Source of the DNA: Stagnihabitans lacustris
GTDB taxonomy: Bacteria > Pseudomonadota > Alphaproteobacteria > Rhodobacterales > Rhodobacteraceae
DNA length: 64,000 bases
Assembly (NCBI RefSeq): GCF_025950525.1
Contig: NZ_JAPDGS010000004.1
Location: 124,001 to 188,000, forward strand
Reading direction: 5' to 3'
The notes below the pieces were generated by a model. It was not told the DNA's origin. It made no database searches and saw only the letters and a list, made by a program, of their open reading frames with translations. Positions 1 through 64,000 of this stretch are shown piece after piece (the first letter of the stretch is position 1; the number at the start of each line of letters is the position of its first letter). A program made the position numbers and the translations under genes.

Positions 1-2
1 CG

Positions 3-182
3 GGCTCGGTCGCCGAGGGCCACGTGACCTGGGAGACCCGCTCTCTGCTGTGGGGCTTCCCCGATTACACCACGGCCCAAGTGACGCCACAGGGGCTGAC
101 GGTCTATGCCCGCCTGCGCTTTGGGCGGGGCGATATGGGCGTGAACGCGGCACGGCTGGCGGAATGGACTGCCGGGCTGTAG
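3..182 (+). CDS. C-terminal end of a DUF1499-like protein (5' truncated by window)
   Basis: Only the last 59 codons are present; the gene starts upstream of the window. The reading frame is open from base 3 to a TAG at 180-182. The tail contains VYARLRFGRGDMGVN followed by a short amphipathic helix. This resembles the end of DUF1499 proteins, small secreted or membrane-anchored alphaproteobacterial proteins of unknown function. Family assignment rests on memory of that C-terminal pattern alone, so it is tentative. Confidence 0.4.
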   Translation, partial: GSVAEGHVTWETRSLLWGFPDYTTAQVTPQGLTVYARLRFGRGDMGVNAARLAEWTAGL

Positions 183-192
183 GTTTGGGGGA

Positions 193-224
193 TTGACCAA
201 AGCTGTCATTGACCAAACCTGTCA
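193..224. repeat. 16-bp direct repeat, two copies, before the triple-repeat gene
   Basis: TTGACCAAASCTGTCA occurs at 193-208 and immediately again at 209-224 with one mismatch; a degenerate third start (TTGAAC) follows at 225. It fills much of the 100-bp gap before the gene at 283. The spacing suggests a direct-repeat operator or a local duplication; no regulator is known to me. Confidence 0.7.
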
Positions 225-282
225 TTGAACAGTTGCGACTTGCCCTGTATCGGCAAAAGGCCCCCCCGGACAGGAGCCTTGC

Positions 283-2955
283 GTGTCGACCATCGTCTTT
301 ATCCGCACCACCAAACTGACCGCCGCCGTCACGCAGCTTTTTGACCTTTGGTCGCAAATCCTGCCCGGAGAGGTGGCGCTTCTGGTCGACGAGACGGCCG
401 GCGCGGTTGATACCGGCGATCTGCCCAAGCATGGCTTTCGCTGGGGCGATCTTTTGGCCCAGGGCCTGCCGGATCGGCCACGGGGTCAGACACAGGCGGT
501 CTGCGCCGATTACCTGATGGCGGCGCTGGCGGCGGATATGGCGCCGACCGACAGGGCTTTGGTCGTCGATGCGGCCCTGGTGCCGCAGATTGCCGATGTC
601 CAGGCCTGGCGCGCGGTTCTGGACGGGCTTGGCGGCCATGACCTGATCCTGGCGCAGGTGGCGCCTGCGCCGAAACCGATGGCCGGGCTTTACGCCGAAG
701 CCCTGACCGCAAGCCCCGCGCTCTTTGGCTTTACGGCGGCTGCGGCGCGGCTTTTGCTGCAGCGCCGGCGCGAGATTGCCGATCAGATCCTGTCGGGCCA
801 GCACCTGCATTGGCCGGCGGCACAGGTTTTCTTGCCCTCCGAGGCGCGCGCCCTGGGGCTTGTGGTGGCCGACCTTGCCACGCTGTTGCCCGGCCCTGTG
901 GTGATGGAGCCTGCGGCGCCGCTTTTGCGCGAAAGCCAGCCAAAGACGGTGCTGGCCAATGGCCTGACCTTCCCCCTGGCCGATGACCGCGCCGATTACC
1001 TGACCCGGGTCGGTGCGCTGTTGACCGCACGTCTGGCGCCCGAGGCCCTGGCCGCACTTCTGGCCCCCGTCATGCCCCTGACCGCGCCCGAGGAAAAGGC
1101 GCTCTCCGACCTGGCCTGGCAGCGCTACGGCTCGCCCTCGCTTGAACGGTTCTTGCCCCGCCCGCGCCCTGCGCCGCGGCTTTATGTCCAGGCCAGGGTG
1201 TTTGACGATCAGGCGGCCGAAGTCTTTGATCTGTGGTCCAAGGTCCTGCCGGGCCGAGTCAGCCTTCTGCTGCCCCAAGCGGCCGAGACGGGGGACCGGC
1301 CCTTTGTCCTGTTGGCCACGGCTTCCGACCCCCAGACCCCCGACCCCCAGACCCCCGAGACCGCCATGGCGACCCTGGCGCCGCTGATGTCGGACCTGGA
1401 TTTCACCTTGGTCGTCCAGGTCGAGGCCGTGCCGGTGGTGCAGACCCCCAAGGCCTGGGCCAAGATCCTGACCCAATGCGCCGAGGCGGATCTTGCGCTG
1501 GTCCAGGTCACGCATCGCGGGGCGGCCTGGGTCCATGCCCGCGGTTTGGACGGGCTTTACACCGATGCCGAAATCCACGGCTGCCAGCCCTTCTTTGTGG
1601 GCTTTACCGCCCAGGCCGCCCGGGCGCTTTTGGCGCGTCGGGCCGCGCTGACATCCCAGCCCGCGCCGATGGTCTTTCTGGCCACCGAGGCGCTGCGCCT
1701 GGGTCTGACCATCGCGGACCTTGCCAAGCTCATGCCGCGCCTGGCGCGCGGGTTGCAGCCGAACCGCCCCTGGTGGTGGCCCGCCCGGCCGCGCTATTTC
1801 GGCCATAACCTGCTGGTCCATCCCGTGACCTCTGACCGCAAGGTCTTTTTGACCGGCGTGGTCAGCATGATCCGCGCCAAGGTCGACCCCGCGCGTGTGG
1901 CCTCTCATCTGGCGCCGGTCCTGCCGCTGACCGCGCAGGAAACCCGCTGGATGCAGGTGACGGTGGACAAGGCCTGGGGCGGCGTGCCCGGGCTGGAGGC
2001 GCTGATCCCCCAGACCGCGCGCGACCCCGGCACCCCCGCCACGCTGCGGCTTTTCATCCGCAGCAAGGTCATGGACGACATGACTGCGGCGCTTTTCGAC
2101 CTTTGGTCGCAGGTGCTTCCCGGTCAGGTCACGATCCTGATGGATGAGACAGAGGGCAGGATCGACACCGGCGATCGGCCGAAAGTGGCCTTCGACCTCA
2201 AGGACTTGCAACGCCAGGGCCTGCCCACGCGGCCCGAGGACAAGGCCGCCTGGCATTGCAGCGACTATGTCATGGCCGCGCTGGAACCCCATCTGGCGCC
2301 GCAGGATTTCGCGCTGGTGATGGATGCCGCCGCCGTGCCGGTGATCCATGACCCAGAGGCCTGGCGCGCGGCGCTGGCGCGGCTGGCCCTGGGCGATCTG
2401 GCCGCCGCCGACCTGGGGCCGCGCCCCGAAGAGTGGCGCTGGCGGCGCGGCCTGGGCCGGATCTATGCCGATGCCGAGGTGATGGGCTGTCAGACCGTGG
2501 TTCTGGGCTTCACCCGCGCCACCGCCCGCGCCATGACCGCGCGCCGGCTGCAGATTGCCGCGGACCTTGCCGCCGGTCTGCACGACCAATGGCCGCATGG
2601 CGAGGCTTTCGTGGCCACCGAGGCCCTGCGCCTGGGGCTGCGTGTCACCGATCTGATGGTCGAGATGCCGGGGCTTGGACCCGAGTTCTCGCCCCATGCG
2701 CCCTTTTGGTGGGACAAGCGGCCGGCGCAGATCGGCCGCAACACCTTGCTGCATCCGGTGACGCGCCAGCGCGAGACCTTCGTGGCCAATATCGTGGCGA
2801 TGATCCGCAAATCCGACCCGCCGCGCCTGGTGGCCGAGCGTCTGTCCGCGATCCTGCCGCTGACCGATGCCGAAAGGGAATGGCTTGACCTTGTGGTGTC
2901 GCGCCACACCGATATGCCCGACCTTGCGCGCTTCCTCGCCTTTGGCGCAGCTTGA
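283..2955 (+). CDS. Unknown 890-aa protein of three tandem ~290-aa domains
   Basis: Starts at GTG, with CAGGAG 7-12 nt upstream. The protein is three copies of one domain (about residues 1-293, 294-588 and 589-890). Each copy opens with a beta-strand then FDLWSQxLPG. It continues with a DYxMAAL-like helix and an ALVxDAAxVP strand (clearest in copies 1 and 3), xGFTxxxARxLLxRR, and EALRLGLxxxDL, and ends in a VxPLTxxE motif. Copies 2 and 3 share a GLxxIYxDAExxGCQ segment and a (W)WW..RP...LLHPVT segment that copy 1 lacks or has lost. No signal peptide or membrane segment is visible. The strand-helix pattern could be a degenerate GT-A glycosyltransferase-like fold, but no DXD motif is convincing. 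An internal 15-bp duplication encodes DPQTPDPQTP near residue 350. Function unknown. Confidence 0.9.
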   Translation: MSTIVFIRTTKLTAAVTQLFDLWSQILPGEVALLVDETAGAVDTGDLPKHGFRWGDLLAQGLPDRPRGQTQAVCADYLMAALAADMAPTDRALVVDAALVPQIADVQAWRAVLDGLGGHDLILAQVAPAPKPMAGLYAEALTASPALFGFTAAAARLLLQRRREIADQILSGQHLHWPAAQVFLPSEARALGLVVADLATLLPGPVVMEPAAPLLRESQPKTVLANGLTFPLADDRADYLTRVGALLTARLAPEALAALLAPVMPLTAPEEKALSDLAWQRYGSPSLERFLPRPRPAPRLYVQARVFDDQAAEVFDLWSKVLPGRVSLLLPQAAETGDRPFVLLATASDPQTPDPQTPETAMATLAPLMSDLDFTLVVQVEAVPVVQTPKAWAKILTQCAEADLALVQVTHRGAAWVHARGLDGLYTDAEIHGCQPFFVGFTAQAARALLARRAALTSQPAPMVFLATEALRLGLTIADLAKLMPRLARGLQPNRPWWWPARPRYFGHNLLVHPVTSDRKVFLTGVVSMIRAKVDPARVASHLAPVLPLTAQETRWMQVTVDKAWGGVPGLEALIPQTARDPGTPATLRLFIRSKVMDDMTAALFDLWSQVLPGQVTILMDETEGRIDTGDRPKVAFDLKDLQRQGLPTRPEDKAAWHCSDYVMAALEPHLAPQDFALVMDAAAVPVIHDPEAWRAALARLALGDLAAADLGPRPEEWRWRRGLGRIYADAEVMGCQTVVLGFTRATARAMTARRLQIAADLAAGLHDQWPHGEAFVATEALRLGLRVTDLMVEMPGLGPEFSPHAPFWWDKRPAQIGRNTLLHPVTRQRETFVANIVAMIRKSDPPRLVAERLSAILPLTDAEREWLDLVVSRHTDMPDLARFLAFGAA

Positions 2956-2988
2956 CGGGTCGCGGATCACCGGTTGGCCCCCCCGATC

Positions 2989-2996
2989 AAAGGAGG
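2989..2996 (+). promoter_or_regulatory. Strong Shine-Dalgarno not placed for prfA
   Basis: AAAGGAGG lies 5 nt before a TTG at 3002, but that TTG opens a 32-codon frame (3002-3100) that is out of frame with prfA. The conserved prfA start at 3037 has no good ribosome-binding site of its own. Either the short frame is translated and coupled to prfA, or prfA uses TTG 2974, or there is a one-base error here. Confidence 0.5.
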
Positions 2997-3036
2997 GGCC
3001 CTTGACCAAACCGACATTCCGCGCCAAACCCGCGCC

Positions 3037-4089
3037 ATGCTGCCAGTGGACAAACTCGCCCAGATCGAAGACCGCTTCGCCTATGTCGAGGCGCGGTTGA
3101 ATGACGGCGGCCAGCCGTCGCAGATTGCCGACCTGTCGCGCGAATACACCAACCTGCGCCCCGTCGTGGCCCAGATCGCTGAATGGCGCCAGTCGGTCCT
3201 GGACCTGACCGAGGCCGAGGCGATGCTTTCCGACCCCGAAATGCGCGAACTGGCCGAAGAAGAGCTTCCCCGGCTGAAGGCGCGCATCCCAGAAATGGAA
3301 CAGGCGCTGCGCCTGGCGCTGTTGCCCAAGGATGCCGATGACGCCAAGCCCGCCATCCTGGAGATTCGCCCCGGCACCGGCGGCGACGAGGCGGGGCTTT
3401 TCGCCGCCGACCTGGCCCGGATGTATCAGCGCCATGCCGAAAAGATGGGCTGGTCCTGGGAGGTGCTGGAAGAGGCCCATTCCGACCTGGGCGGGATCAA
3501 GGAACTGACCGTCCGCGTGGCCGGCGAGGGCGTCTTTGCCCGGCTGAAGTATGAAAGCGGCGTCCACCGCGTCCAGCGCGTCCCCGAGACCGAGGCCCAG
3601 GGCCGCATCCATACCTCGGCCGCGACCGTCGCCGTCCTGCCCGAGGCCGAAGAGGTCGAGATCGACATCCCGGCATCAGATATCCGCATCGACACGATGC
3701 GCAGCTCTGGCGCGGGCGGCCAGCATGTCAACACGACCGACTCGGCCGTGCGCATCACCCATTTGCCCACCGGCATCATCATCACCTCGTCGATGAAGTC
3801 CCAACACCAGAACCGCGCCACCGCCATGGCCGTCCTGCGCGCCCGCCTGCACGACATGGAGCGTTCGCGGATCGACAATGCCCGGTCAGCCGATCGTCGG
3901 GCGCAGGTGGGGTCAGGCGACCGGTCGGAACGCATCCGCACCTATAACTTCCCCCAAGGCCGCCTGACCGATCACCGCATCAACCTGACGCTGTATAGTC
4001 TGGCGCAGATCATCGAAGGCAACCTGACCGAAATCATCGACGCTCTGACCGCCCATGACCAGGCCGCCAAACTGGCCGAAGCGGAATGA
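3037..4089 (+). CDS. prfA: Peptide chain release factor 1
   Basis: Class I release factor that reads UAA and UAG and releases the peptide in the ribosomal peptidyl-transferase centre. The protein is 350 aa, normal for the family, when started at the ATG that gives [14 protein letters not shown]. Visible motifs: the PxT codon-recognition tripeptide as PET at residues 183-185 (in [14 protein letters not shown]), and the universal GGQ at 227-229 ([10 protein letters not shown]), whose Gln is the substrate of PrmC. An in-frame TTG at 2974 would add 21 residues not typical of the family. The stop overlaps the start of prmC (ATGA), so the two are translationally coupled. Confidence 0.96.
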
Positions 4090-4943
4090 GGGCGCAACAG
4101 GCCCTGACCGAGGCCGTGGCGGTCTTGCGCGGGGCAGGGGTCGCGGATGCGGGCCGCGATGCGCGGCTTCTTTTGGCCCAGGCGCTGGGGATCGCGGCGG
4201 AACGGGTCAACATGATCTTGCATGACGATATGCCCGACGCGGCCCATCTGCGTCTTGGCGCCCTCGTGCAAATCCGGGCCTCCCGGGTGCCGATGGCGCA
4301 GATCCTGGGGGAAAGGCTCTTTTGGGGCCGCGCCTTCAAGGTGACGCGGGACACGCTGGACCCCCGCCCCGAAACCGAGATCCTGGTGGCCGAGGCCCTG
4401 ACCCGGCCCTTTTCCAGGATGCTGGACCTTGGCACCGGCACGGGCTGCATCCTGATCTCTTGTCTTTTGGGGATGCCGCAGGCGGTGGGGGTGGGCGTCG
4501 ATATCTCGCCCGAGGCCCTGCAAGTGGCCGCGCAAAACGCCCGCACCCATGGGGCCAAGGCCAGCTTTCTGGAGTCCGACTGGTTTGCCCGAGTCGAGGG
4601 GCGCTTTGACCTGATCGTGTCGAACCCGCCCTATATCGCCGCGGACGAGATGGCCGACCTCGCGCCCGAAGTGCGCGACCACGAACCCCATCTGGCCCTG
4701 ACGCCCGGTGGCGACGGGCTGCAGCCCTACCGGATCATCGCCCGCGCGGCGCCGGCGCGGCTGATGGCGGGGGGGCGTCTGATGGTCGAGATCGGCCCGA
4801 CCCAGGGCGCCGCGGTCCTGCGGCTTTTTGCCGCCGAGGGGCTGAAGCCCATCCGCATCCTGCAGGATTGGGATCAGCGTGACCGGGTTGTGATTGCGGA
4901 AAAACCGGCCTTGGAGCGTGACTTTGACGCCACCTTGGGCTGA
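4086..4943 (+). CDS. prmC: Release factor glutamine N5-methyltransferase
   Basis: Methylates the GGQ glutamine of release factors using S-adenosylmethionine. 285 aa. It has an N-terminal helical substrate-binding domain (about 1-85) and a Rossmann methyltransferase domain with motif I LDLGTGTG at about 113-120. The catalytic NPPY is at 180-183 ([12 protein letters not shown]). Overlaps prfA by 4 bp in an ATGA arrangement, the usual prfA-prmC pair, placing the modifier directly after its substrate. Confidence 0.95.
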
Positions 4944-5107
4944 TTGTCCCGGATTGGCGGAAAAATCTCCTTGCCGTGAGCGCCGGCATGTGGTTATCAG
5001 ACCCAACGCAGGCAGGTGCATGACGCCGCCCGCGCCCCCTTCCATCCGCTTCTTTCCGGGTCATTCTGTCCCGAAGCGCTGATCGGATCATCGGATCAAA
5101 GGACCCC

Positions 5108-6268
5108 ATGCGCTCTTCCAAGTCCCGCTCGCGTTCGAAAACGAACCGCCCGCGCACGCTCGGCAATATCATCAACCGGGTGTTTGACTCGTCGGGCCCC
5201 GAGGGCAAGGTGCGTGGCACGCCGGCCCAGCTGATCGAGAAATACCAGTTCCTCGCCCGCGACGCACAATTGTCGAACGACCGGGTGGCGGCCGAAAACT
5301 TCCTGCAGCATGCCGAACATTACACGCGCCTTTTGGCCGAGGCCCAGCGTGAGATGGCCGCCGAACAAGAAGCCCGCCAGCAGCACCAGCCCCAAGGTGG
5401 CGGGAACGGCCAGAACGGGGGCCAGAACGGGGGCCAAAATGGGGGCGGTCGGCGTGACGATTTCCGCCAGGACTACCGGCCCGAATACCGCGAACAGGAC
5501 GATCAACCCGATATCTCCGGCCATGACGTGATCGACGTGATGGGCGACGAGGATGTGGGTCTGGTCGCCACTCCCGAAGCCCGCCCCGAAAGCCGGCAGG
5601 ACAATCGGGGTGAGGGGCGTGGCGAGGGGCGCGGCGACTACCGCGACCGCAACCAGCAACCGCGGCCCGAGCGCACAGAGAACCGGAACGAGAACCGCGG
5701 CGAGAACCGCAGCGATAACCGGGGCGATGGCAATCGCAACGGCGGTGCCAATGGCCAGCGCCGGACCTATCCGCCCCGCGTCGATCAACGCGACCAAGCC
5801 CCGCGCGACGCGAACCGCGGCGAGCAAGGTGCGCGCGACCAAAGCCGGGGCGACCAAAACCGCGGCGAGCGCAACGAAACCCGCCGTGACGCGCCCCGTC
5901 AGGATGCGCCCCGTCAGGAGGCCCCGCGCCGCGAAGACCCGCGCCGCGATGAGCCCAAGCGCGACGAAGCGATGACGCCCGAAGCCGTCAAGGCCGAGGC
6001 GCCCCGCAAAGAGACCCCGCGCCCTGAAAAGCCCCGCCGCGACCCCGCAGTTCAGGCGGCAGACCAAACGGGGGCCCAAACGGGGGTTCAAACCTCCGAG
6101 GCCAAGGCAAATGCTGCGCCCGAAGCGCAAACCGCGCTGTTCCCCGAAGACCAGGCCCCGGCGAAAAAGCCCCGCGCCACTCCGGCCAAGCCGCGCGCCC
6201 CGAAAAAGCCCGCCGAGGCCGCATCGGAGCCCAAGGCGGAACCCAAATCCGAAGACACCGCTGACTGA
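5108..6268 (+). CDS. DUF4167 domain protein with long disordered tail
   Basis: 386 aa. Residues 1 to about 80 form the conserved DUF4167 domain: a very basic start (MRSSKSRSRSKTNRPR), then RVFDSSGPEGKVRGT and helices ending in FLQHAEHYTRLLAEAQ. The rest is low complexity: a Gly/Asn/Gln run (NGGQNGGQNGG near residue 103), many Arg/Asn/Glu-Asp segments (NRGENR types), then a Pro/Lys/Ala-rich tail with PKKPAEA. It has neither signal peptide nor membrane segment. The Arg-rich ends and disorder suggest nucleic-acid binding, but no function is established. AAAGGA lies 5-10 nt before the ATG. Position after prfA-prmC is typical for alphaproteobacteria. Confidence 0.9.
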   Translation: MRSSKSRSRSKTNRPRTLGNIINRVFDSSGPEGKVRGTPAQLIEKYQFLARDAQLSNDRVAAENFLQHAEHYTRLLAEAQREMAAEQEARQQHQPQGGGNGQNGGQNGGQNGGGRRDDFRQDYRPEYREQDDQPDISGHDVIDVMGDEDVGLVATPEARPESRQDNRGEGRGEGRGDYRDRNQQPRPERTENRNENRGENRSDNRGDGNRNGGANGQRRTYPPRVDQRDQAPRDANRGEQGARDQSRGDQNRGERNETRRDAPRQDAPRQEAPRREDPRRDEPKRDEAMTPEAVKAEAPRKETPRPEKPRRDPAVQAADQTGAQTGVQTSEAKANAAPEAQTALFPEDQAPAKKPRATPAKPRAPKKPAEAASEPKAEPKSEDTAD

Positions 6269-6306
6269 ATCCCAGCGGAGCGCCTGCGGCGCAAGCCTTT
6301 GCCTCA

Positions 6307-6331
6307 CCTCTCGCGCCAAGCGCGCGAGAGG
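6307..6331. terminator. GC-rich hairpin after the DUF4167 gene
   Basis: A 10-bp perfect stem (CCTCTCGCGC / GCGCGAGAGG) with a 5-nt loop begins 38 bp after the stop codon. There is no U-run; the motif pair at 6351-6421 follows. Probable 3'-end structure. Confidence 0.55.
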
Positions 6332-6350
6332 CTCAGGTGCTCCGCAGGGG

Positions 6351-6421
6351 ATATGTAAGCCAGTATGAAAGAGGGGCGGGGCCAGTCGGTTCGCGCCCCC
6401 CTTTCATACTGACACAAATAC
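6351..6421. repeat. Bipartite intergenic motif, inverted pair
   Basis: Plus copy 6351-6370 (ATATGT-N8-ATGAAA, one mismatch to consensus) and minus copy 6402-6421 (GTATTT-N8-ATGAAA on the minus strand). The ATGAAAG ends face each other, so CAGTATGAAAG pairs with CTTTCATACTG around a ~30-nt loop. Located between convergent genes (DUF4167 gene and rsmA). Member of the family described in the findings. Confidence 0.75.
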
Positions 6422-6582
6422 TCTCTGAGATTCGGCCAAGGCCCGGAAGCCGAAATAAAGGCCTTGGTCTTCGCGTCTTTCACAATGGCCCAAATATCCC
6501 CGCCAGAGGCTCCCGGAGACGAAGGGCGTCAGCCCGCAGTCGACACATAGGCTTGCGGCGCAGCCGCGCCTTTGGATCAGGG

Positions 6583-7425
6583 CTAGCCACGCGCGGCAAA
6601 GGCCCGGGCCAGCGCGCAGAACTGCTCCAGCGGGATTTCTTCGGCCCGCGAGGTCGGCTTGATCCCGACGCTTTCCAACAGCGCCTCGACATCGCCCAAG
6701 GGTTTCAGCGACGACCGCAGCATCTTGCGCCTTTGGCCAAAGGCCTGGGCCACGACGCGGTTCAAGACAGCGGCATCGGCGGGAAAACGCGGCTCGGGCA
6801 GGGCCTTCAGATGGACCACCGCGGAATGGACCTTGGGGGCCGGGGTAAAGGCCTCGGGCGGCAGATGCATCACGATCTTGGGGTCGGTCCGCCATTGGCA
6901 CAGGATCGCAAGACGCCCGTAATGGTCATCGCCGACCTTGGCCGTGATGCGCAAAGCGACTTCCTTTTGGAACATCAACGTCATCGAGGTCCAGAAGGGT
7001 GGCCAAACCGCCGGCGTCAGCCAGCGGGTCAGAAGCTCGGTGCCGACGTTATAGGGCAGATTGGCGGCAATGCGGATCGGCGGGGTCAGATGCTGCAACG
7101 GGTCCAGTTGCAGCGCGTCGCCTTCGATCACGGTCAGGCGGCCGGGGTAATGGGCGCCGACCTCCTCCAGTGCCGCGATGCAGCGGCGGTCTTTTTCCAC
7201 GGCCACCACGCGCCGCGCACCCTCCATCAGCAATCCGCGGGTCAGGCCACCGGGGCCGGGGCCGACCTCCAGGATATCGGAATTCGCCAAATCCCCGGCC
7301 AGACGCGCGATTTTCGACGTCAGGTTCAGGTCCAAAAGGAAGTTCTGCCCCAACTCTTTCTTGGCGGCAAGATCATGGGCGCGGATCACGTCGCGCAGCG
7401 AGGGCAGGCCATCAGGAGAGGTCAT
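6583..7425 (-). CDS. rsmA: 16S rRNA (A1518/A1519-N6)-dimethyltransferase
   Basis: Dimethylates two adjacent adenines in the 3' hairpin of 16S rRNA during late 30S assembly. 280 aa. The N-terminal [11 protein letters not shown] signature is at about 21-31, SAM motif [13 protein letters not shown] at about 51-62, and the catalytic NLPYN ([12 protein letters not shown]) at about 124-128. Loss of homologues gives kasugamycin resistance. The ATG lies one base after the TGA of the upstream ybaK-type gene, indicating translational coupling. Confidence 0.95.
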
Positions 7426-7426
7426 G

Positions 7427-7885
7427 TCACACCGTAAAGGGGGCGAGAGTCGCGCCGGTCAAAGTCAAAAGCACCGAAGGCGCCACGCAGAAGATATGGT
7501 TGGGCGTGCCCGCCGCGGCCCAAACCTGGTCGAAGTCCATCAGCCGCGGGTCCATCCAAAGGGGCGAGGCCGTCAGATGGCCCACAGGTGACACCCCGCC
7601 GATGGCAAAGCCCGTCACCGCCCGCACCGTCGCCGCATCGGCCCGGGTCAGGGCCTGTCCCGCAAGTGCCGAGGCGCGCGATGGGTCAACCTGGTTGCCG
7701 CCTGCGGTCAGAAACAGGCACAAGGACCGCTCGCCCTGAAACAGGATCGACTTCACGATCTGATCGACCGCGCAGCCCGCCATGGCTGCCGCCTCAGGGG
7801 CCGTGCGGGTCGAGGCCGGCGTTTGCAGGATCGTGACATCGACCCCTTTCAGGGCCTCGGTCACACGGGTCAGGCTTTTGGACAT
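7427..7885 (-). CDS. YbaK/EbsC-family aminoacyl-tRNA deacylase
   Basis: 152 aa with the YbaK/prolyl-tRNA editing fold. It edits mischarged tRNA in trans (Cys-tRNA-Pro or similar); the exact substrate cannot be told from sequence. Visible features are the [11 protein letters not shown] strand-helix with the conserved Lys, TAGGNQVD, and the GGVSPVGH loop typical of the family. The start at 7885 is chosen because AAGGAG precedes it by 7 nt and the family begins near MSKSLTRV; an upstream in-frame start would add 16 low-complexity residues. Operon with rsmA, one base apart. Confidence 0.88.
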
Positions 7886-8023
7886 CAAGGGCTCCTTGGC
7901 TTCGCTTCTGGCACCGCTTGACCCGCCCCGCAAGTGCCCGGGGCCTTTTCAACGCGCGCAGGCCGTGATAGAGGCCCGGGGCAATTCGGCGCCAATCGCG
8001 GCGCCCCATATCCGGAGTTTCCC

Positions 8024-8446
8024 ATGGCGATCGAACGCACCCTGTCCATCATCAAGCCTGATGCCACCAAGCGCAACCTGACCGGCAAGATCGTTGCCAA
8101 GTTCGAGGATGCCGGCCTGCGCGTTGTCGCCTCCAAGCGCATCCACCTGTCGGCCGCCGTCGCTGGCGAGTTCTACGGCGAGCATAAAGAGCGCGGCTTT
8201 TTTGGCGAGCTGGTGGCCTATATGGCTTCGGAGCCGGTCGTGGTTCAGGTTCTGGAAGGCGAGAATGCCATTGCCAAGAACCGCGAAGTGATGGGCGCGA
8301 CCGATCCGGCCGCCGCCGCCGAAGGCACGATCCGCAAGGACTTCGCTTTGTCCAAGGGCGAAAACTCGGTCCATGGGTCGGACAGCCCGGCCGCTGCCGC
8401 GCGCGAGATCTCTTTCTTCTTCTCGGGCCTTGAACTGGTCGGCTGA
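8024..8446 (+). CDS. ndk: Nucleoside diphosphate kinase
   Basis: Transfers the gamma-phosphate from ATP to NDPs through a phosphohistidine. 140 aa, standard length, beginning [18 protein letters not shown]. The active-site His is residue 117 in ENSVHGSDS, the position known from E. coli. GGAG lies 9 nt before the ATG. An upstream in-frame extension is not conserved. Transcribed alone, with a strong hairpin terminator after the stop. Confidence 0.97.
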
Positions 8447-8464
8447 TCGGTTTCAACGTCTTGG

Positions 8465-8494
8465 AAAGGGCCGCGCCGCAGGGTGCGGCCCTTT
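8465..8494 (+). terminator. Rho-independent terminator of ndk
   Basis: Ten-bp stem AAAGGGCCGC / GCGGCCCTTT with a 10-nt loop, 19 bp after the ndk stop, followed by TGCTTTGG. Confidence 0.8.
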
Positions 8495-8502
8495 TGCTTT
8501 GG

Positions 8503-8583
8503 TTTGTGGCCCCGATCTCTTGAGGGCCAGATCGCTTGGGGGCCAGATCTCTTGGTGGCCAGCGTCGATTGGGGGCCAGCCCC
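8503..8583. repeat. Degenerate 16-bp tandem repeat, about five copies
   Basis: Successive units at 8503-8518, 8519-8534, 8535-8550, 8551-8567 and 8568-8583 follow the pattern CTTGGGGGCCAGATCT. The middle two differ at 2 of 16 positions and the outer ones are more diverged. The last unit forms the hairpin TTGGGGGC/GCCCCCAA that precedes the motif copy at 8596. Confidence 0.75.
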
Positions 8584-8595
8584 CAAACCCCCGGG

Positions 8596-8615
8596 ATATT
8601 TATGAAAAGATGAAA
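8596..8615 (+). repeat. Bipartite intergenic motif (ATATTT-N8-ATGAAA)
   Basis: ATATTT, ATGAAAAG, ATGAAA. It follows the hairpin at about 8569-8588 and an ACCCCC linker, in the gap between the convergent ndk and tfoX-like genes. Confidence 0.75.
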
Positions 8616-8784
8616 TGGGGGGCAGGTCCATCCGCGTCGGCGGGGCCTTCAGGCCAGTGCGGTGAGGGCGCGCGCCCTACAAAGCTGATCCCATATCGGT
8701 GAGAGACGTGAAAGCCTCGTGGCGGCCATGTCCCGCCGATTGCAGGCTTGGCATCCGGTAGGGCGACACAGGCGGTGGTTAAGC

Positions 8785-9138
8785 TTAGGCCGGGATCACG
8801 CCGATCTGGCGCAGGGCCTGATCCAGCGGGCGGGGCAGGGTGCCAGCCTTGGGGGGTGCCGCAAAGGCAGCCGTTTCGACCTCGGCCTTCAGCGCGTCGA
8901 AATCCGCGCGCAGTTGCGCTTTTTCGGCGCCCTTGCAATCGTTCCAGGGACGGCCTTGCAGCGCCATCACCAGCACGTAATAGCCGATGAAATGCGGCGG
9001 TTGGCCCGAGAGCAACAGCCGGCGATAGGCCTCATGCGCGCCCAGCGTGCGCAGCTCTTCGGCCGTGGTCAGGCCGGCCTTGGCAAAGCTTGCCTCGGAG
9101 GCCGGACCCAGGTTCTTGATTGTCGAAATCGCCGCCAT
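8785..9138 (-). CDS. TfoX C-terminal domain protein
   Basis: 117 aa from the ATG at 9138; an ATG three codons upstream is also possible. Matches the stand-alone C-terminal domain of TfoX/Sxy: a helix-hairpin-helix-like start (ISTIKNLGPASEASFAKAGL), then TAEELRTLGAHEAYRRLL and LVMALQGRPWNDC. The last segment is a typical end of this domain in alphaproteobacteria. The full-length TfoX regulator of competence has an additional N-terminal domain absent here. Cytoplasmic; role unknown. Convergent with ndk. Confidence 0.85.
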   Translation of the reverse strand: MAAISTIKNLGPASEASFAKAGLTTAEELRTLGAHEAYRRLLLSGQPPHFIGYYVLVMALQGRPWNDCKGAEKAQLRADFDALKAEVETAAFAAPPKAGTLPRPLDQALRQIGVIPA

Positions 9139-9236
9139 GCATCGCATCCCAAGCCTTTCGGCCAGTCTAGCCGCTGGCGCAGGGCACGGGAAGCCGGTTC
9201 GGCCTCAAAGCCGGGCCGCGTTTTGGACGGGCTGTG

Positions 9237-9353
9237 TTACAGCGCGGCCCAATCGCGGAAGATCGGTTTCGGCGCCTGGCCACCGGTCTGTTGCGGGGTG
9301 GTGGGTTGCTGGCCCTGCTGCTGTTGCGGGGCGGTATCTTTGGCCAAGGACAT
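9237..9353 (-). CDS. Small 38-aa protein with PIFRDWAAL C-terminus
   Basis: Begins MSLAKDTAPQQQQ, has a Gln/Pro/Thr-rich middle, and ends APKPIFRDWAAL. A good ribosome-binding site (AGGAG, 6 nt before ATG) selects this start over longer in-frame ones. I recall short rhodobacterial proteins with a similar (P)xFRDWA end but no function. Mostly disordered and soluble. It lies upstream of, and divergent from, glgP. Confidence 0.55.
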   Translation of the reverse strand: MSLAKDTAPQQQQGQQPTTPQQTGGQAPKPIFRDWAAL

Positions 9354-9674
9354 CTCTGCTCCTGATGTTTGCGGCATTCTGCCTGTCATTTCCACCCGGT
9401 CAGATATCGCATCAGATTGCGGCAAAGACGTGGCGGATGGGCGCCTGATACGCGCCCTGATGGTCAAATGCAATCTGCCCCGGGTGCGCCACCTTCACCT
9501 TGTCGTGCACAAAACGCCCAAGCTTTGGGCGGATTTTGCAAAGCGCTTGTCAGATGAGGCGGCGACCGCCATTCTGGTCCTTGCGACAGGGGAAGGACGA
9601 GGGCCGAATCCAAAGCGTTTTGATTTCGTCACAATCGTGAAAAAACTGCTAGGAGTCGGGCTGAAAATGAGAAA

Positions 9675-9688
9675 TGTTTGCGCTAACA
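9675..9688. promoter_or_regulatory. LacI-type operator before the glycogen operon
   Basis: TGTTTGCGCTAACA is a 14-bp palindrome with one mismatch, about 78 bp before the glgP ATG. It has the same GCGCTAAC core as the perfect palindrome before zwf. Probably bound by a CceR-like LacI-family regulator. The surrounding 80 bp are AT-richer than the genes, as expected for a promoter. Confidence 0.6.
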
Positions 9689-9765
9689 GTGACGCGGTTT
9701 GAGGCGGGGAATCAGGCAGGGTGTCTGACCCTTGCCTTGACGGGACCAAGGCAGGGATTAGGCTC

Positions 9766-12207
9766 ATGGCAGCAAGAACAAAAACGGCGGACACCAGCGT
9801 GAACCAACAGATCCTCTCGACTCCCAGCTTGACGGCCAAAGACCTGCAAGCCGATGTGCTGCGCCACCTGACCTCGACGCTTGGCAAGGATCAGCCCAAT
9901 GCCTCGCTGTTCGATTGGCGCATGGCCCTGTCCTATGCGATCCGCGACCGGATCGTGGCGCCGTGGTTTGCCTCGACCCGCCGGGTTTACGGCGAGGACC
10001 GCAAGCGCGTCTATTACCTGTCGATGGAATTTCTGATCGGCCGCCTTTTGGAAGATGCGACCGTCAACCTTGGCCTGCGCGACACCGCGATCGAGGTCAT
10101 GGCGAACCTGGGTCAGGACTTCCGCGCCATCGTCGAGGACGAGCCCGATGCGGCGCTGGGGAATGGCGGGCTTGGCCGTCTGGCCGCCTGTTTCATGGAA
10201 AGCATGGCGACGGTCGGTTGCCCGGCCTATGGCTATGGCATCCGCTATGAACATGGCCTGTTCCGCCAGCGCTTTGTCGGCGGCCAACAGGCCGAGGTCC
10301 CCGAAGACTGGCTGACCCACCGCTACCCCTGGGAGTTCGAGCGTCCCGAAAGCGCCTATGTGATCGGCTTCAAGGGCCATGTCGAATTGCAGGACGGCCG
10401 CGAGGTCTGGGTTCCGGGCGAGACGGTTCAGGCGCAGGCCTATGACGCCCCGGTCGTGGGCTGGCAGGGCAAATGGGCCAATACGCTGCGGCTTTGGTCG
10501 GCCAAGCCCACGGCTCTGTTCGATCTGGAGCGGTTCAACCGCGGCGACTATGCGGCCGCGGCCGAGCCCGAGGCTTTGGCCCGCACGCTGTCGCGCGTGC
10601 TGTATCCCGATGACACGACCTATCAGGGCAAGGAACTGCGGCTGAAGCAAGAGTTCTTCATGACCTCGGCCGCGCTGCAAGACATCCTGCGGCGGTTCAC
10701 CGCCAATCATGCCGACCTGCGCCAGTTGCACAAGCATGTGGCGATCCAGATGAACGACACCCATCCGGCCATCGCGGGCCCGGAACTGGTGCGGCTTTTG
10801 GTCGACGACCACCGGCTGGACTTCACCGAGGCCGTGCATATCGCGCAAAAGTGCCTGGGCTATACCAACCATACGCTGCTGCCCGAGGCGCTGGAGCGGT
10901 GGGCGACCTTTACCTTCGGCACGACCCTGCCGCGCCACATGCAGATCGTCGAACGCATCGACGCCTGGCACAAGGACGAGAACCACGCCCGGCCGCATTA
11001 CGTCGGCATCGTCAAGCACCACGAGGTGCGGATGGGGGAGCTGGCCTTTGTCATGGCCCACAAGGTCAACGGGGTTTCGGCCTTGCACTCTGACCTGGTC
11101 AAGCGGTCCTTGTTCCCCGAGTTGAACGCGCTGCATCCTGACCGCATCATCAACATGACCAATGGCGTGACACCGCGCCGCTGGCTGAAGATGTGCAACC
11201 AGCCGCTTGCCGGTCTGATCACGCGCACGATTGGCGAGGGTTGGGAAGACAACCTTGACCGGCTGAAAGAGCTGGAGCCCGCGATTGAAACCCCGGAATT
11301 CCGCAAGGAATTCATGGCGGCCAAGCGGGAAAACAAGGTGGCCACGGCGGCCTGGATCAAGGCGCAATGCGGGATCACCGTCTCGCCCGATGCGCTGTTC
11401 GATGTGCAGATCAAGCGCATCCATGAGTATAAGCGCCAGCTGTTGAACATCCTGCAGACCATCGCGCATTGGAACCGGTTGAAGGCGAACCCCGGTGGCA
11501 ACCATGTGCCGCGGGTCAAGATCTTTGGCGGCAAATCCGCGCCGGGTTATGCGGTGGCCAAGGAAATCATCCATCTGATCAACGATGTGGCCAGCGTGAT
11601 CAATGCCGATCCGGTGACGGGCGACCTGCTGAAAATCGTCTATCCGGCGAATTACAACGTCTCGATGGCCGAACATCTGGTGCCTGCCGCCGACCTGTCC
11701 GAACAGATCTCGACCGCGGGCAAAGAGGCCTCGGGCACCGGCAACATGAAGTTCATGATGAACGGCGCGCCGACCATCGGCACGCTGGACGGGGCCAATG
11801 TGGAAATCCTGCAGGAAGTGGGGGCGGAGAACTTCTTCCTGTTCGGCATGACCACCGAAGAGGCCTGGAAGCGCCGTGAGGACCCCGACCATTCGCGCAA
11901 AGCCATCGACGCCAGCCCGGCGCTGCAACTGGTCTTGCAGCAGATCGCCGAGGGCAAATTCTCGGCCGGCCAAACCGACCGCTATCATGGGCTGGTGCAC
12001 CGCGTCTGGCACCACGATTACTTCCTCGTGGCGGCGGATTTCGACGCCTATGACCTTGCGCAACAAGAGGTTGACCGCGTCTTTGCCGATCCCGACCGTT
12101 GGGCGCGGATGGCGGCCTTGAACACGGCGCGGTCGGGCTTCTTTTCGTCGGATCGCACGATCCGGGCCTATATGAAAGACATCTGGGATATTCCTTCGGC
12201 GCTGTAA
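9766..12207 (+). CDS. glgP: Glycogen phosphorylase
   Basis: Phosphorolyses alpha-1,4 ends of glycogen to glucose 1-phosphate, with pyridoxal phosphate. 813 aa from the ATG; an in-frame GTG at 9721 would add 15 residues. The PLP lysine is residue 662 within ASGTGNMKFMMNGA, followed by TIGTLDGANVEI. The ALGNGGLGRLAACF and YGIRYEHGLF blocks are also present. First gene of a six-gene plus-strand operon; glgB starts 30 bp downstream. A LacI-type palindrome lies upstream. Confidence 0.97.
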   Translation: MAARTKTADTSVNQQILSTPSLTAKDLQADVLRHLTSTLGKDQPNASLFDWRMALSYAIRDRIVAPWFASTRRVYGEDRKRVYYLSMEFLIGRLLEDATVNLGLRDTAIEVMANLGQDFRAIVEDEPDAALGNGGLGRLAACFMESMATVGCPAYGYGIRYEHGLFRQRFVGGQQAEVPEDWLTHRYPWEFERPESAYVIGFKGHVELQDGREVWVPGETVQAQAYDAPVVGWQGKWANTLRLWSAKPTALFDLERFNRGDYAAAAEPEALARTLSRVLYPDDTTYQGKELRLKQEFFMTSAALQDILRRFTANHADLRQLHKHVAIQMNDTHPAIAGPELVRLLVDDHRLDFTEAVHIAQKCLGYTNHTLLPEALERWATFTFGTTLPRHMQIVERIDAWHKDENHARPHYVGIVKHHEVRMGELAFVMAHKVNGVSALHSDLVKRSLFPELNALHPDRIINMTNGVTPRRWLKMCNQPLAGLITRTIGEGWEDNLDRLKELEPAIETPEFRKEFMAAKRENKVATAAWIKAQCGITVSPDALFDVQIKRIHEYKRQLLNILQTIAHWNRLKANPGGNHVPRVKIFGGKSAPGYAVAKEIIHLINDVASVINADPVTGDLLKIVYPANYNVSMAEHLVPAADLSEQISTAGKEASGTGNMKFMMNGAPTIGTLDGANVEILQEVGAENFFLFGMTTEEAWKRREDPDHSRKAIDASPALQLVLQQIAEGKFSAGQTDRYHGLVHRVWHHDYFLVAADFDAYDLAQQEVDRVFADPDRWARMAALNTARSGFFSSDRTIRAYMKDIWDIPSAL

Positions 12208-12237
12208 CGGCGCCGGGGGCTGAAGGGGGAGGGGAGC

Positions 12238-14406
12238 ATGACTGCAATCGACATGGGGGCCGCGGCAGCGGTCGTCGAGGGGCGACATGGCGATCCTTTC
12301 GCCGTGTTGGGGCCTCATCTGGCGGGCAACGCGTGGCGGGTGACGGTCTTTGTCCCCGGTGCCACGCGGTTGGCTCTGTTGCCCAAGGGCAAGGGGGCCA
12401 AACCCGTCGAGATGGAACAGGTCCTGCCCGGCCTTTTCGTGGGCAGCCTGCCCAAGCGGGTGGATTATCGGCTGCGAGCGGGCAATGACCATGCCGAATG
12501 GGAGTTCGACGACGCCTATCGCTTTGGCCCCGTGCTGGGCGAGATGGATGAATACCTGTTGGGCGAGGGCACGCACCAGCGGCTTTGGCAGGTTCTGGGC
12601 GCGCATCTGATCACCCATGAGGGCGTGGCGGGCGTCCATTTCGCGGTCTGGGCGCCCAATGCGCAGCGCGTGTCCGTGGTGGGCGATTTCAACATCTGGG
12701 ACGGGCGGCGCCATCCGATGCGGCGTCGCGGTCCGACCGGCATCTGGGAGATCTTCATCCCCGGCCTGCAAGACGGCGTGTCCTATAAATACGAACTTCG
12801 CACCCATGACGGCGCGCTTTTGCCGCTGAAGGCCGATCCGGTGGGCTTTGGCAGCGAACATCCCCCCGCCAATGCTTCTGTTGTCCGCGATATCAGCCCC
12901 CGCGACTGGCAGGATGCGGCGTGGATGGCGTCACGCGCCGAGGTGCCCTTCGTCGATCAGCCGATCTCGGTTTACGAAGTCCACCTGGGGTCCTGGAGGC
13001 GTGCGCCGGGCAACCGGATGCTGTCTTACCTGGAGATGGCCGAGCAGTTGGTGGATTACGTCGCTGACATGGGCTTCACCCATATCGAGATGCTGCCGGT
13101 GTCGGAATATCCCTTTGACGGGTCATGGGGCTATCAGCCGGTGGGGCTTTTCGCGCCGACGGTGCGCCATGGCACGCCGCAGGAATTCCGTGCTTTGGTC
13201 GATGCGGCGCATGGCAAGGGCATCGGCATCTTGCTGGATTGGGTGCCGGGGCATTTCCCGACCGATGCCCATGGGCTTGGCCGGTTCGACGGGTCGTCGC
13301 TTTACGAACACGCCGATCCGAAAGAGGGCTTCCATCAGGACTGGAACACCTTCATCTACAACTATGGCCGGACCGAGGTTGAAAACTACCTCGTCTCCAA
13401 CGCCCTGTTCTGGCTAGAGGAATTCCACATCGACGGGCTGCGCGTCGATGCGGTCGCCTCGATGCTGTATCGCGACTATTCCCGCAAGGACGGCGAATGG
13501 GTGCCCAACAAGGACGGCGGCCGCGAGAATTACGAGGCCATCGCCATGATGCGCCGCGCCAATACAGTCGCTTATGGCGAGGTGCCGGGCATCATGATGG
13601 TGGCCGAGGAATCGACCGCTTTCCCGGGCGTCTCGCGCCCCGTGGATCAGGGCGGCCTGGGCTTTGGGTTCAAGTGGAACATGGGCTGGATGAACGACAC
13701 CCTGTCCTATATGGAAAAGGACCCTCTTTACCGGAAATACCACCACAACCAGATGACCTTTGGCATGGTCTATGCCTGGTCGGAAAACTACATCCTGCCG
13801 ATCTCTCATGACGAGGTCGTCCATGGCAAAGGCTCCATGCTGGGCAAGATGCCGGGCAACGGATGGGAGAAATTCGCCAACCTGCGCGCCTATTACGGTT
13901 TTATGTGGGGGCATCCGGGGAAAAAGCTGCTGTTCATGGGGCAAGAGTTCGCCCAAGGCAAAGAGTGGAACCACAACCAGTCCTTGGACTGGCACCAGTT
14001 GGATTTGCCCGAACACAGGGGCGTGCAATCCCTGGTGCGCGACCTGAACCGCGTCTACCGCGACAACCCCGCGCTGCATGTCAATGACACGCGGCCCGAG
14101 GGCTTTGAATGGGTGGATGGCGGCGATGCCGAGGGCTCGACCTTCAGCTGGTTGCGCAAGGCCAAGGGGCATCCGACGGTTCTGGTGGTGTCCAACATGA
14201 CGCCGGTCGAACGGCGGATGCGGATCGGCCTGCCGGGGGGGCGGCTGTGGGAAGAGATCTTGAACACCGACGCCGAGGTCTATGGCGGCGGCAACCGCGG
14301 CAATCTGGGAGGGTTGGTCGTGGAAGATCAGGGCTGGAATGGGCAACCGCAATCGGCAATGCTGACCTTGCCGCCTTTGGCCACCTTGTATTTTCGATTG
14401 GCTTAA
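12238..14406 (+). CDS. glgB: 1,4-alpha-glucan branching enzyme
   Basis: Makes alpha-1,6 branches in glycogen (GH13). 722 aa: N-terminal beta-sandwich modules, including the CBM48 ([19 protein letters not shown] at about 136-154), then the catalytic barrel. The nucleophile is Asp404 (GLRVDAVAS), the acid/base Glu457 (MVAEEST), and the transition-state Asp is in [11 protein letters not shown]. Positions match the E. coli enzyme within one residue. GGGGGAGGGGAG precedes the ATG. Lies between glgP and glgC. Confidence 0.97.
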
Positions 14407-14459
14407 CTGCGGCACAGCCGCAGGCATAACAGCGGCAAAACCGCGAGAGGGAGGATAAG

Positions 14460-15731
14460 ATGCAACCGAAACCCAATGCGAGGCTGTCTTCGCAGGCCAT
14501 GGCTTTCGTTCTGGCCGGCGGGAGGGGAAGCCGCCTGAAGGAACTGACCGATTTCCGCGCCAAGCCGGCGGTCTATTTCGGCGGCAAGACGCGGATCATC
14601 GACTTTGCGCTGTCCAATGCGCTGAACTCGGGCATCCGGAAAATGGCGATTGCGACGCAATACAAGGCCCATAGCCTGATCCGCCACATGCAGCGCGGCT
14701 GGGGATTTCTGCGCGCCGAACGCAACGAATACCTGGATATCCTGCCCGCGTCTCAGCGCATGGACGAGACCAATTGGTATCGCGGCACGGCCGATGCGAT
14801 TGCGCAGAACATTGATATCATTGATTCCTATGGGATCAACTATGTCGTGGTCCTGGCCGGCGACCATATTTACAAGATGGACTACGAGATCATGTTGCAA
14901 CAGCATGTGACCTCGAAGGCCGATGTGACCATCGGTTGCCTGACCGTGCCGCGCGAAGAGGCAAGCGCCTTTGGCGTCATGGCGGTGGATGCCAGCCTGC
15001 GCATCACCCAGTTCCTGGAAAAGCCCAAGGACCCGCCCGGCATGCCCGGCGATCCGACCCATGCGCTGGCGTCCATGGGGATCTATGTTTTCGACTGGAA
15101 GTTCCTGCGGGCGCTTTTGATCGAGGACATGAACAACCCCAACTCCACCCATGACTTCGGCTTTGACCTGATCCCGGCCATCGTCAAGGGCGGCAAGGCC
15201 ATGGCGCACAAGTTCTCCGACAGCTGTGTGACTTCGGGCCTGGAGACCGAGCCCTATTGGCGCGATGTCGGCACGATCGACGCCTTTTGGCAGGCGAACA
15301 TTGACCTGACCGATTTCGTGCCCAAGCTGGATATCTATGACAGCTCCTGGCCGATCTGGACCTATGCCGAGATCGTGCCGCCCGCCAAGTTCATCCACGA
15401 CGAGGACGGTCGGCGCGGCATGGCGATCTCCTCGCTGGTGTCGGGCGATTGCATCGTTTCGGGCTCTGAGGTGCGCAATTCGCTGCTGTTCACCGGGGTG
15501 CGGACGCACAGCTATTCCAGCATGGAATATGTTGTGGCCCTGCCTTACGTGACGGTCGCGCGCAATGCGATCTTGAAGAACTGCGTCATCGACCGCGGGG
15601 TGAATATCCCCGATGGGCTTGTCGTGGGCGAGGACCCCGAGGACGACGCCAAGTGGTTCCGCCGCACCGAGTCGGGGATTGTGCTGATCACTCAGCCGAT
15701 GCTGGACATGCGGGCGGCGAAACTGGGCTAA
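14460..15731 (+). CDS. glgC: Glucose-1-phosphate adenylyltransferase
   Basis: Makes ADP-glucose from glucose 1-phosphate and ATP, the committed and allosterically controlled step of glycogen synthesis. 423 aa. The pyrophosphorylase signature [20 protein letters not shown] is at about 18-37, with the catalytic and activator-site Lys residues (Lys near [14 protein letters not shown] substrate loop at about 187). A C-terminal left-handed beta-helix follows. GGGAGGAT lies before the ATG. A strong hairpin and a bipartite motif separate it from glgA. Confidence 0.97.
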
Positions 15732-15739
15732 GGTCGGCG

Positions 15740-15792
15740 CCGGGGGGGCTCGCCCCCCCGGACCCCCTGAGGATATTTATGAAAAGATGAAA
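15740..15792 (+). repeat. Hairpin plus bipartite motif between glgC and glgA
   Basis: A perfect 10-bp stem (CCGGGGGGGC / GCCCCCCCGG, 15740-15761) starts 9 bp after the glgC stop. It is followed by an ACCCCC linker and the motif ATATTT-ATGAAAAG-ATGAAA at 15773-15792, which ends 14 bp before the glgA start. Could act as an intra-operon terminator, an mRNA-stability element, or part of the glgA leader. Confidence 0.75.
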
Positions 15793-15806
15793 ACGAGGGC
15801 GCGTGG

Positions 15807-17240
15807 ATGAAACTGAAGGGTCGGGTTCTTTCTGTGGCCTCGGAATGTGTGCCTTTGGTCAAGACCGGGGGCTTGGCGGATGTCGTGGGGGCTTTGCCCG
15901 CGGCGCTGGCGCCTTTGGGTTGGGAGATGCGGGTGCTGGTGCCGGGCTATCGCGCGCTGCTGGCGCGGGCGGCGGATTGGCCCGAGGTCTTTGCCGAGGA
16001 GGGGCTTTTCGGCGGGCGGGGACGGGTTCTGGCCGGAGAGGTCGGCGGCGTGCCGGTGCTGCTGTTGGATGCAGCCCATCTTTATGACCGCGAGGGCGGG
16101 ATTTACTCTGGCCCCGGGGGCGATTGGTGGGACAATCCGCAAAGGTTCGCCGCCCTGTCCTGGATCGCGGCGCGGATCGCGCGTGAGGGGCTGGGCGACG
16201 GCTGGAAACCGGACGTGGTCCATGCCCATGACTGGCAGGCGGCCTTGGCGCCGGCCTATCTGGCCTATCACGGCTCTGGTGGGGTGGGATCGGTGCTGAC
16301 CATCCACAACATCGCGTTTCAGGGCTGGGCGCAGGCCGGGTTGTTGCGGGAAATGCGCTTGCCGCCCGATCAATTCCACCCCGGCGCTTTGGAGTATTAC
16401 GGCGGGCTTTCGACCTTGAAGGCGGGGCTTGTGACGGCGGACCGGATCACCACCGTGTCGCCGACCTATGCGGCGGAGCTGTCGCGCCCCGAGTTCGGCA
16501 TGGGGCTGCAAGGCGTCATCACGGCGCGGGCCGCGGTGGTGTCGGGCATCCTGAACGGCGTCGATACCGCGGTCTGGGACCCCAGCGCCGAGGCGACCCC
16601 TTTCAGTGCCAAGGAGCCGGGCGGCAAGGCTGTGGCCAGGGCGGCGCTGTGTGCGGAGTTCGGCCTTGACGTGCCGGGGCCTCTGGCGATCCTGGTCAGC
16701 CGTCTGACCGATCAAAAGGGCATCGACCTGATCCCCGCCGTTCTGCCCGATTTCATCGCGGCAGGGGGCGGGCTGGTGGTTCTGGGCTCGGGCGATCAGG
16801 GGCTGGAGGGCGCCATGCGGGGCCTGGCCGAGCGGTTTCCGGGCCGGGTGGGCTTGCGCATCGGCTATGACGAGGCGCTGTCGCATCGGATGTTTGCGGG
16901 CGGCGATGCGGTCCTTGTGCCCTCCAGGTTTGAACCTTGCGGGCTGACGCAGATGTATGGGCTGCGCTATGGCTGCCTGCCCGTCGTGGCTGCGGTGGGG
17001 GGGCTGGCCGATACGGTGATCCATGCCAATCCGGCCGCCTTGTCGGCGGGCGTGGCCACCGGGATCACCTTTCACCCGACCGATGCCACGGCTTTTGCTC
17101 AAGGGTTGCGGCAGTTGGTGGCGCTTTATGCCGATCCGAAATCCTGGGCCCGCGTGCAGAAGAACGCGATGAAGCAGGATGTCTCCTGGGCGGCCTCGGC
17201 GGCCGAATATGCCAGCCTTTACGACGGGTTGCTGGCATGA
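15807..17240 (+). CDS. glgA: Glycogen synthase (ADP-glucose)
   Basis: Adds glucose from ADP-glucose to alpha-1,4 chains; GT5, GT-B fold. 477 aa. The N-terminal KTGGLADVVGALP motif is at 19-31 (Lys19 in the ADP-glucose site). The C-terminal domain carries SRLTDQKG and PSRFEPCGLTQMYGL, the conserved Glu-containing nucleotide-sugar site. The ribosome-binding site is weak (GAGGGC). The stop overlaps the start of glgX in ATGA. Confidence 0.97.
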   Translation: MKLKGRVLSVASECVPLVKTGGLADVVGALPAALAPLGWEMRVLVPGYRALLARAADWPEVFAEEGLFGGRGRVLAGEVGGVPVLLLDAAHLYDREGGIYSGPGGDWWDNPQRFAALSWIAARIAREGLGDGWKPDVVHAHDWQAALAPAYLAYHGSGGVGSVLTIHNIAFQGWAQAGLLREMRLPPDQFHPGALEYYGGLSTLKAGLVTADRITTVSPTYAAELSRPEFGMGLQGVITARAAVVSGILNGVDTAVWDPSAEATPFSAKEPGGKAVARAALCAEFGLDVPGPLAILVSRLTDQKGIDLIPAVLPDFIAAGGGLVVLGSGDQGLEGAMRGLAERFPGRVGLRIGYDEALSHRMFAGGDAVLVPSRFEPCGLTQMYGLRYGCLPVVAAVGGLADTVIHANPAALSAGVATGITFHPTDATAFAQGLRQLVALYADPKSWARVQKNAMKQDVSWAASAAEYASLYDGLLA

Positions 17241-19330
17241 CGCCGCGCAGCAACCTGCCTGGGGTTCCGCCGGGCATGTCGCTTGGATCGGGGCGGCCCT
17301 TTCCCTTGGGCGCCACACCGGACGAGGGCGGGGTGAACTTTGCCGTCTTCTCGGCCCATGCCCATTTCATCGAACTGTGCCTGTTCACCGAGGATGGCCG
17401 CCGCGAGACCGCCCGCATCCTGATGACGGAACGCGACGGGGACATCTGGCATATCCGGGTCGAGGGGATGAAGCACGGCCAGCTTTACGGCTTTCGCGCC
17501 CATGGCCCCTATGAGCCCGAGGCGGGCCACCGCTTCAACCCGCACAAGCTGCTTTTGGACCCCTATGCCAAGGCCTGGGATGGGCGGCTGAAATGGTCCG
17601 ACGCGCTGATGGGCTATAAAATCGGCTCGGCGCGGGGCGATCTGTCCTTTGACACCCGCGACAGTGCCTTTGCCGTGCCAAAGTCGATGGTGGTCGATGA
17701 ACGCGCCTTGCCGCCCCTGCCGCCCGGCCCCGCGCGCCCGATGGCCGACAGCCTGATCTATGAGGCCCATGTCAAGGGCCTGACCATGCGCCACCCGGTC
17801 ATCCCCTCGCAGTTGCGGGGCCGGTATGCCGGGCTGTCGCATCCGGCGGTGATCGACCACCTGGTCAAGCTGGGCGTGACGGCGGTGGAACTTTTGCCGG
17901 TGCAGGGTTTCTTTGACGACCGGTTCTTGGTGGCCAAGGGGCTGACGAATTACTGGGGTTACAACACGATGGGCTTTTTCCTGCCCGAACCCCGCTATAG
18001 CGCCCGCCCCGGCCGTGGAGAGTTCCGCGAAATGGTCTGGCGCCTGCATCAGGCCGGGATCGAAGTGATCCTCGACGTGGTCTATAACCACACCGGAGAG
18101 GGCGACGAGCTGGGGCCGACGCTGTCCTTCCGCGGTCTGGACAATGCCAGCTACTACCGGCTGGCGGGCGGCGGGCGGCATTACATGAACGACTCTGGCA
18201 CCGGCAACAGCCTGAACCTGACACATCCCATGGTGCTGCGGATGGTGATGGATTCGCTGCGCCATTGGGTGACGCATTTCGGGGTGGATGGCTTTCGCTT
18301 TGACCTTGCAAGCTCGATGGGGCGCGAGGTCCATGGCTTTGACCCCGGTGCGGGGTTTTTCGACGCCCTGCGTCAGGACCCGGTTCTGGCCCGTGTAAAG
18401 CTGATCGCCGAGCCCTGGGACATCGGCCCGGGCGGCTATCAGATGGGGGCCTTTCCCCATCCGTTTTCGGAATGGAATGACAAGTTCCGCGACGGCGTGC
18501 GGCGCTATTGGCGCGGCGATGCGGGGATGACGGCGGAACTGGGGCGCCGCCTGCTGGGGTCGGCCGAAAACTTCGACCACCACGGACGCCCCGCCACCGC
18601 CAGCCTGAACTTTGTCACCGCTCATGATGGGTTTACGCTGGAAGACCTGGTGTCTTACACCGTAAAGCGCAACCTGGCCAATGGCGAGGACAACCGCGAC
18701 GGCCATTCGGAAAACCACTCGGACAACCTTGGCCACGAGGGCGCAAGCGACGACGCCCGCATCCTGGCCGCCCGCCGGTTGCGCAAGCGCAACATCCTGG
18801 CCACGCTGATGCTGGCGCAGGGGACGCCGATGATCCTTGCGGGGGACGAGCTTGGCCATTCCCAGGGCGGCAACAACAACGCCTATGCTCAGGACAACGA
18901 GACGACCTGGATCGACTGGGCGCGGGCGGATGGCGAACTTGCGGCCTTTGTCGCACGTTTGGCCGCGATCCGTGCGGGCCATCCGGTGCTGCGGCAAAGG
19001 CATTTCCTGCATGGCCGCAAGCGTCATGGCCAGGCCATCCCCGATGTCCTTTGGCGCCGCGCCGATGGCAACCCGCCCGAGGCCTATGAGTGGCACGACC
19101 CCGCCTTCCGCTGTTTGTGCGTCGAGTTGCGCATGGCGGCTCAGGGTCCCGAGGATGACGACGTGATCTTTGCCGTTTTCAACACCGGCCCCGAACAGGC
19201 CCTGACGCTGCCCGAGACCGAGGCCGGCTGGCAGTTGATCCTGGACACGACCCGCCCCGATCTGCCCCCCGCTCCTGCAGGAGCAGGCCAGACCGTGCCC
19301 GCCAATGCCGTTCTCGTCTTTACCGCCTGA
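17237..19330 (+). CDS. glgX: Glycogen debranching enzyme (isoamylase type)
   Basis: Hydrolyses alpha-1,6 branches of phosphorylase-limited dextrins. 697 aa. N-terminal CBM48 (GATPDEGGVNFAVFSAHA), then GH13_11 barrel. Nucleophile Asp356 (GFRFDLASSMG), acid/base Glu392 (LIAEPWDIGPGGY) and the TAHDGFTL transition-state Asp region. The start is fixed by the ATGA overlap with glgA; longer frames read into glgA. Confidence 0.96.
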   Translation: MTPRSNLPGVPPGMSLGSGRPFPLGATPDEGGVNFAVFSAHAHFIELCLFTEDGRRETARILMTERDGDIWHIRVEGMKHGQLYGFRAHGPYEPEAGHRFNPHKLLLDPYAKAWDGRLKWSDALMGYKIGSARGDLSFDTRDSAFAVPKSMVVDERALPPLPPGPARPMADSLIYEAHVKGLTMRHPVIPSQLRGRYAGLSHPAVIDHLVKLGVTAVELLPVQGFFDDRFLVAKGLTNYWGYNTMGFFLPEPRYSARPGRGEFREMVWRLHQAGIEVILDVVYNHTGEGDELGPTLSFRGLDNASYYRLAGGGRHYMNDSGTGNSLNLTHPMVLRMVMDSLRHWVTHFGVDGFRFDLASSMGREVHGFDPGAGFFDALRQDPVLARVKLIAEPWDIGPGGYQMGAFPHPFSEWNDKFRDGVRRYWRGDAGMTAELGRRLLGSAENFDHHGRPATASLNFVTAHDGFTLEDLVSYTVKRNLANGEDNRDGHSENHSDNLGHEGASDDARILAARRLRKRNILATLMLAQGTPMILAGDELGHSQGGNNNAYAQDNETTWIDWARADGELAAFVARLAAIRAGHPVLRQRHFLHGRKRHGQAIPDVLWRRADGNPPEAYEWHDPAFRCLCVELRMAAQGPEDDDVIFAVFNTGPEQALTLPETEAGWQLILDTTRPDLPPAPAGAGQTVPANAVLVFTA

Positions 19331-20974
<1,644 letters not shown>

Positions 20975-20977
20975 GAT

Positions 20978-20995
20978 CGGGGGGCTGGCCCCCCG
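20978..20995. terminator. Bidirectional hairpin between pgm and the transglycosylase gene
   Basis: CGGGGGGC / GCCCCCCG with a 2-nt apex, filling the 22-bp gap between two convergent stop codons. Confidence 0.65.
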
Positions 20996-20996
20996 C

Positions 20997-21440
20997 TTAG
21001 CCCCGCAAGCCCGTCTCTTCCAGCAATCCCATCCGCTTGGCCTCGTAGTAATAGCCGCGGGAATACCAGCTGACGGCGCGGTCCTGGTTGCGGCGCGACA
21101 CAAGCCAGGCGCCGCGCAGATATTTGCCGGCATATTTCAGGTTGGCTTCGGCATCCAGCAGGTCAGAGGCCTCGCCGCGAAAGCCCATGGTGCGGGCGGT
21201 GCGCGGGTCGATCTGCATCAGCCCGTAATAGGTCCCGTTGCGCGCGCCCGGGTTATAGCCGCTTTCGCGCTGGATCACGCGGTGGATCAGGCTTTCGGGC
21301 ATGTCGTAAAGCCGCGCATATTTTGCCACAAGGCGGTCCATCTGGGGCGTGCGCCCGGCGAATTGCGGCGTCTCCTCGCGCTTGCGGCCACAAGCGGCCA
21401 AAGCCACAAGGCCGATCATCATCAGGCGGCGGTCAAGCAT
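20997..21440 (-). CDS. Lipoprotein lytic murein transglycosylase (SLT domain)
   Basis: 147 aa. MLDRRLMMIGLVALAACG is a lipoprotein signal with lipobox LAAC (Cys about residue 17). The mature part is one soluble-lytic-transglycosylase domain: catalytic Glu in IQRESGYNPGARN, then YYGLMQIDPRTARTMGF, and LKYAGKYLR. It cleaves peptidoglycan glycan strands to 1,6-anhydroMurNAc from the periplasmic face of a membrane. Start chosen by AAGGGG upstream and by the signal peptide. Short for the family, essentially the minimal domain. Confidence 0.88.
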   Translation of the reverse strand: MLDRRLMMIGLVALAACGRKREETPQFAGRTPQMDRLVAKYARLYDMPESLIHRVIQRESGYNPGARNGTYYGLMQIDPRTARTMGFRGEASDLLDAEANLKYAGKYLRGAWLVSRRNQDRAVSWYSRGYYYEAKRMGLLEETGLRG

Positions 21441-21638
21441 GGTTTTCCCCTTTGTTGCGCGCCTGATAGCCTTTTGCAGACCATCCTGCCAAGTCCGGGG
21501 CGCAGAGCGGTGGTTTTTCCGGCAAGATGTCGCAAGGAGCGGCCCGCCTGTCATTCCCGCGTCATGCAAAAGCGCCAAAAAGAGGGCGGCACAGATGCGG
21601 GGGCTTGCCTGCAAGGAAACGCCAGATATAGTGATTCC

Positions 21639-22280
21639 ATGCGCAGAACGGCGCATTTTGTGCCAGATGCGCAGACCGGCAGAAAGGTCTTGGGCGTGGA
21701 CGGTGATTTTCGAACCCATTTCGTGCGTGATCCTGCGACGTTGAAACACTGCCCGGCGCTGGTGTTGAATGCGGATTTCAGGCCCTTGTCCTATTACCCG
21801 CTTTCGCTTTGGCCCTGGCAAGAGGCGATCAAGGCGGCGGTTCTGGACCGTGTGACGATCCTGGCCGAATATGACACGACGGTGCGCAGCCAAAGGACAG
21901 AGTTCCGCCTTCCCTCGGTTGTGGTGCTGAAGGAATTCGTCCAACCGCAAAAGCGCGTGGCCTTCACGCGGTTCAACCTGTTTTTGCGCGACGAATTCTG
22001 CTGCCAGTATTGCGGCTCACGCGGGGAGTTGACCTTTGACCATGTCATTCCGCGATCCAAGGGCGGCATCACAAGCTGGGAGAATGTCGTGGCGGCCTGC
22101 AGCCCTTGCAACCTGCACAAGGCCAACAAATCGCTGAAACATTCGGGCCTGCACCTGCGCAAGCCCGCCCGCGCCCCCAGCCCCGAAGAGATGCAGGCCC
22201 ATGGCCGCCGCTTCCCCCCCGGCCATCTGCATCAAAGCTGGATGGATTACCTGTATTGGGACACCGAACTGGACGCCTGA
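21639..22280 (+). CDS. HNH endonuclease family protein
   Basis: 213 aa. The HNH core contains CQYCGSRGELTFDHVIPRSKG followed by SWENVVAACSPCN, giving two CxxC zinc pairs (beta-beta-alpha metal fold). The N-terminal part (LVLNADFRPLSYYPLSLWPW) is a conserved segment of an alphaproteobacterial/cyanobacterial HNH group. It has no partner methyltransferase here, so it is not an obvious restriction enzyme. The start at 21639 is inferred; a later start at the VDGDF region is possible because there is no clear ribosome-binding site. Confidence 0.85.
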   Translation: MRRTAHFVPDAQTGRKVLGVDGDFRTHFVRDPATLKHCPALVLNADFRPLSYYPLSLWPWQEAIKAAVLDRVTILAEYDTTVRSQRTEFRLPSVVVLKEFVQPQKRVAFTRFNLFLRDEFCCQYCGSRGELTFDHVIPRSKGGITSWENVVAACSPCNLHKANKSLKHSGLHLRKPARAPSPEEMQAHGRRFPPGHLHQSWMDYLYWDTELDA

Positions 22281-22444
22281 CCGCGCAACGTCCTTGGCCA
22301 AAGCCGGTTCAGGTCCATGCCCCCCCGTTTGATCGGGGCGGCTTCGGGGTTCTTTGCCGAGGGTTAACCCTTTTGCCATAGGGCTGGCTTTCCACCGGAT
22401 GCGGGTCTTGCTAGACTCCGCGCACATTCGGGGTTAAAACCGCT

Positions 22445-22460
22445 CCGTTAGCGCTAACGG
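22445..22460. promoter_or_regulatory. Perfect 16-bp LacI-family operator before zwf
   Basis: CCGTTAGCGCTAACGG, a perfect palindrome 31 bp before the zwf ATG, in the expected repressor position. It shares the GCGCTAAC core with the site before glgP. In Rhodobacter sphaeroides the LacI-family regulator CceR represses Entner-Doudoroff genes; assignment to CceR here is inference. Confidence 0.75.
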
Positions 22461-22491
22461 CGACAAAACGCAGCAGGCAAGCGAGGTTCTG

Positions 22492-23943
22492 ATGGTCTCC
22501 CGCGTCATTCCAGTGGATACGTTCGATCTGGTGATCTTTGGGGGCACGGGCGACCTTGCCCGCCGCAAGATCTTTCCGGGTCTTTATCGCCGCTTTCTGG
22601 CAGGTCAGATGAATGGCGAAAGCCGGATCATCGGTGCGGCCCGCGGCCAGAACACGGATGAGGCCTTTCGCGCCCTGATCAAATCCTCGCTTGAGGAGTT
22701 CGTGGCCAAGGATCGTCAGGACCCGGCCCAGATCGCGGCTTTCCTCGATCACCTGTCCTATATCGCGGTTGATGCCAAGGAAGAGGCGGGTTGGGAGGCG
22801 TTGAAAGCCACCCTGCGCCCCAATGTCGTGCGCGCCTTTTACTTCTCGGTCGCGCCCACGATCTTTCCTGACCTGGCCGAGCGTCTGCACGGCCATGGCA
22901 TCACCGACGCCTGGTCGCGCATCGTGGTGGAAAAGCCCTTTGGCCGCGACCTCGCCTCGGCCCGCGCCCTGAACGAGGTTCTGGCCAAGTATTTCACCGA
23001 AGCCCAGATCTACCGCATCGACCACTATCTTGGCAAAGAGACGGTGCAGAACCTGATGGCGGTGCGTTTCGCCAATATCCTGTTCGAGCCGATCTGGAAG
23101 GCGCAGTATATCGACCATGTCCAGATCACGGTGGCCGAAACCGTCAGCGTGGACGGGCGCGGTGCCTATTACGATAAGTCGGGCGCCATGCGGGACATGG
23201 TGCAAAACCACCTGATGCAGCTGTTGTGCCTGATCGCGATGGAGCCGCCCTATCACTTTGACCCCGACGCGGTGCGCGACGAAAAGGTCAAGGTCATCCG
23301 CGCCTTGCAACCCGTTCCGCCGCAAAACATCGTCCGCGGTCAGTATCTGGCCGGCAATGGCGAGGGTGGCTATCTGGAACATTGCGAGGATGCGAATTCC
23401 AAGACCGAATCCTACATCGCGATGAAGGTGGAAATCGCGAACTGGCGCTGGAAGGGCACACCGTTTTATCTGCGCACCGGCAAGCGCCTGCGCGCCCGCA
23501 GCTCCGAAATCGCCATCCATTTCAAAGAGCCGCCCCATTCGATCTTTGACGATGCCAAGGGTTGGAAGGAAAACGTCCTGGTCATCCGGTTGCAGCCGAA
23601 TGAGGGGATGAACCTGATGGTGATGATCAAGGAACCGGGGCCGGGCGGCATGCGCCTGATGCAGGTGCCCTTGGACATGACATTCGCCGATGCTTTGGGC
23701 GCCGAGGCCGATGATGTGCCGGATGCCTACGAACGCCTGATCATGGATGTGATCCGCGGGAACCAGACGCTGTTCATGCGCGGCGACGAGGTCGAGGCGG
23801 CTTGGGCCTGGACCGATCCGATCATCGGCGGTTGGGAATCGCGGGGCGACAAGCCACAGGGTTACGACCCCGGCAGCAGCGGCCCCGAAGATGCCCTGAT
23901 GCTGATGCACCGCGACGGTCGCCGCTGGCGGGAAATCAAATGA
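22492..23943 (+). CDS. zwf: Glucose-6-phosphate 1-dehydrogenase
   Basis: Oxidises glucose 6-phosphate to 6-phosphogluconolactone with NAD(P)+. 483 aa. The N-terminal nucleotide-binding motif is GGTGDLARRK and the substrate site is YRIDHYLGKE at 174-183 (catalytic His region). First gene of zwf-pgl-pgi; its stop overlaps the pgl start (ATGA). Operator palindrome immediately upstream. Confidence 0.97.
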   Translation: MVSRVIPVDTFDLVIFGGTGDLARRKIFPGLYRRFLAGQMNGESRIIGAARGQNTDEAFRALIKSSLEEFVAKDRQDPAQIAAFLDHLSYIAVDAKEEAGWEALKATLRPNVVRAFYFSVAPTIFPDLAERLHGHGITDAWSRIVVEKPFGRDLASARALNEVLAKYFTEAQIYRIDHYLGKETVQNLMAVRFANILFEPIWKAQYIDHVQITVAETVSVDGRGAYYDKSGAMRDMVQNHLMQLLCLIAMEPPYHFDPDAVRDEKVKVIRALQPVPPQNIVRGQYLAGNGEGGYLEHCEDANSKTESYIAMKVEIANWRWKGTPFYLRTGKRLRARSSEIAIHFKEPPHSIFDDAKGWKENVLVIRLQPNEGMNLMVMIKEPGPGGMRLMQVPLDMTFADALGAEADDVPDAYERLIMDVIRGNQTLFMRGDEVEAAWAWTDPIIGGWESRGDKPQGYDPGSSGPEDALMLMHRDGRRWREIK

Positions 23944-24608
23944 GCCTGATCGAATATCCCTCGCGCGAGGCTCTGATGGCGGGCCTTGCGCAGACCATCG
24001 CGGGCGAGCTGCGCGCCGCGCTGGTCACTGGCGCGGCCACGCTGTCGGTTCCGGGTGGCACGACCCCCGGCCCGATCTTTGACGCGCTAAGCAAAGAGGA
24101 CCTGGATTGGCCCCGCGTCGCCGTGATGCTGAACGACGAGCGTTGGGTGGGCGAGGACAGCCCCCGGTCGAACACGCGTCTGCTGAAGGAACGGCTTCTG
24201 GTGGGCTTTGCCGCCAAAGCCCGCCTTGTGCCGCTTTATGCGCCGACCGCGACGCCCGAGGAAAGCCTTGACAAGCTGGCCGAGGGGATCATTCCCCATC
24301 TGCCGATCACCAGCCTGCTGTTGGGCATGGGCGCCGATATGCATACGGCGAGCCTGTTTCCCGGTGCCGACAAACTGGCGCAGGCCCTGGCCAGCAATGC
24401 CCCGGTGCTGATGGCACTTCGGGCCGAGGCCGCGGGCGAGCCCCGCATCACCTTGACCGCGCCGGTTCTGAAACAGGCGCGCCATATCCACATCCTGATC
24501 ACCGGCGACGACAAGCGCGCGGCTTACGCCCGCGCCCTGACCCTGTCGCCAGACCTGGCCCCCGTGGCCGCCGTCCTCCCCCTTGCAACCGTTCATTGGG
24601 CCGCATGA
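23940..24608 (+). CDS. pgl: 6-phosphogluconolactonase
   Basis: Hydrolyses 6-phosphogluconolactone to 6-phosphogluconate. 222 aa, DevB type. [15 protein letters not shown] is the phosphate-binding loop. [15 protein letters not shown] is the characteristic Asp-Glu-Arg block, and [17 protein letters not shown] corresponds to the GxGxDGHxASLFP motif of the family; here the usual Asp-Gly-His reads Asp-Met-His. Start fixed by ATGA overlap with zwf; one base separates its stop from pgi. Confidence 0.95.
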
Positions 24609-24609
24609 C

Positions 24610-26223
24610 ATGACCAAGTTTCAGGCTTTGCTTGACCACCACGCCAAGGTCGCCGACCGCAAGATCCTTGGACTGTTCGGCGCGCCCAATGGCAAGACTG
24701 GCCGGGCACAAAACTTCACGGTGACGGTCGACGGCATGCTGTTCGACTATTCCAAGACCAATATCGACGAAACGGGTCTGGGCCTGCTTCTGGAATTGGC
24801 CGAGGGCGCCGATCTGCAGGCCAAGCGCGAGGCGATGTTCGCCGGGGAAAAGATCAACGAGACCGAGGGCCGCGCCGTCTTGCACACGGCGCTGCGGGCC
24901 GGCGACAGCGCCGTGGTCACGGTCGATGGCCGCGACGTCATGCCCGAGGTTCGCACTGTTCGCGCCCGGATGTTCGACTTCGTCCGCGCCGTCCGCGACG
25001 GCAGCTTTGCAGGGCAGGGCGGCAAGATTACCGATGTGGTCAATATCGGCATCGGCGGCAGCGACCTTGGCCCGGCCATGGCCACCATCGCGCTTTCGCC
25101 CTTCGCCAAGGGCCCGCGGCTGCATTACGTGTCGAACGTGGATGGCGCCCATATCGCCGACACTCTGCGCGACCTGAACCCGGAAACCACCCTGGTCATC
25201 GTGGCCTCCAAGACCTTCACCACGATCGAGACGATGACCAATGCCGACACCGCCAAGCGCTGGATGCGGCAAAAGGTCTCCGAGCCCGCGCGGCAGTTCT
25301 GCGCGGTGTCCACCGCCCTGGACAAGACCACCGCCTATGGCATCGACCCGGCGCGCGTCTTTGGCTTTGAGGATTGGGTGGGCGGGCGCTATTCGATGTG
25401 GGGCCCGATCGGGCTCGGCATCGCGCTGGCCGTCGGCCCCGAGGCCTTCGAGGAATTCCTCTGGGGCGGGCGCGCCATGGACGACCATTTCCGCAGCGCT
25501 CCGCTGGCACGCAACATGCCTGTGCTTCTGGCTTTGGTCGGGCTGTGGCACAATCAGGTCTGCGGCCATGCCACCCGCGCCGTGCTGCCCTATGACCAGC
25601 GCCTGTCGCGGCTTCCGGCCTATCTGCAACAGCTGGAGATGGAGAGCAACGGCAAGCGCGTCAGCATGGATGGGGTGGATTTGCCCTATGCCTCGGGTCC
25701 CGTGGTCTGGGGAGAGCCGGGGACCAATGGCCAGCACGCCTTTTACCAGCTGATCCATCAGGGCACGCGGGTCGTGCCCTGCGAATTCCTGGTGGCCAAA
25801 AAGGGCCATGAAGCCGACCTGCGCCATCAGCATCTGTTGCTGGTGTCGAACTGCCTGGCGCAATCCGAAGCGCTGCTGCGTGGCCGTTCGCTGGACGAAG
25901 CCACCGCGATCATGGCCGCCAAGGGTCTGACCGGGGATGAGCTGGACCGCCAGGCCCGCCACCGGGTATTCCCCGGCAACCGGCCCTCGACGACGCTGGC
26001 CTATGAGCAATTGACGCCCTTTGCCCTTGGCCAGATCATCGCGCTTTACGAACACCGGGTCTTTGTCGAAGGCGTGATCCTGGGGATCAATTCCTATGAC
26101 CAATGGGGGGTTGAACTCGGCAAGGAACTGGCGCTGGCGCTGCAACCCATGTTGGAAGGCCGGGCAGGGACGGAAGGCAAGGACGGATCGACCGCCGCCC
26201 TGGTCGCCTGGGCCCGCAGCTGA
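24610..26223 (+). CDS. pgi: Glucose-6-phosphate isomerase
   Basis: Interconverts glucose 6-phosphate and fructose 6-phosphate. 537 aa. [13 protein letters not shown] at about 150-162 and the C-terminal signature with [20 protein letters not shown]. Start at 24610 follows the pgl stop by one base, so the three genes form a tight operon. Together they recycle fructose 6-phosphate into the oxidative route. Confidence 0.97.
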
Positions 26224-26334
26224 TCGCCCGAAGCTGATTGACAGCAGGCGGCGCTTCGGGGGTTCATCTCGGGGGGGGGCATCTCGCCTCTGCGTCTGCA
26301 GAGCAATCGACCCGGGGATTTGCCTCCGGCGGGA

Positions 26335-26387
26335 ATATTTGGGTCAGTATGAAAGCCGCATCCGTCCTTTCATACTGACAGAAATAC
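26335..26387. repeat. Bipartite intergenic motif, inverted pair
   Basis: Plus copy 26335-26354 (ATATTT-GGGTCAGT-ATGAAA) and minus copy 26368-26387 (GTATTT-CTGTCAGT-ATGAAA). The 11-bp arms CAGTATGAAAG / CTTTCATACTG are separated by 11 nt. The plus copy is preceded by GCCTCCGGCGGG, the same flank as the pair at 37577-37698. Between convergent pgi and ridA. Confidence 0.8.
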
Positions 26388-26436
26388 TCTCCGGGGGTGC
26401 GGGGGTGGAAAACCCCCGCTTGGCGTCCGAAATGCC

Positions 26437-26469
26437 AAAGGCGCCCGTGGGTTTCCCCTGGGCGCCTTT
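26437..26469. terminator. Bidirectional terminator between pgi and ridA
   Basis: AAAGGCGCCC / GGGCGCCTTT, 10-bp stem with a 13-nt loop; A-run on one side and T-run on the other, so it can serve both convergent genes. Confidence 0.75.
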
Positions 26470-26528
26470 GCTTTCGACGTGGATCAAATATCCCCCGGGG
26501 GGCAGGCGGCCGCCCTCCGATCAGGGCT

Positions 26529-26873
26529 TCAAAGCGCCGCGGTCACGATGATTTCGACCAGGTATTTCGGAGCGGCCAACTTGGCCTCGCCGGTGGCGCG
26601 GGCCGGGGTATGGCCTGCGGGAACCCAAGTGTCCCAGACCGCGTTCATTTCGGCAAAGGTGCCGATATCGGCCAGCCAGATCTGGGTCGACAGGATGCGG
26701 GTCTTGTCGGTCCCGGCCTCGGCCAGGATGCGGTCGACCTGGGCCAGGCAATCGCGGGTCTGCTCGGCGACATTGGCGCCCTCGCCGACCTGGCCCGCCA
26801 GCCACACCACGCCATTATAGGCCACGGCCTCGCTCATCCGCGCGCCAACGCCGATCCGCTTGATATCGCTCAT
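26529..26873 (-). CDS. RidA family protein
   Basis: 114 aa, YjgF/YER057c/UK114 fold. It resembles the RidA subfamily that deaminates reactive enamine/imine intermediates or acts as a trimeric ligand-binding protein. It contains VVWLAGQVGEG, QTRDCLAQVDRILAEAG, and a C-terminal KYLVEIIVTAAL. The canonical catalytic Arg position near the C-terminus is not obvious, as in divergent subgroups. Transcribed toward pgi. Confidence 0.88.
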   Translation of the reverse strand: MSDIKRIGVGARMSEAVAYNGVVWLAGQVGEGANVAEQTRDCLAQVDRILAEAGTDKTRILSTQIWLADIGTFAEMNAVWDTWVPAGHTPARATGEAKLAAPKYLVEIIVTAAL

Positions 26874-27042
26874 CTTGGAAAACTCCCGTTTTGGATGCTG
26901 GCTGGTTATCGCAACCCAAGGCGCAAAGGAAGGGGGCGGTGCGGATTTGCCCCAGAGGGGAAGCTACAGAGCCCAAAAGACGCGCGCGACATGACATCGC
27001 CATCAGGCCAAGCCTTGCAAGGCCGGGAAATCGAAAGGGGAT

Positions 27043-27116
27043 TGGAGCGGGTGAAGGGAATCGAACCCTCGTATTCAGCTTGGGAAGCTGCTGCTCTACC
27101 ATTGAGCTACACCCGC
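27043..27116 (-). tRNA. tRNA-Gly (anticodon CCC)
   Basis: On the minus strand the sequence starts GCGGGTG, has D-arm AGCTCAATGGTAGAGC, anticodon stem CAGCT/AGCTG around the loop TTCCCAA, T-arm with GGTTCGATTCC, and ends CACCCGC-T-CCA. The acceptor stem is 7 bp and the CCA is encoded. Anticodon CCC reads GGG. Confidence 0.95.
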
Positions 27117-27410
27117 ATGGGGGGCTGATTACAATCTGGCATGGGGGGCGTCAAGGGGCCATTCCGGCCAAAGCCCACCCTGAGGCTATCCCCAGGGCCC
27201 TCTTTGCGCCCTTTGCGCATCGCCGCAACCTGCGCCCCCATCACGCCTCGGCGTCCCCCGCTTGGCAGGCCTGCCGCCCAAGCCATGTTAGCCCCGAAAT
27301 CGCCGGCGCCCCTTCACCGAATTGCAAGGCTTTTCCCCTCAGGCTCTGGACCTTGACCGCCCTTTGCGGCATACCTGACCCAGATTGCCCCCATGACTGC
27401 CGAGAGCTCC

Positions 27411-27785
27411 ATGAACGTCATCAAGCGCCTGCTTACCTGGTGGAACGGCCAGACCCTCAACACGCAAGTTTTCACCGCCCGCAACGGCGTGAAAGTCGGC
27501 GAGGATGGCGAGGGCAATATCTATTACCAGACCCGCGACGCGAAAAAGCGCTGGGTGATCTATAATGGCGAGATGGAGGCCTCTCGGGTCTCGCCCGATT
27601 GGCATGGCTGGCTGCACCACACCTGGGACGAGCCGCCGACCACAGCGCCCTTGAAGCACAAGTCCTGGGAGGCGCCGCATCAGGAAAACCTGACCGGCAC
27701 CGCCGCCGCCTATGCGCCGCCCGGGTCGATCCGCAAGGGCCAGGCCCAGGGCCGCGCCGATTACGACGCCTGGTCGCCGGAGTAA
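27411..27785 (+). CDS. NDUFA12-type NADH:ubiquinone oxidoreductase subunit
   Basis: 124 aa from [19 protein letters not shown]; an ATG six codons earlier is possible. Contains [40 protein letters not shown] and [11 protein letters not shown], the hallmark of the B17.2/NDUFA12 accessory subunit of complex I found in alphaproteobacteria and mitochondria. It lies far from the main nuo operon, as usual for accessory subunits. Followed after 3 bp by mlaD. Confidence 0.93.
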
Positions 27786-27788
27786 CCC

Positions 27789-28247
27789 ATGGCCGAGAAC
27801 CGGTTGGAAATCGCGGCGGGCGCTTTGGTCCTGGTCGCAGCGCTTGGCTTTGCCGCCTATGCCGGCAAGGGCATGGGGCTGACGCAGGGCGGCGATGCCT
27901 ATCAACTCCGCGCGTCCTTTCGGTCGATCCAGGGCGTTGGGCTTGGGTCCGATGTCAAGCTTGCGGGGGTCAAGGTCGGCACGCTGTCGCAACTGACGCT
28001 GAACCCCGAGACCTATATGGCCGATGCGGTCATCACGGTGGACAAGTCGGTTCAACTTCCCTCGGACAGCGCGATCCTGATTTCGTCGGACGGACTTTTG
28101 GGCGGCAGTTTCGTGGAATTGCAACCGGGCGGGATGCCCGATTACCTCGCCCCCGGTGACGAGATCGAGGATACCCAGGGCGCGGTGTCGCTCATCACGC
28201 TGCTCATGAAATTCGTCGGCGCCAAATCGGACGAGAGCGCCAAGTGA
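27789..28247 (+). CDS. mlaD: MlaD-like MCE-domain phospholipid transport protein
   Basis: 152 aa. One N-terminal membrane anchor (LEIAAGALVLVAALGFAAYA) and one MCE domain, with YQLRASFRSIQGVGLGSDVK, LAGVKVGTL, and SSDGLLGGSFVELQPGG. MlaD is the periplasmic hexamer of the Mla ABC system moving phospholipids between membranes; the ATPase and permease are not in the window. Overlaps the next gene (GTGA). Confidence 0.92.
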   Translation: MAENRLEIAAGALVLVAALGFAAYAGKGMGLTQGGDAYQLRASFRSIQGVGLGSDVKLAGVKVGTLSQLTLNPETYMADAVITVDKSVQLPSDSAILISSDGLLGGSFVELQPGGMPDYLAPGDEIEDTQGAVSLITLLMKFVGAKSDESAK

Positions 28248-28606
28248 TCCGCGCCGCTGTCCTTGTCCTGCTGCTTGCCGCGCCTGCCTTGGCCGAACAG
28301 ACCCAGGCGCGGGGCGGCAATCTGCGCGTGCTGGACCGGATGAGCGACAAGGTAGAGGACCTGCATCTTGACCTTGGCGGGCAGGGTGTCGTGGGCAAGC
28401 TGATGGTCACGCTGGACGATTGCCGCTATCCGCAGGGCGAGCCTTCGGGGTCCATCGCCCATATCACCGTGCATCAGGATGCGATCACGGACCCGGTCTT
28501 TGCCGGTTGGATGTCGGCCTCCAGCCCGGCGCTGAACCCGATGGACCATCCACGCTATGATGTCTGGCTGTTGCAATGCGACGTGCCGGCGGCCGAGGCG
28601 GGCTAA
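28244..28606 (+). CDS. DUF2155 domain protein, exported
   Basis: 120 aa with a GTG start overlapping the mlaD stop. Signal peptide (VLVLLLAAPALAEQ). Then LRVLDRMSDKVEDLHLDLG, LDDCRYPQ and a C-terminal block ending in DVWLLQC; two cysteines may pair in the periplasm. DUF2155 often follows mlaD/NDUFA12 in Rhodobacterales. Function unknown; the operon position hints at the envelope. Confidence 0.9.
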   Translation: MIRAAVLVLLLAAPALAEQTQARGGNLRVLDRMSDKVEDLHLDLGGQGVVGKLMVTLDDCRYPQGEPSGSIAHITVHQDAITDPVFAGWMSASSPALNPMDHPRYDVWLLQCDVPAAEAG

Positions 28607-28637
28607 ACCGCGGCTATAACCTCCGTTGATATCCGGG

Positions 28638-29249
28638 CTAAAACCCCGACTGATATCCGGGCGGAAAAAAGGTCGCCTGCACCTGAAGGGCCTCGGCCAA
28701 GCGCGCCTCATAGGTCCGCCGCGGCAGTTCCACCGCCCCAAGGCTGGCCAGATGCGGCGTCAGGAATTGCGTGTCAAACAGCGCAAAGCCCCCGGCGCGC
28801 AGGCGGTGCATCAGAAAGGCCAGCGCCATCTTGGACCCGTTCACCCGGGCCGAGAACATGCTTTCCCCGAAGAACGCCCCGCCCAGGACGACGCCATAGA
28901 CCCCGCCGGCCAGGGTCTCGCCCTCCCAGACCTCAAGCGAATGGGCATGGCCTTGGTCATGCAGGGCGCGGTAGGCGGCAAAGATCGCCGGGTTGATCCA
29001 GGTTTCGGGCCGATCCGCACAGCCCCGGACGACGGCGTCGAAAGCCGCATCCACCGTCACCCGCGGCGCCATGCGGCGAATATGGCGGGAAAGGCTGCGC
29101 GAGACATGGAAGCCGTCGATGGGAAAGACCCCGCGGCGGGTGGCCGTGACCCATTGCACCTCGGTCGCTTCGGCGCTGTCGGCCATGGGAAAAATCCCCA
29201 TCGCATAGGCGCGCAACAAGATGTCCGGGGTCAATTCGGGCGCAGTCAT
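28638..29249 (-). CDS. aat: Leucyl/phenylalanyl-tRNA-protein transferase
   Basis: Adds Leu or Phe to N-terminal Arg/Lys, making N-degrons for ClpS/ClpAP. 203 aa. Motifs: LLRAYAMGIFPMADS, RRGVFPIDGFHVSRSL, GVYGVVLGGAFFGESMFSR-like segment (FSARVNGSK), and LFDTQFLTPHLASLGA. Downstream of accC, but a strong terminator lies between, so it probably has its own transcript. Confidence 0.95.
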   Translation of the reverse strand: MTAPELTPDILLRAYAMGIFPMADSAEATEVQWVTATRRGVFPIDGFHVSRSLSRHIRRMAPRVTVDAAFDAVVRGCADRPETWINPAIFAAYRALHDQGHAHSLEVWEGETLAGGVYGVVLGGAFFGESMFSARVNGSKMALAFLMHRLRAGGFALFDTQFLTPHLASLGAVELPRRTYEARLAEALQVQATFFPPGYQSGF

Positions 29250-29300
29250 GGGGGCTCTGTCGCAGCTGCGTGGCCTGGGGCGTATACCCCGGGTCTTGTG

Positions 29301-29329
29301 AAAAGGGCCGCCCTTGACAGGCGGCCCCC
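29301..29329 (-). terminator. Rho-independent terminator of accBC
   Basis: Stem GGGCCGCC (29305-29312) / GGCGGCCC (29320-29327), 7-nt loop, with CTTTTC after it on the minus strand; begins 5 bp after the accC stop. Confidence 0.85.
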
Positions 29330-29333
29330 AGGT

Positions 29334-30692
<1,359 letters not shown>

Positions 30693-30699
30693 GCGCCAC

Positions 30700-31191
30700 T
30701 CACTCGATGATCATCAGGGGCGCGCCGTATTCGACGGCCTGGCCGTCGCTGGCAAGGATGCGCTTGACCGTGCCCGCGCGGGGGGCGGGGATGTGGTTCA
30801 TCGTCTTCATCGCTTCGATGATCAGGACGGTTTGCCCTTCAGAGACCTGGGCGCCGACCGTCACGAAAGGCGTCGCTCCGGGTTCGGCGGACAGGTAAAC
30901 CGTGCCCACCATGGGCGAGGTCACGGCGCCCGGATGCTGGGCGGGGTCTTCGGGCAAGGCGGCCGGGGCTGCTGCGGCTGCAGCGACCGGGGCTGCAGCG
31001 GCCACCGGGGCCGCCGCATAGACCGGAGCCGCCTGGATCACCTGCGGCGCCTTCTTGACCACCTTGACGTCAAGGCTGTCCTTTTCCCCATATTCGCGCT
31101 TGACCGCGATTTCGGTCAGGTCGTTCTTGTTCAGAAGTTCGGCCAGCGCCGCGATGAAAGTGACATCCGCATCGGGGGAATTCTTGCTCAT
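30700..31191 (-). CDS. accB: Biotin carboxyl carrier protein of acetyl-CoA carboxylase
   Basis: 163 aa. The N-terminal domain binds the carboxylase; a flexible Ala/Pro linker (about 53-78) follows, then the biotinyl domain. The biotin attachment site is Lys129 in EAMKTMNH. Start at 31191 is supported by AGAGGA. Longer in-frame starts are not conserved. Operon accB-accC. Confidence 0.96.
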
Positions 31192-31462
31192 GCAGTCCTC
31201 TTTAGCCTGGTTGTTATGGGGCCGCAGCCCAGGGTCCGGCGAGCTGGCCCGGCCCATTTCGGCCCTTGGTATAGCGCCAAGCGTCCGAAAGGGGAAGCAT
31301 CCCGTTACCGCAACCGGTTTGGCGGGGGGGATGGTGAAAAATGCGGCGGAAAACCCGACCTGTCGGATTTTTCGGCCCTCCCGAAATTTACCGTTTGATA
31401 AAAAATGAACCTCGTGCATTCTGATCCCCAAGAGCCAGCAATTGGCCAGCCACGGAGGTATC

Positions 31463-32749
31463 ATGACGAACTCGCCCCTGACGCCGGGGGTGGCGCCTGC
31501 GCGCCTTGACCCGGCCACGATCCAAGCCCATTTCGCCGATCACATCCCGGCCTTTGACGCCCATGAGGCGCGTGTGGCCGCCGACCGCTGTTACTTTTGC
31601 CACGACGCGCCCTGCATGACGGCTTGTCCGACCTCGATCGACATTCCGCTGTTCATCCGCCAGATCGCGACCGGCACGCCGGATGCGGCGGCGAAAACCA
31701 TCCTGGCGCAAAACATCATGGGCGGCATGTGTGCCCGGGTCTGCCCGACCGAGACCCTGTGCGAAGAGGTCTGCGTGCGCGAAGTGGCTGAGGGCAAGCC
31801 GGTTGAGATCGGCCGCCTGCAGCGCTTTGCTACCGATGGGCTGATGGCCAAGGGGGTGCATCCTTTCACGCGGGCGGCGGCCACGGGGAAAAAGGTTGCC
31901 GTGGTCGGCGCCGGTCCTGCGGGGCTTTCGGCCGCGCACCGGCTGGCGATGAAGGGCCATGACGTGACGGTCTTTGAACGCAAAGCCAAGCTGGGGGGGC
32001 TGAACGAATACGGCCTTGCCGCCTACAAGACGACCGAGGATTTCGCCGCGCGTGAGATCGACTGGCTGTTGCAGATCGGCGGGATCACGGTGAAGACCGG
32101 GGTGTCGCTGGGGGGGGGCGTGACGCTTGCGGGCCTGGAGGCCGAATATGACGCCGTCTTCCTTGGCATCGGTCTGGCCGGGGTGAACGCCCTCGCGCTT
32201 CCGGGTGAGGATCTGGCGGGCGTCCTGAACGCCGTCGATTTCATCGCAGGCCTGCGGCAATCCGACCTTGCCAGCGTGGCCGTGGGCCGCGATGTCGTGG
32301 TGATCGGCGGCGGCATGACGGCGGTGGATGCGGCGGTGCAATCGAAACTGCTGGGCGCCGAATCCGTGACCATGGTCTATCGCCGTGGCAAGGACCATAT
32401 GTCGGCCAGCCTTTACGAGCAGGAACACGCGACCTCGGCCGGGGTCAAGATCATCTATGGCGCAGCGCCAGTGCGGATGATCGGCAAGGCCGCGGTCGAA
32501 GCGGTCGAATTCACCAAGGGCGGTGAGACCTTCACCCTAAAGGCCGATCAGGTGATGAAGGCCATTGGCCAGACCCTGACAGGGGCTCCGATTGCACAGG
32601 ACGGCCGCAAGCTGACCAAACGCGCGGCCATGGTCTGGGCGGGTGGCGATTGCGCCACGGGGGGTGAGGACCTGACCGTGACAGCGGTGGCCGAGGGTCG
32701 CGATGCGGCCGAAGAAATCCACGCGGTTTTGATGGGGGCGGGCGCCTAA
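31463..32749 (+). CDS. preT: NAD-dependent dihydropyrimidine dehydrogenase, PreT subunit
   Basis: 428 aa. N-terminal Fe-S region: CYFCHDAPCMTACPTSIDIP and GGMCARVCPTETLCEEVC. Then FAD-binding KKVAVVGAGPAGLSAAHRL and, later, the NAD site VVVIGGGMTAVDAA. GGAGG precedes the ATG at 31463. With PreA it reduces uracil/thymine to dihydropyrimidines, or acts in reverse; the direction cannot be told here. Resembles the glutamate synthase small-chain family, but the neighbour preA decides the assignment. Confidence 0.93.
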   Translation: MTNSPLTPGVAPARLDPATIQAHFADHIPAFDAHEARVAADRCYFCHDAPCMTACPTSIDIPLFIRQIATGTPDAAAKTILAQNIMGGMCARVCPTETLCEEVCVREVAEGKPVEIGRLQRFATDGLMAKGVHPFTRAAATGKKVAVVGAGPAGLSAAHRLAMKGHDVTVFERKAKLGGLNEYGLAAYKTTEDFAAREIDWLLQIGGITVKTGVSLGGGVTLAGLEAEYDAVFLGIGLAGVNALALPGEDLAGVLNAVDFIAGLRQSDLASVAVGRDVVVIGGGMTAVDAAVQSKLLGAESVTMVYRRGKDHMSASLYEQEHATSAGVKIIYGAAPVRMIGKAAVEAVEFTKGGETFTLKADQVMKAIGQTLTGAPIAQDGRKLTKRAAMVWAGGDCATGGEDLTVTAVAEGRDAAEEIHAVLMGAGA

Positions 32750-32767
32750 GCGTCCAGGAGAACGAAC

Positions 32768-34063
32768 ATGGCAAATCTGACATCCAACTTCATCGGCATC
32801 AAATCCCCCAACCCGTTCTGGCTGGCCTCCGCCCCACCCACCGACAAGGCCTATAACGTCGAGCGCGCCTTCGAGGCGGGCTGGGGCGGGGTGGTCTGGA
32901 AGACGCTTGGGAGCGAAGGCCCGCCGGTCGTCAACGTCTCCGGCCCGCGGTATGGCGCGATCTGGGGCGCGGATCGGCGGCTTTTGGGGCTGAACAACAT
33001 CGAGCTGATCACCGACCGGCCTTTGCAGGTGAACCTTGACGAGATCAAGATGGTCAAGCGCAAGTGGCGCGACCGGGCCCTGGTGATCAGCCTGATGGTG
33101 CCCTGCGATGAGGAGTCGTGGAAAGACATCCTTCACCGCATCGAAGACACCGAGGCGGACGGGGTCGAGCTGAACTTCGGCTGCCCGCATGGCATGGCAG
33201 AGCGCGGCATGGGAAGCGCGGTCGGCCAGGTGCCGGAATATATCGAAATGGTGACGCGCTGGGTGAAAAAGCACTCGCGCATGCCCTGTATCGTGAAACT
33301 GACGCCGAATATCAGCGATATCCGCAAGCCGTCAGAGGCCGCACATCGCGGTGGCGCCGATGCGGTGAGCCTGATCAACACGATCAACTCGATCACCTCG
33401 GTCAACCTGGACAGCTTCGCACCCGAGCCGATGATCGACGGCAAGGGCACCCATGGCGGCTATTGCGGTCCCGCGGTCAAGCCCATCGCGCTGAACATGG
33501 TGGCCGAGATCGCCCGCAACCCCCTGACACGCGGCCTGCCGATCTCTGGCATCGGCGGCGTGACGACCTGGCGTGACGCGGCCGAATTCCTCGCCTTGGG
33601 CGCGGGGAACGTGCAGGTCTGCACGGCGGCCATGACCTATGGCTTCAAGGTCGTCCAAGAGATGATTTCGGGCCTGTCGGAATATCTGGACGACAAGGGG
33701 ATGGCGCTGTCCGACCTGATCGGCCGCGCGACGCCCAATGTGACGGACTGGCAGTTCCTGAACCTGAACTACGTGACCAAGGCGCAGATTTCGCAGGACG
33801 ATTGCATCAAATGCGGCCGTTGCTATGCGGCTTGCGAGGACACGTCCCACCAGGCGATTGCCATGTCTGCGGACCGCACCTTTACCGTCAAGGACGAGGA
33901 ATGTGTGGCCTGCAACCTCTGTGTGAACGTCTGCCCGGTGGACAATTGCATCACCATGGTCGAGATGCCGAAAGGCGCCACCGACCCACGCACCGGCCGC
34001 AAGGTCGGCGATTATGCCAACTGGACGACGCATCCGAACAACCCGTCGGTTGCGGCGGAGTGA
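32768..34063 (+). CDS. preA: NAD-dependent dihydropyrimidine dehydrogenase, PreA subunit
   Basis: 431 aa. FMN-binding dihydroorotate-dehydrogenase-like barrel (LNFGCPHGMAERGMGSAVGQ about 137-156, then VKLTPNI). A C-terminal ferredoxin module has two [4Fe-4S] sites: Cys346/349/352/356 (CIKCGRCYAAC) and a second set from Cys379 (CVACNLCVNVCP). Starts 18 bp after preT. No hydantoinase or beta-ureidopropionase gene is adjacent. Confidence 0.95.
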   Translation: MANLTSNFIGIKSPNPFWLASAPPTDKAYNVERAFEAGWGGVVWKTLGSEGPPVVNVSGPRYGAIWGADRRLLGLNNIELITDRPLQVNLDEIKMVKRKWRDRALVISLMVPCDEESWKDILHRIEDTEADGVELNFGCPHGMAERGMGSAVGQVPEYIEMVTRWVKKHSRMPCIVKLTPNISDIRKPSEAAHRGGADAVSLINTINSITSVNLDSFAPEPMIDGKGTHGGYCGPAVKPIALNMVAEIARNPLTRGLPISGIGGVTTWRDAAEFLALGAGNVQVCTAAMTYGFKVVQEMISGLSEYLDDKGMALSDLIGRATPNVTDWQFLNLNYVTKAQISQDDCIKCGRCYAACEDTSHQAIAMSADRTFTVKDEECVACNLCVNVCPVDNCITMVEMPKGATDPRTGRKVGDYANWTTHPNNPSVAAE

Positions 34064-34070
34064 TCCCAGG

Positions 34071-34167
34071 ACCCGGGGTATACCCCGGGCTACGCAAGCC
34101 CCACCAGAGCGCCCCTGTCTTTTCCGGCGCTCTGGTTCCCTCGCGTAGCCCGGGGTACACCCCGGGT
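34071..34167. repeat. Nested palindrome between preA and the next gene
   Basis: Outer arms 34071-34095 and 34143-34167 are 25-bp inverted repeats with one mismatch. Each arm is itself a near palindrome (CCCGGGGTATACCCCGGG type) followed by CTACGC. Between them an inner hairpin CCAGAGCGC / GCGCTCTGG lies at 34104-34135. A related CCTGGGGCGTATACCCCGGG is at 29274-29293. Likely 3' structure for preA and an intergenic repeat family. Confidence 0.8.
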
Positions 34168-34171
34168 TTTC

Positions 34172-34653
34172 CTATTCGACCGCGCAGTCTCCAGAGGTGA
34201 GATAGGCATCCGTCGCCTGCAACTCCGTTCCCGTCCAATGCCAGATCAGGGGACAAAGCGGCTTGCCCGACTTGGCAAAGCCCGTGGGCCCGTCGAAGAT
34301 CAGGTCCCCCTTCTCCAGCAAGAGGACCGAGCCCGGCGGCGTGGAAAGGCCAGGGTCCTCGACCCGCCATGGCCCCCCGTCTTGATTGGCGCCTGGATTG
34401 GCGTCCTGCACCCCGTCCTGCACGAGGATCAGGGTCAGGTAACCCCGCATGCCGCAGCCGCCCAATCGCCACAAAAACGCTGCCCCACCGTCAGGGAACA
34501 TCTGCACCCCAGGCCCGCGCAAAGGTCATCCGACCCGCAAGCCACTTCGGCCAGAGCCTGCACCTCGGGAGGGATCGCTTGGGTGTCGCCGAACGCGGGC
34601 ACGGCGATCAGAAAGGTCGCGAAGATGGCAGGATGCAGATAAGACGCGCGCAT
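34172..34653 (-). pseudogene. Frameshifted gene for a small exported protein
   Basis: The 5' part (from ATG 34653) encodes an export signal, MRASYLHPAIFATFLIAVPAFG, then a Cys-containing region to DDLCAGLG. From there the natural continuation (VQMFPDGGAAFLWRLGGCG and on to SGDCAVE) is in another frame. Adding one base to the C-run at 34507-34510 restores a single ~160-aa reading frame. The family is unknown. Either a real one-base deletion or an assembly error in a homopolymer. Confidence 0.65.
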
Positions 34654-34720
34654 GGGGTCCCGATTTTCGACCACTTGATCGGCTCCCCTCGCGCCCATCA
34701 AGCGCGCCCTCTTCTTCCCC

Positions 34721-34778
34721 TTTCATCTTTTCATAAATATCCCACGGGTGGGTCCGGGAGGGTGTGAAACCCTCCCGG
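34721..34778 (-). repeat. Hairpin plus bipartite motif, minus strand
   Basis: Motif at 34721-34740 (ATATTT-ATGAAAAG-ATGAAA on the minus strand), preceded on that strand by the hairpin CCGGGAGGGT / ACCCTCCCGG (34754-34778). The 25-bp hairpin is identical to the one at 61377-61401. A partial copy of its arm recurs at about 34803-34817. Confidence 0.8.
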
Positions 34779-34860
34779 GTTTTCCGCCAGAGACCGGCCA
34801 GGGCGTGAAACCCTCCCATGCGGCCAATGGTGATCGGCATAGCCATGCGGTTTACCGCAA

Positions 34861-34924
34861 GGGACCGGCACAGGGATCGGGCACAGGGATCGGGCACAGG
34901 GATTGGGCACAGGGATTGGGCACG
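34861..34924. repeat. 13-bp tandem repeat, five units
   Basis: Units GGGATCGGGCACA / GGGATTGGGCACA at 34873, 34886, 34899 and 34912, with a 12-bp first unit at 34861. The unit length is not a multiple of three and it lies 115 bp before the flavin oxidoreductase gene, so it is non-coding. May be length-variable. Confidence 0.85.
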
Positions 34925-35039
34925 GACATTTGACGCGCAGATGGGGCCCAGGGATTGCCCCCCGGCGCCCCACCCCGCCGATCCGCCCTTGCATCTGCGC
35001 GCACAAGGCATATCTCGGTCCTGAAAGGGGAACCTTCCC

Positions 35040-36044
35040 ATGCGCTATTCCCTCCTTGACCTCGCCTCCGTGGCCGAGGGTCAGACGCCCTCCGCGGCCC
35101 TGGCCCAGACCGCCGACCTTGCCATCCATGCCGAGGCGCTTGGCTATCACCGCTTCTGGCTGGCCGAACATCACGGCATGGCGGGCATCGCCTCAGCCGC
35201 CACCTCGGTCGTCATTGGCCATGTCGCGGCGCGCACCAAACATATCCGCGTGGGGGCCGGCGGCATCATGCTGCCCAACCATGCCCCCCTGATCATCGCC
35301 GAGCAATTCGGCACGCTGGACGCCCTGTATCCCGGCCGTATCGACCTTGGCCTGGGCCGCGCGCCCGGCACCGATGGCGCCACCGCGCGGGCCATGCGCC
35401 GCGCCATGGACCCTGACGATTTCCCCAACGATGTCGCCGAACTCATGGCCTATCTGGGCGATCCGACGCCGCAGACCCGCATCCATGCCTTCCCGGGTGA
35501 GGGCTCTCATGTGCCGCTCTTTATCCTGGGCTCTTCGACCTATGGCGCGCAGGTGGCGGCGCATTTCGGCCTGCCCTTCGCTTTCGCCAGCCATTTCGCC
35601 CCCTTTCAGTTGGAGGAGGCCTTTCACCTTTACCGCAGCCATTTCCGCCCGTCAGAAACCCTGGCCGCACCCCATGCCATGATGGCCATCGGCCTGTGCG
35701 CCGCCGAAACCGACGACGAGGCGGTCTATCTGCGCTCGTCCCAGGTGCAGGCCTTTGCCAATCTGCGCCTTGGCCGGCCCGGAAAACTGCCCGGCCCCAC
35801 CCATGACCTGAGCCATATCCCCGCCCCCATGCTGGCCGAGGTCGACCGCGTGCTGGGCTGTTCAGCGGTGGGCTCACCCGCCACCGTGCAATCCCGGCTA
35901 AAGGCGCTGATCGCCCGCCATCAGCCCGACGAAGTCATCCTGACCGGCATGACCCATTCCCACGCGGCCCGGTTGGACAGCTTTCGCATCGGGGCCGAGG
36001 CGATGCAGGCCCTGGGCGCCATCCCCTTTGCGCAGGCCGCCTAG
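35040..36044 (+). CDS. LLM class flavin-dependent oxidoreductase
   Basis: 334 aa, bacterial luciferase-like TIM barrel. Motifs: [56 protein letters not shown], typical of the MsnO8/YhbW-like group that uses reduced FMN or F420. The substrate is unknown. GGGGAA lies before the ATG. Its stop overlaps by 4 bp the stop of the convergent 36041-36409 gene. Confidence 0.92.
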
Positions 36045-36409
36045 GGCGTCACCAGGGTCAGCCGCTCGCCCGGGCCTGCCGCGCGCAATTCACGCTCGAC
36101 CAGGGCGGGGCGCGGCAAGGGGGGGGCGATGACCACGATCTTGCCGGTGTAGTGCAGGGCCTCCAGTTGCTCGATCACCGTCATGGCATCGCAGGGCCCG
36201 GCAAACAGCGGCAGAACGATGCGCTCGGGGGCAAGTTCGGCCAGCAAAGCCGCCGACAGATCAGCACTGGCGCGCAAAACCGCATGGGGCAGGGGGATCG
36301 GCCCCTTGGGCGCCAAAAGGTTCTGGCAATCCAGCGCAAGAACCCGCTCTTCCCGCAGGACGGGAAGTTCGGCAAGCCTTGGGTAAAGAACGGTCGGAGG
36401 GGTTGCCAT
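36041..36409 (-). CDS. Unknown 122-aa protein, divergent from phoR
   Basis: Begins [18 protein letters not shown] and contains [48 protein letters not shown]-type strand-helix alternation (shown in part). The arrangement looks like the second half of a receiver-like or Rossmann-like alpha/beta domain, but the phosphorylatable Asp is not evident. It lies head-to-head with phoR, 138 bp apart. I do not recognise a family. Codon use is normal, so it is probably real. Confidence 0.7.
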
Positions 36410-36547
36410 GTGCGAATCATCTGCTGGGTGGGTCGATTTTCAACCTGTGGTCACAAAACTTCCATGCTTTGGTCGCTATGGGCGAAATGAAGCGGGCAAG
36501 TGGGGTCCGCAGGTCACAATAGTTTAACGAACGGAAAGTCACAAACA

Positions 36548-37567
36548 ATGCCGAATGACGCTTTCCTGCGCGATTTCCTGGCCGCCATGCCGGACCCGGC
36601 GCTTCTGGTGGGCCAGGACGAGCGGCTGATCGGCGCCAATCTGGCGGCCGAATCTCTGCTTGGAACAGGAATCGTCGGGCGCCACCACGCTTTCGTCCTG
36701 CGCCACCCCGAGATCCTGGCCGCCATCGAAGAAGCCTGGACCGGCACCCGCGCCGAGGCCCGCCACGTCATCCCCCGCGCCAGCCACGAGGTCATCCACC
36801 GCATGACCGCCGCCCGTGTGGGCGATCACGTGCTTTGCACCTTTCAGGACCTGACCGACCGCGAGCGCATGGACGCGATGCGCCGCGACTTTGTGGCCAA
36901 TGTCAGCCATGAACTCCGCACCCCCCTGACCTCGGTCTTGGGTTTCATCGAGACCCTGCGCGGCCCCGCCCGCGAGGATGCCGCCGCCCGCGACCGGTTT
37001 CTGGCCATCATGCAGACCGAGGCCGAACGCATGGTCCGCCTGGTGCGCGACCTGTTGAACCTGTCGCGCGTCGAGGCTCAGGAACGCCAGCGCCCGACCG
37101 AGCGCCATGACGTGGCCTTGCTGATCCGCTCGGCCGCCCATTCGCTGCGCCCCCAGGCCGAAGCCGCGCGGGTGAAACTGACGCTGGAGGGTCTGGAGGC
37201 TTCGGCCGATGTGCCGATAGATCCCGACCAGATCACTCAGGTGGCGATGAACCTGATCGAAAACGCGATCAAATACGGCGGCCCGGGCAAAGAGGTCACT
37301 GTGAGGCTGGACCAGATCCAGACCCCGCGCGGCGCGAAACTGCGCTTCGCGGTCCGCGACCAGGGCGAGGGGATCGAGCCGCACCACCTGCCGCGCCTGG
37401 CCGAGCGATTCTACCGCGTGGACAGCCATCGGTCGCGCGAAAAGGGCGGCACGGGGCTTGGCCTTGCCATCGTCAAACACATCGCCCACCGCCACGACGG
37501 CAAGCTGGTGATCGAAAGCGAGATGGGCCAAGGATCAACCTTTACCCTGATTTTGCCGATGGGGTGA
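36548..37567 (+). CDS. phoR: Phosphate regulon sensor histidine kinase PhoR (no membrane segment)
   Basis: 339 aa. PAS-like domain about 1-105 (FLAAMPDPALLVGQDERLIGAN). HisKA with phospho-accepting His121 in FVANVSHELRTPLT, then HATPase_c with NLIENAIKYGG (N box), DQGEGI (G1), and GGTGLGLAIVKH (G2). Unlike E. coli PhoR it has no hydrophobic membrane segment, so it is predicted cytosolic. First in the order phoR-pstSCAB-phoU-phoB, but an inverted motif pair and a Pho box separate it from pstS. Confidence 0.93.
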   Translation: MPNDAFLRDFLAAMPDPALLVGQDERLIGANLAAESLLGTGIVGRHHAFVLRHPEILAAIEEAWTGTRAEARHVIPRASHEVIHRMTAARVGDHVLCTFQDLTDRERMDAMRRDFVANVSHELRTPLTSVLGFIETLRGPAREDAAARDRFLAIMQTEAERMVRLVRDLLNLSRVEAQERQRPTERHDVALLIRSAAHSLRPQAEAARVKLTLEGLEASADVPIDPDQITQVAMNLIENAIKYGGPGKEVTVRLDQIQTPRGAKLRFAVRDQGEGIEPHHLPRLAERFYRVDSHRSREKGGTGLGLAIVKHIAHRHDGKLVIESEMGQGSTFTLILPMG

Positions 37568-37576
37568 TGGCCCATT

Positions 37577-37698
37577 CTTTCATACTGACGAAAATACTCC
37601 CGCCGGAGGCCCCGGGCTCCCCCAGCGCCGCGGCCTGAAAAGACAGCACGTCGGTGGGGCAAGAGCCTCCGGCGGGAATATTTTGGTCAGTATGAAAG
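37577..37698. repeat. 34-bp inverted repeat carrying two bipartite motifs
   Basis: Left arm 37577-37610 and right arm 37665-37698 are 34-bp inverted repeats with two mismatches. Each has the motif (minus copy 37578-37597, plus copy 37678-37697) and the flank GCCTCCGGCGGG. Here the ATGAAAG ends face outward, opposite to the pairs at 6351 and 26335. 54 bp lie between the arms. Confidence 0.85.
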
Positions 37699-37832
37699 GG
37701 CGGGGCGGTGGTCTGCGGCTTGGTTCCCCGAGGTTCCACGAACGCGCCCCCCCTTTTCGCGCCCCTTGTTGGGTCAACTGGCGCCGCCCATGTCTTAACC
37801 CTGGATGACAGGAAAAGCCGCGGAAATGGGGT

Positions 37833-37850
37833 CTGTCATGATCCTGTTAC
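37833..37850 (+). promoter_or_regulatory. Pho box before pstS
   Basis: CTGTCAT-GATC-CTGTTAC: two 7-bp PhoB half-sites with 4-bp spacing, 84 bp before the pstS ATG. One mismatch from CTGTCAC in the second half. Confidence 0.85.
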
Positions 37851-37933
37851 AAAACCATCGCAAAACCGCAGCCAAGGCGCCTTAAACGGGCGGCAACGGT
37901 GGCAACTGGCCATCGGATCACTCGGAGATAAAC

Positions 37934-38989
37934 ATGTCCTTCACCAAGGTTTCCGTTTCGGCGCTGGCGATCCTCGCCGCTTCGACCGTCGTGGCTTCGG
38001 CCCGTGACCAGCTGCAGATTGCCGGCTCCTCGACCGTGCTGCCCTATGCCACCATCGTCGCCGAAGCCTTCGGCGAGCAGGGCGAGTTCAAGACCCCGGT
38101 CGTCGAAGGCGGCGGTTCGGGCGCAGGCCGCGCGGCGCTGTGCAAGGGCGTTGGCGAAGATACGATCGACATCGCCAACTCGTCCTCGGGCATCAAGAAA
38201 TCCGACGTCGAGACCTGCACCGCCAATGGCGTCACCGACATTATGGAAATCCGCATCGGCTATGACGGCATCGTCTTTGCCTCGGACATCGCCGGCGCCG
38301 ACTTTGCCCTGACCCCCGCCCTGGTCTTTGGTGCCATCGGTGCCAAGGTCGCCAAGGATGGCGCTCTGGCCGACAATGCCGCCAAGACCTGGGCCGAAGT
38401 CGATGCCACCTTGCCCGCGCAAGACATCCTGGCGCTGATCCCCGGCTCCAAGCACGGCACGCGCGAAGTGTTCGACATCAAGCTGCTGGAAGAGGGCTGC
38501 AAGGCCACCGGCACCTATGACCTGTATCTGGCCGCTGCCGAAGGCGCCGATGACAAGGAAAAGGGCGCCAATGCGCTGAAGGCTTGCCATGCGGTGCGCG
38601 CCGATGGCGTGGCTGTCGAAATCGACGGTGACTACACCGAGACCCTGTCGCGTCTGGATGCCAACAAGCAGGCCGTCGGCGTCTTTGGTCTGTCCTTCTA
38701 TGAAAACAACACCGACAAGCTGAAGGTCGCGACCGTGAATGGCGTCGTTCCCGCCACCGCCACGATCGCCGACGGCTCTTATCCGGTGTCGCGCCCGCTG
38801 TTCATGTATGTGAAAAAGCAGCATATCGGCGTGATCCCCGGCCTGAAGGAATATCTGACCTTCTTCATGTCCGATGACATGGTCGGCCCCGAAGGCAAGC
38901 TGGTCGAATACGGCCTGGTTTCCGATCCGGAACTGGCCAAGACCCAGGCCGCCATCGAAGCCGAAGAGCTGATGGCTCCGCTGCAATAA
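37934..38989 (+). CDS. pstS: Phosphate ABC transporter, substrate-binding protein
   Basis: 351 aa. Signal peptide MSFTKVSVSALAILAASTVV ending near ASA. The mature start DQLQIAGSSTVLPYATIVAEAF and VVEGGGSGAGRAALCKG provide phosphate-binding Ser/Thr and Gly residues; IANSSSGIKKSD continues the site. Related to the PstS subgroup of alphaproteobacteria that begins RDQLQIVGSSTV. GGAG before the ATG; Pho box upstream; hairpin after the stop. Confidence 0.96.
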   Translation: MSFTKVSVSALAILAASTVVASARDQLQIAGSSTVLPYATIVAEAFGEQGEFKTPVVEGGGSGAGRAALCKGVGEDTIDIANSSSGIKKSDVETCTANGVTDIMEIRIGYDGIVFASDIAGADFALTPALVFGAIGAKVAKDGALADNAAKTWAEVDATLPAQDILALIPGSKHGTREVFDIKLLEEGCKATGTYDLYLAAAEGADDKEKGANALKACHAVRADGVAVEIDGDYTETLSRLDANKQAVGVFGLSFYENNTDKLKVATVNGVVPATATIADGSYPVSRPLFMYVKKQHIGVIPGLKEYLTFFMSDDMVGPEGKLVEYGLVSDPELAKTQAAIEAEELMAPLQ

Positions 38990-38997
38990 GCCAAAGG

Positions 38998-39023
38998 CGG
39001 GGGGTCTGGTGGCCCCCCGTTTT
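38998..39023 (+). terminator. Partial terminator between pstS and pstC
   Basis: CGGGGGG / CCCCCCG stem, 8-nt loop, followed by TTTT, 9 bp after the pstS stop. Since pstC-phoB follow on the same strand it probably attenuates, giving more pstS mRNA than permease mRNA. Confidence 0.8.
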
Positions 39024-39088
39024 CCCACGGCCCCGGCCCCGCTGCGGTGCGGGGCCCCGGCCCGCCCCCCTTCAAGCGAGACCCGACC

Positions 39089-40537
39089 ATGAGCCTCGGC
39101 CTGCTTTTCCTGATCCTTCTGGCGCTGTGCACCGCCGGTTACATGATCGCCCGCTCCCGCGCTGTCACCTCTGCCCGGGGCGATACGCGGGTTCTTCATT
39201 CCTTGCCCGCCTTTCACGGCCGGTTCGCCGCGCTGGCGATGATCCTGCCCGCCGTGGCGATCCTGATCGTCTGGCTGGTGGTGGAAAGCTTTGCCCTGCG
39301 CGGGGTCGCCCTGTCGCATCTGTCGCCCGAAGACGTGCCCGATGGCGCCTCGATGGACCTGGTGATGGCCGATGTCACCCGCATCGCCGAGGGCCTGGGC
39401 AAGCTGCAGGCTGCGGGCGTCGACCTGGCGCCGCTGACCGCCGATCCGGCCGCGCTGAAGGCCCGTTTCTCGGAGGCGGGTTTTGCCCAAGGCGGCGATC
39501 CGACCCCCCATACGATTGCCGCCGCCGTTTCCATGCGTGACACGGCTGCGACCTCGCGACTGGCGCTGTCCGTCGTGGCGATTGCCGCTTCGCTGGCCGG
39601 GCTTGGCCTTGTGCTGCGCCGCATCACCCCCGAGTTCCGCGCCCGCAATGCCACCGAATTCGTCTCGATGGGCCTGTTGATCGGCGCTTCGTTGATCGCG
39701 GTGCTGACCACGGTGGGCATCGTGGCCTCACTGGCCTCCGAGACCATCCGCTTCTTCCAGCTTTACCCGGCCTGGGACTTCTTCTTTTCCGCCGACTGGA
39801 ACCCGAAGTTCGGCGGCGGCTCCAGCCTGGGGATCTGGCCGCTGATCTGGGGCACGCTGTATGTCTCGGTCATCGCGCTGTTGGTCGCCGTGCCGGTCGG
39901 GCTGTTCTCGGCCGTCTATCTGGCCGAATATGCCTCCAAGCGGACCCGGGGCATCGTCAAACCCCTGATCGAGATCCTGGCGGGCATCCCCACCATCGTC
40001 TACGGCCTCTTTGCCCTTGTGACCGTCGGGCCCCTGCTGCGCGACTGGATCGCCATTCCGATGGGCTTTGGCAACTCGTCCTCGTCGGTCATGACCGCGG
40101 GCTTGGTCATGGGGATCATGGTCATCCCCTTTGTCTCGTCGCTGTCGGATGACATCATCAACGCCGTGCCGCAAAGTCTGCGGGATGGGTCGCTGGGCCT
40201 TGGCGCCACGCCGTCGGAAACCATCCGCCAGGTCGTGCTTCCGGCCGCCCTGCCGGGGATCGTCGGCGCCGTCCTGCTGGCCGCCAGCCGCGCGATCGGC
40301 GAGACGATGATCGTGGTCCTTGGCGCGGGGGCCGCAGCCCAACTCTCGCTGAACCCTTTCGAGGCCATGACCACCGTCACCGTCAAGATCGTCAGCCAGC
40401 TGACCGGCGACACCGAGTTCAACTCGCCCGAGACCCTGGTGGCCTTTGCGCTGGGTCTGACGCTTTTCGTCCTGACCCTGATGCTGAACATCATCGCGCT
40501 GATCATCGTGCGCAAATATCGCGAGCAATACGAATGA
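39089..40537 (+). CDS. pstC: Phosphate ABC transporter permease PstC
   Basis: 482 aa, longer than E. coli PstC (319). Two N-terminal membrane segments flank an extra periplasmic region (about 65-150). The MetI-like permease core follows, with LWGTLYVSVIALLVAVPVG, the EILAGIPTIVYGLFAL block and the EAA loop (SLGLGATPSETIRQVVLPAALPG type). Starts at 39089; an in-frame GTG 14 codons earlier lacks support. Overlaps pstA by 4 bp (ATGA). Confidence 0.95.
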   Translation: MSLGLLFLILLALCTAGYMIARSRAVTSARGDTRVLHSLPAFHGRFAALAMILPAVAILIVWLVVESFALRGVALSHLSPEDVPDGASMDLVMADVTRIAEGLGKLQAAGVDLAPLTADPAALKARFSEAGFAQGGDPTPHTIAAAVSMRDTAATSRLALSVVAIAASLAGLGLVLRRITPEFRARNATEFVSMGLLIGASLIAVLTTVGIVASLASETIRFFQLYPAWDFFFSADWNPKFGGGSSLGIWPLIWGTLYVSVIALLVAVPVGLFSAVYLAEYASKRTRGIVKPLIEILAGIPTIVYGLFALVTVGPLLRDWIAIPMGFGNSSSSVMTAGLVMGIMVIPFVSSLSDDIINAVPQSLRDGSLGLGATPSETIRQVVLPAALPGIVGAVLLAASRAIGETMIVVLGAGAAAQLSLNPFEAMTTVTVKIVSQLTGDTEFNSPETLVAFALGLTLFVLTLMLNIIALIIVRKYREQYE

Positions 40538-41856
40538 CCGATATCACCGAACACGCGCTCTTGATGCCCGATGCGCGCACCAAGGCCCGCAATGCCGCCG
40601 AGCGCCGGTTCCGCGCCTATGGGCTGAGTGCCATCGTGATTGCCCTGGCCGCGCTGGTCTGGCTGCTGATCTCGATCTTCTCGGCGGGGCTGCCGGCCTT
40701 CCAGCAAACCTTCATCACCTTCCCCGTGACGCTGGAGGCGGCGACCCTGGACAAGTCCGGCAAGCTGGACATCGAGGAGATGAAGAAGGTCACGACCATC
40801 GGTTACGGCAAGCTGATCGCCCAGGCCTTCGAGGCCGAAATCGCCGCAAAGGGCATCACCCACGAGGTGAAGCCCAAGCAACTGGCCGAGATGATCTCGG
40901 AGCAGGCGGGCGCGCAGTTGCGGGACATGGTGCTGGCCGATCCCGCTCTGGTGGGGCAGACCATCACCTTCCAGGCGCTGGCGAATGGCCGGATCGACGG
41001 CTACTTCAAGGGCCGCGTCACGATGGAGACGGCGGCGCGCGACAAGAACACCTCGCCTGAAAAGCTGGCCCTGGCCGATCAGCTGCGCGATGCGGGCGTG
41101 GTCGCGGTCAAGTTCAACACGGGCTTCCTGACCATGTCGGATGCCAGCGACAAGCGGCCCGAGGCGGCAGGCCTGGGCGTCGCCATCATCGGCTCGCTTT
41201 ACATGGTCGTGATCGTGCTGTTCCTGGCGCTGCCCATCGGGGTTGCGGCCTCGGTCTACCTGGAGGAATTCGCGCCCAAGAACTATTGGACCGACCTGAT
41301 CGAGGTGAATATCGCCAACCTCGCCGCGGTGCCGTCCATTGTTTATGGCATCCTGGGCCTGGCGATCTTCATCAACTTTGCCGGATTGCCGCAATCGGCC
41401 CCCATCGTCGGCGGCCTGGTGCTGACGCTGATGACCCTGCCGCGGATCATCATTCCGACCCGTGCCGCACTGAAAGCCGTGCCGCCCTCGATCCGCGATG
41501 CGGCTTTGGGCGTGGGCGCGTCGAAACTGCAGACCGTGACCCATCACGTCCTGCCCTTGGCCATGCCCGGCATCCTGACCGGCACGATCATCGGCCTGGC
41601 CCAAGCCCTGGGCGAGACCGCGCCTCTGCTCCTCATCGGCATGGTGGCCTTTGTCAAAGACTTCCCCGGACTGCCGCCCGAGGGCCTGTTCTCGCCCTCT
41701 TCGGCGCTGCCCGTGCAAATCTACAACTGGACCCAGCGCGGCGACCCGGGCTTTGTCGAACGCGCCTCGGGGGCTATCATCGTCCTTCTGGTTTTCCTGA
41801 TCCTCATGAACACGGCCGCGATTATCCTGCGGCGCAAATATGAACGTCGGTGGTAA
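40534..41856 (+). CDS. pstA: Phosphate ABC transporter permease PstA with DUF3333-type extension
   Basis: 440 aa. The first membrane segment (about 28-50) is followed by a ~150-residue soluble insertion, which I recall as DUF3333, found at the start of long PstA proteins. It includes KLIAQAFEAEIAAKG and MISEQAGAQLRDMVLADPAL. The permease core contains LYMVVIVLFLALPIGVAASV, VPSIVYGILGLAIFINF and the EAA loop ALGVGASKLQTVTHHVLPLA. pstB follows after 3 bp. Confidence 0.95.
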   Translation: MTDITEHALLMPDARTKARNAAERRFRAYGLSAIVIALAALVWLLISIFSAGLPAFQQTFITFPVTLEAATLDKSGKLDIEEMKKVTTIGYGKLIAQAFEAEIAAKGITHEVKPKQLAEMISEQAGAQLRDMVLADPALVGQTITFQALANGRIDGYFKGRVTMETAARDKNTSPEKLALADQLRDAGVVAVKFNTGFLTMSDASDKRPEAAGLGVAIIGSLYMVVIVLFLALPIGVAASVYLEEFAPKNYWTDLIEVNIANLAAVPSIVYGILGLAIFINFAGLPQSAPIVGGLVLTLMTLPRIIIPTRAALKAVPPSIRDAALGVGASKLQTVTHHVLPLAMPGILTGTIIGLAQALGETAPLLLIGMVAFVKDFPGLPPEGLFSPSSALPVQIYNWTQRGDPGFVERASGAIIVLLVFLILMNTAAIILRRKYERRW

Positions 41857-41859
41857 GAT

Positions 41860-42660
41860 ATGTCGGTAATCGAAATGAAACTGGAGCGTGAAGTGACCGC
41901 CGATACGATCAAGATCGAGGCCCGCAAGGTGCAGGTGCATTACGGCCAGAACCATGCGCTGAAGGATGTCGATGTCGATATCCTGGCCAAGACGGTGACG
42001 GCCTTCATCGGGCCTTCGGGCTGCGGCAAGTCAACCTTCCTGCGCTGTTTGAACCGGATGAACGACACCGTGGCCTCGGCCAAGGTGACGGGTTCGATCC
42101 TGCTGGACGGCGCGGATATCTATGACCCGCGCGTCGACCCGGTGCAGCTGCGCGCCAAGGTGGGCATGGTCTTCCAAAAGCCCAACCCCTTCCCGAAGTC
42201 GATCTATGACAACGTGGCTTATGGCCCCAAGATCCATGGGTTGACCCGGTCCAAGGCGGAACTGGACGAGGTCGTGGAAAGCTGCCTGCGCAAGGCCGCC
42301 CTGTGGAACGAGGTCAAGGACCGCCTGCAATCGCCGGGCACCGGGCTTTCGGGTGGCCAGCAACAGCGTCTGTGCATCGCCCGCGCCATCGCGACCTCTC
42401 CGGAAGTGCTGCTGATGGACGAGCCTTGCTCGGCGCTGGACCCCATCGCCACAGCGCAAGTCGAAGAGCTGATCGACGAACTGCGGTCACAGTTTTCGGT
42501 CGTCATCGTGACGCACTCGATGCAGCAAGCCGCCCGCGTGTCGCAGCGCACTGCCTTCTTCCACCTGGGCAACCTGGTGGAATATGGCGAGACCGGCACG
42601 ATCTTCACCAATCCCAAGGACCCGCGCACCGAGTCCTACATCACCGGCCGGATCGGCTGA
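41860..42660 (+). CDS. pstB: Phosphate ABC transporter ATPase PstB
   Basis: 266 aa. Walker [11 protein letters not shown]-loop in [19 protein letters not shown] signature [16 protein letters not shown], Walker [17 protein letters not shown]-loop [17 protein letters not shown] hydrolysis drives import through PstCA. The next gene, phoU, begins 10 bp after its stop behind GAGGAGG. Confidence 0.97.
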
Positions 42661-42670
42661 GGAGGCGCTT

Positions 42671-43378
42671 ATGAACACCGAACGTCACATCGCCTCGGCC
42701 TTTGACCGTGATCTGGAAGGCGTCCAGGCGCTGGTTGTCAAGATGGGGGGCCTGGTCGAGGCCGCCTTGTCCGATGCCGCCATGGCGCTGGAAATGCGCG
42801 ACGAGGCCCTGGCCGAACGCGTGCGCGCCCAGGACACCGCCATCGACGCGCTGGAGGCGCAGGTGAACGACGAATGTCTGCGCCTGATCGCGACCCGGGC
42901 GCCCGCCGCCACCGACCTGCGTGTCGTGCTGACCGTGATGAAGATCGCGGCCTCGCTGGAACGCTGCGGGGATTATGCCAAGAACCTGGCGAAACGCTCC
43001 TTGGTCTTGAACAAGATGCATTCGGTCGAGGGCGCCACCGGGTCGATCCGCCGCATGGCGCGCCAGGTGGGCTTGTTGCTCAAGGATGCGCTGGACGCCT
43101 TCATCCACCGCGACGTGGAACTTGCGGCCAGCGTGCGCCAGCAGGACCGCGACGTGGATCAGATGTATACGGCGCTGTTTCGTGAATTCCTGACCCATAT
43201 GATGGAAGACCCGCGCAACATCAGCGCCTGCATGCATCTGCATTTCATCGCCAAGAACATCGAGCGCGTGGGCGACCATGCGACGACGATTGCCGAGCAG
43301 GTGATTTTCCTGGCCACCGGTCAGCTGCCCTCCGAACCGCGCCCCAAGGCGGATTCGGTGAACATGGGAGAGGTGTGA
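42671..43378 (+). CDS. phoU: Phosphate signalling regulator PhoU
   Basis: 235 aa, all-helical with two PhoU repeats. The metal-binding signatures are partly visible (ERCGDYAKNLAKR and ERVGDHATTIAEQV). It links PstSCAB status to PhoR, preventing kinase output when phosphate is plentiful. Start at 42671 is fixed by the GAGGAGG site. Stop TGA overlaps the phoB ATG. Confidence 0.96.
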   Translation: MNTERHIASAFDRDLEGVQALVVKMGGLVEAALSDAAMALEMRDEALAERVRAQDTAIDALEAQVNDECLRLIATRAPAATDLRVVLTVMKIAASLERCGDYAKNLAKRSLVLNKMHSVEGATGSIRRMARQVGLLLKDALDAFIHRDVELAASVRQQDRDVDQMYTALFREFLTHMMEDPRNISACMHLHFIAKNIERVGDHATTIAEQVIFLATGQLPSEPRPKADSVNMGEV

Positions 43379-44061
43379 TGGCCCAACCCGTCGTCCTTCT
43401 GGTCGAGGACGAACCCGCACAACGCGAGGTCCTGGCCTATAACCTGGAAGCCGAGGGCTTTGTGGTGCAGCGCGCGACCAATGGCGAAGAGGCGCTGGAG
43501 CTTGTGTCGGAGGCGGCACCCGATCTGATCCTTCTGGACTGGATGATGCCGCATGTGTCGGGCCTGGAGGTCTGCCGGCGCCTGAAGCTGCGCCCGGAAA
43601 CGCGGGGCATCCCGATCATCATGCTGTCGGCGCGGTCCGAAGAGGTGGACCGGGTGCGGGGGCTGGAGACCGGGGCGGATGACTATGTGATCAAGCCTTA
43701 TTCGGTGGTCGAACTGATGGCCCGCCTGCGCGCCCAATTGCGCCGCGTGCGGCCTGCGACTTTGGGTCTGGCGTTGGAATGGCAGGACATAAGGCTGGAC
43801 CCGGAGACCCACCGCGTGACGCGGGCCGGGGCGGTGCTGAAACTGGGCCCGACCGAGTTCCGGCTTCTGTCGACGCTGTTGGAAAAGCCCGGCCGGGTCT
43901 TTTCGCGCGAACAGCTGCTGGACCGGGTCTGGGGCCGGGATATCTATGTCGACAGCCGGACGGTGGATGTGCATGTCGGCCGCCTGCGCAAGGCGCTGTG
44001 CGCCTTTGGCGGCGAAGACCCGCTGCGCACGGTGCGCGGCGCGGGTTATGCCCTGGGGTGA
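43378..44061 (+). CDS. phoB: Phosphate regulon response regulator PhoB
   Basis: 227 aa, OmpR/PhoB type. Receiver with acidic pocket LVEDEPAQ, phospho-acceptor Asp54 (LILLDWMMP), conserved Thr/Ser region (MLSARSEEVD) and KPY. The C-terminal winged helix has TEFRLLSTLLEKPGRVFSRE and RTVDVHVGRLRKAL. Binds Pho boxes such as the one at 37833. A GTG one codon upstream is possible; the ATG overlapping the phoU stop is preferred. Confidence 0.97.
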   Translation: MAQPVVLLVEDEPAQREVLAYNLEAEGFVVQRATNGEEALELVSEAAPDLILLDWMMPHVSGLEVCRRLKLRPETRGIPIIMLSARSEEVDRVRGLETGADDYVIKPYSVVELMARLRAQLRRVRPATLGLALEWQDIRLDPETHRVTRAGAVLKLGPTEFRLLSTLLEKPGRVFSREQLLDRVWGRDIYVDSRTVDVHVGRLRKALCAFGGEDPLRTVRGAGYALG

Positions 44062-44178
44062 TTGCGGCCTGGCGGGAAAGCGCTGACGCGCCCTCCCGCT
44101 GCGCCCGCCCAAAGCGGGGGCTTCCGCCCCCGCACCCCCGACCAAAGGGGCGCACGCGCCCCCTTGGAACCCCCGTGA

Positions 44179-44253
44179 ATATTTGGATCAGTATGAAAGG
44201 GGCGTCGGGCAAGGAGTCTGACGTCTCTTTCGTTTTCACATTTGCACAAATAC
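44179..44253. repeat. Two bipartite motifs, inverted, between phoB and penicillin acylase
   Basis: Plus copy 44179-44198 (ATATTT-GGATCAGT-ATGAAA), preceded by GC-rich hairpins and an ACCCCCGTG linker. Minus copy 44234-44253 (GTATTT-GTGCAAAT-GTGAAA) diverges most from consensus but keeps the 8-nt spacing. Convergent gap. Confidence 0.75.
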
Positions 44254-44340
44254 TCATCTGAAAAAACGGGGAGGTCCGGAGGGGGCGGTAGCTCCCTTCG
44301 GGCTGGGGGATTGGGGGATGGCAATCCCCCAAATGCGGCC

Positions 44341-46809
44341 TCAGGGCGCAGGGACCAGAGTCGTGACCCCCACGGCCCCCGCCCGGGCCAGTTGCGGGTC
44401 CAGCGTCATCGGCACATATTCGCCCCGCCGCCACAGCTCTGACAGGTCATCGTAAAACCGCGACAGCGGATGGCCCGACTGGCCCGTGGCAATGACAAAG
44501 ACCGAGCTTTCGGGGTCAGCGAAGTCATAGACCCCGCGATAGCCGCCGCCGTGGACATTCTCGTAGGGGTTCTCGCCTGTGCCGACCGTGCGCCCGCGCA
44601 TCAGGGTGAAGTCGCCACCGCTGGTACTTTGGCGGATGTTCACGAAATACTGCAGCACCGGCACGTCCCCCAGGACCGCGTGATCATGCGCCGCCTCATG
44701 GGCATCGCCCCAGCGCCAGGATTCGATCTTGGGGCCATAGGTTTCGGACAGGCCCAAAAGCGCGTCGTCCAGCGCCAGTTGCGCGATCTCGGCGCAGCTT
44801 TCCACCGCGGCCGATTGCACCACATCGCACCAGACCGAGGCGCCATCGGTGTTGCGATAGACCCGCTCGATGAACTCGGGCGCGGGGCGGGTGAATTGAT
44901 CGGCCAGCGGCCCCACCTCGTCGCGCATCAGGCGGCCCTGGATCGCCCGCAGCCAGGCTTCGGCGATCAGCGGCTCTGGCAGGTGTTCGTTTTCCTCGCC
45001 GTTCCAGGCCGCCAGCAGCTTCAGCGCGTCCTGGCGCTGGCGTTCGGGCGTGCCAAGGGGGCTGGGCTCTCCGGTGAACCACAGGTCCTTGCCGATCAGC
45101 GGCAGCAGCGTGCGCAAGGTGGGCGAGACCGTGTCCAACTGCGCCTCCATGAAGGAGGACCGCGTATGGACCTCGCGGGTTTTCATCAGCGTCAGCCAGC
45201 GCTGGATGCGCTGCGTGTCGCCCCAGGTAAAGCTGACGTGATGGGGAAAGGGCGCGTCCACGATCTTGTTGTTCGTATTGCCGATCAGGCCCGCGGCGGG
45301 GTTTTTCACCACCGGGTTGTCGGCATAGGGGTAAAAGCCGGTCCAGCGGTTTTGCCCCTCCCAGCCCGGGGCAGGCATCCGGCCTTGCGTGACATGGCTG
45401 GGATCGCGGGCCGGCATCTTGCCCACCAGCTGCATCGCGATGTTGGCTTGGTCGATCACCATCATATTCTGCGAGGGCGCCACAAAGCCCTCCATCGCCG
45501 TGATCGCCGCATCAACAGACCCCGCCCGCATCAGGCGCAGCGCCGCGGTCATCGAGGTATCATTGGCGTCCAACGCCGTCCATTCCAGCGCCGCGACCGA
45601 TCCCGGCGGCGTCACCGTATCCAGGTCGTAATGCGTGCCGGGCAGGATCGGGCCGCTTTCGCTCCACCTTTGGGTGATGGTGACGGGCTCGGCATCCTTG
45701 ACTTGGATGATCGTGCGGCTGGTGATGAAATCGCGCGGGCCCTGCGGCGTCAGATATTGTTCGGAATTGTCGGGGTTCACCCGTTCCATCACGACATCCT
45801 GGTCGTCAAGGTAAGACGAGGTCAGGCCCCAGCCCAGCTTTTCGCTGCGGCCCAGCAGGACCAGGGGCATCCCCGGGATGGTCGCCCCGATCACATCGCC
45901 GGACTGCAACTGCAACCGCGCCAGGAACCAGATCGAGGGCGCGGTAAAGCCCAGATGCGGGTCATTGGCCAAAAGCGAGCCCCCCGCGGCCGAGCGCGCC
46001 GGTGCGGCCGCCCAGGCATTCGAGGCCCCGGCCATGTCCGCGCTGGCAAAGGGCGACAGGGGCAGGTTCAGCGCGGCCTGGCGCTGCGGCACGCTCCTGT
46101 TGTAAGGGCCGGGCATCAGGGCGGAATACTGGGGCAGGGCGGCGATGCCCGGCCCGCTGACGTCGGGCAGGATGTCGCGCAACCGGTTGGGCGAAATCGT
46201 CAGGCTCAGTTCCGCCCGCAGGACCTCGTTGTCCAGATGGCCCGACAGCTGCAGCGCCATCAGCTTGATGATCGCCAGCGAATCGGCCGGGGCCCAGGCG
46301 TCGATCTGGCTGGGGAACAAGAAGAACTCTGGCGCGCCGCGGCCCAGGGCATTGGCATTGACCTGACCGATCCAGGCGTTCACCCCATCGGCATAGGCCT
46401 GCAGCGCAGCCTTGGCATAGTCGTCCTGCGCCGCCACCGAGGACAGCGACAGGGCGTAAAGATCCAGGCGGCGCAACAGCTCGTCCGTCTTCAGCGTGGT
46501 TTCGCCAAAGAGTTCGGACAAGCGTCCCTGCGCCGTGCGCCGCATCAGCATCATTTGCCACAGCCGGTCCTGGGCATGGGCGAAACCCAAGGCATAATAG
46601 GCGTCGGTGTCCTTGGTGGCAAAGATATGGGGAATGGCGCGGGCGTCGCGCACGATCTCGACCGGGGCCGCGATGCCCGGCACCTCCCAGGTGGCGGCAT
46701 AGTCGGGCAGGGACCGCGACAGGAAGTAATAGATCCCCAGAAGCACCAGGATCGCCAGCACCACCAGGGCCACAAAGCCGCGCAGCGTCCAACGGAAAGC
46801 GGTAAGCAT
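44341..46809 (-). CDS. Penicillin acylase family protein
   Basis: 822 aa. N-terminal membrane anchor (FVALVVLAILVLLGIYYFL at about 12-30), so membrane-bound with the enzyme outside. Ntn-hydrolase: the likely autocatalytic cleavage and nucleophile is Ser263 in GASNAWAAAP. VEIVRDARAIPHIFA and GFAHAQDRLWQM belong to the alpha-chain start; NDPHLGFTAPSIW and the N-G-TN-type loop (GLIGNTNNKIVDA) are in the beta chain. Substrates may be N-acyl compounds such as acyl-homoserine lactones or beta-lactams; this cannot be told here. Also contains a GDVI segment typical of the AHL-acylase relatives. Confidence 0.93.
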   Translation of the reverse strand: MLTAFRWTLRGFVALVVLAILVLLGIYYFLSRSLPDYAATWEVPGIAAPVEIVRDARAIPHIFATKDTDAYYALGFAHAQDRLWQMMLMRRTAQGRLSELFGETTLKTDELLRRLDLYALSLSSVAAQDDYAKAALQAYADGVNAWIGQVNANALGRGAPEFFLFPSQIDAWAPADSLAIIKLMALQLSGHLDNEVLRAELSLTISPNRLRDILPDVSGPGIAALPQYSALMPGPYNRSVPQRQAALNLPLSPFASADMAGASNAWAAAPARSAAGGSLLANDPHLGFTAPSIWFLARLQLQSGDVIGATIPGMPLVLLGRSEKLGWGLTSSYLDDQDVVMERVNPDNSEQYLTPQGPRDFITSRTIIQVKDAEPVTITQRWSESGPILPGTHYDLDTVTPPGSVAALEWTALDANDTSMTAALRLMRAGSVDAAITAMEGFVAPSQNMMVIDQANIAMQLVGKMPARDPSHVTQGRMPAPGWEGQNRWTGFYPYADNPVVKNPAAGLIGNTNNKIVDAPFPHHVSFTWGDTQRIQRWLTLMKTREVHTRSSFMEAQLDTVSPTLRTLLPLIGKDLWFTGEPSPLGTPERQRQDALKLLAAWNGEENEHLPEPLIAEAWLRAIQGRLMRDEVGPLADQFTRPAPEFIERVYRNTDGASVWCDVVQSAAVESCAEIAQLALDDALLGLSETYGPKIESWRWGDAHEAAHDHAVLGDVPVLQYFVNIRQSTSGGDFTLMRGRTVGTGENPYENVHGGGYRGVYDFADPESSVFVIATGQSGHPLSRFYDDLSELWRRGEYVPMTLDPQLARAGAVGVTTLVPAP

Positions 46810-46939
46810 GGGCGGTCCTCTCGGTGGGCAGGTCTGTGGGCAGGTCTGTGGGTGGGCGTCTTGACGTTTCTGGCGCCTCTCCCTCTAGTCGCAAAGCAAG
46901 GTCCGCACAATTGGCGAGACCACGAAGAAGGAGGCTGCG

Positions 46940-47794
46940 ATGGCGCGGGTGGCATTTCTGGGGCTGGGGGTCATGGGCTTTCCGATGGCGGGGCATCTGG
47001 CCGCCAAGGGGCATGAGGTGACGGTGTGGAACCGGACGGCGTCAAAGGCCGAGGTCTGGATGGCGCGTCATGGCGGGCGCCAGGCTGCGACGGCGGCAGA
47101 GGCCGCGCGTGGGGCCGAGTTCGTCTTTGCCTGCGTCGGCAATGATGACGACCTGCGTCAGGTGGCACGGGCGGCCTTTGCCGGCATGTCGGCGGGCGCG
47201 GTCTTTGTCGATCACACGACCGTTTCGGCCAAGGTGACGCGGGAACTGGCGGCCGAAGCTGCGGGCCTGGGGTTCGGTTTCGTCGATGCCCCGGTTTCGG
47301 GCGGGCAGGCGGGGGCCGAAAATGGCGCCTTGTCGATCATGTGCGGCGGGCCCGAGGCCGAGTATCTGCGCGCCGAGCCCGTGATGGCGTCTTACGCCCG
47401 GGTCTGCCGGCGGCTTGGCGAAAGTGGTGCGGGCCAGATTGCCAAGATGATGAACCAGATTTGCATTGCGGGTCTGGTGCAGGGCCTGTCCGAGGCCCTG
47501 GCCTTTGGCGAAAAGGCCGGGATGGATGGGGCGGCGGTGGTCGAGGTGATCTCTCAGGGCGCGGCCGGGTCCTGGCAGATGGCCAATCGCCACAAGACCA
47601 TGCTGGAGGGCAAGTTCGACTTCGGTTTTGCGGTGGACTGGATGCGCAAGGACCTGAAAATCTGCCTGGAGGCCGCGGACGAGGTCGGGGCAAGCCTGCC
47701 TGTGACCGCCCTGATCGACCAGTTTTACAAAGACGTGCAGGCCATGGGCGGCGGCCGGGGCGATACGTCGTCCTTGATCCGGCGCCTGCGCTAA
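46940..47794 (+). CDS. NAD(P)-dependent oxidoreductase, 3-hydroxyisobutyrate dehydrogenase family
   Basis: 284 aa. N-terminal Rossmann fold VAFLGLGVMGFPMAGHLAAKG, conserved VDAPVSGGQAGAENGALSIM substrate loop, catalytic Lys in AKMMNQICIAGLVQGLSEAL. The C-terminal helical domain includes FAVDWMRKDLKICLEAA. Could be a tartronate-semialdehyde reductase, 3-hydroxyisobutyrate dehydrogenase or gamma-hydroxybutyrate-type enzyme; no pathway neighbour decides. GAAGGAGG lies before the ATG. Confidence 0.92.
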   Translation: MARVAFLGLGVMGFPMAGHLAAKGHEVTVWNRTASKAEVWMARHGGRQAATAAEAARGAEFVFACVGNDDDLRQVARAAFAGMSAGAVFVDHTTVSAKVTRELAAEAAGLGFGFVDAPVSGGQAGAENGALSIMCGGPEAEYLRAEPVMASYARVCRRLGESGAGQIAKMMNQICIAGLVQGLSEALAFGEKAGMDGAAVVEVISQGAAGSWQMANRHKTMLEGKFDFGFAVDWMRKDLKICLEAADEVGASLPVTALIDQFYKDVQAMGGGRGDTSSLIRRLR

Positions 47795-48011
47795 GGGAAA
47801 TTTCCGCCGATATATTCAGGGCAAGGCTGATTCCGGGGTGGGTCGGAACGTTTTTCGGCGGAAAACGTCTGACTCAGCCGGAGAATTTGCGGGGAATCGG
47901 CGGAAATCCCTGCTGCCACCCGAATCCTAAACCTTTCCTTAACCAATAATCCGCCAAGGTTAATCCATCGAATTCGATTGAAATGTTCCGCATTTGTGCT
48001 TACCAAGGCAG

Positions 48012-48026
48012 GAACAGGACAAGAAC
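48012..48026 (+). promoter_or_regulatory. LexA SOS box before recA
   Basis: GAAC-N7-GAAC exactly, the alphaproteobacterial LexA site, 79 bp before the recA ATG. A degenerate GTTC-N7-GTGC lies 27 bp upstream at 47985-47999. Confidence 0.85.
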
Positions 48027-48104
48027 ATCAACCGGATTGCCGCGGTCCCGCGGTGGTTTCATCTCATTGCCGCGCGGATGCGGCTCGGGCATAAGGGGAA
48101 GACT

Positions 48105-49190
48105 ATGGCGGTGGCAAACCTCTTCGAATTGGACGGAAAACGCGGCATGGATAAAAAAGACGCCGAAAAGGCCAAGGCCTTGGAATCGGCCCTCGCGCAG
48201 ATCGAGCGGCAGTTCGGCAAGGGCTCGATCATGAAGCTCGGCCAGGAAAATTCGGTGATGGACATCGAGGCGACCTCGACCGGGTCGCTGGGTCTGGACA
48301 TCGCCTTGGGCATCGGCGGCCTGCCGCAGGGCCGCATCATCGAGATCTATGGGCCTGAAAGTTCGGGCAAGACCACCCTGACGCTGCATTGCGTCGCCGA
48401 GGCGCAGAAGAAGGGCGGCGTTTGCGCCTTTGTCGATGCGGAACATGCGCTGGACCCGTCTTACGCGAAAAAGCTGGGCGTCAACCTGGATGAGCTGCTG
48501 ATCAGCCAGCCCGACACCGGCGAACAGGCTTTGGAGATCGTCGATACGCTGGTGCGGTCGGGGGCTGTCTCGGTCATCGTCGTGGACTCGGTCGCGGCCC
48601 TGGTGCCGAAATCGGAAATCGAAGGCGATATGGGCGACATGCAGATGGGCTCTCAGGCGCGCCTGATGTCGCAAGCCATGCGCAAGCTGACCGCAAGCAT
48701 CGGGCGTTCCAACACCATGGTCATCTTCATCAACCAGATCCGCATGAAGATCGGCGTCATGTTCGGCAGCCCCGAAACCACCACCGGTGGCAATGCGCTA
48801 AAGTTCTACGCCTCCGTCCGTCTGGACATCCGCCGCACCGGCGCAATCAAGGAACGTGACGAGGTCACGGGCAACGCCACCCGCGTCAAGGTCGTCAAGA
48901 ACAAGGTCTCGCCCCCCTTCAAGGAGGTCGAATTCGACATCATGTATGGCGAAGGCATTTCCAAGACCGGCGAAATCCTTGACCTTGGCGTCAAGGCTGG
49001 CATCGTGGAAAAGTCGGGGTCCTGGTATTCCTACAAGGACGAACGCATCGGGCAGGGGCGTGAGAATGCCAAGTCCTTCCTGAAGTCGAACCCCGCCACC
49101 GCGGCCGATATCGAGGCGCGCATCCGCAATGCCTCGGGTCTTGATCTGTCCATGACCGCCGAGGACAAGGCAGAGGTCATGGAGGACTGA
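48105..49190 (+). CDS. recA: Recombinase RecA
   Basis: ATP-dependent strand exchange and co-protease for LexA. 361 aa. Walker [10 protein letters not shown] at 83-91. Others: [19 protein letters not shown], the DNA-binding loop with [15 protein letters not shown], and [14 protein letters not shown]. Start at 48105 is fixed by AAGGGGA and by family length; a longer frame reads into the SOS box region. Terminator after the stop. Confidence 0.98.
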
Positions 49191-49219
49191 GCCCCTAGGG
49201 TTTTTTCCTTTCAGTCAAA

Positions 49220-49245
49220 GGGCGGTGCAGATTGCGCCGCCCGTT
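49220..49245 (+). terminator. Terminator after recA
   Basis: GGGCGGTGC / GCGCCGCCC, 9-bp stem with one G-T pair, 5-nt loop, followed by GTTT, 30 bp after the stop. Confidence 0.75.
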
Positions 49246-49352
49246 TCATATCCGGTGGACAGGCCCCGATCATGGGGCTAAACGGGATGCCGATTGGCGC
49301 CTTGCGCGCCGAACCAGAACGGCCCTTGTGGGCCCTGAGAAACGGGACCGAT

Positions 49353-52004
49353 ATGCCCTCGCTGAACGACATCCGCTCGACCTTCCTTGGTTTCTTCGAG
49401 AAAAACGATCACCGCGTGGTGGAAAGCTCACCTCTGGTGCCGCGCAATGACCCGACGCTGATGTTCACGAACTCGGGCATGGTGCAGTTCAAGAACTGCT
49501 TCACCGGGGTCGAGACGCGCGATTACAAGCGCGCCACGACGTCGCAGAAATCGGTGCGCGCGGGCGGCAAGCACAATGACCTGGACAATGTAGGCTATAC
49601 CGCGCGCCACCATACTTTCTTTGAAATGCTGGGGAATTTCTCGTTCGGCGATTATTTCAAGGAACAGGCGATCACCTATGCCTGGGAATTGCTGACCAAG
49701 GGTTTCGACATCCCCGCCGACAAGCTGTGCGTGACGGTCTATCACACCGACGACGAGGCCGCGAATTTCTGGAAGAAAATCGCGGGCCTGCCCGAGCATC
49801 GCATCATCCGCATCGCCAGCGACGACAACTTCTGGCGCATGGGGCCCACCGGTCCTTGCGGTCCTTGCACCGAGATTTTCTTTGACCACGGCGAGCATAT
49901 CTGGGGCGGCCCGCCCGGCTCCGCCGATCAGGACGGCGACCGGTTCATCGAGATCTGGAACAACGTCTTCATGCAGAACGAACAGTTCGCAGATGGCACG
50001 ATGAAGCCCTTGGACATGCAGTCGATCGACACCGGCATGGGGCTGGAGCGGATTGGCGCCCTGTTGCAGGGCAAGCATGACAATTACGACACCGACCTGA
50101 TGCGCTCGCTGATCGAGGCTTCGGCGCACGCGACCTCGTCCGATCCCGATGGCCCCGGCAAGATCCACCACCGCGTCATCGCCGACCACCTGCGGTCCAC
50201 GTCCTTCCTGATTGCCGATGGCGTGATGCCGTCGAACGAGGGCCGCGGCTATGTCCTGCGCCGCATCATGCGCCGCGCGATGCGTCATGCGCATATGCTG
50301 GGCGCGCAAGACCCGGTCATGCACCGCCTGGTCCCCGCTTTGGTCCGTCAAATGGGCGGCCAGTATGGCGAACTCACCCGCGCGCAGTCCCTGATCGAAG
50401 AGACCCTGCGTCTGGAGGAAACCCGCTTCCGCACCACGCTGGACCGCGGCTTGCGTCTTTTGGACGACGAACTGGCCCGCCTGCCCGAGGGCGGCGCTTT
50501 GCCCGGTGCGGCGGCCTTCAAGCTTTATGACACCTATGGCTTCCCCCTCGACCTGACCCAAGACGCCCTGCGCGAAAAGGGCCGTGAGGTCGATGTGGCC
50601 GGTTTCGAAACCGCGATGGACGAACAGCGCCAAAAGGCCCGCGCCTCTTGGGTTGGCACCGGCGAGGCCAAGGATGCAAAGATCTGGTTCGAACTGGCCG
50701 AAGCCCATGGCGTGACCGAATTCCTGGGCTATGACACGGAAACCGCTGAGGGAAATATCCTGGCCCTGGTGCGTGACGGTGCGGGGATTGGTGCTGCGAC
50801 CCTGGGTGAGACCGTGCAAGTCGTGGTTAACCAAACGCCGTTTTACGCCGAAAGCGGCGGTCAGGTCGGTGATGCCGGCCTGATCCGCACGCAAACCGGC
50901 CTGGTCGAAGTCTCCGAGACCCGCAAAAGCCAAGGCGTCTTCATGCATGTGGGCCGCGTGATCGAGGGTCAGGTGTCCAAGGGCCAGCCTGCTCAACTGG
51001 AGGTCGCCCACACCCGCCGCGCCCGGATCGAGGCCAACCACACCGCGACCCACCTGTTGAATGAGGCATTGCGCAACGCCTTGGGCTCTCATGTGGCGCA
51101 GCGCGGCTCCTTGAACGCGCCGGACCGGTTGCGGTTTGACTTTGCCCATTCGACCGCCATGTCGGCCGAGGAACTCGCGAAGGTCGAAGACGAGGTCAAC
51201 GCCATCATCCGCCAAAACGGCCGCGTCGAGACCCGCGTGATGACCCCTGACGCCGCCCGCGAATTGGGCGCGCAGGCTCTCTTTGGCGAGAAATACGGCG
51301 ACGAAGTGCGTGTCGTTTCCATGGGTGAGGCTTTGGGTTCGGGCAAAGGTCTGGACGGCAAGACCTATAGCCTTGAACTTTGCGGCGGCACCCATGTGGC
51401 GCGCTTGGGCGAAATCGGCGGCTTTCGGATCGTCTCGGAAAGCGCATCATCGGCCGGTGTGCGCCGGATCGAGGCCCTGACCGGCCCCGCCGTCCTGGAA
51501 GACCTGCGCCGTCAGTCGGCCATCCTGGACGCTTTGGCCCGCGAACTGGGTTCCGCGCCGGAAGATTTCGTGGCCAAGGTGGCCAAGCTGAAGACCGACC
51601 TGAAGAACGCCCAAGCCGAGGTCGGCCAGCTGCGCCGCGACCTTGCGATGGGCGGGACCTCGGCGGTGGAAGTCCAAGAAATCAACGGCGTCAAGCTGAT
51701 CGCCCAGGTGCTGCAAGGCGTATCGGGCAAGGATCTGCCCGCGATGATCGACCAATACAAGGCGCAGTTGGTCTCCGGTGCGGTGGTGCTGATCGCCGAC
51801 ACCGGGGCGAAACCGGCCGTGGCCGCAGGCGTGACCGCCGACCTGACCGGTCGCATCAGCGCCGTGACGCTGGCGAAAGCCGCGGTCGAGGCGCTTGGCG
51901 GCAAAGGTGGCGGTGGCCGTCCCGACATGGCGCAAGGTGGCGGCGCCGATATCGCCTTGGCCGATGCAGCCCTGACCGCGGTCAAAGCCGCTTTGGAGGC
52001 CTAA
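49353..52004 (+). CDS. alaS: Alanine-tRNA ligase
   Basis: Charges tRNA-Ala. 883 aa from [15 protein letters not shown]; upstream in-frame starts are not conserved. Class II catalytic domain ([34 protein letters not shown]). The editing domain has the metal site [11 protein letters not shown] plus the later CGGTH. The C-terminal C-Ala domain shows the glycine-rich [12 protein letters not shown]. The stop TAA is followed directly by the ATG of a DUF1330 gene. Confidence 0.97.
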
Positions 52005-52295
52005 ATGCCGCAAGCCTTCTGGATCGCCCATGTCGAGGTGACGGACCCCGAACGCTACGCGCTGTATGCGCGGGGTGCCACCGAGGCCATCGCGGCCCAT
52101 GGCGGCCGCTTCCTCGCCCGCGCCGGCCGCTATGTGCAGCTGGAAGGCAAGGACCGCCCCCGCAACGTGGTGGCGATTTTCCCAAGCTTGGAAAAGGCCG
52201 TGGAGTGCTATCACTCGCCAGCCTACCAGGCGGCTCTGGTCCATGCCCAGGGTGCGGCGACCCGCGATCTGGTCGTGGTCGAAGCCGCCGAATGA
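52005..52295 (+). CDS. DUF1330 domain protein
   Basis: 96 aa, dimeric ferredoxin-like alpha/beta-barrel family. Typical blocks FWIAHVEVTDPERYALYA, HGGRFLARAGRYVQLEG and AIFPSLEKAVECYHSPAY. Its ATG touches the alaS stop codon (TAAATG), so it is translationally coupled. Function unknown. Followed by a hairpin. Confidence 0.93.
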   Translation: MPQAFWIAHVEVTDPERYALYARGATEAIAAHGGRFLARAGRYVQLEGKDRPRNVVAIFPSLEKAVECYHSPAYQAALVHAQGAATRDLVVVEAAE

Positions 52296-52300
52296 TCCAG

Positions 52301-52322
52301 GGGCCGCCCGGCAAGGCGGCCC
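52301..52322 (+). terminator. Hairpin after alaS-DUF1330
   Basis: GGGCCGCC / GGCGGCCC, 6-nt loop, 6 bp after the stop; no U-run. Confidence 0.6.
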
Positions 52323-52378
52323 TCGTCACAGCACTTCTTTAACCCCTTGGCGCCAGACTGGCCGCAAAGGAGCCATCC

Positions 52379-53173
52379 ATGTGCCGTTGGGCCGCCTATT
52401 GCGGGGAACCGATCTTCCTGGACGAGATCATTTCTCGCCCCGGCCATTCGCTGATCCACCAAAGCCACCACGCGACCCAGGCCCATACCGCGATCAATGC
52501 CGACGGTTTCGGCGTCGCCTGGTATGGCGAACGCAGTGAACCCGGCCTTTTCCGCGACGTCCTACCCGCCTGGTCCGATCCCAACCTGAAAAGCCTGACC
52601 GCGCAGGTCAAGTCCGGCCTCTTCCTCGCCCATGTCCGCGCCTCGACCGGGACGGCCACCAGCCGCAACAACTGCCACCCCTTCGTGCATCAGTCCTGGA
52701 GCTTCATGCACAATGGCCAGGTCGGCGGCTATGACGCCTTTCGCCGCGATGCCGACATGCTGATCCCCGAGACGCTTTACAACGCCCGCCGCGGCGCCAC
52801 GGATTCCGAGGCGATCTTCCTCGTGGCCCTGGCCGAGGGGCTGAAGCAGGATCCCCGCACCGCCCTCGAACGCGCCTCCGCCCGCTTCATCAAGCTTTCA
52901 CGCGAAAAGGGGACGACGCCGCATCTGCGGATGACCGCCGCCCTGTCGGATGGCACCTCACTTTACGCTGTAAGATATGCGACCGACGATCACGCGCCCT
53001 CGCTTTACTACCGCTACAGCGACAGCCGACAGGGTATGGCCGTGGTTTCCGAGCCGCTGGAAGACGACCAAGGCGACTGGACAGAGATCGCGCCGGCCTC
53101 CTTCTGCACTTTCAAGGGCGCCGAAGTCATGGTGGAACCCTTTTACCCCTGCCGCTGCAGCGAAGCCGGCTGA
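52379..53173 (+). CDS. Class II glutamine amidotransferase
   Basis: 264 aa, YafJ/EgtC-like. The Ntn nucleophile is Cys2 (MCRWAAYCGEP). Others: NADGFGVAWYGE, FLAHVRASTGTATSRNNCHPF with the conserved Arg/Asn-Asn-Cys-His, and SFMHNGQVGG. Hydrolyses a gamma-glutamyl amide; EgtC cleaves hercynyl-gamma-glutamylcysteine sulfoxide in ergothioneine synthesis, but no egtB/egtD is nearby. Monocistronic. Confidence 0.9.
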   Translation: MCRWAAYCGEPIFLDEIISRPGHSLIHQSHHATQAHTAINADGFGVAWYGERSEPGLFRDVLPAWSDPNLKSLTAQVKSGLFLAHVRASTGTATSRNNCHPFVHQSWSFMHNGQVGGYDAFRRDADMLIPETLYNARRGATDSEAIFLVALAEGLKQDPRTALERASARFIKLSREKGTTPHLRMTAALSDGTSLYAVRYATDDHAPSLYYRYSDSRQGMAVVSEPLEDDQGDWTEIAPASFCTFKGAEVMVEPFYPCRCSEAG

Positions 53174-53425
53174 GAGGACAGCGCCGCCCCAGGATGGCGG
53201 CGGCTGCACGAGGCGTAAACAAATGGGGCGCGGCCCCCGGGACTTCGCCTCTCCGCTGGGGTATCGTCGGACCGATGAACCCAAGCCGCCAAAGGCGTGG
53301 CGCTTTGCCTGCCCCCAAAGTCACGCCGGCAAATCACGCGCAGCCCCGCCCGAATGCAATTTCCCCGGGAGAGGACCAAAGGCCTGGGGGCAGCGCCCCC
53401 CTTCCGCCCAAGACCCGGCAAGACC

Positions 53426-53530
53426 AAAGCGGCCCCCCAAAGGCGCCGCTTTCAAACGGGTCCAGCGCAGCCGGGGCAAATCCCCTCCACCGTCACCCAA
53501 AACAAAAGCGGCCCCCGAAGGCGCCGCTTT
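53426..53530. terminator. Two near-identical terminator hairpins
   Basis: Hairpins 53426-53452 and 53505-53530 both pair AAAGCGGC with GCCGCTTT and differ by two bases in the loop. They sit between convergent genes (amidotransferase and typA), and both strands end in a T-run. The rest of 53174-53588 shows no gene. Confidence 0.75.
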
Positions 53531-53532
53531 GA

Positions 53533-53577
53533 TTTCATACTGATCCAAATATTCCGGGGTCTGGGGCAGAGCCCCAG
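53533..53577 (-). repeat. Hairpin plus bipartite motif after typA
   Basis: On the minus strand, 11 bp after the typA stop, a hairpin CTGGGGC/GCCCCAG (53561-53577) is followed by an ACCCCGG linker and the motif ATATTT-GGATCAGT-ATGAAA (53533-53552). Confidence 0.8.
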
Positions 53578-53588
53578 CCTGAAGCCCC

Positions 53589-55406
53589 TCAGTCCTTGCG
53601 GCTTTCGCGCTTGCGCTCGTTGGGGTCCAAGAGCCGCTTGCGCAACCGGATCGCCTTGGGCGTCACTTCGACCAGCTCGTCATCGTCGATATAGGCGATG
53701 GCGACTTCCAGGCTCATCCGGATAAACGGCGTCAGGCGGACCGCTTCATCCGTTCCGCTTGCGCGGACGTTGGTCAGCTTTTTGCCCTTCAGCGGGTTCA
53801 CTTCCAGATCGTTGTCGCGCGAATGTTCGCCGATGATCATGCCGGTGTAGATGTTTTCCTGCGGACCGATGAACATCTTGCCGCGGTCTTCCAGGTTCCA
53901 CAGCGCATAGGCCACCGAAACGCCGGCCTCGGTCGAGATCAGCACGCCCTGACGCCGACCCTGGATCGGGCCCTTGTGCGGCACCCAGCCGTGGAAGATG
54001 CGGTTCAAGACGCCCGTGCCGCGCGTGTCGGTCAGGAACTGGCCCTGATAGCCGATCAACCCGCGTGAGGGCACATGGGCGATGATCCGGGTCTTGCCGA
54101 CGCCCGCGGGCTTCATCTCGACCAGATCACCCTTGCGCTCGCCGGTCAGCTTTTCGATGACCGCGCCCGAGAATTCGTCATCCACGTCGATGATGACCTC
54201 TTCCAGCGGCTCATGACGGACGCCTTCGATGTCCTTGAAGATCACGCGCGGGCGCGAGATCGACAGTTCGAACCCCTCGCGGCGCATGTTTTCGATCAGA
54301 ACGCCCATTTGCAATTCGCCACGGCCCGAGACCTCGAAGGCCTCACCGCCGGGGGTGTCGGCGATCTTGATGGCGACGTTGACTTCGGCTTCCTTCATCA
54401 GGCGGTCGCGGATCACGCGCGACTGGACTTTCGATCCGTCACGACCAGCCAGGGGCGAGTCGTTGATGCCGAAGGTCACGGTGATGGTCGGCGGGTCGAT
54501 GGGCTGCGAGGGGATCGCGGTGTCGATCGACAGATCACACAGCGTATCGGCCACGGTGGCCTTGGACATGCCGGCGATGGTGACGATGTCACCGGCCACG
54601 GCCTCGTCGATGGGCTGTTGGCCCAGGCCGCGGAAGGCCAGGATCTTGGAGACGCGAAACTGCTCGATCCGCTCGCCGTCGCGGGTCAGCGCCTTCAGCG
54701 TGGTGCCGGCCTTCAGGCGGCCTGCCTCGACGCGGCCGGTCAGGATGCGGCCGATGAACGGGTCGGCCGACAGCGTTGTGGCCAGCATCTGGAAGGGCTC
54801 GTCAGCGCGCGACAGTTGCGCGGGGGCGGGCACGTGCTTCACGATCAGGTCGAACAGCGCGTTCAGGTTTTCACGCGGGCCGTCCAGCTCGTTGTCAGCC
54901 CAGCCAGAGCGGCCCGAGGCATAGACATGCGGGAAATCAAGCTGTTCGTCCGTGGCGCCCAGGTTCGAAAACAGGTCGAAGACCTCGTTCAGCGCGCGGT
55001 CGGGCTCTGCGTCGGGCTTGTCGACCTTGTTCAGCACGACGATGGGGCGCAGGTTCAGCGCCAGGGCCTTGGCCAGCACGAACTTGGTTTGCGGCATCGG
55101 GCCTTCGGCGGCATCGACCAGCAGGCAAACGCCGTCGACCATCGAGAGGATGCGTTCGACCTCGCCGCCAAAGTCGGCGTGGCCGGGGGTGTCGACGATG
55201 TTGATGCGGATGCCGTCATGTTCGACCGAGGTGCATTTCGCCAAGATCGTGATGCCACGTTCGCGTTCGATGTCATTGCTGTCCATCGCGCGTTCGGAAA
55301 CCTGCTGGCCTTCGCGGAAGGCGCCGGATTGTTTCAGAAGCTCGTCAACGAGCGTGGTCTTTCCATGGTCAACGTGCGCGATGATCGCGATGTTGCGAAG
55401 CTCCAT
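53589..55406 (-). CDS. typA: Translational GTPase TypA/BipA
   Basis: 605 aa. G1 AHVDHGKTT at 10-18, G2 around [13 protein letters not shown]3 [13 protein letters not shown]4 [11 protein letters not shown]-like domains III and V and the BipA-specific C-terminus follow. Ribosome-binding GTPase that helps assembly and stress or cold adaptation. Start [13 protein letters not shown] at 55406; longer starts are not conserved. Confidence 0.96.
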
Positions 55407-55497
55407 CGGGGGGCCTGCTTTCAAATATGCTGCGGTTGCACGCGCCTTACACGGGGCGCGCGCGAAAGGCCAGTGATTTCGAGGTTTCCAAAGGAAA

Positions 55498-55525
55498 CGG
55501 GCCTGCACGCAAAGCGGCAGGCCCG
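55498..55525 (-). terminator. Terminator of the VPLPA-CTERM gene
   Basis: CGGGCCTGC / GCAGGCCCG 9-bp stem, 10-nt loop, 25 bp after the stop on the minus strand. Confidence 0.7.
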
Positions 55526-55549
55526 AAAAGGCGGTCTGGTCGGACGGGC

Positions 55550-56227
55550 TTAGCCCTGCTTGCGGCGGCGCAAAAGCCCCAGACCCGCAACGCCTGCCAT
55601 CAACAACGGCAAAGAGGCGGGAACCGGAACCGTCGGCACCGTGCTTTGATTGTCGGTGGTCAGGCGGAAGTCGTCGAAGGTCACTGCGCCCCCGTTTCCA
55701 GCGCCCAGCCGCGTCAGGCGAATGCCCAGCGAGGCCGAGGAATTGCCGATCGAGGTGTTGAAGATGGAGGTGATGTTGAAGCTCAGCACATCCCCGACCT
55801 GCAGGCCCGCGGTGCCGAAGGTTCCGACCGAACCCAGGGATGCCGCCGTGAAGTCCGAAATGTTCTCGGCATTGTTCCCAAGATAGGCATCGACCGAAAT
55901 CGTGCCGTCATAGAGAAAGTCGTTCGTCCCCGAAAACAACCCCGCCAAGGCGAAGACGTCGAAGGTCACAAAGGCAAAGGGGCTCGCGGTCAGGCCGGTA
56001 AGGTTATATTCCGACAGGCCGCGCACCTCTTCCGACGAAAACGAGCCGACTTCGGCCTTGCCGGCCGGATTGCCGAAAACACCCCCGGTCGAGGAATGGA
56101 AGTGACTTCCCGCAGAGCTGCCGCCCCCGTTGGCCACCGCGAAAGTAAAACCGTTGGTGATCGTCGCAGCCTGTGCCCCAGAACCAAGGGACAAGGCGAC
56201 TGCACAAGCAAGCGCAAGATTTTTCAT
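55550..56227 (-). CDS. VPLPA-CTERM sorting-signal exported protein
   Basis: 225 aa. Signal peptide MKNLALACAVALSLGSGAQA. The mature part is rich in Gly/Ser/Asn/Thr, with few charges, and predicted all-beta. The C-terminus VPVPASLPLLMAGVAGLGLL followed by RRRKQG is a sorting signal: a Val-Pro-x-Pro-Ala motif, a membrane helix and an Arg cluster. Such proteins are processed and released or anchored by an exosortase-like enzyme, none of which is in the window. Possibly matrix or surface. Function unknown. Confidence 0.88.
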   Translation of the reverse strand: MKNLALACAVALSLGSGAQAATITNGFTFAVANGGGSSAGSHFHSSTGGVFGNPAGKAEVGSFSSEEVRGLSEYNLTGLTASPFAFVTFDVFALAGLFSGTNDFLYDGTISVDAYLGNNAENISDFTAASLGSVGTFGTAGLQVGDVLSFNITSIFNTSIGNSSASLGIRLTRLGAGNGGAVTFDDFRLTTDNQSTVPTVPVPASLPLLMAGVAGLGLLRRRKQG

Positions 56228-56308
56228 TGGATTACCTCTTTAAGAACACAAAACAAGGTTAACTTACACCAAATCGTGATTCGTTGATAGCGGTAAGCCA
56301 GATACGAC

Positions 56309-56331
56309 AAGGACCGGCAGTGCCGGTCCTT
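56309..56331 (-). terminator. Terminator of icd
   Basis: AAGGACCGG / CCGGTCCTT, 9-bp stem with 5-nt loop, followed on the minus strand by TGTCGT; 25 bp after the icd stop. Confidence 0.75.
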
Positions 56332-56355
56332 GCGGTAATTCCGTGGTGGTCGGCC

Positions 56356-57570
56356 TTAGCCCACCAGCGCCTTGTTCAGGTATTCGTCGACCTTCTCCAG
56401 ATAGCCGATCGTGGTCAGCCACTTTTGATCCGGGCCGACCAGCAGCGCCAGATCCTTGGTCATCCAGCCATCCTCGACGGCCTGCACGGTGACTTTCTCC
56501 AGCGTGGAGGCAAAGCGCAGCAGTTGCGCATTGTCGTCCAGTTTCGCGCGGTGCTTGAGGCCCCCGGTCCAGGCGAAGATCGAGGCCACGGAGTTCGTGG
56601 AGGTCTGCTGGCCCTTCTGGTGCTGGCGGAAGTGACGGGTGACGGTGCCATGCGCCGCCTCGGCCTCGACGATCTTGCCATCGGGCGTCATCAGGACCGA
56701 GGTCATCAGGCCCAAAGAGCCAAAGCCCTGCGCCACGGTATCGGACTGCACATCGCCGTCATAGTTCTTGCAAGCCCAGACATAGCCGCCCGACCATTTC
56801 ATCGCGCTGGCGACCATATCGTCGATCAGGCGGTGTTCGTAATGGATGCCAGCGGCCTTGAACTTGTCTTCGAATTCCTCGGCATAGACTTGGGCGAACA
56901 GGTCCTTGAAGCGGCCGTCATAGGCCTTGAGGATCGTGTTCTTGGTCGAGAGATAAACCGGCCAGCCCTTCATCAACCCGTAATTCAGCGAGGACCGCGC
57001 GAATTCGATGATCGACTGGTCCAGGTTATACATCCCCATGACCACACCGGCGCCGGGGGCGTTGAACATCTCGCGCTCAATGACCTCCCCGTCTTCGCCG
57101 ACGAATTTCAGCGTCAGTTTCCCTTTGCCGGGAAAGCGGAAGTCGGTGGCGCGGTATTGGTCGCCGAACGCGTGGCGGCCCACGACGATGGGCTTGGTCC
57201 AACCCGGCACCAGGCGCGGCACGTTGGAACAGATGATCGGCTCGCGGAAGATCACGCCGCCCAGGATGTTGCGGATTGTGCCGTTGGGCGACTTCCACAT
57301 CTGTTTCAGGTTGAATTCCTGGACCCGCTGTTCGTCCGGGGTGATCGTGGCGCATTTCACGCCGACGCCGAATTCCTTGATCGCATTGGCCGCGTCGATG
57401 GTGATCTGATCCGAGGTCGCATCGCGCACCTCGATGCCCAGGTCATAGTATTTCAGGTCGATGTCCAGATAGGGCAGGATCAGCTTTTGCTTGATGAAGT
57501 CCCAGATGATCCGGGTCATCTCGTCGCCGTCGAGTTCTACGACCGGATTGGCCACCTTGATCTTGGTCAT
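56356..57570 (-). CDS. icd: Isocitrate dehydrogenase (NADP+)
   Basis: Oxidative decarboxylation of isocitrate to 2-oxoglutarate. 404 aa, the eukaryotic-type homodimeric subfamily (about 405 aa), not the E. coli type. [20 protein letters not shown] at the N-terminus, [13 protein letters not shown] (substrate Ser/Asn), and the [19 protein letters not shown] metal site. [15 protein letters not shown] binds NADP. An 11-bp inverted repeat lies 60 bp upstream. Confidence 0.96.
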
Positions 57571-57628
57571 GAAAGCACCTGTATGGGGATTCGTTCCGCG
57601 TAGGTCTAGCCGAAACCGCGGTCAAAAG

Positions 57629-57658
57629 AAAGTCGGTATGCTACGGTATACCGACTTT
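57629..57658. repeat. Inverted repeat between icd and the sulfotransferase-like gene
   Basis: AAAGTCGGTAT (57629-57639) and ATACCGACTTT (57648-57658) are a perfect 11-bp inverted repeat with an 8-nt centre, in a divergent promoter region. It may be an operator or a leader hairpin of icd. Confidence 0.75.
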
Positions 57659-57742
57659 CCGGCGCTTTCCCGGCCTGTGTTGGGAATTTGGTAACCAATC
57701 TTTGGCAAGACAGGGAAAAGGGGCCAGAAGGGCGGATGAAAG

Positions 57743-58750
57743 ATGCATGGCGCAAGACCCAGGAAACTGATCCTGCATATCGGGGCGCACAAAACCGGGA
57801 CGACGGCGATACAGGAATATCTGTTCGCCAAGGCCGATTTTTTGGAAGAGATCGGCTGGTTTCTGGCCAATATCCCCGGCAAACCTCTGAACTGGGGCAA
57901 CATGTTCCGCGTCCTGCGCGGGCCGCGCGGCAAGGGCGAGACGATCTTTCCGGTCAATCCGGCGGTCTTTGCCGGGCTTTTGTCGGTCATCGACCAAACG
58001 CGGCTGGATGTGATCCTGTCAGCCGAGGATCTGTTCTTTCTGAACGAGGAGGGGATTGCCGATTTCGCCCCCGCCCTGACGCAGCGCTTCGACGAGATCA
58101 CGGTGGTCGCCTATCTGCGCCGTCAGGACAAGATGGCCCTGTCGCAATGGATGCAGGGCGGGCGGACGGTGCAATCGGCCATGGTCTTTGGCGGCACGGC
58201 GGCGCCTTTCGACTGCATGGGGGCCGAGGCGATGGGCTATTTGGACTATGCCTCCAAGGTCGAGGCCTGGGCCGCGGCCTTGCCCGGCGCGCGCCTTGTG
58301 CTGCGCCGCTATGACCGCGCGCTGTTCCCGAACGGCAACGTGATGGAGGACTTCCTTCAGGCGACCGGCCTGATCCTGCCGCCCGAAAGCCGGATCATTG
58401 ACGCCAATCGCTCTTTGGGGGCCACGACGGTGCGGCTGGTCTATCTGCTGCGCCAGGCGGGCCTTTTTCAGCGCCCGATCGAGGCGGCCTTTGCCAAGGG
58501 GTTGATCCCCGACAGCAAGGACAAGGTCATGCCGTCATGCGACCAGGCCCGGGCCTTTCTGGACCGCTTTGCCGATTGCAACGCACGGCTGGCGCGGATG
58601 ATGGGGCTGGAGCAGGTCTTTGACGACGACCTGTCGACCTATCCCGAAGAGGAAATCTTTCCGCCCCTGGACCCCAGCCTGGTGCAAAGCACACTCTTGC
58701 AACTTTACGTCGAGGCGGTGCGGATCAATGATCCCCAAGAGGTGAAATAG
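57743..58750 (+). CDS. Sulfotransferase-like P-loop protein
   Basis: 335 aa. Near the N-terminus, LILHIGAHKTGTTAIQEYLF matches the 5'-phosphosulfate-binding loop of PAPS-dependent sulfotransferases. VVAYLRRQDKMALSQWMQ occupies the place of the 3'-phosphate-binding motif (Arg in place of the usual Ser/Arg pair). The rest is alpha/beta. It would sulfate a glycan or lipid, but no surface-polysaccharide gene is nearby. Alone between icd and a structureless gap. An alternative is a non-sulfating P-loop relative. Confidence 0.75.
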   Translation: MHGARPRKLILHIGAHKTGTTAIQEYLFAKADFLEEIGWFLANIPGKPLNWGNMFRVLRGPRGKGETIFPVNPAVFAGLLSVIDQTRLDVILSAEDLFFLNEEGIADFAPALTQRFDEITVVAYLRRQDKMALSQWMQGGRTVQSAMVFGGTAAPFDCMGAEAMGYLDYASKVEAWAAALPGARLVLRRYDRALFPNGNVMEDFLQATGLILPPESRIIDANRSLGATTVRLVYLLRQAGLFQRPIEAAFAKGLIPDSKDKVMPSCDQARAFLDRFADCNARLARMMGLEQVFDDDLSTYPEEEIFPPLDPSLVQSTLLQLYVEAVRINDPQEVK

Positions 58751-59249
58751 GCCGGGATGGCGCGGGCAAAGCTGTAAGGCAAGCTTCTGCGAGCCCCTTG
58801 ACCCCATGCGGCTGGCCTGCGCTTTGCCGATGACAGGGGCAGGCGACAGATGGGTTGGGGCGATCTTGCAAGGCAGCAGGCGGTTTGAAGGTCCACAGCA
58901 GGGCTAGGCGCTTGGGCTGGCCCGGGCCGCGAAGGGTCTTGATGCGCGAAGGGGCTCCTGCGATGCGCCCTGTACTGGCCGCGAGAACCAGACGGCGCGA
59001 TCCCGAAGCGGTGCAGGAGGAATTTGGGCGGGTTAGGGGCGGGGCCAAAACGCGCAAGGCCTGGCGGACACTTTGGGGCCACGGCCCGGGCGCGCCAGGC
59101 TTCCGACCTTGCTGTCGGCCTGACCCTCGCCGGCTATAGGCGTGCCGATCCTCTGGGAACGGCAAAGCCTTGGGACGGGCAAAGCCTTGGGGCAGGGCGG
59201 GTCTGTCGAAGGATGCGGGGCCACCGTTTTGCGGACCCTGCCGCCGCTT
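58751..59249. other. 499-bp gap without a recognisable gene
   Basis: No frame here has family resemblance, a good ribosome-binding site, or codon use like the neighbours. Only a short direct repeat GGCAAAGCCTTGGG (59161-59174 and 59178-59191) stands out. It is the one large convergent gap without the bipartite motif. It could be a decayed gene. Confidence 0.5.
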
Positions 59250-59834
59250 TCAGGAGGTGAAATAGCCCCGGGTCTTGGCGCGGACCCAATCCCACAGCCG
59301 GGGCGCGCCGCGCGCGATCTTGGTGCCGACCCGCGCGTCCAGTTGCTCGGAGGTGACCTGGTATTCCACCCAAGTGCCGCCGCCCGACATCAGGTTGGCC
59401 ATGACCGGCTGCACCCGGTCCAGCGATTTGGCAAACACCGCATCCGGGGTCTCGGCCGCCTCGAACTCGTCCCACAACGCGCGGAAGGCCAGGCGCAGAT
59501 CCGGCGGCAGCAGGCCAAAGATCCGGTCCGCCGCCCGCGCCTCGGCCTCTTGCGTGTCGGTCGACCCATGCGCGGTGCCGCCCTGGGAATGGATCGGCAC
59601 ATCGCCCACGTCGATCTCCACCAGGTCATGCAGCAACAGCATGCGGATCACGCGGTCGATATTGACCCCTTCGGCGGCCTGATCGGCCAGGGTCATCGCA
59701 TAAAGCGCCAGGTGCCAGGAATGTTCGCCCGAATTCTCCCGGCGCGAGCCATCGACAAGCGTCGTGGCCCGCAGCACGGATTTCAACCGGTCGGCCTCGT
59801 TCAGGAAGTCGAACTGAGCCTCGATCCGGTCCAT
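59250..59834 (-). CDS. HD-domain phosphohydrolase (5'-deoxynucleotidase-like)
   Basis: 194 aa. The HD pattern is visible as ENSGEHSWHLAL (first His), MLLLHDLVEIDVGDV (His-Asp pair) and a later Asp near DRVQPV. This is the YfbR/HDDC2 group, which removes phosphate from deoxyribonucleoside 5'-monophosphates. Start at 59834 overlaps the stop of the preceding 76-aa gene (TGATG). Third gene of a minus-strand operon. Confidence 0.87.
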   Translation of the reverse strand: MDRIEAQFDFLNEADRLKSVLRATTLVDGSRRENSGEHSWHLALYAMTLADQAAEGVNIDRVIRMLLLHDLVEIDVGDVPIHSQGGTAHGSTDTQEAEARAADRIFGLLPPDLRLAFRALWDEFEAAETPDAVFAKSLDRVQPVMANLMSGGGTWVEYQVTSEQLDARVGTKIARGAPRLWDWVRAKTRGYFTS

Positions 59835-60064
59835 CAGCGGACCTCGTCGGCCTTGCCCGCGGCCAAGGCGGCCTCCAGCCATTTGCGCGCGCGCCGTTCG
59901 GCCATGCGGACCCGGTAGCCGGTGGTAAAGGCCTCCAAAAGCGTGGGCGAGGCGTCGCCCACGATCTTGGCCAGCTTGTCGAACAACCGATCATCCCCCA
60001 GCTTTTCGGAGGCCGCGATCACGTCACGGGCCAGCGCGTCGCCAAGTTCGTCGATCACCGCCAT
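59834..60064 (-). CDS. Unknown 76-aa helical protein
   Basis: MAVIDELGDALARDVIAASE, then KLAKIVGDASPTLLEAFTTGYRVRMAERRA-type helices and a charged end (KADEVR). Predicted all-helical and soluble. Start overlaps the stop of the hydrolase gene (TAATG) and its stop overlaps the HD gene, so the three are translationally coupled. No family recognised. Confidence 0.75.
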   Translation of the reverse strand: MAVIDELGDALARDVIAASEKLGDDRLFDKLAKIVGDASPTLLEAFTTGYRVRMAERRARKWLEAALAAGKADEVR

Positions 60065-60723
60065 TAGCGCGTCACCTCGGTCAGGCGGCGGCGCACATAG
60101 GTGGAAACCGTGTCGATCATCGGCTTCATATGGGCTTCGTCGTCCTTGAAGAAGTGGTCGGCGCCCTCGATCACGTCATGGGTGATCGTGATGCCTTTTT
60201 GCTCGTGCAGCTTGTTCACCAGCGCGACCGTATCCTTGGGCGGGGCAACCTTGTCCGCCGAGCCGTTGATGATCAGACCCGAGGCCGGGCAGGGCGCAAG
60301 GAAACTGAAGTCGTAAAGGTTCGCCGGCGGCGCCACCGAGATGAAGCCGGTGATCTCGGGCCGGCGCATCAGCAGCTGCATCCCGATCCAGGCGCCAAAG
60401 GAGAAACCCGCGACCCAGCAATGCTTGGCGTTCTGGTTCATCGACTGCAGGTAATCCAGCGCGCTGGCCGCGTCGCTGAGTTCCCCGATCCCCATGTCAT
60501 ATTCGCCCTGCGACCGGCCCACGCCGCGGAAGTTGAACCGCAGAACCGAGAAGCCCAGGTTGTAAAAGGCATAATGCAGGTTGTAGACAACCTTGTTGTT
60601 CATCGTCCCGCCGTAGTTCGGATGGGGATGCAGCACGATGGCAATCGGCGCGTCCTTTTCCTTTTGCGGGTGATAGCGGCCTTCGAGACGGCCCTCGGGG
60701 CCGGCGAAAATAACCTCGGGCAT
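60064..60723 (-). CDS. Alpha/beta hydrolase
   Basis: 219 aa. Oxyanion segment LHPHPNYGGTMNN, nucleophile elbow GFSFGAWIG (Ser), Asp in NGSADKVAPP and His in EGADHFF. Resembles the dienelactone-hydrolase-like or YitV-type small hydrolases with HPHP. Substrate unknown. First gene of the operon and divergent from iscR. Confidence 0.9.
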   Translation of the reverse strand: MPEVIFAGPEGRLEGRYHPQKEKDAPIAIVLHPHPNYGGTMNNKVVYNLHYAFYNLGFSVLRFNFRGVGRSQGEYDMGIGELSDAASALDYLQSMNQNAKHCWVAGFSFGAWIGMQLLMRRPEITGFISVAPPANLYDFSFLAPCPASGLIINGSADKVAPPKDTVALVNKLHEQKGITITHDVIEGADHFFKDDEAHMKPMIDTVSTYVRRRLTEVTR

Positions 60724-60768
60724 GTGACCTCGCCTGATGACCTATTCTTGACGAATTCGGTCGGATAA

Positions 60769-60785
60769 TTTAGAACCATTCCAAA
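60769..60785. promoter_or_regulatory. Candidate IscR (Iron-Rhodo-like) box
   Basis: TTTAGAA-CCA-TTCCAAA is an imperfect 17-bp inverted repeat, 97 bp before the iscR ATG and close to a TTGACG -35-like hexamer at 60748. It fits the TTAGAA...TTCTAA style I recall for the rhodobacterial iron box; assignment is tentative. Confidence 0.5.
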
Positions 60786-60881
60786 GAGGAAAACTCTTCG
60801 TGGCTTCGGGTTTCAGGTAAGGGACCCGGGGCTTTGCGTCAATGGCCCGTTGCCGCGAATCGACCAGGAGATGGAAGCAAG

Positions 60882-61355
60882 ATGAAACTCTCGACCAAGG
60901 GACGATATGCGATGGTGGCTTTGGCCGATCTGGCGCTGGCCGAAGCGAAAGCCAAAGGTGCCGAAGAGCTGATGAGCCTGGCCGAGATCGCCAAGCGGCA
61001 GGATATCTCGCTGCCCTATTTGGAGCAGCTGTTCGTCAAGCTGCGCCGGGCCGGGTTGGTCGAGGCGGTGCGGGGCCCGGGCGGCGGCTATCGTCTGGCG
61101 CGGGCACCGGTGGAAATCCGGGTGTCAGAGGTGCTGGAGGCGGTCGAAGAGACGGTGGATGCGATGCACACCGGGGCGGGGGCGTCGGGGGCGGTGTCAG
61201 GAACGCGGGCGCAGTCGCTGACCAACCGGCTGTGGGAGGGGCTGTCGGCCCATGTCTATGTGTTCCTGCATCAGACGCGGCTGTCGGATGTGATCCGCAA
61301 TGAGATGCGGCCTTGTCCTGCGGTGCCGCAGTTGTTCGCGGTCGTGGACGAATAG
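60882..61355 (+). CDS. iscR: Rrf2-family Fe-S regulator IscR (single-cysteine type)
   Basis: 157 aa. Winged helix with MKLSTKGRYAMVALADLAL, QDISLPYLEQLFVKL and VRGPGGGYRLAR. The region holding Cys92, Cys98 and Cys104 in E. coli IscR reads DAMHTGAGASGAVSG here, with no cysteine. The only Cys is residue 145 (MRPCPAVPQ). Rhodobacter sphaeroides IscR is also known to lack the three cysteines. First gene of the suf operon. AGGAG is 9-13 nt before the ATG. Confidence 0.94.
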   Translation: MKLSTKGRYAMVALADLALAEAKAKGAEELMSLAEIAKRQDISLPYLEQLFVKLRRAGLVEAVRGPGGGYRLARAPVEIRVSEVLEAVEETVDAMHTGAGASGAVSGTRAQSLTNRLWEGLSAHVYVFLHQTRLSDVIRNEMRPCPAVPQLFAVVDE

Positions 61356-61376
61356 CGTCAGACTTGCGGGACACGC

Positions 61377-61434
61377 CCGGGAGGGTTTCACACCCTCCCG
61401 GACCCTCCCGTGGAATATTTGAGCCAGTATGAAA
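61377..61434 (+). repeat. Hairpin plus bipartite motif between iscR and the desulfurase gene
   Basis: Hairpin CCGGGAGGGT / ACCCTCCCGG (61377-61401), 21 bp after the iscR stop, is followed by an ACCCTCCCGTGG linker and the motif ATATTT-GAGCCAGT-ATGAAA (61415-61434). It ends 7 bp before the next start codon, so it forms the leader of that gene. Confidence 0.8.
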
Positions 61435-61441
61435 GACGAAG

Positions 61442-62458
61442 ATGGCGCGGACCTATCTGGACTGGAATGCGACGACGCCTTTGCGGCCTGAGGCAAGGGC
61501 CGCGATGACCCTGGCCATGGATGTGGTGGGCAACCCCTCCTCGGTGCATCAGGAGGGGCGGGCGGCGCGCGGGCTTTTGGAGCGGGCGCGGGGGCAGGTG
61601 GCGGCGGCTTTGGGGGCAGAGGGGGCGGATGTCGTCTTTACCTCCGGCGCCACCGAGGCTTGCGCCATGGCATTGGCAGGGCGGGGGTTTGTGTGTTCCG
61701 GCGTGGAGCATGACGCGGTTTCGGCCTGGTGTGACGTCGGGGCAGAGGCGGAGCCCGCGCGGACGGCCTTGCAACTGGCGAATTCTGAGACCGGGATCGT
61801 GCAGGACCTTCCCGAGGGCCTGGGATTTTCCGACCTGACGCAAGGGTTTGGCAAGCTGCCCGTCGCCTTCAACTGGCTGGGCTGTCAGATGGGGGCGGTT
61901 TCGGCGCATAAGCTGGGCGGGCCCAAGGGGGTTGGCGCTTTGGTCTTGCGGCAGGGGCTGGAGGTGGCGCCGGTGTTGCGCGGCGGTGGGCAAGAGATGG
62001 GGCGGCGGGCGGGGACCGAAAACCTGATCGGCATCGCCGGTTTCGGGGCTGCGGCCGAGGCTGCCGCGCGGGATTTGGCCAATGGGGTCTGGGACCGCGT
62101 GGCGGAAGTTAGAAAGACTCTAAATCAGGCCTTGGCAGCGCTGGGATTTGATACTATTTCCGTCGGGAATAGCGCGCGAACGCTGCCGAACACGATTTGC
62201 CTGATCGCTCCGCACTGGAAGGGCGAAACGCAGGTCATGGCGATGGATCTGGCGGGCTTTGCGGTCTCGGCGGGCTCGGCCTGTTCGTCCGGCAAGGTCA
62301 AGGCCTCACGCGTGTTGAAGACGATGGGCTATTCCGACGATTTGGCGGGTCAGGCGATCCGGATTTCGTTGGGGCCTGATGTGACGGAAGAACAGGTCCT
62401 TCGCTTTGCCGAAGTGTGGGGGCGGGAATACCGGCGGGTTCTGACGCGCCGCGGATGA
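61442..62458 (+). CDS. Cysteine desulfurase family protein (NifS/IscS type, short)
   Basis: 338 aa, shorter than IscS (404). PLP enzyme: the PLP lysine is Lys157 in SAHKLGGPKG, and the persulfide Cys is Cys281 in SAGSACSSGKVKAS. N-terminal YLDWNATTPLRPEARAAM; TSGATEACAMAL. The loop around the Cys is IscS/NifS-like rather than SufS-like. In suf operons of Rhodobacterales this gene sits between iscR and sufB and likely supplies sulfur. The motif repeat overlaps its leader. Confidence 0.93.
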   Translation: MARTYLDWNATTPLRPEARAAMTLAMDVVGNPSSVHQEGRAARGLLERARGQVAAALGAEGADVVFTSGATEACAMALAGRGFVCSGVEHDAVSAWCDVGAEAEPARTALQLANSETGIVQDLPEGLGFSDLTQGFGKLPVAFNWLGCQMGAVSAHKLGGPKGVGALVLRQGLEVAPVLRGGGQEMGRRAGTENLIGIAGFGAAAEAAARDLANGVWDRVAEVRKTLNQALAALGFDTISVGNSARTLPNTICLIAPHWKGETQVMAMDLAGFAVSAGSACSSGKVKASRVLKTMGYSDDLAGQAIRISLGPDVTEEQVLRFAEVWGREYRRVLTRRG

Positions 62459-62470
62459 AAGGGATGTGAC

Positions 62471-63970
62471 ATGGCCGAACTGGACGTGCGCGAAGGCGTG
62501 GACCGCGAGACCATCGAGACGGTCGCCGGCATGGGCGCCTATAAATACGGCTGGTCCACCGAGATCGAGATGGACTATGCGCCGAAGGGCCTGAACGAGG
62601 ATATCGTGCGGCTGATCTCGTCGAAAAACGAGGAGCCGGAGTGGCTGTTGGACTGGCGGCTGGCGGCCTATCGGCGCTGGGTTTCGCTTGAGGAACCGCA
62701 TTGGGCGATGCTGGATTATCCGACGATCGACTATCAGGACCAGTATTACTATGCGACGCCCAAAAGCATGGCGGTCAAGCCGAAGTCGCTGGACGAGGTC
62801 GACCCGAAGCTGCTGGCGACCTATAAAAAGCTGGGGATTCCGCTGAAGGAACAGGCTTTGCTGGCGGGGGTCGAGGCGCCCGAGGGCGAGCGCCGCGTGG
62901 CTGTGGATGCGGTGTTTGACAGCGTCTCGGTTGGGACCACGTTCAAGGCGGAACTGGCCAAGGCGGGGGTGATCTTCTGTTCAATCTCCGAGGCCGTGCG
63001 CGAACATCCTGAACTGGTGCGCAAGTATCTGGGTTCGGTCGTGCCGCCGTCGGACAACTTCTTTGCCACGCTGAATTCGGCGGTCTTTTCGGATGGCAGT
63101 TTCGTTTATATCCCGCCGGGCACGCGCTGCCCGATGGAGCTGTCGACCTATTTCCGCATCAATGCCGAGAACACCGGGCAGTTCGAACGCACGCTGATCG
63201 TCTGTGATCGCGGCGCCTATGTCAGCTATCTTGAAGGCTGCACGGCGCCGAAGCGCGACACCCATCAGCTGCACGCCGCGGTCGTGGAAATCGTGATCCT
63301 GGAGGATGCCGAGGTCAAATACTCGACCGTTCAGAACTGGTATCCGGGCGATGAAAACGGCGTCGGCGGCATCTATAACTTTGTGACCAAACGCGCCGAT
63401 TGCCGTGAGGCGCGGGCCAAGGTGATGTGGACGCAGGTCGAAACCGGTTCGGCCATCACCTGGAAATACCCGTCCTGCATCCTGCGTGGCGATGACAGCC
63501 AGGGCGAGTTCTATTCGATTGCGATTGCCAACAACGCCCAACAAGCCGACACCGGGACCAAGATGGTGCATCTGGGCAAGCGCACGAAGTCGCGCATTGT
63601 CTCCAAGGGGATCAGCGCGGGGCGCGCGCAGAACACCTATCGCGGGCTGGTGTCCATGCACCCGAAAGCCGCCGACAGCCGCAATTACACCCAGTGCGAC
63701 AGCCTGCTGATCGGCGACAAGTGTGGCGCCCATACCGTGCCCTATATCGAGGTCAAGAACACGACCTCGCGCGTTGAACACGAGGCGACGACGTCCAAGG
63801 TGGACGAAGATCAGCTCTTCTATTGCCGCTCGCGGGGCATGGATGAGGAAGAGGCCGTGGCGCTGGTCGTCAATGGCTTTTGCCGCGAAGTCTTGCAGGC
63901 TCTGCCCATGGAATTCGCCATGGAGGCGCAGAACCTCGTTGCCATCTCCTTGGAAGGGTCCGTCGGATGA
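62471..63970 (+). CDS. sufB: Fe-S cluster assembly protein SufB
   Basis: 499 aa scaffold of the SufBC2D complex. Family blocks are [35 protein letters not shown], and the C-terminal [18 protein letters not shown] with the conserved Cys. Begins 12 bp after the desulfurase stop behind GAAAGGGATG. Its stop overlaps the sufC start (ATGA). Confidence 0.97.
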
Positions 63971-64000
63971 ATCTGCTTGAAATCAAGAACCTGCACGTCA
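63967..64000 (+). CDS. sufC: Fe-S assembly ATPase SufC, 5' end only
   Basis: The first eleven codons read [11 protein letters not shown], the expected start of the ABC-type ATPase SufC. The ATG overlaps the sufB TGA. The gene runs off the window; identity is supported by the context after sufB. Confidence 0.85.

Follow-up and report, generated by a model that had tools for sequence, protein, structure and literature searches.

A hairpin and third-run element at gene ends of Rhodobacteraceae, a candidate transcription terminator

REP/BIME and RPE repeats occur as hundreds of structured copies, form inverted pairs, and include a few in-frame copies within genes; REP/BIME also carry a 5' tetranucleotide of the GTAG type. 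Mammalian Pol I terminators combine a T-rich release element with a TTF-I site located downstream at a fixed distance. Among triplex-coded repeats, PIT, BoxC, and TM_ECO are described as intrastrand triplex motifs (Holder et al., 2015, PMC4666352). In the available sections of that paper, whose main text does not contain the word "Rhodobacter," genome instability is proposed for PIT elements, and those of E. coli are reported to show no terminator activity, which counts against reading such a repeat as a terminator. Here, the bipartite motif RTATTT-N8-RTGAAA was analyzed in the window (the whole 64,000-nucleotide stretch of Stagnihabitans lacustris DNA) and in related genomes. The 20-mer proved to be the 3' portion of a larger unit, in which a hairpin and, in many copies, a matching third run precede it. 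On sequence grounds, we lean toward a gene-end element of the Rhodobacteraceae that is most likely a transcription terminator.

The motif and the longer element

The motif was found at all 13 positions given in the earlier note, exactly at 12 and with one mismatch (ATATGT) at 6351, and an additional exact copy on the minus strand (6478–6497), missed before, brings the window to 14 copies, 13 of them exact (Table 1). Shuffled windows gave a mean of 0.19 matches and a maximum of 2, and the own genome holds 257 exact copies and no match to the reversed pattern. When spacers of 4–13 nt were tried over 464 kb of this genome, the proposed 8-nt spacer accounted for 55 of 57 matches (0 at 4–7 nt, 0 at 9–12 nt, and 2 at 13 nt). 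The two spacer classes proposed earlier proved real, and the core words in these 464 kb split into three types, YCAGTATGAAA (29 copies, 28 after RTATTT), YCAATGTGAAA (eight copies, all after RTATTT), and AAAAGATGAAA (14 copies, all after RTATTT), so that 50 of 51 core words follow a correctly spaced RTATTT, and the remaining one follows ATATGT. At the gathering score, an Rfam scan of the window returned tRNA only, in agreement with the earlier note, which knew of no named family.

The copies had been described as always lying between genes. This is true of the 14 window copies but not genome-wide, as two of the 55 exact copies in the 464 kb lie within the intact genes xdhA and xdhB. Since 89% of this DNA is coding, uniform placement would put about 49 of the 55 inside genes. 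Genes were called by a custom script rather than a standard gene caller, and the less GC-rich genomes G012, G147, G049, and G142 were left out of the gene-call work. Two outcomes that the earlier note had named as speaking against its motif did not occur: counts far exceed the controls instead of matching shuffled sequence, and the copies are unevenly placed instead of being spread evenly through coding DNA. Its preference for a protein-binding or RNA-structural element over drift stands insofar as the element is constrained and structured, while the longer unit, the placement at gene ends, and the versions in relatives had been overlooked.

Read in the sense direction, the element usually begins with a GC hairpin whose 5' arm is G-rich. 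A short linker and a C-rich third run come next, then some G/A bases, RTATTT, a stretch of three variable bases, and the core. The third variable base is G in 90% of copies in the own genome, the base after RTATTT is G in 67% of 73 copies, and the core words of the own genome are YCAGTATGAAAG, YCAATGTGAAAG, or AAAAGATGAAA. A script parse found a stem of at least six pairs 8–25 nt upstream of RTATTT in 140 of 188 copies, and the base of the parsed strong hairpin mostly lies 8–16 nt upstream (115 of 188). Structure prediction places the last paired base of 51 of 73 G000 copies no more than 2 nt from RTATTT, and the predicted folding is only mildly better than that of shuffled sequence (mean z −1.4). 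With four T in six bases, RTATTT is a poor U-tract and falls short of the run of 6–8 T of intrinsic terminators. Upstream of the core, four window copies carry just GCCTCCGGCGGGA or a variant of it, and three have no clear module there.

Table 1. Copies of the motif and of the longer element in the window.
Feature	Positions	Strand	Parts	Gene context
Core, degenerate	6351..6370	+	ATATGT for RTATTT; no matching third run	Follows + gene ending at 6268
Core, facing 6351 (-> <- pair)	6402..6421	-	No matching third run	3' of minus gene 6583-7425 (RsmA/KsgA family)
Core	6478..6497	-	GCCTCTGGCGGGG precedes core	Gene end of 6583-7425, as for the 6402 copy
Full element	8569..8615	+	Hairpin 8569-8586 (G5/C5); third run C5 within 8587-8595; core 8596-8615, AAAAGATG type	After nucleoside-diphosphate kinase gene
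Full element	15740..15792	+	Hairpin 15740-15761 (G7/C7); third run CCCCCT within 15762-15772; core 15773-15792	Between glgC and starch-synthase-domain gene
GCCTCCGGCGGGA + core	26322..26354	+	Core 26335-26354; faces 26368 copy	After glucose-6-phosphate isomerase gene
Full element	26368..26419	-	Core 26368-26387; third run C5 within 26388-26398; hairpin 26399-26419	3' of minus gene 26529-26873 (Ribonuc_L-PSP domain)
Full element	34721..34778	-	Core 34721-34740; third run CCCACCC within 34741-34753; hairpin 34754-34778 (arm GGGAGGG)	No gene called immediately upstream (same strand)
GCCTCCGGCGGGA then core	37578..37610	-	Core 37578-37597	Directed back toward + histidine-kinase gene end
GCCTCCGGCGGGA + core	37665..37697	+	Core 37678-37697	After + histidine-kinase gene (PhoR-like, below model cut-off)
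Full element	44142..44198	+	Imperfect hairpin 44142-44167; AA + third run C5 within 44168-44178; core 44179-44198	After phoB
Core, facing 44179	44234..44253	-	No matching third run	3' of minus gene 44341-46809
Full element	53533..53577	-	Core 53533-53552; third run C4 within 53553-53560; hairpin 53561-53577 (arm G4)	After typA/bipA
Full element	61377..61434	+	Hairpin 61377-61401 (arm GGGAGGG); third run CCCTCCC within 61402-61414; core 61415-61434	After Rrf2-family gene

The third run and its triplex code

The third run repeats the purine arm of the hairpin in parallel order. After de-duplication, 188 copies remained; a hairpin was parsed in 140, 115 of these had a purine run of at least 5 in the arm, and 66 of the 115 arms were mirror-asymmetric. 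Among these 66, the third run matched best in parallel order in 27, in antiparallel order in none, and tied or matched neither in 39. A permutation test on the 115 copies with a hairpin-RTATTT distance of 8–16 nt, comprising 92 distinct combinations and also used for the base code, gave z values of 10.7 for parallel and 4.6 for antiparallel order. Of 394 genomes of the family, 24 gave 215 matches to the parallel pattern altogether (with G000 left out, 23 gave 205), and two gave three matches to the antiparallel pattern, the parallel matches leaning on a few sequence types, mainly GGAGGGG and GGAGGG, with 113 of the 215 in genome G830. The reversed-pattern controls of these tests gave 20 and 58 matches; since on the other strand they represent the class II triplex order and the direct-repeat form of it, that particular geometry shows no preference for a triplex.

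When nested arms were incompletely collapsed, a scan gave 124 parallel and 32 antiparallel cases, many of the latter being sub-windows of mirror-symmetric arms. With maximal arms and DNA not fetched by triplex patterns, the figures were 23 parallel, one antiparallel, and 326 neither. Viral contigs carried nine parallel and four antiparallel stretches of the GGGGAGG version. The parallel pattern was used to fetch 30 loci, and TATTT begins within 6 nt of the third run in 27 of them (23 counted by script at up to 5 nt and four by eye at 6 nt). For G-only arms followed by TATTT, mostly 4–5 long (34 of 39), the third run has the length of the arm in 35 of 39, while mixed arms with a parallel match are 6–8 long in a scan that took only arms of at least 6; the ITxF search was set to stems of 6–15 triads. 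Where the arm contains an A flanked by G, the third run carries T in 23 cases, G in eight, A in six, and C in one, with the offset fitted on G only, which is not a clean code.

The third run matches the purine arm in the triplex orientation, and the parallel run is, as read from the sequence, the code of an intrastrand triplex of the published repeat kind (PIT/BoxC/ITxF). A switch in which the third run pairs with the 5' arm by Watson-Crick rules was rejected as it requires the wrong order (0 antiparallel versus 27 parallel among 66, and 3 versus 215 in the family). The excerpts of PMC4060949 and PMC2267715 contain neither Rhodobacter nor a link between triplexes and terminators.

Gene ends, relatives, and competing explanations

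Copies concentrate where genes end. In G000 and the relative G636 (864 kb), convergent regions contain 62 copies in 23.4 kb versus eight in 25.3 kb of divergent regions, an 8-fold difference (p 2e-12). Lone copies between co-directional genes are sense in 23 cases versus antisense in seven (p 0.005), all co-directional copies together being 32 sense versus 18 antisense (p 0.065), and like intrinsic terminators, the element is found 3' of genes in sense orientation. Lone copies in convergent regions have no clear preference (12 nearer their own gene, nine not). Of 34 pairs of adjacent copies, 25 are oriented toward each other (+-) and two away from each other (-+). Mutual exclusion with canonical terminators gave no signal in G000 and G636, where canonical ones are rare (Fisher p 0.6–1). 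The element occurs at one of 60 gene ends in G582, and nine mraZ loci yielded one element-like match.

If the element is a terminator, RNA polymerase may pause and release at RTATTT. The triplex of hairpin and third run would form behind the polymerase in the template DNA strand (G.G-C, A.A-T, T.A-T code); formation in the nascent RNA is the less likely alternative. The core, about 10–15 bases ahead of the release point, could slow the polymerase through downstream contacts or a bound protein. Facing pairs would stop both convergent genes. Weighing against a terminator are the poor U-tract and its distance from the parsed hairpins, the window copies with a reduced or no clear upstream module, the 32:18 ratio of all co-directional copies, the lone convergent copies, the lack of exclusion with canonical terminators, the mild folding gain, the unclean base code, and the full copies within xdhA and xdhB. 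A bolder proposal, which we put forward only tentatively, is a new class of factor-read bacterial terminator with a triple helix behind the polymerase, either a template-strand purine triplex or an RNA triplex, and a recognition word ahead of it. A core word read by a fast-evolving factor would then give each genus its own dialect.

Core words do differ by genus. A stricter pattern is common in many Rhodobacteraceae genomes and nearly absent outside the family, and the exact RTATTT-N8-RTGAAA pattern is not at control level in some small genomes outside it; other genera, scanned for up to 60 kb each, have few copies. Between G000 and G636 (mean amino acid identity of 88% over 170 orthologs), 13 of 80 syntenic intergenic regions carry copies in both, and at several shared sites, the element is kept amid diverging flanks with two-sided stem changes. 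A search of element DNA against named species gave no plasmid or phage match for one element; part of another matched two Paracoccus plasmids, and 50 kb of one of these contained one element-like copy. Six motif strings sought in the literature gave matches that look irrelevant among those listed, and the excerpts of PMC5089854, PMC7866481, and PMC8625941 on R. sphaeroides name no such motif.

Several of these features also fit a spreading repeat (REP/RPE/MITE-like) that is best tolerated at gene ends, with core and hairpin recognized by the spreading machinery and termination incidental, an explanation to which we give a small but appreciable chance. About 90 bp around 44106–44202 of the window recur at no fewer than 34 other places in G636 and at least 13 in G631, another relative, core types switch at orthologous sites, and the inverted pairs resemble BIMEs. 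Full copies lie in the two intact xdh genes; the in-frame insertion in xdhB is present in G000 and G631, degenerate in G636, and absent in nine of 16 genus members, four of the 16 having a different, longer stretch, and linkers of xdhA carry an antisense element in seven of 15 other genus loci. However, no clean empty site or target duplication appeared in 21 copy-bearing regions, among the alignments listed, and the variable bases amid fixed ones across many copies and genera favor selection at each site over recent copying. The REP/RAYT system was rejected, as the own genome (94% complete) has no match to Y1_Tnp (PF01797), a search that matched five of 14 control genomes.

It is rather unlikely that the copies are ordinary intrinsic terminators with a short U-tract and no distinct role for the third run or the core. 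The upstream GC hairpin, which ends close to RTATTT in most predicted folds, the T-rich RTATTT itself, and the gene-end location suit them, but a fixed downstream core with dialects and a parallel third run are foreign to the classical model, and the UpsM-position terminator upstream of mraZ in the own genome has a hairpin and a T-rich tail but, by eye, no such core. A binding site of a putative nucleoid or insulator protein at gene ends, its dialects tracking changes in the protein, would account for the strict bipartite spacing (N8 in 55 of 57), the variable N3, and the genus-specific core words; it seems improbable, as a plain binding site leaves the covariation of hairpin and third run unexplained. 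DNA-uptake sequences of Neisseriaceae (DUS) have lineage dialects, and an uptake-like role could be argued from dialects, inverted pairs, and 257 copies, but it was rejected as barely credible, since the core is not enriched alone (50 of 51 after RTATTT) and few copies lie in coding DNA.

If the terminator reading is right, triplex-coded repeats, known since the 1990s to 2000 without an agreed function, would acquire both a location and a function open to testing. The textbook terminator of hairpin plus U would then be extended by two parts, the third run and the downstream word. Operon and 3'-end prediction would improve in a large family with laboratory models, and the genus-specific core words raise the question of their reader.

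Comparison with known systems

Like mammalian Pol I terminators, the present element has a T-rich putative release point and a downstream element at a fixed distance, although it is bacterial and has no known bound factor. With REP/BIME and RPE, it shares structured copies in the hundreds, inverted pairs, and copies within genes. In contrast to REP/BIME, no Y1 transposase was found in its own genome (94% complete), and its lone copies are biased in orientation at gene ends. Rho-independent terminators share the GC hairpin, the T-rich tail, the location at 3' gene ends, and the convergent pairs, but the present element has a weak U-tract, a C-rich third run between hairpin and tail, and a conserved sequence after the tail.

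The repeats of methanogenic archaea that form G-quadruplexes or triplexes are likewise intergenic, with a G-rich repeat followed by a C-rich track, an order corresponding to the complementary strand of the present element (PMC8044849). They fold in solution into a hairpin with an antiparallel G-rich third strand, and in potassium the triplex competes with a G-quadruplex (PMC8044849). The word "terminator" is absent from the text of PMC8044849, and its excerpts describe no downstream core.

PIT and BoxC are also dispersed GC-rich repeats whose hairpin arms and third run spell an intrastrand triplex, and under the scheme in the available sections of PMC4666352, the sense strand of the present element falls into class III and its complementary strand into class I. 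BoxC is placed there in class II with 9-nt stems, compared with runs of 4–8 in the present element. BoxC and PIT are reported in the same sections to show no correlation with the orientation or function of neighboring genes (PMC4666352), whereas the present element lies at gene ends and, unlike them, runs on into TATTT in 27 of the 30 fetched loci.

The bipartite motif and its longer element

All copies of RTATTT-N8-RTGAAA that the earlier note had placed in the window were borne out by a pattern search, that at 6351 with one mismatch, and a further copy, at 6478, had been overlooked. The shuffled window gave a mean of 0.19 matches, and the complete genome (G000, 4.05 Mb) holds 257 exact matches vs none of the reversed pattern. 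A 464-kb sample of G000 (the window plus 400 kb more) contains 55 exact matches; when the spacer was varied in this sample, lengths of 4–7 and 9–12 nt returned no match and 13 nt returned two. Three core types, YCAGTATGAAA, YCAATGTGAAA and AAAAGATGAAA, were distinguished, and a core word stands at the right distance after RTATTT in 50 of 51 cases within the 464 kb, the remaining one being the copy at 6351.

Conservation reaches past the 20-mer in an alignment of 73 copies, in which RTATTT is preceded by a C-rich stretch (−9 to −5) and by G/A (−3 to −1) and followed by two loosely conserved bases, a G (90%) and the core; the base directly 3' of the core is G in 71%. Across eight genomes, the base of a GC hairpin lies 8–16 nt 5' of RTATTT in 115 of 188 copies. 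The upstream part of a second element type consists of GCCTCCGGCGGGA or a variant alone.

The C-rich third run between hairpin and RTATTT tracks the purine arm of the hairpin in the same direction, as in GGAGGGG with CCTCCCC, GGGGAGG with CCCCTCC, and GGAGAGGG with CCTCTCCC. Among 66 mirror-asymmetric arms, the best match was parallel in 27, antiparallel in none, and a tie or neither in 39, and partner swapping over 92 distinct combinations gave z values of 10.7 (parallel) and 4.6 (antiparallel). Opposite an arm G, the third run carries C at 411 of 443 positions; opposite an arm A, it carries A 46, T 31, G 8 and C 2 times (A or T in 77/87, falling to 46/92 with the arm read the other way), while for an arm A between two G the counts are T 23, G 8, A 6 and C 1. 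For G-only arms with TATTT following, run length equals arm length in 35 of 39 cases.

Two patterns differing solely in third-run order were compared in 394 family genomes. The parallel pattern matched 215 times in 24 genomes (113 matches from one genome), and the antiparallel pattern three times in two genomes, two of these being parallel elements on the opposite strand. At 27 of 30 parallel-pattern loci, from 24 genera, TATTT starts at most 6 nt from the run, and by a loose test GAAR, GATG or GAGG occurs in the next 20 bases at 22 of the 23 loci with TATTT within 5 nt. The reversed control patterns matched 19, 11 and 11 times in G759, G553 and G545, respectively, suggesting that these genomes hold another kind of GC hairpin repeat. 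A hairpin with a parallel third run (GGGGAGG..CCTCCCC NNN CCCCTCC) was also seen in viral contigs L260–L268 (GC 0.44–0.57), with a T5 run 10–16 bases further on, judged by eye, in eight of the nine (L268 excepted); four of these eight look like one related group. This is possibly an unrelated triplex terminator.

Element copies and loci (window positions unless a locus is named)
Position	Strand	Feature
6351		No hairpin or GCCTCCGGCGGGA-type upstream part
6402		No hairpin or GCCTCCGGCGGGA-type upstream part
6478		Second element type
26335		Second element type
34721-34778	minus	Full element; no gene was called immediately 5' of it on this strand, and it may mark the end of an unannotated small RNA or gene
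37578		Second element type
37678		Second element type
37578-37697	<- ->	Back-to-back pair 3' of a PhoR-like gene, a rare arrangement
44106-44202		About 90 bp around it matched elsewhere, among the matches listed, at 34 places in G636 and 13 in G631
44234		No hairpin or GCCTCCGGCGGGA-type upstream part
L044:10890-14629; L092-L107	sense in xdhB, antisense in xdhA	Full elements in the interdomain linkers

Distribution in the family and change between relatives

At least one exact match occurs in 188 of 244 genomes sampled from the order, all in the window's own family, which was taken as Rhodobacteraceae because the nearest named MraZ match is Stagnihabitans tardus (82% identical). Most genera have few exact matches, near control; rich genera are those of G020 (108), G023 (91), G035 (89) and G073 (84). 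In a class sample of 289 genomes, no member outside the family exceeds 16 exact matches, and many are at control level. Several small non-family genomes lie several-fold above the reversed control (G271, 14:2; G467, 10:0; G368, 8:0); the words at such matches, among those listed, are diverse, and base composition or start codons are perhaps behind the excess. A stricter pattern, GGRRTATTTNNNNNANNNTGAAR, was found in 53 of 120 family genomes, with one control match in all, and at 0–2 per genome outside the family; in the class sample, 18 of 241 genomes matched, G000 included. Among the matches listed, the core word varies by genus (e.g., CCAGAATGAAA, CCACAATGAAA, GAACAATGAAA, GAATAATGAAR, CGAAGATGAAR), and the three bases after TATTT are variable.

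Between G000 and its close relative G636 (88% amino acid identity, 170 orthologs), 80 syntenic intergenic regions were compared: 59 have the element in neither genome, 13 in both, four in G000 only and four in G636 only. Shared sites have two-sided stem changes and switched core types, e.g., TCAGTATG vs CAAGTATG and CCAGTATG vs AAAAGATG. In G582, placed in the same genus (mean identity 69%, 64 orthologs), the G000 form is absent at the eight gene ends compared, one pair of which is doubtful (32% identical); some of these ends have other hairpins and some a related-looking tail. Another hairpin, GATTTTTCTGCGAAAAATC, occurs at several G582 gene ends (L072–L079), in some cases opposed by AATTTTCGCAGAAAATT, and one intergenic stretch holds many tandem 'gattcaatctggcct'-like units.

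Gene ends: proposed termination and possible repeat spread

Location was counted with a relaxed motif (60 copies in the 464 kb of G000, 64 in 400 kb of G636) and script-called genes, the script for G000 having been trained on that genome's own long reading frames. In G000, 24 copies are convergent, 17 co-directional sense, eight co-directional antisense, seven divergent, three inside genes and one at an edge; the G636 counts are 38 convergent, 15 sense, 10 antisense, one divergent and none inside genes. Convergent copies thus number 62 vs eight divergent (p = 2e-12). The sense excess among co-directional copies is 32 vs 18 overall (p = 0.065) and 23 vs 7 for lone copies (p = 0.005). Of 34 pairs of neighbouring copies, 25 are face to face and two point away from each other, and lone copies in convergent regions have their own gene nearer in 12 cases and not nearer in nine. 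This placement is the behaviour expected of a terminator, and partly also that of a repeat excluded from promoters.

A terminator is the single reading that best explains where the copies lie, how they pair, how their parts are linked and what is conserved; this inferred terminator would combine an upstream hairpin or triplex, a release site that is T-rich but weak, and a word downstream of it. Its main competitor is a spreading repeat that ends genes incidentally. In G000, full elements lie between protein domains of xdhB (sense) and xdhA (antisense); the copies inside these genes imply that some copies are old and do not serve to terminate the host gene, at least with ribosomes following. 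The xdhB insertion is common to G000 and G631 and degenerate in G636; elsewhere in the genus, nine members have an uninterrupted sequence here, and another four carry a longer stretch of a different kind. An antisense xdhA element is present in 7 of 15 other genus loci (those matching a protein pattern), each comprising a hairpin, a third run, RTATTT (or this with one base changed) and a core of its own. The interdomain elements are old in the genus; those in xdhA shape a protein linker (FIxxQISSG-like). The terminator and spreading-repeat readings can both hold.

The triplex reading and known elements

As read from sequence, the third-run order spells a putative intrastrand triplex, which would be of pyrimidine type in the sense strand and of purine type (G.G-C, A.A-T, T.A-T) in its complement, the template DNA strand. 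Two features would fit the purine type there better than a pyrimidine type in RNA: arms made of G alone, and the occurrence of either A or T opposite an arm A. The latter argument is weakened by the many A positions at the arm base beside an A-rich linker. In the literature searched, mostly outside subscription journals, no link of such triplex motifs to terminators or Rhodobacterales was found. Intrastrand triplex motifs, their classes and the Escherichia coli BoxC/PIT element, which is reported to lack terminator activity, were described by Holder et al. (2015; PMC4666352), the main text of which does not contain 'Rhodobacter'. Methanogen intergenic repeats with the class I order are reported to form a triplex or G-quadruplex in solution (PMC8044849).
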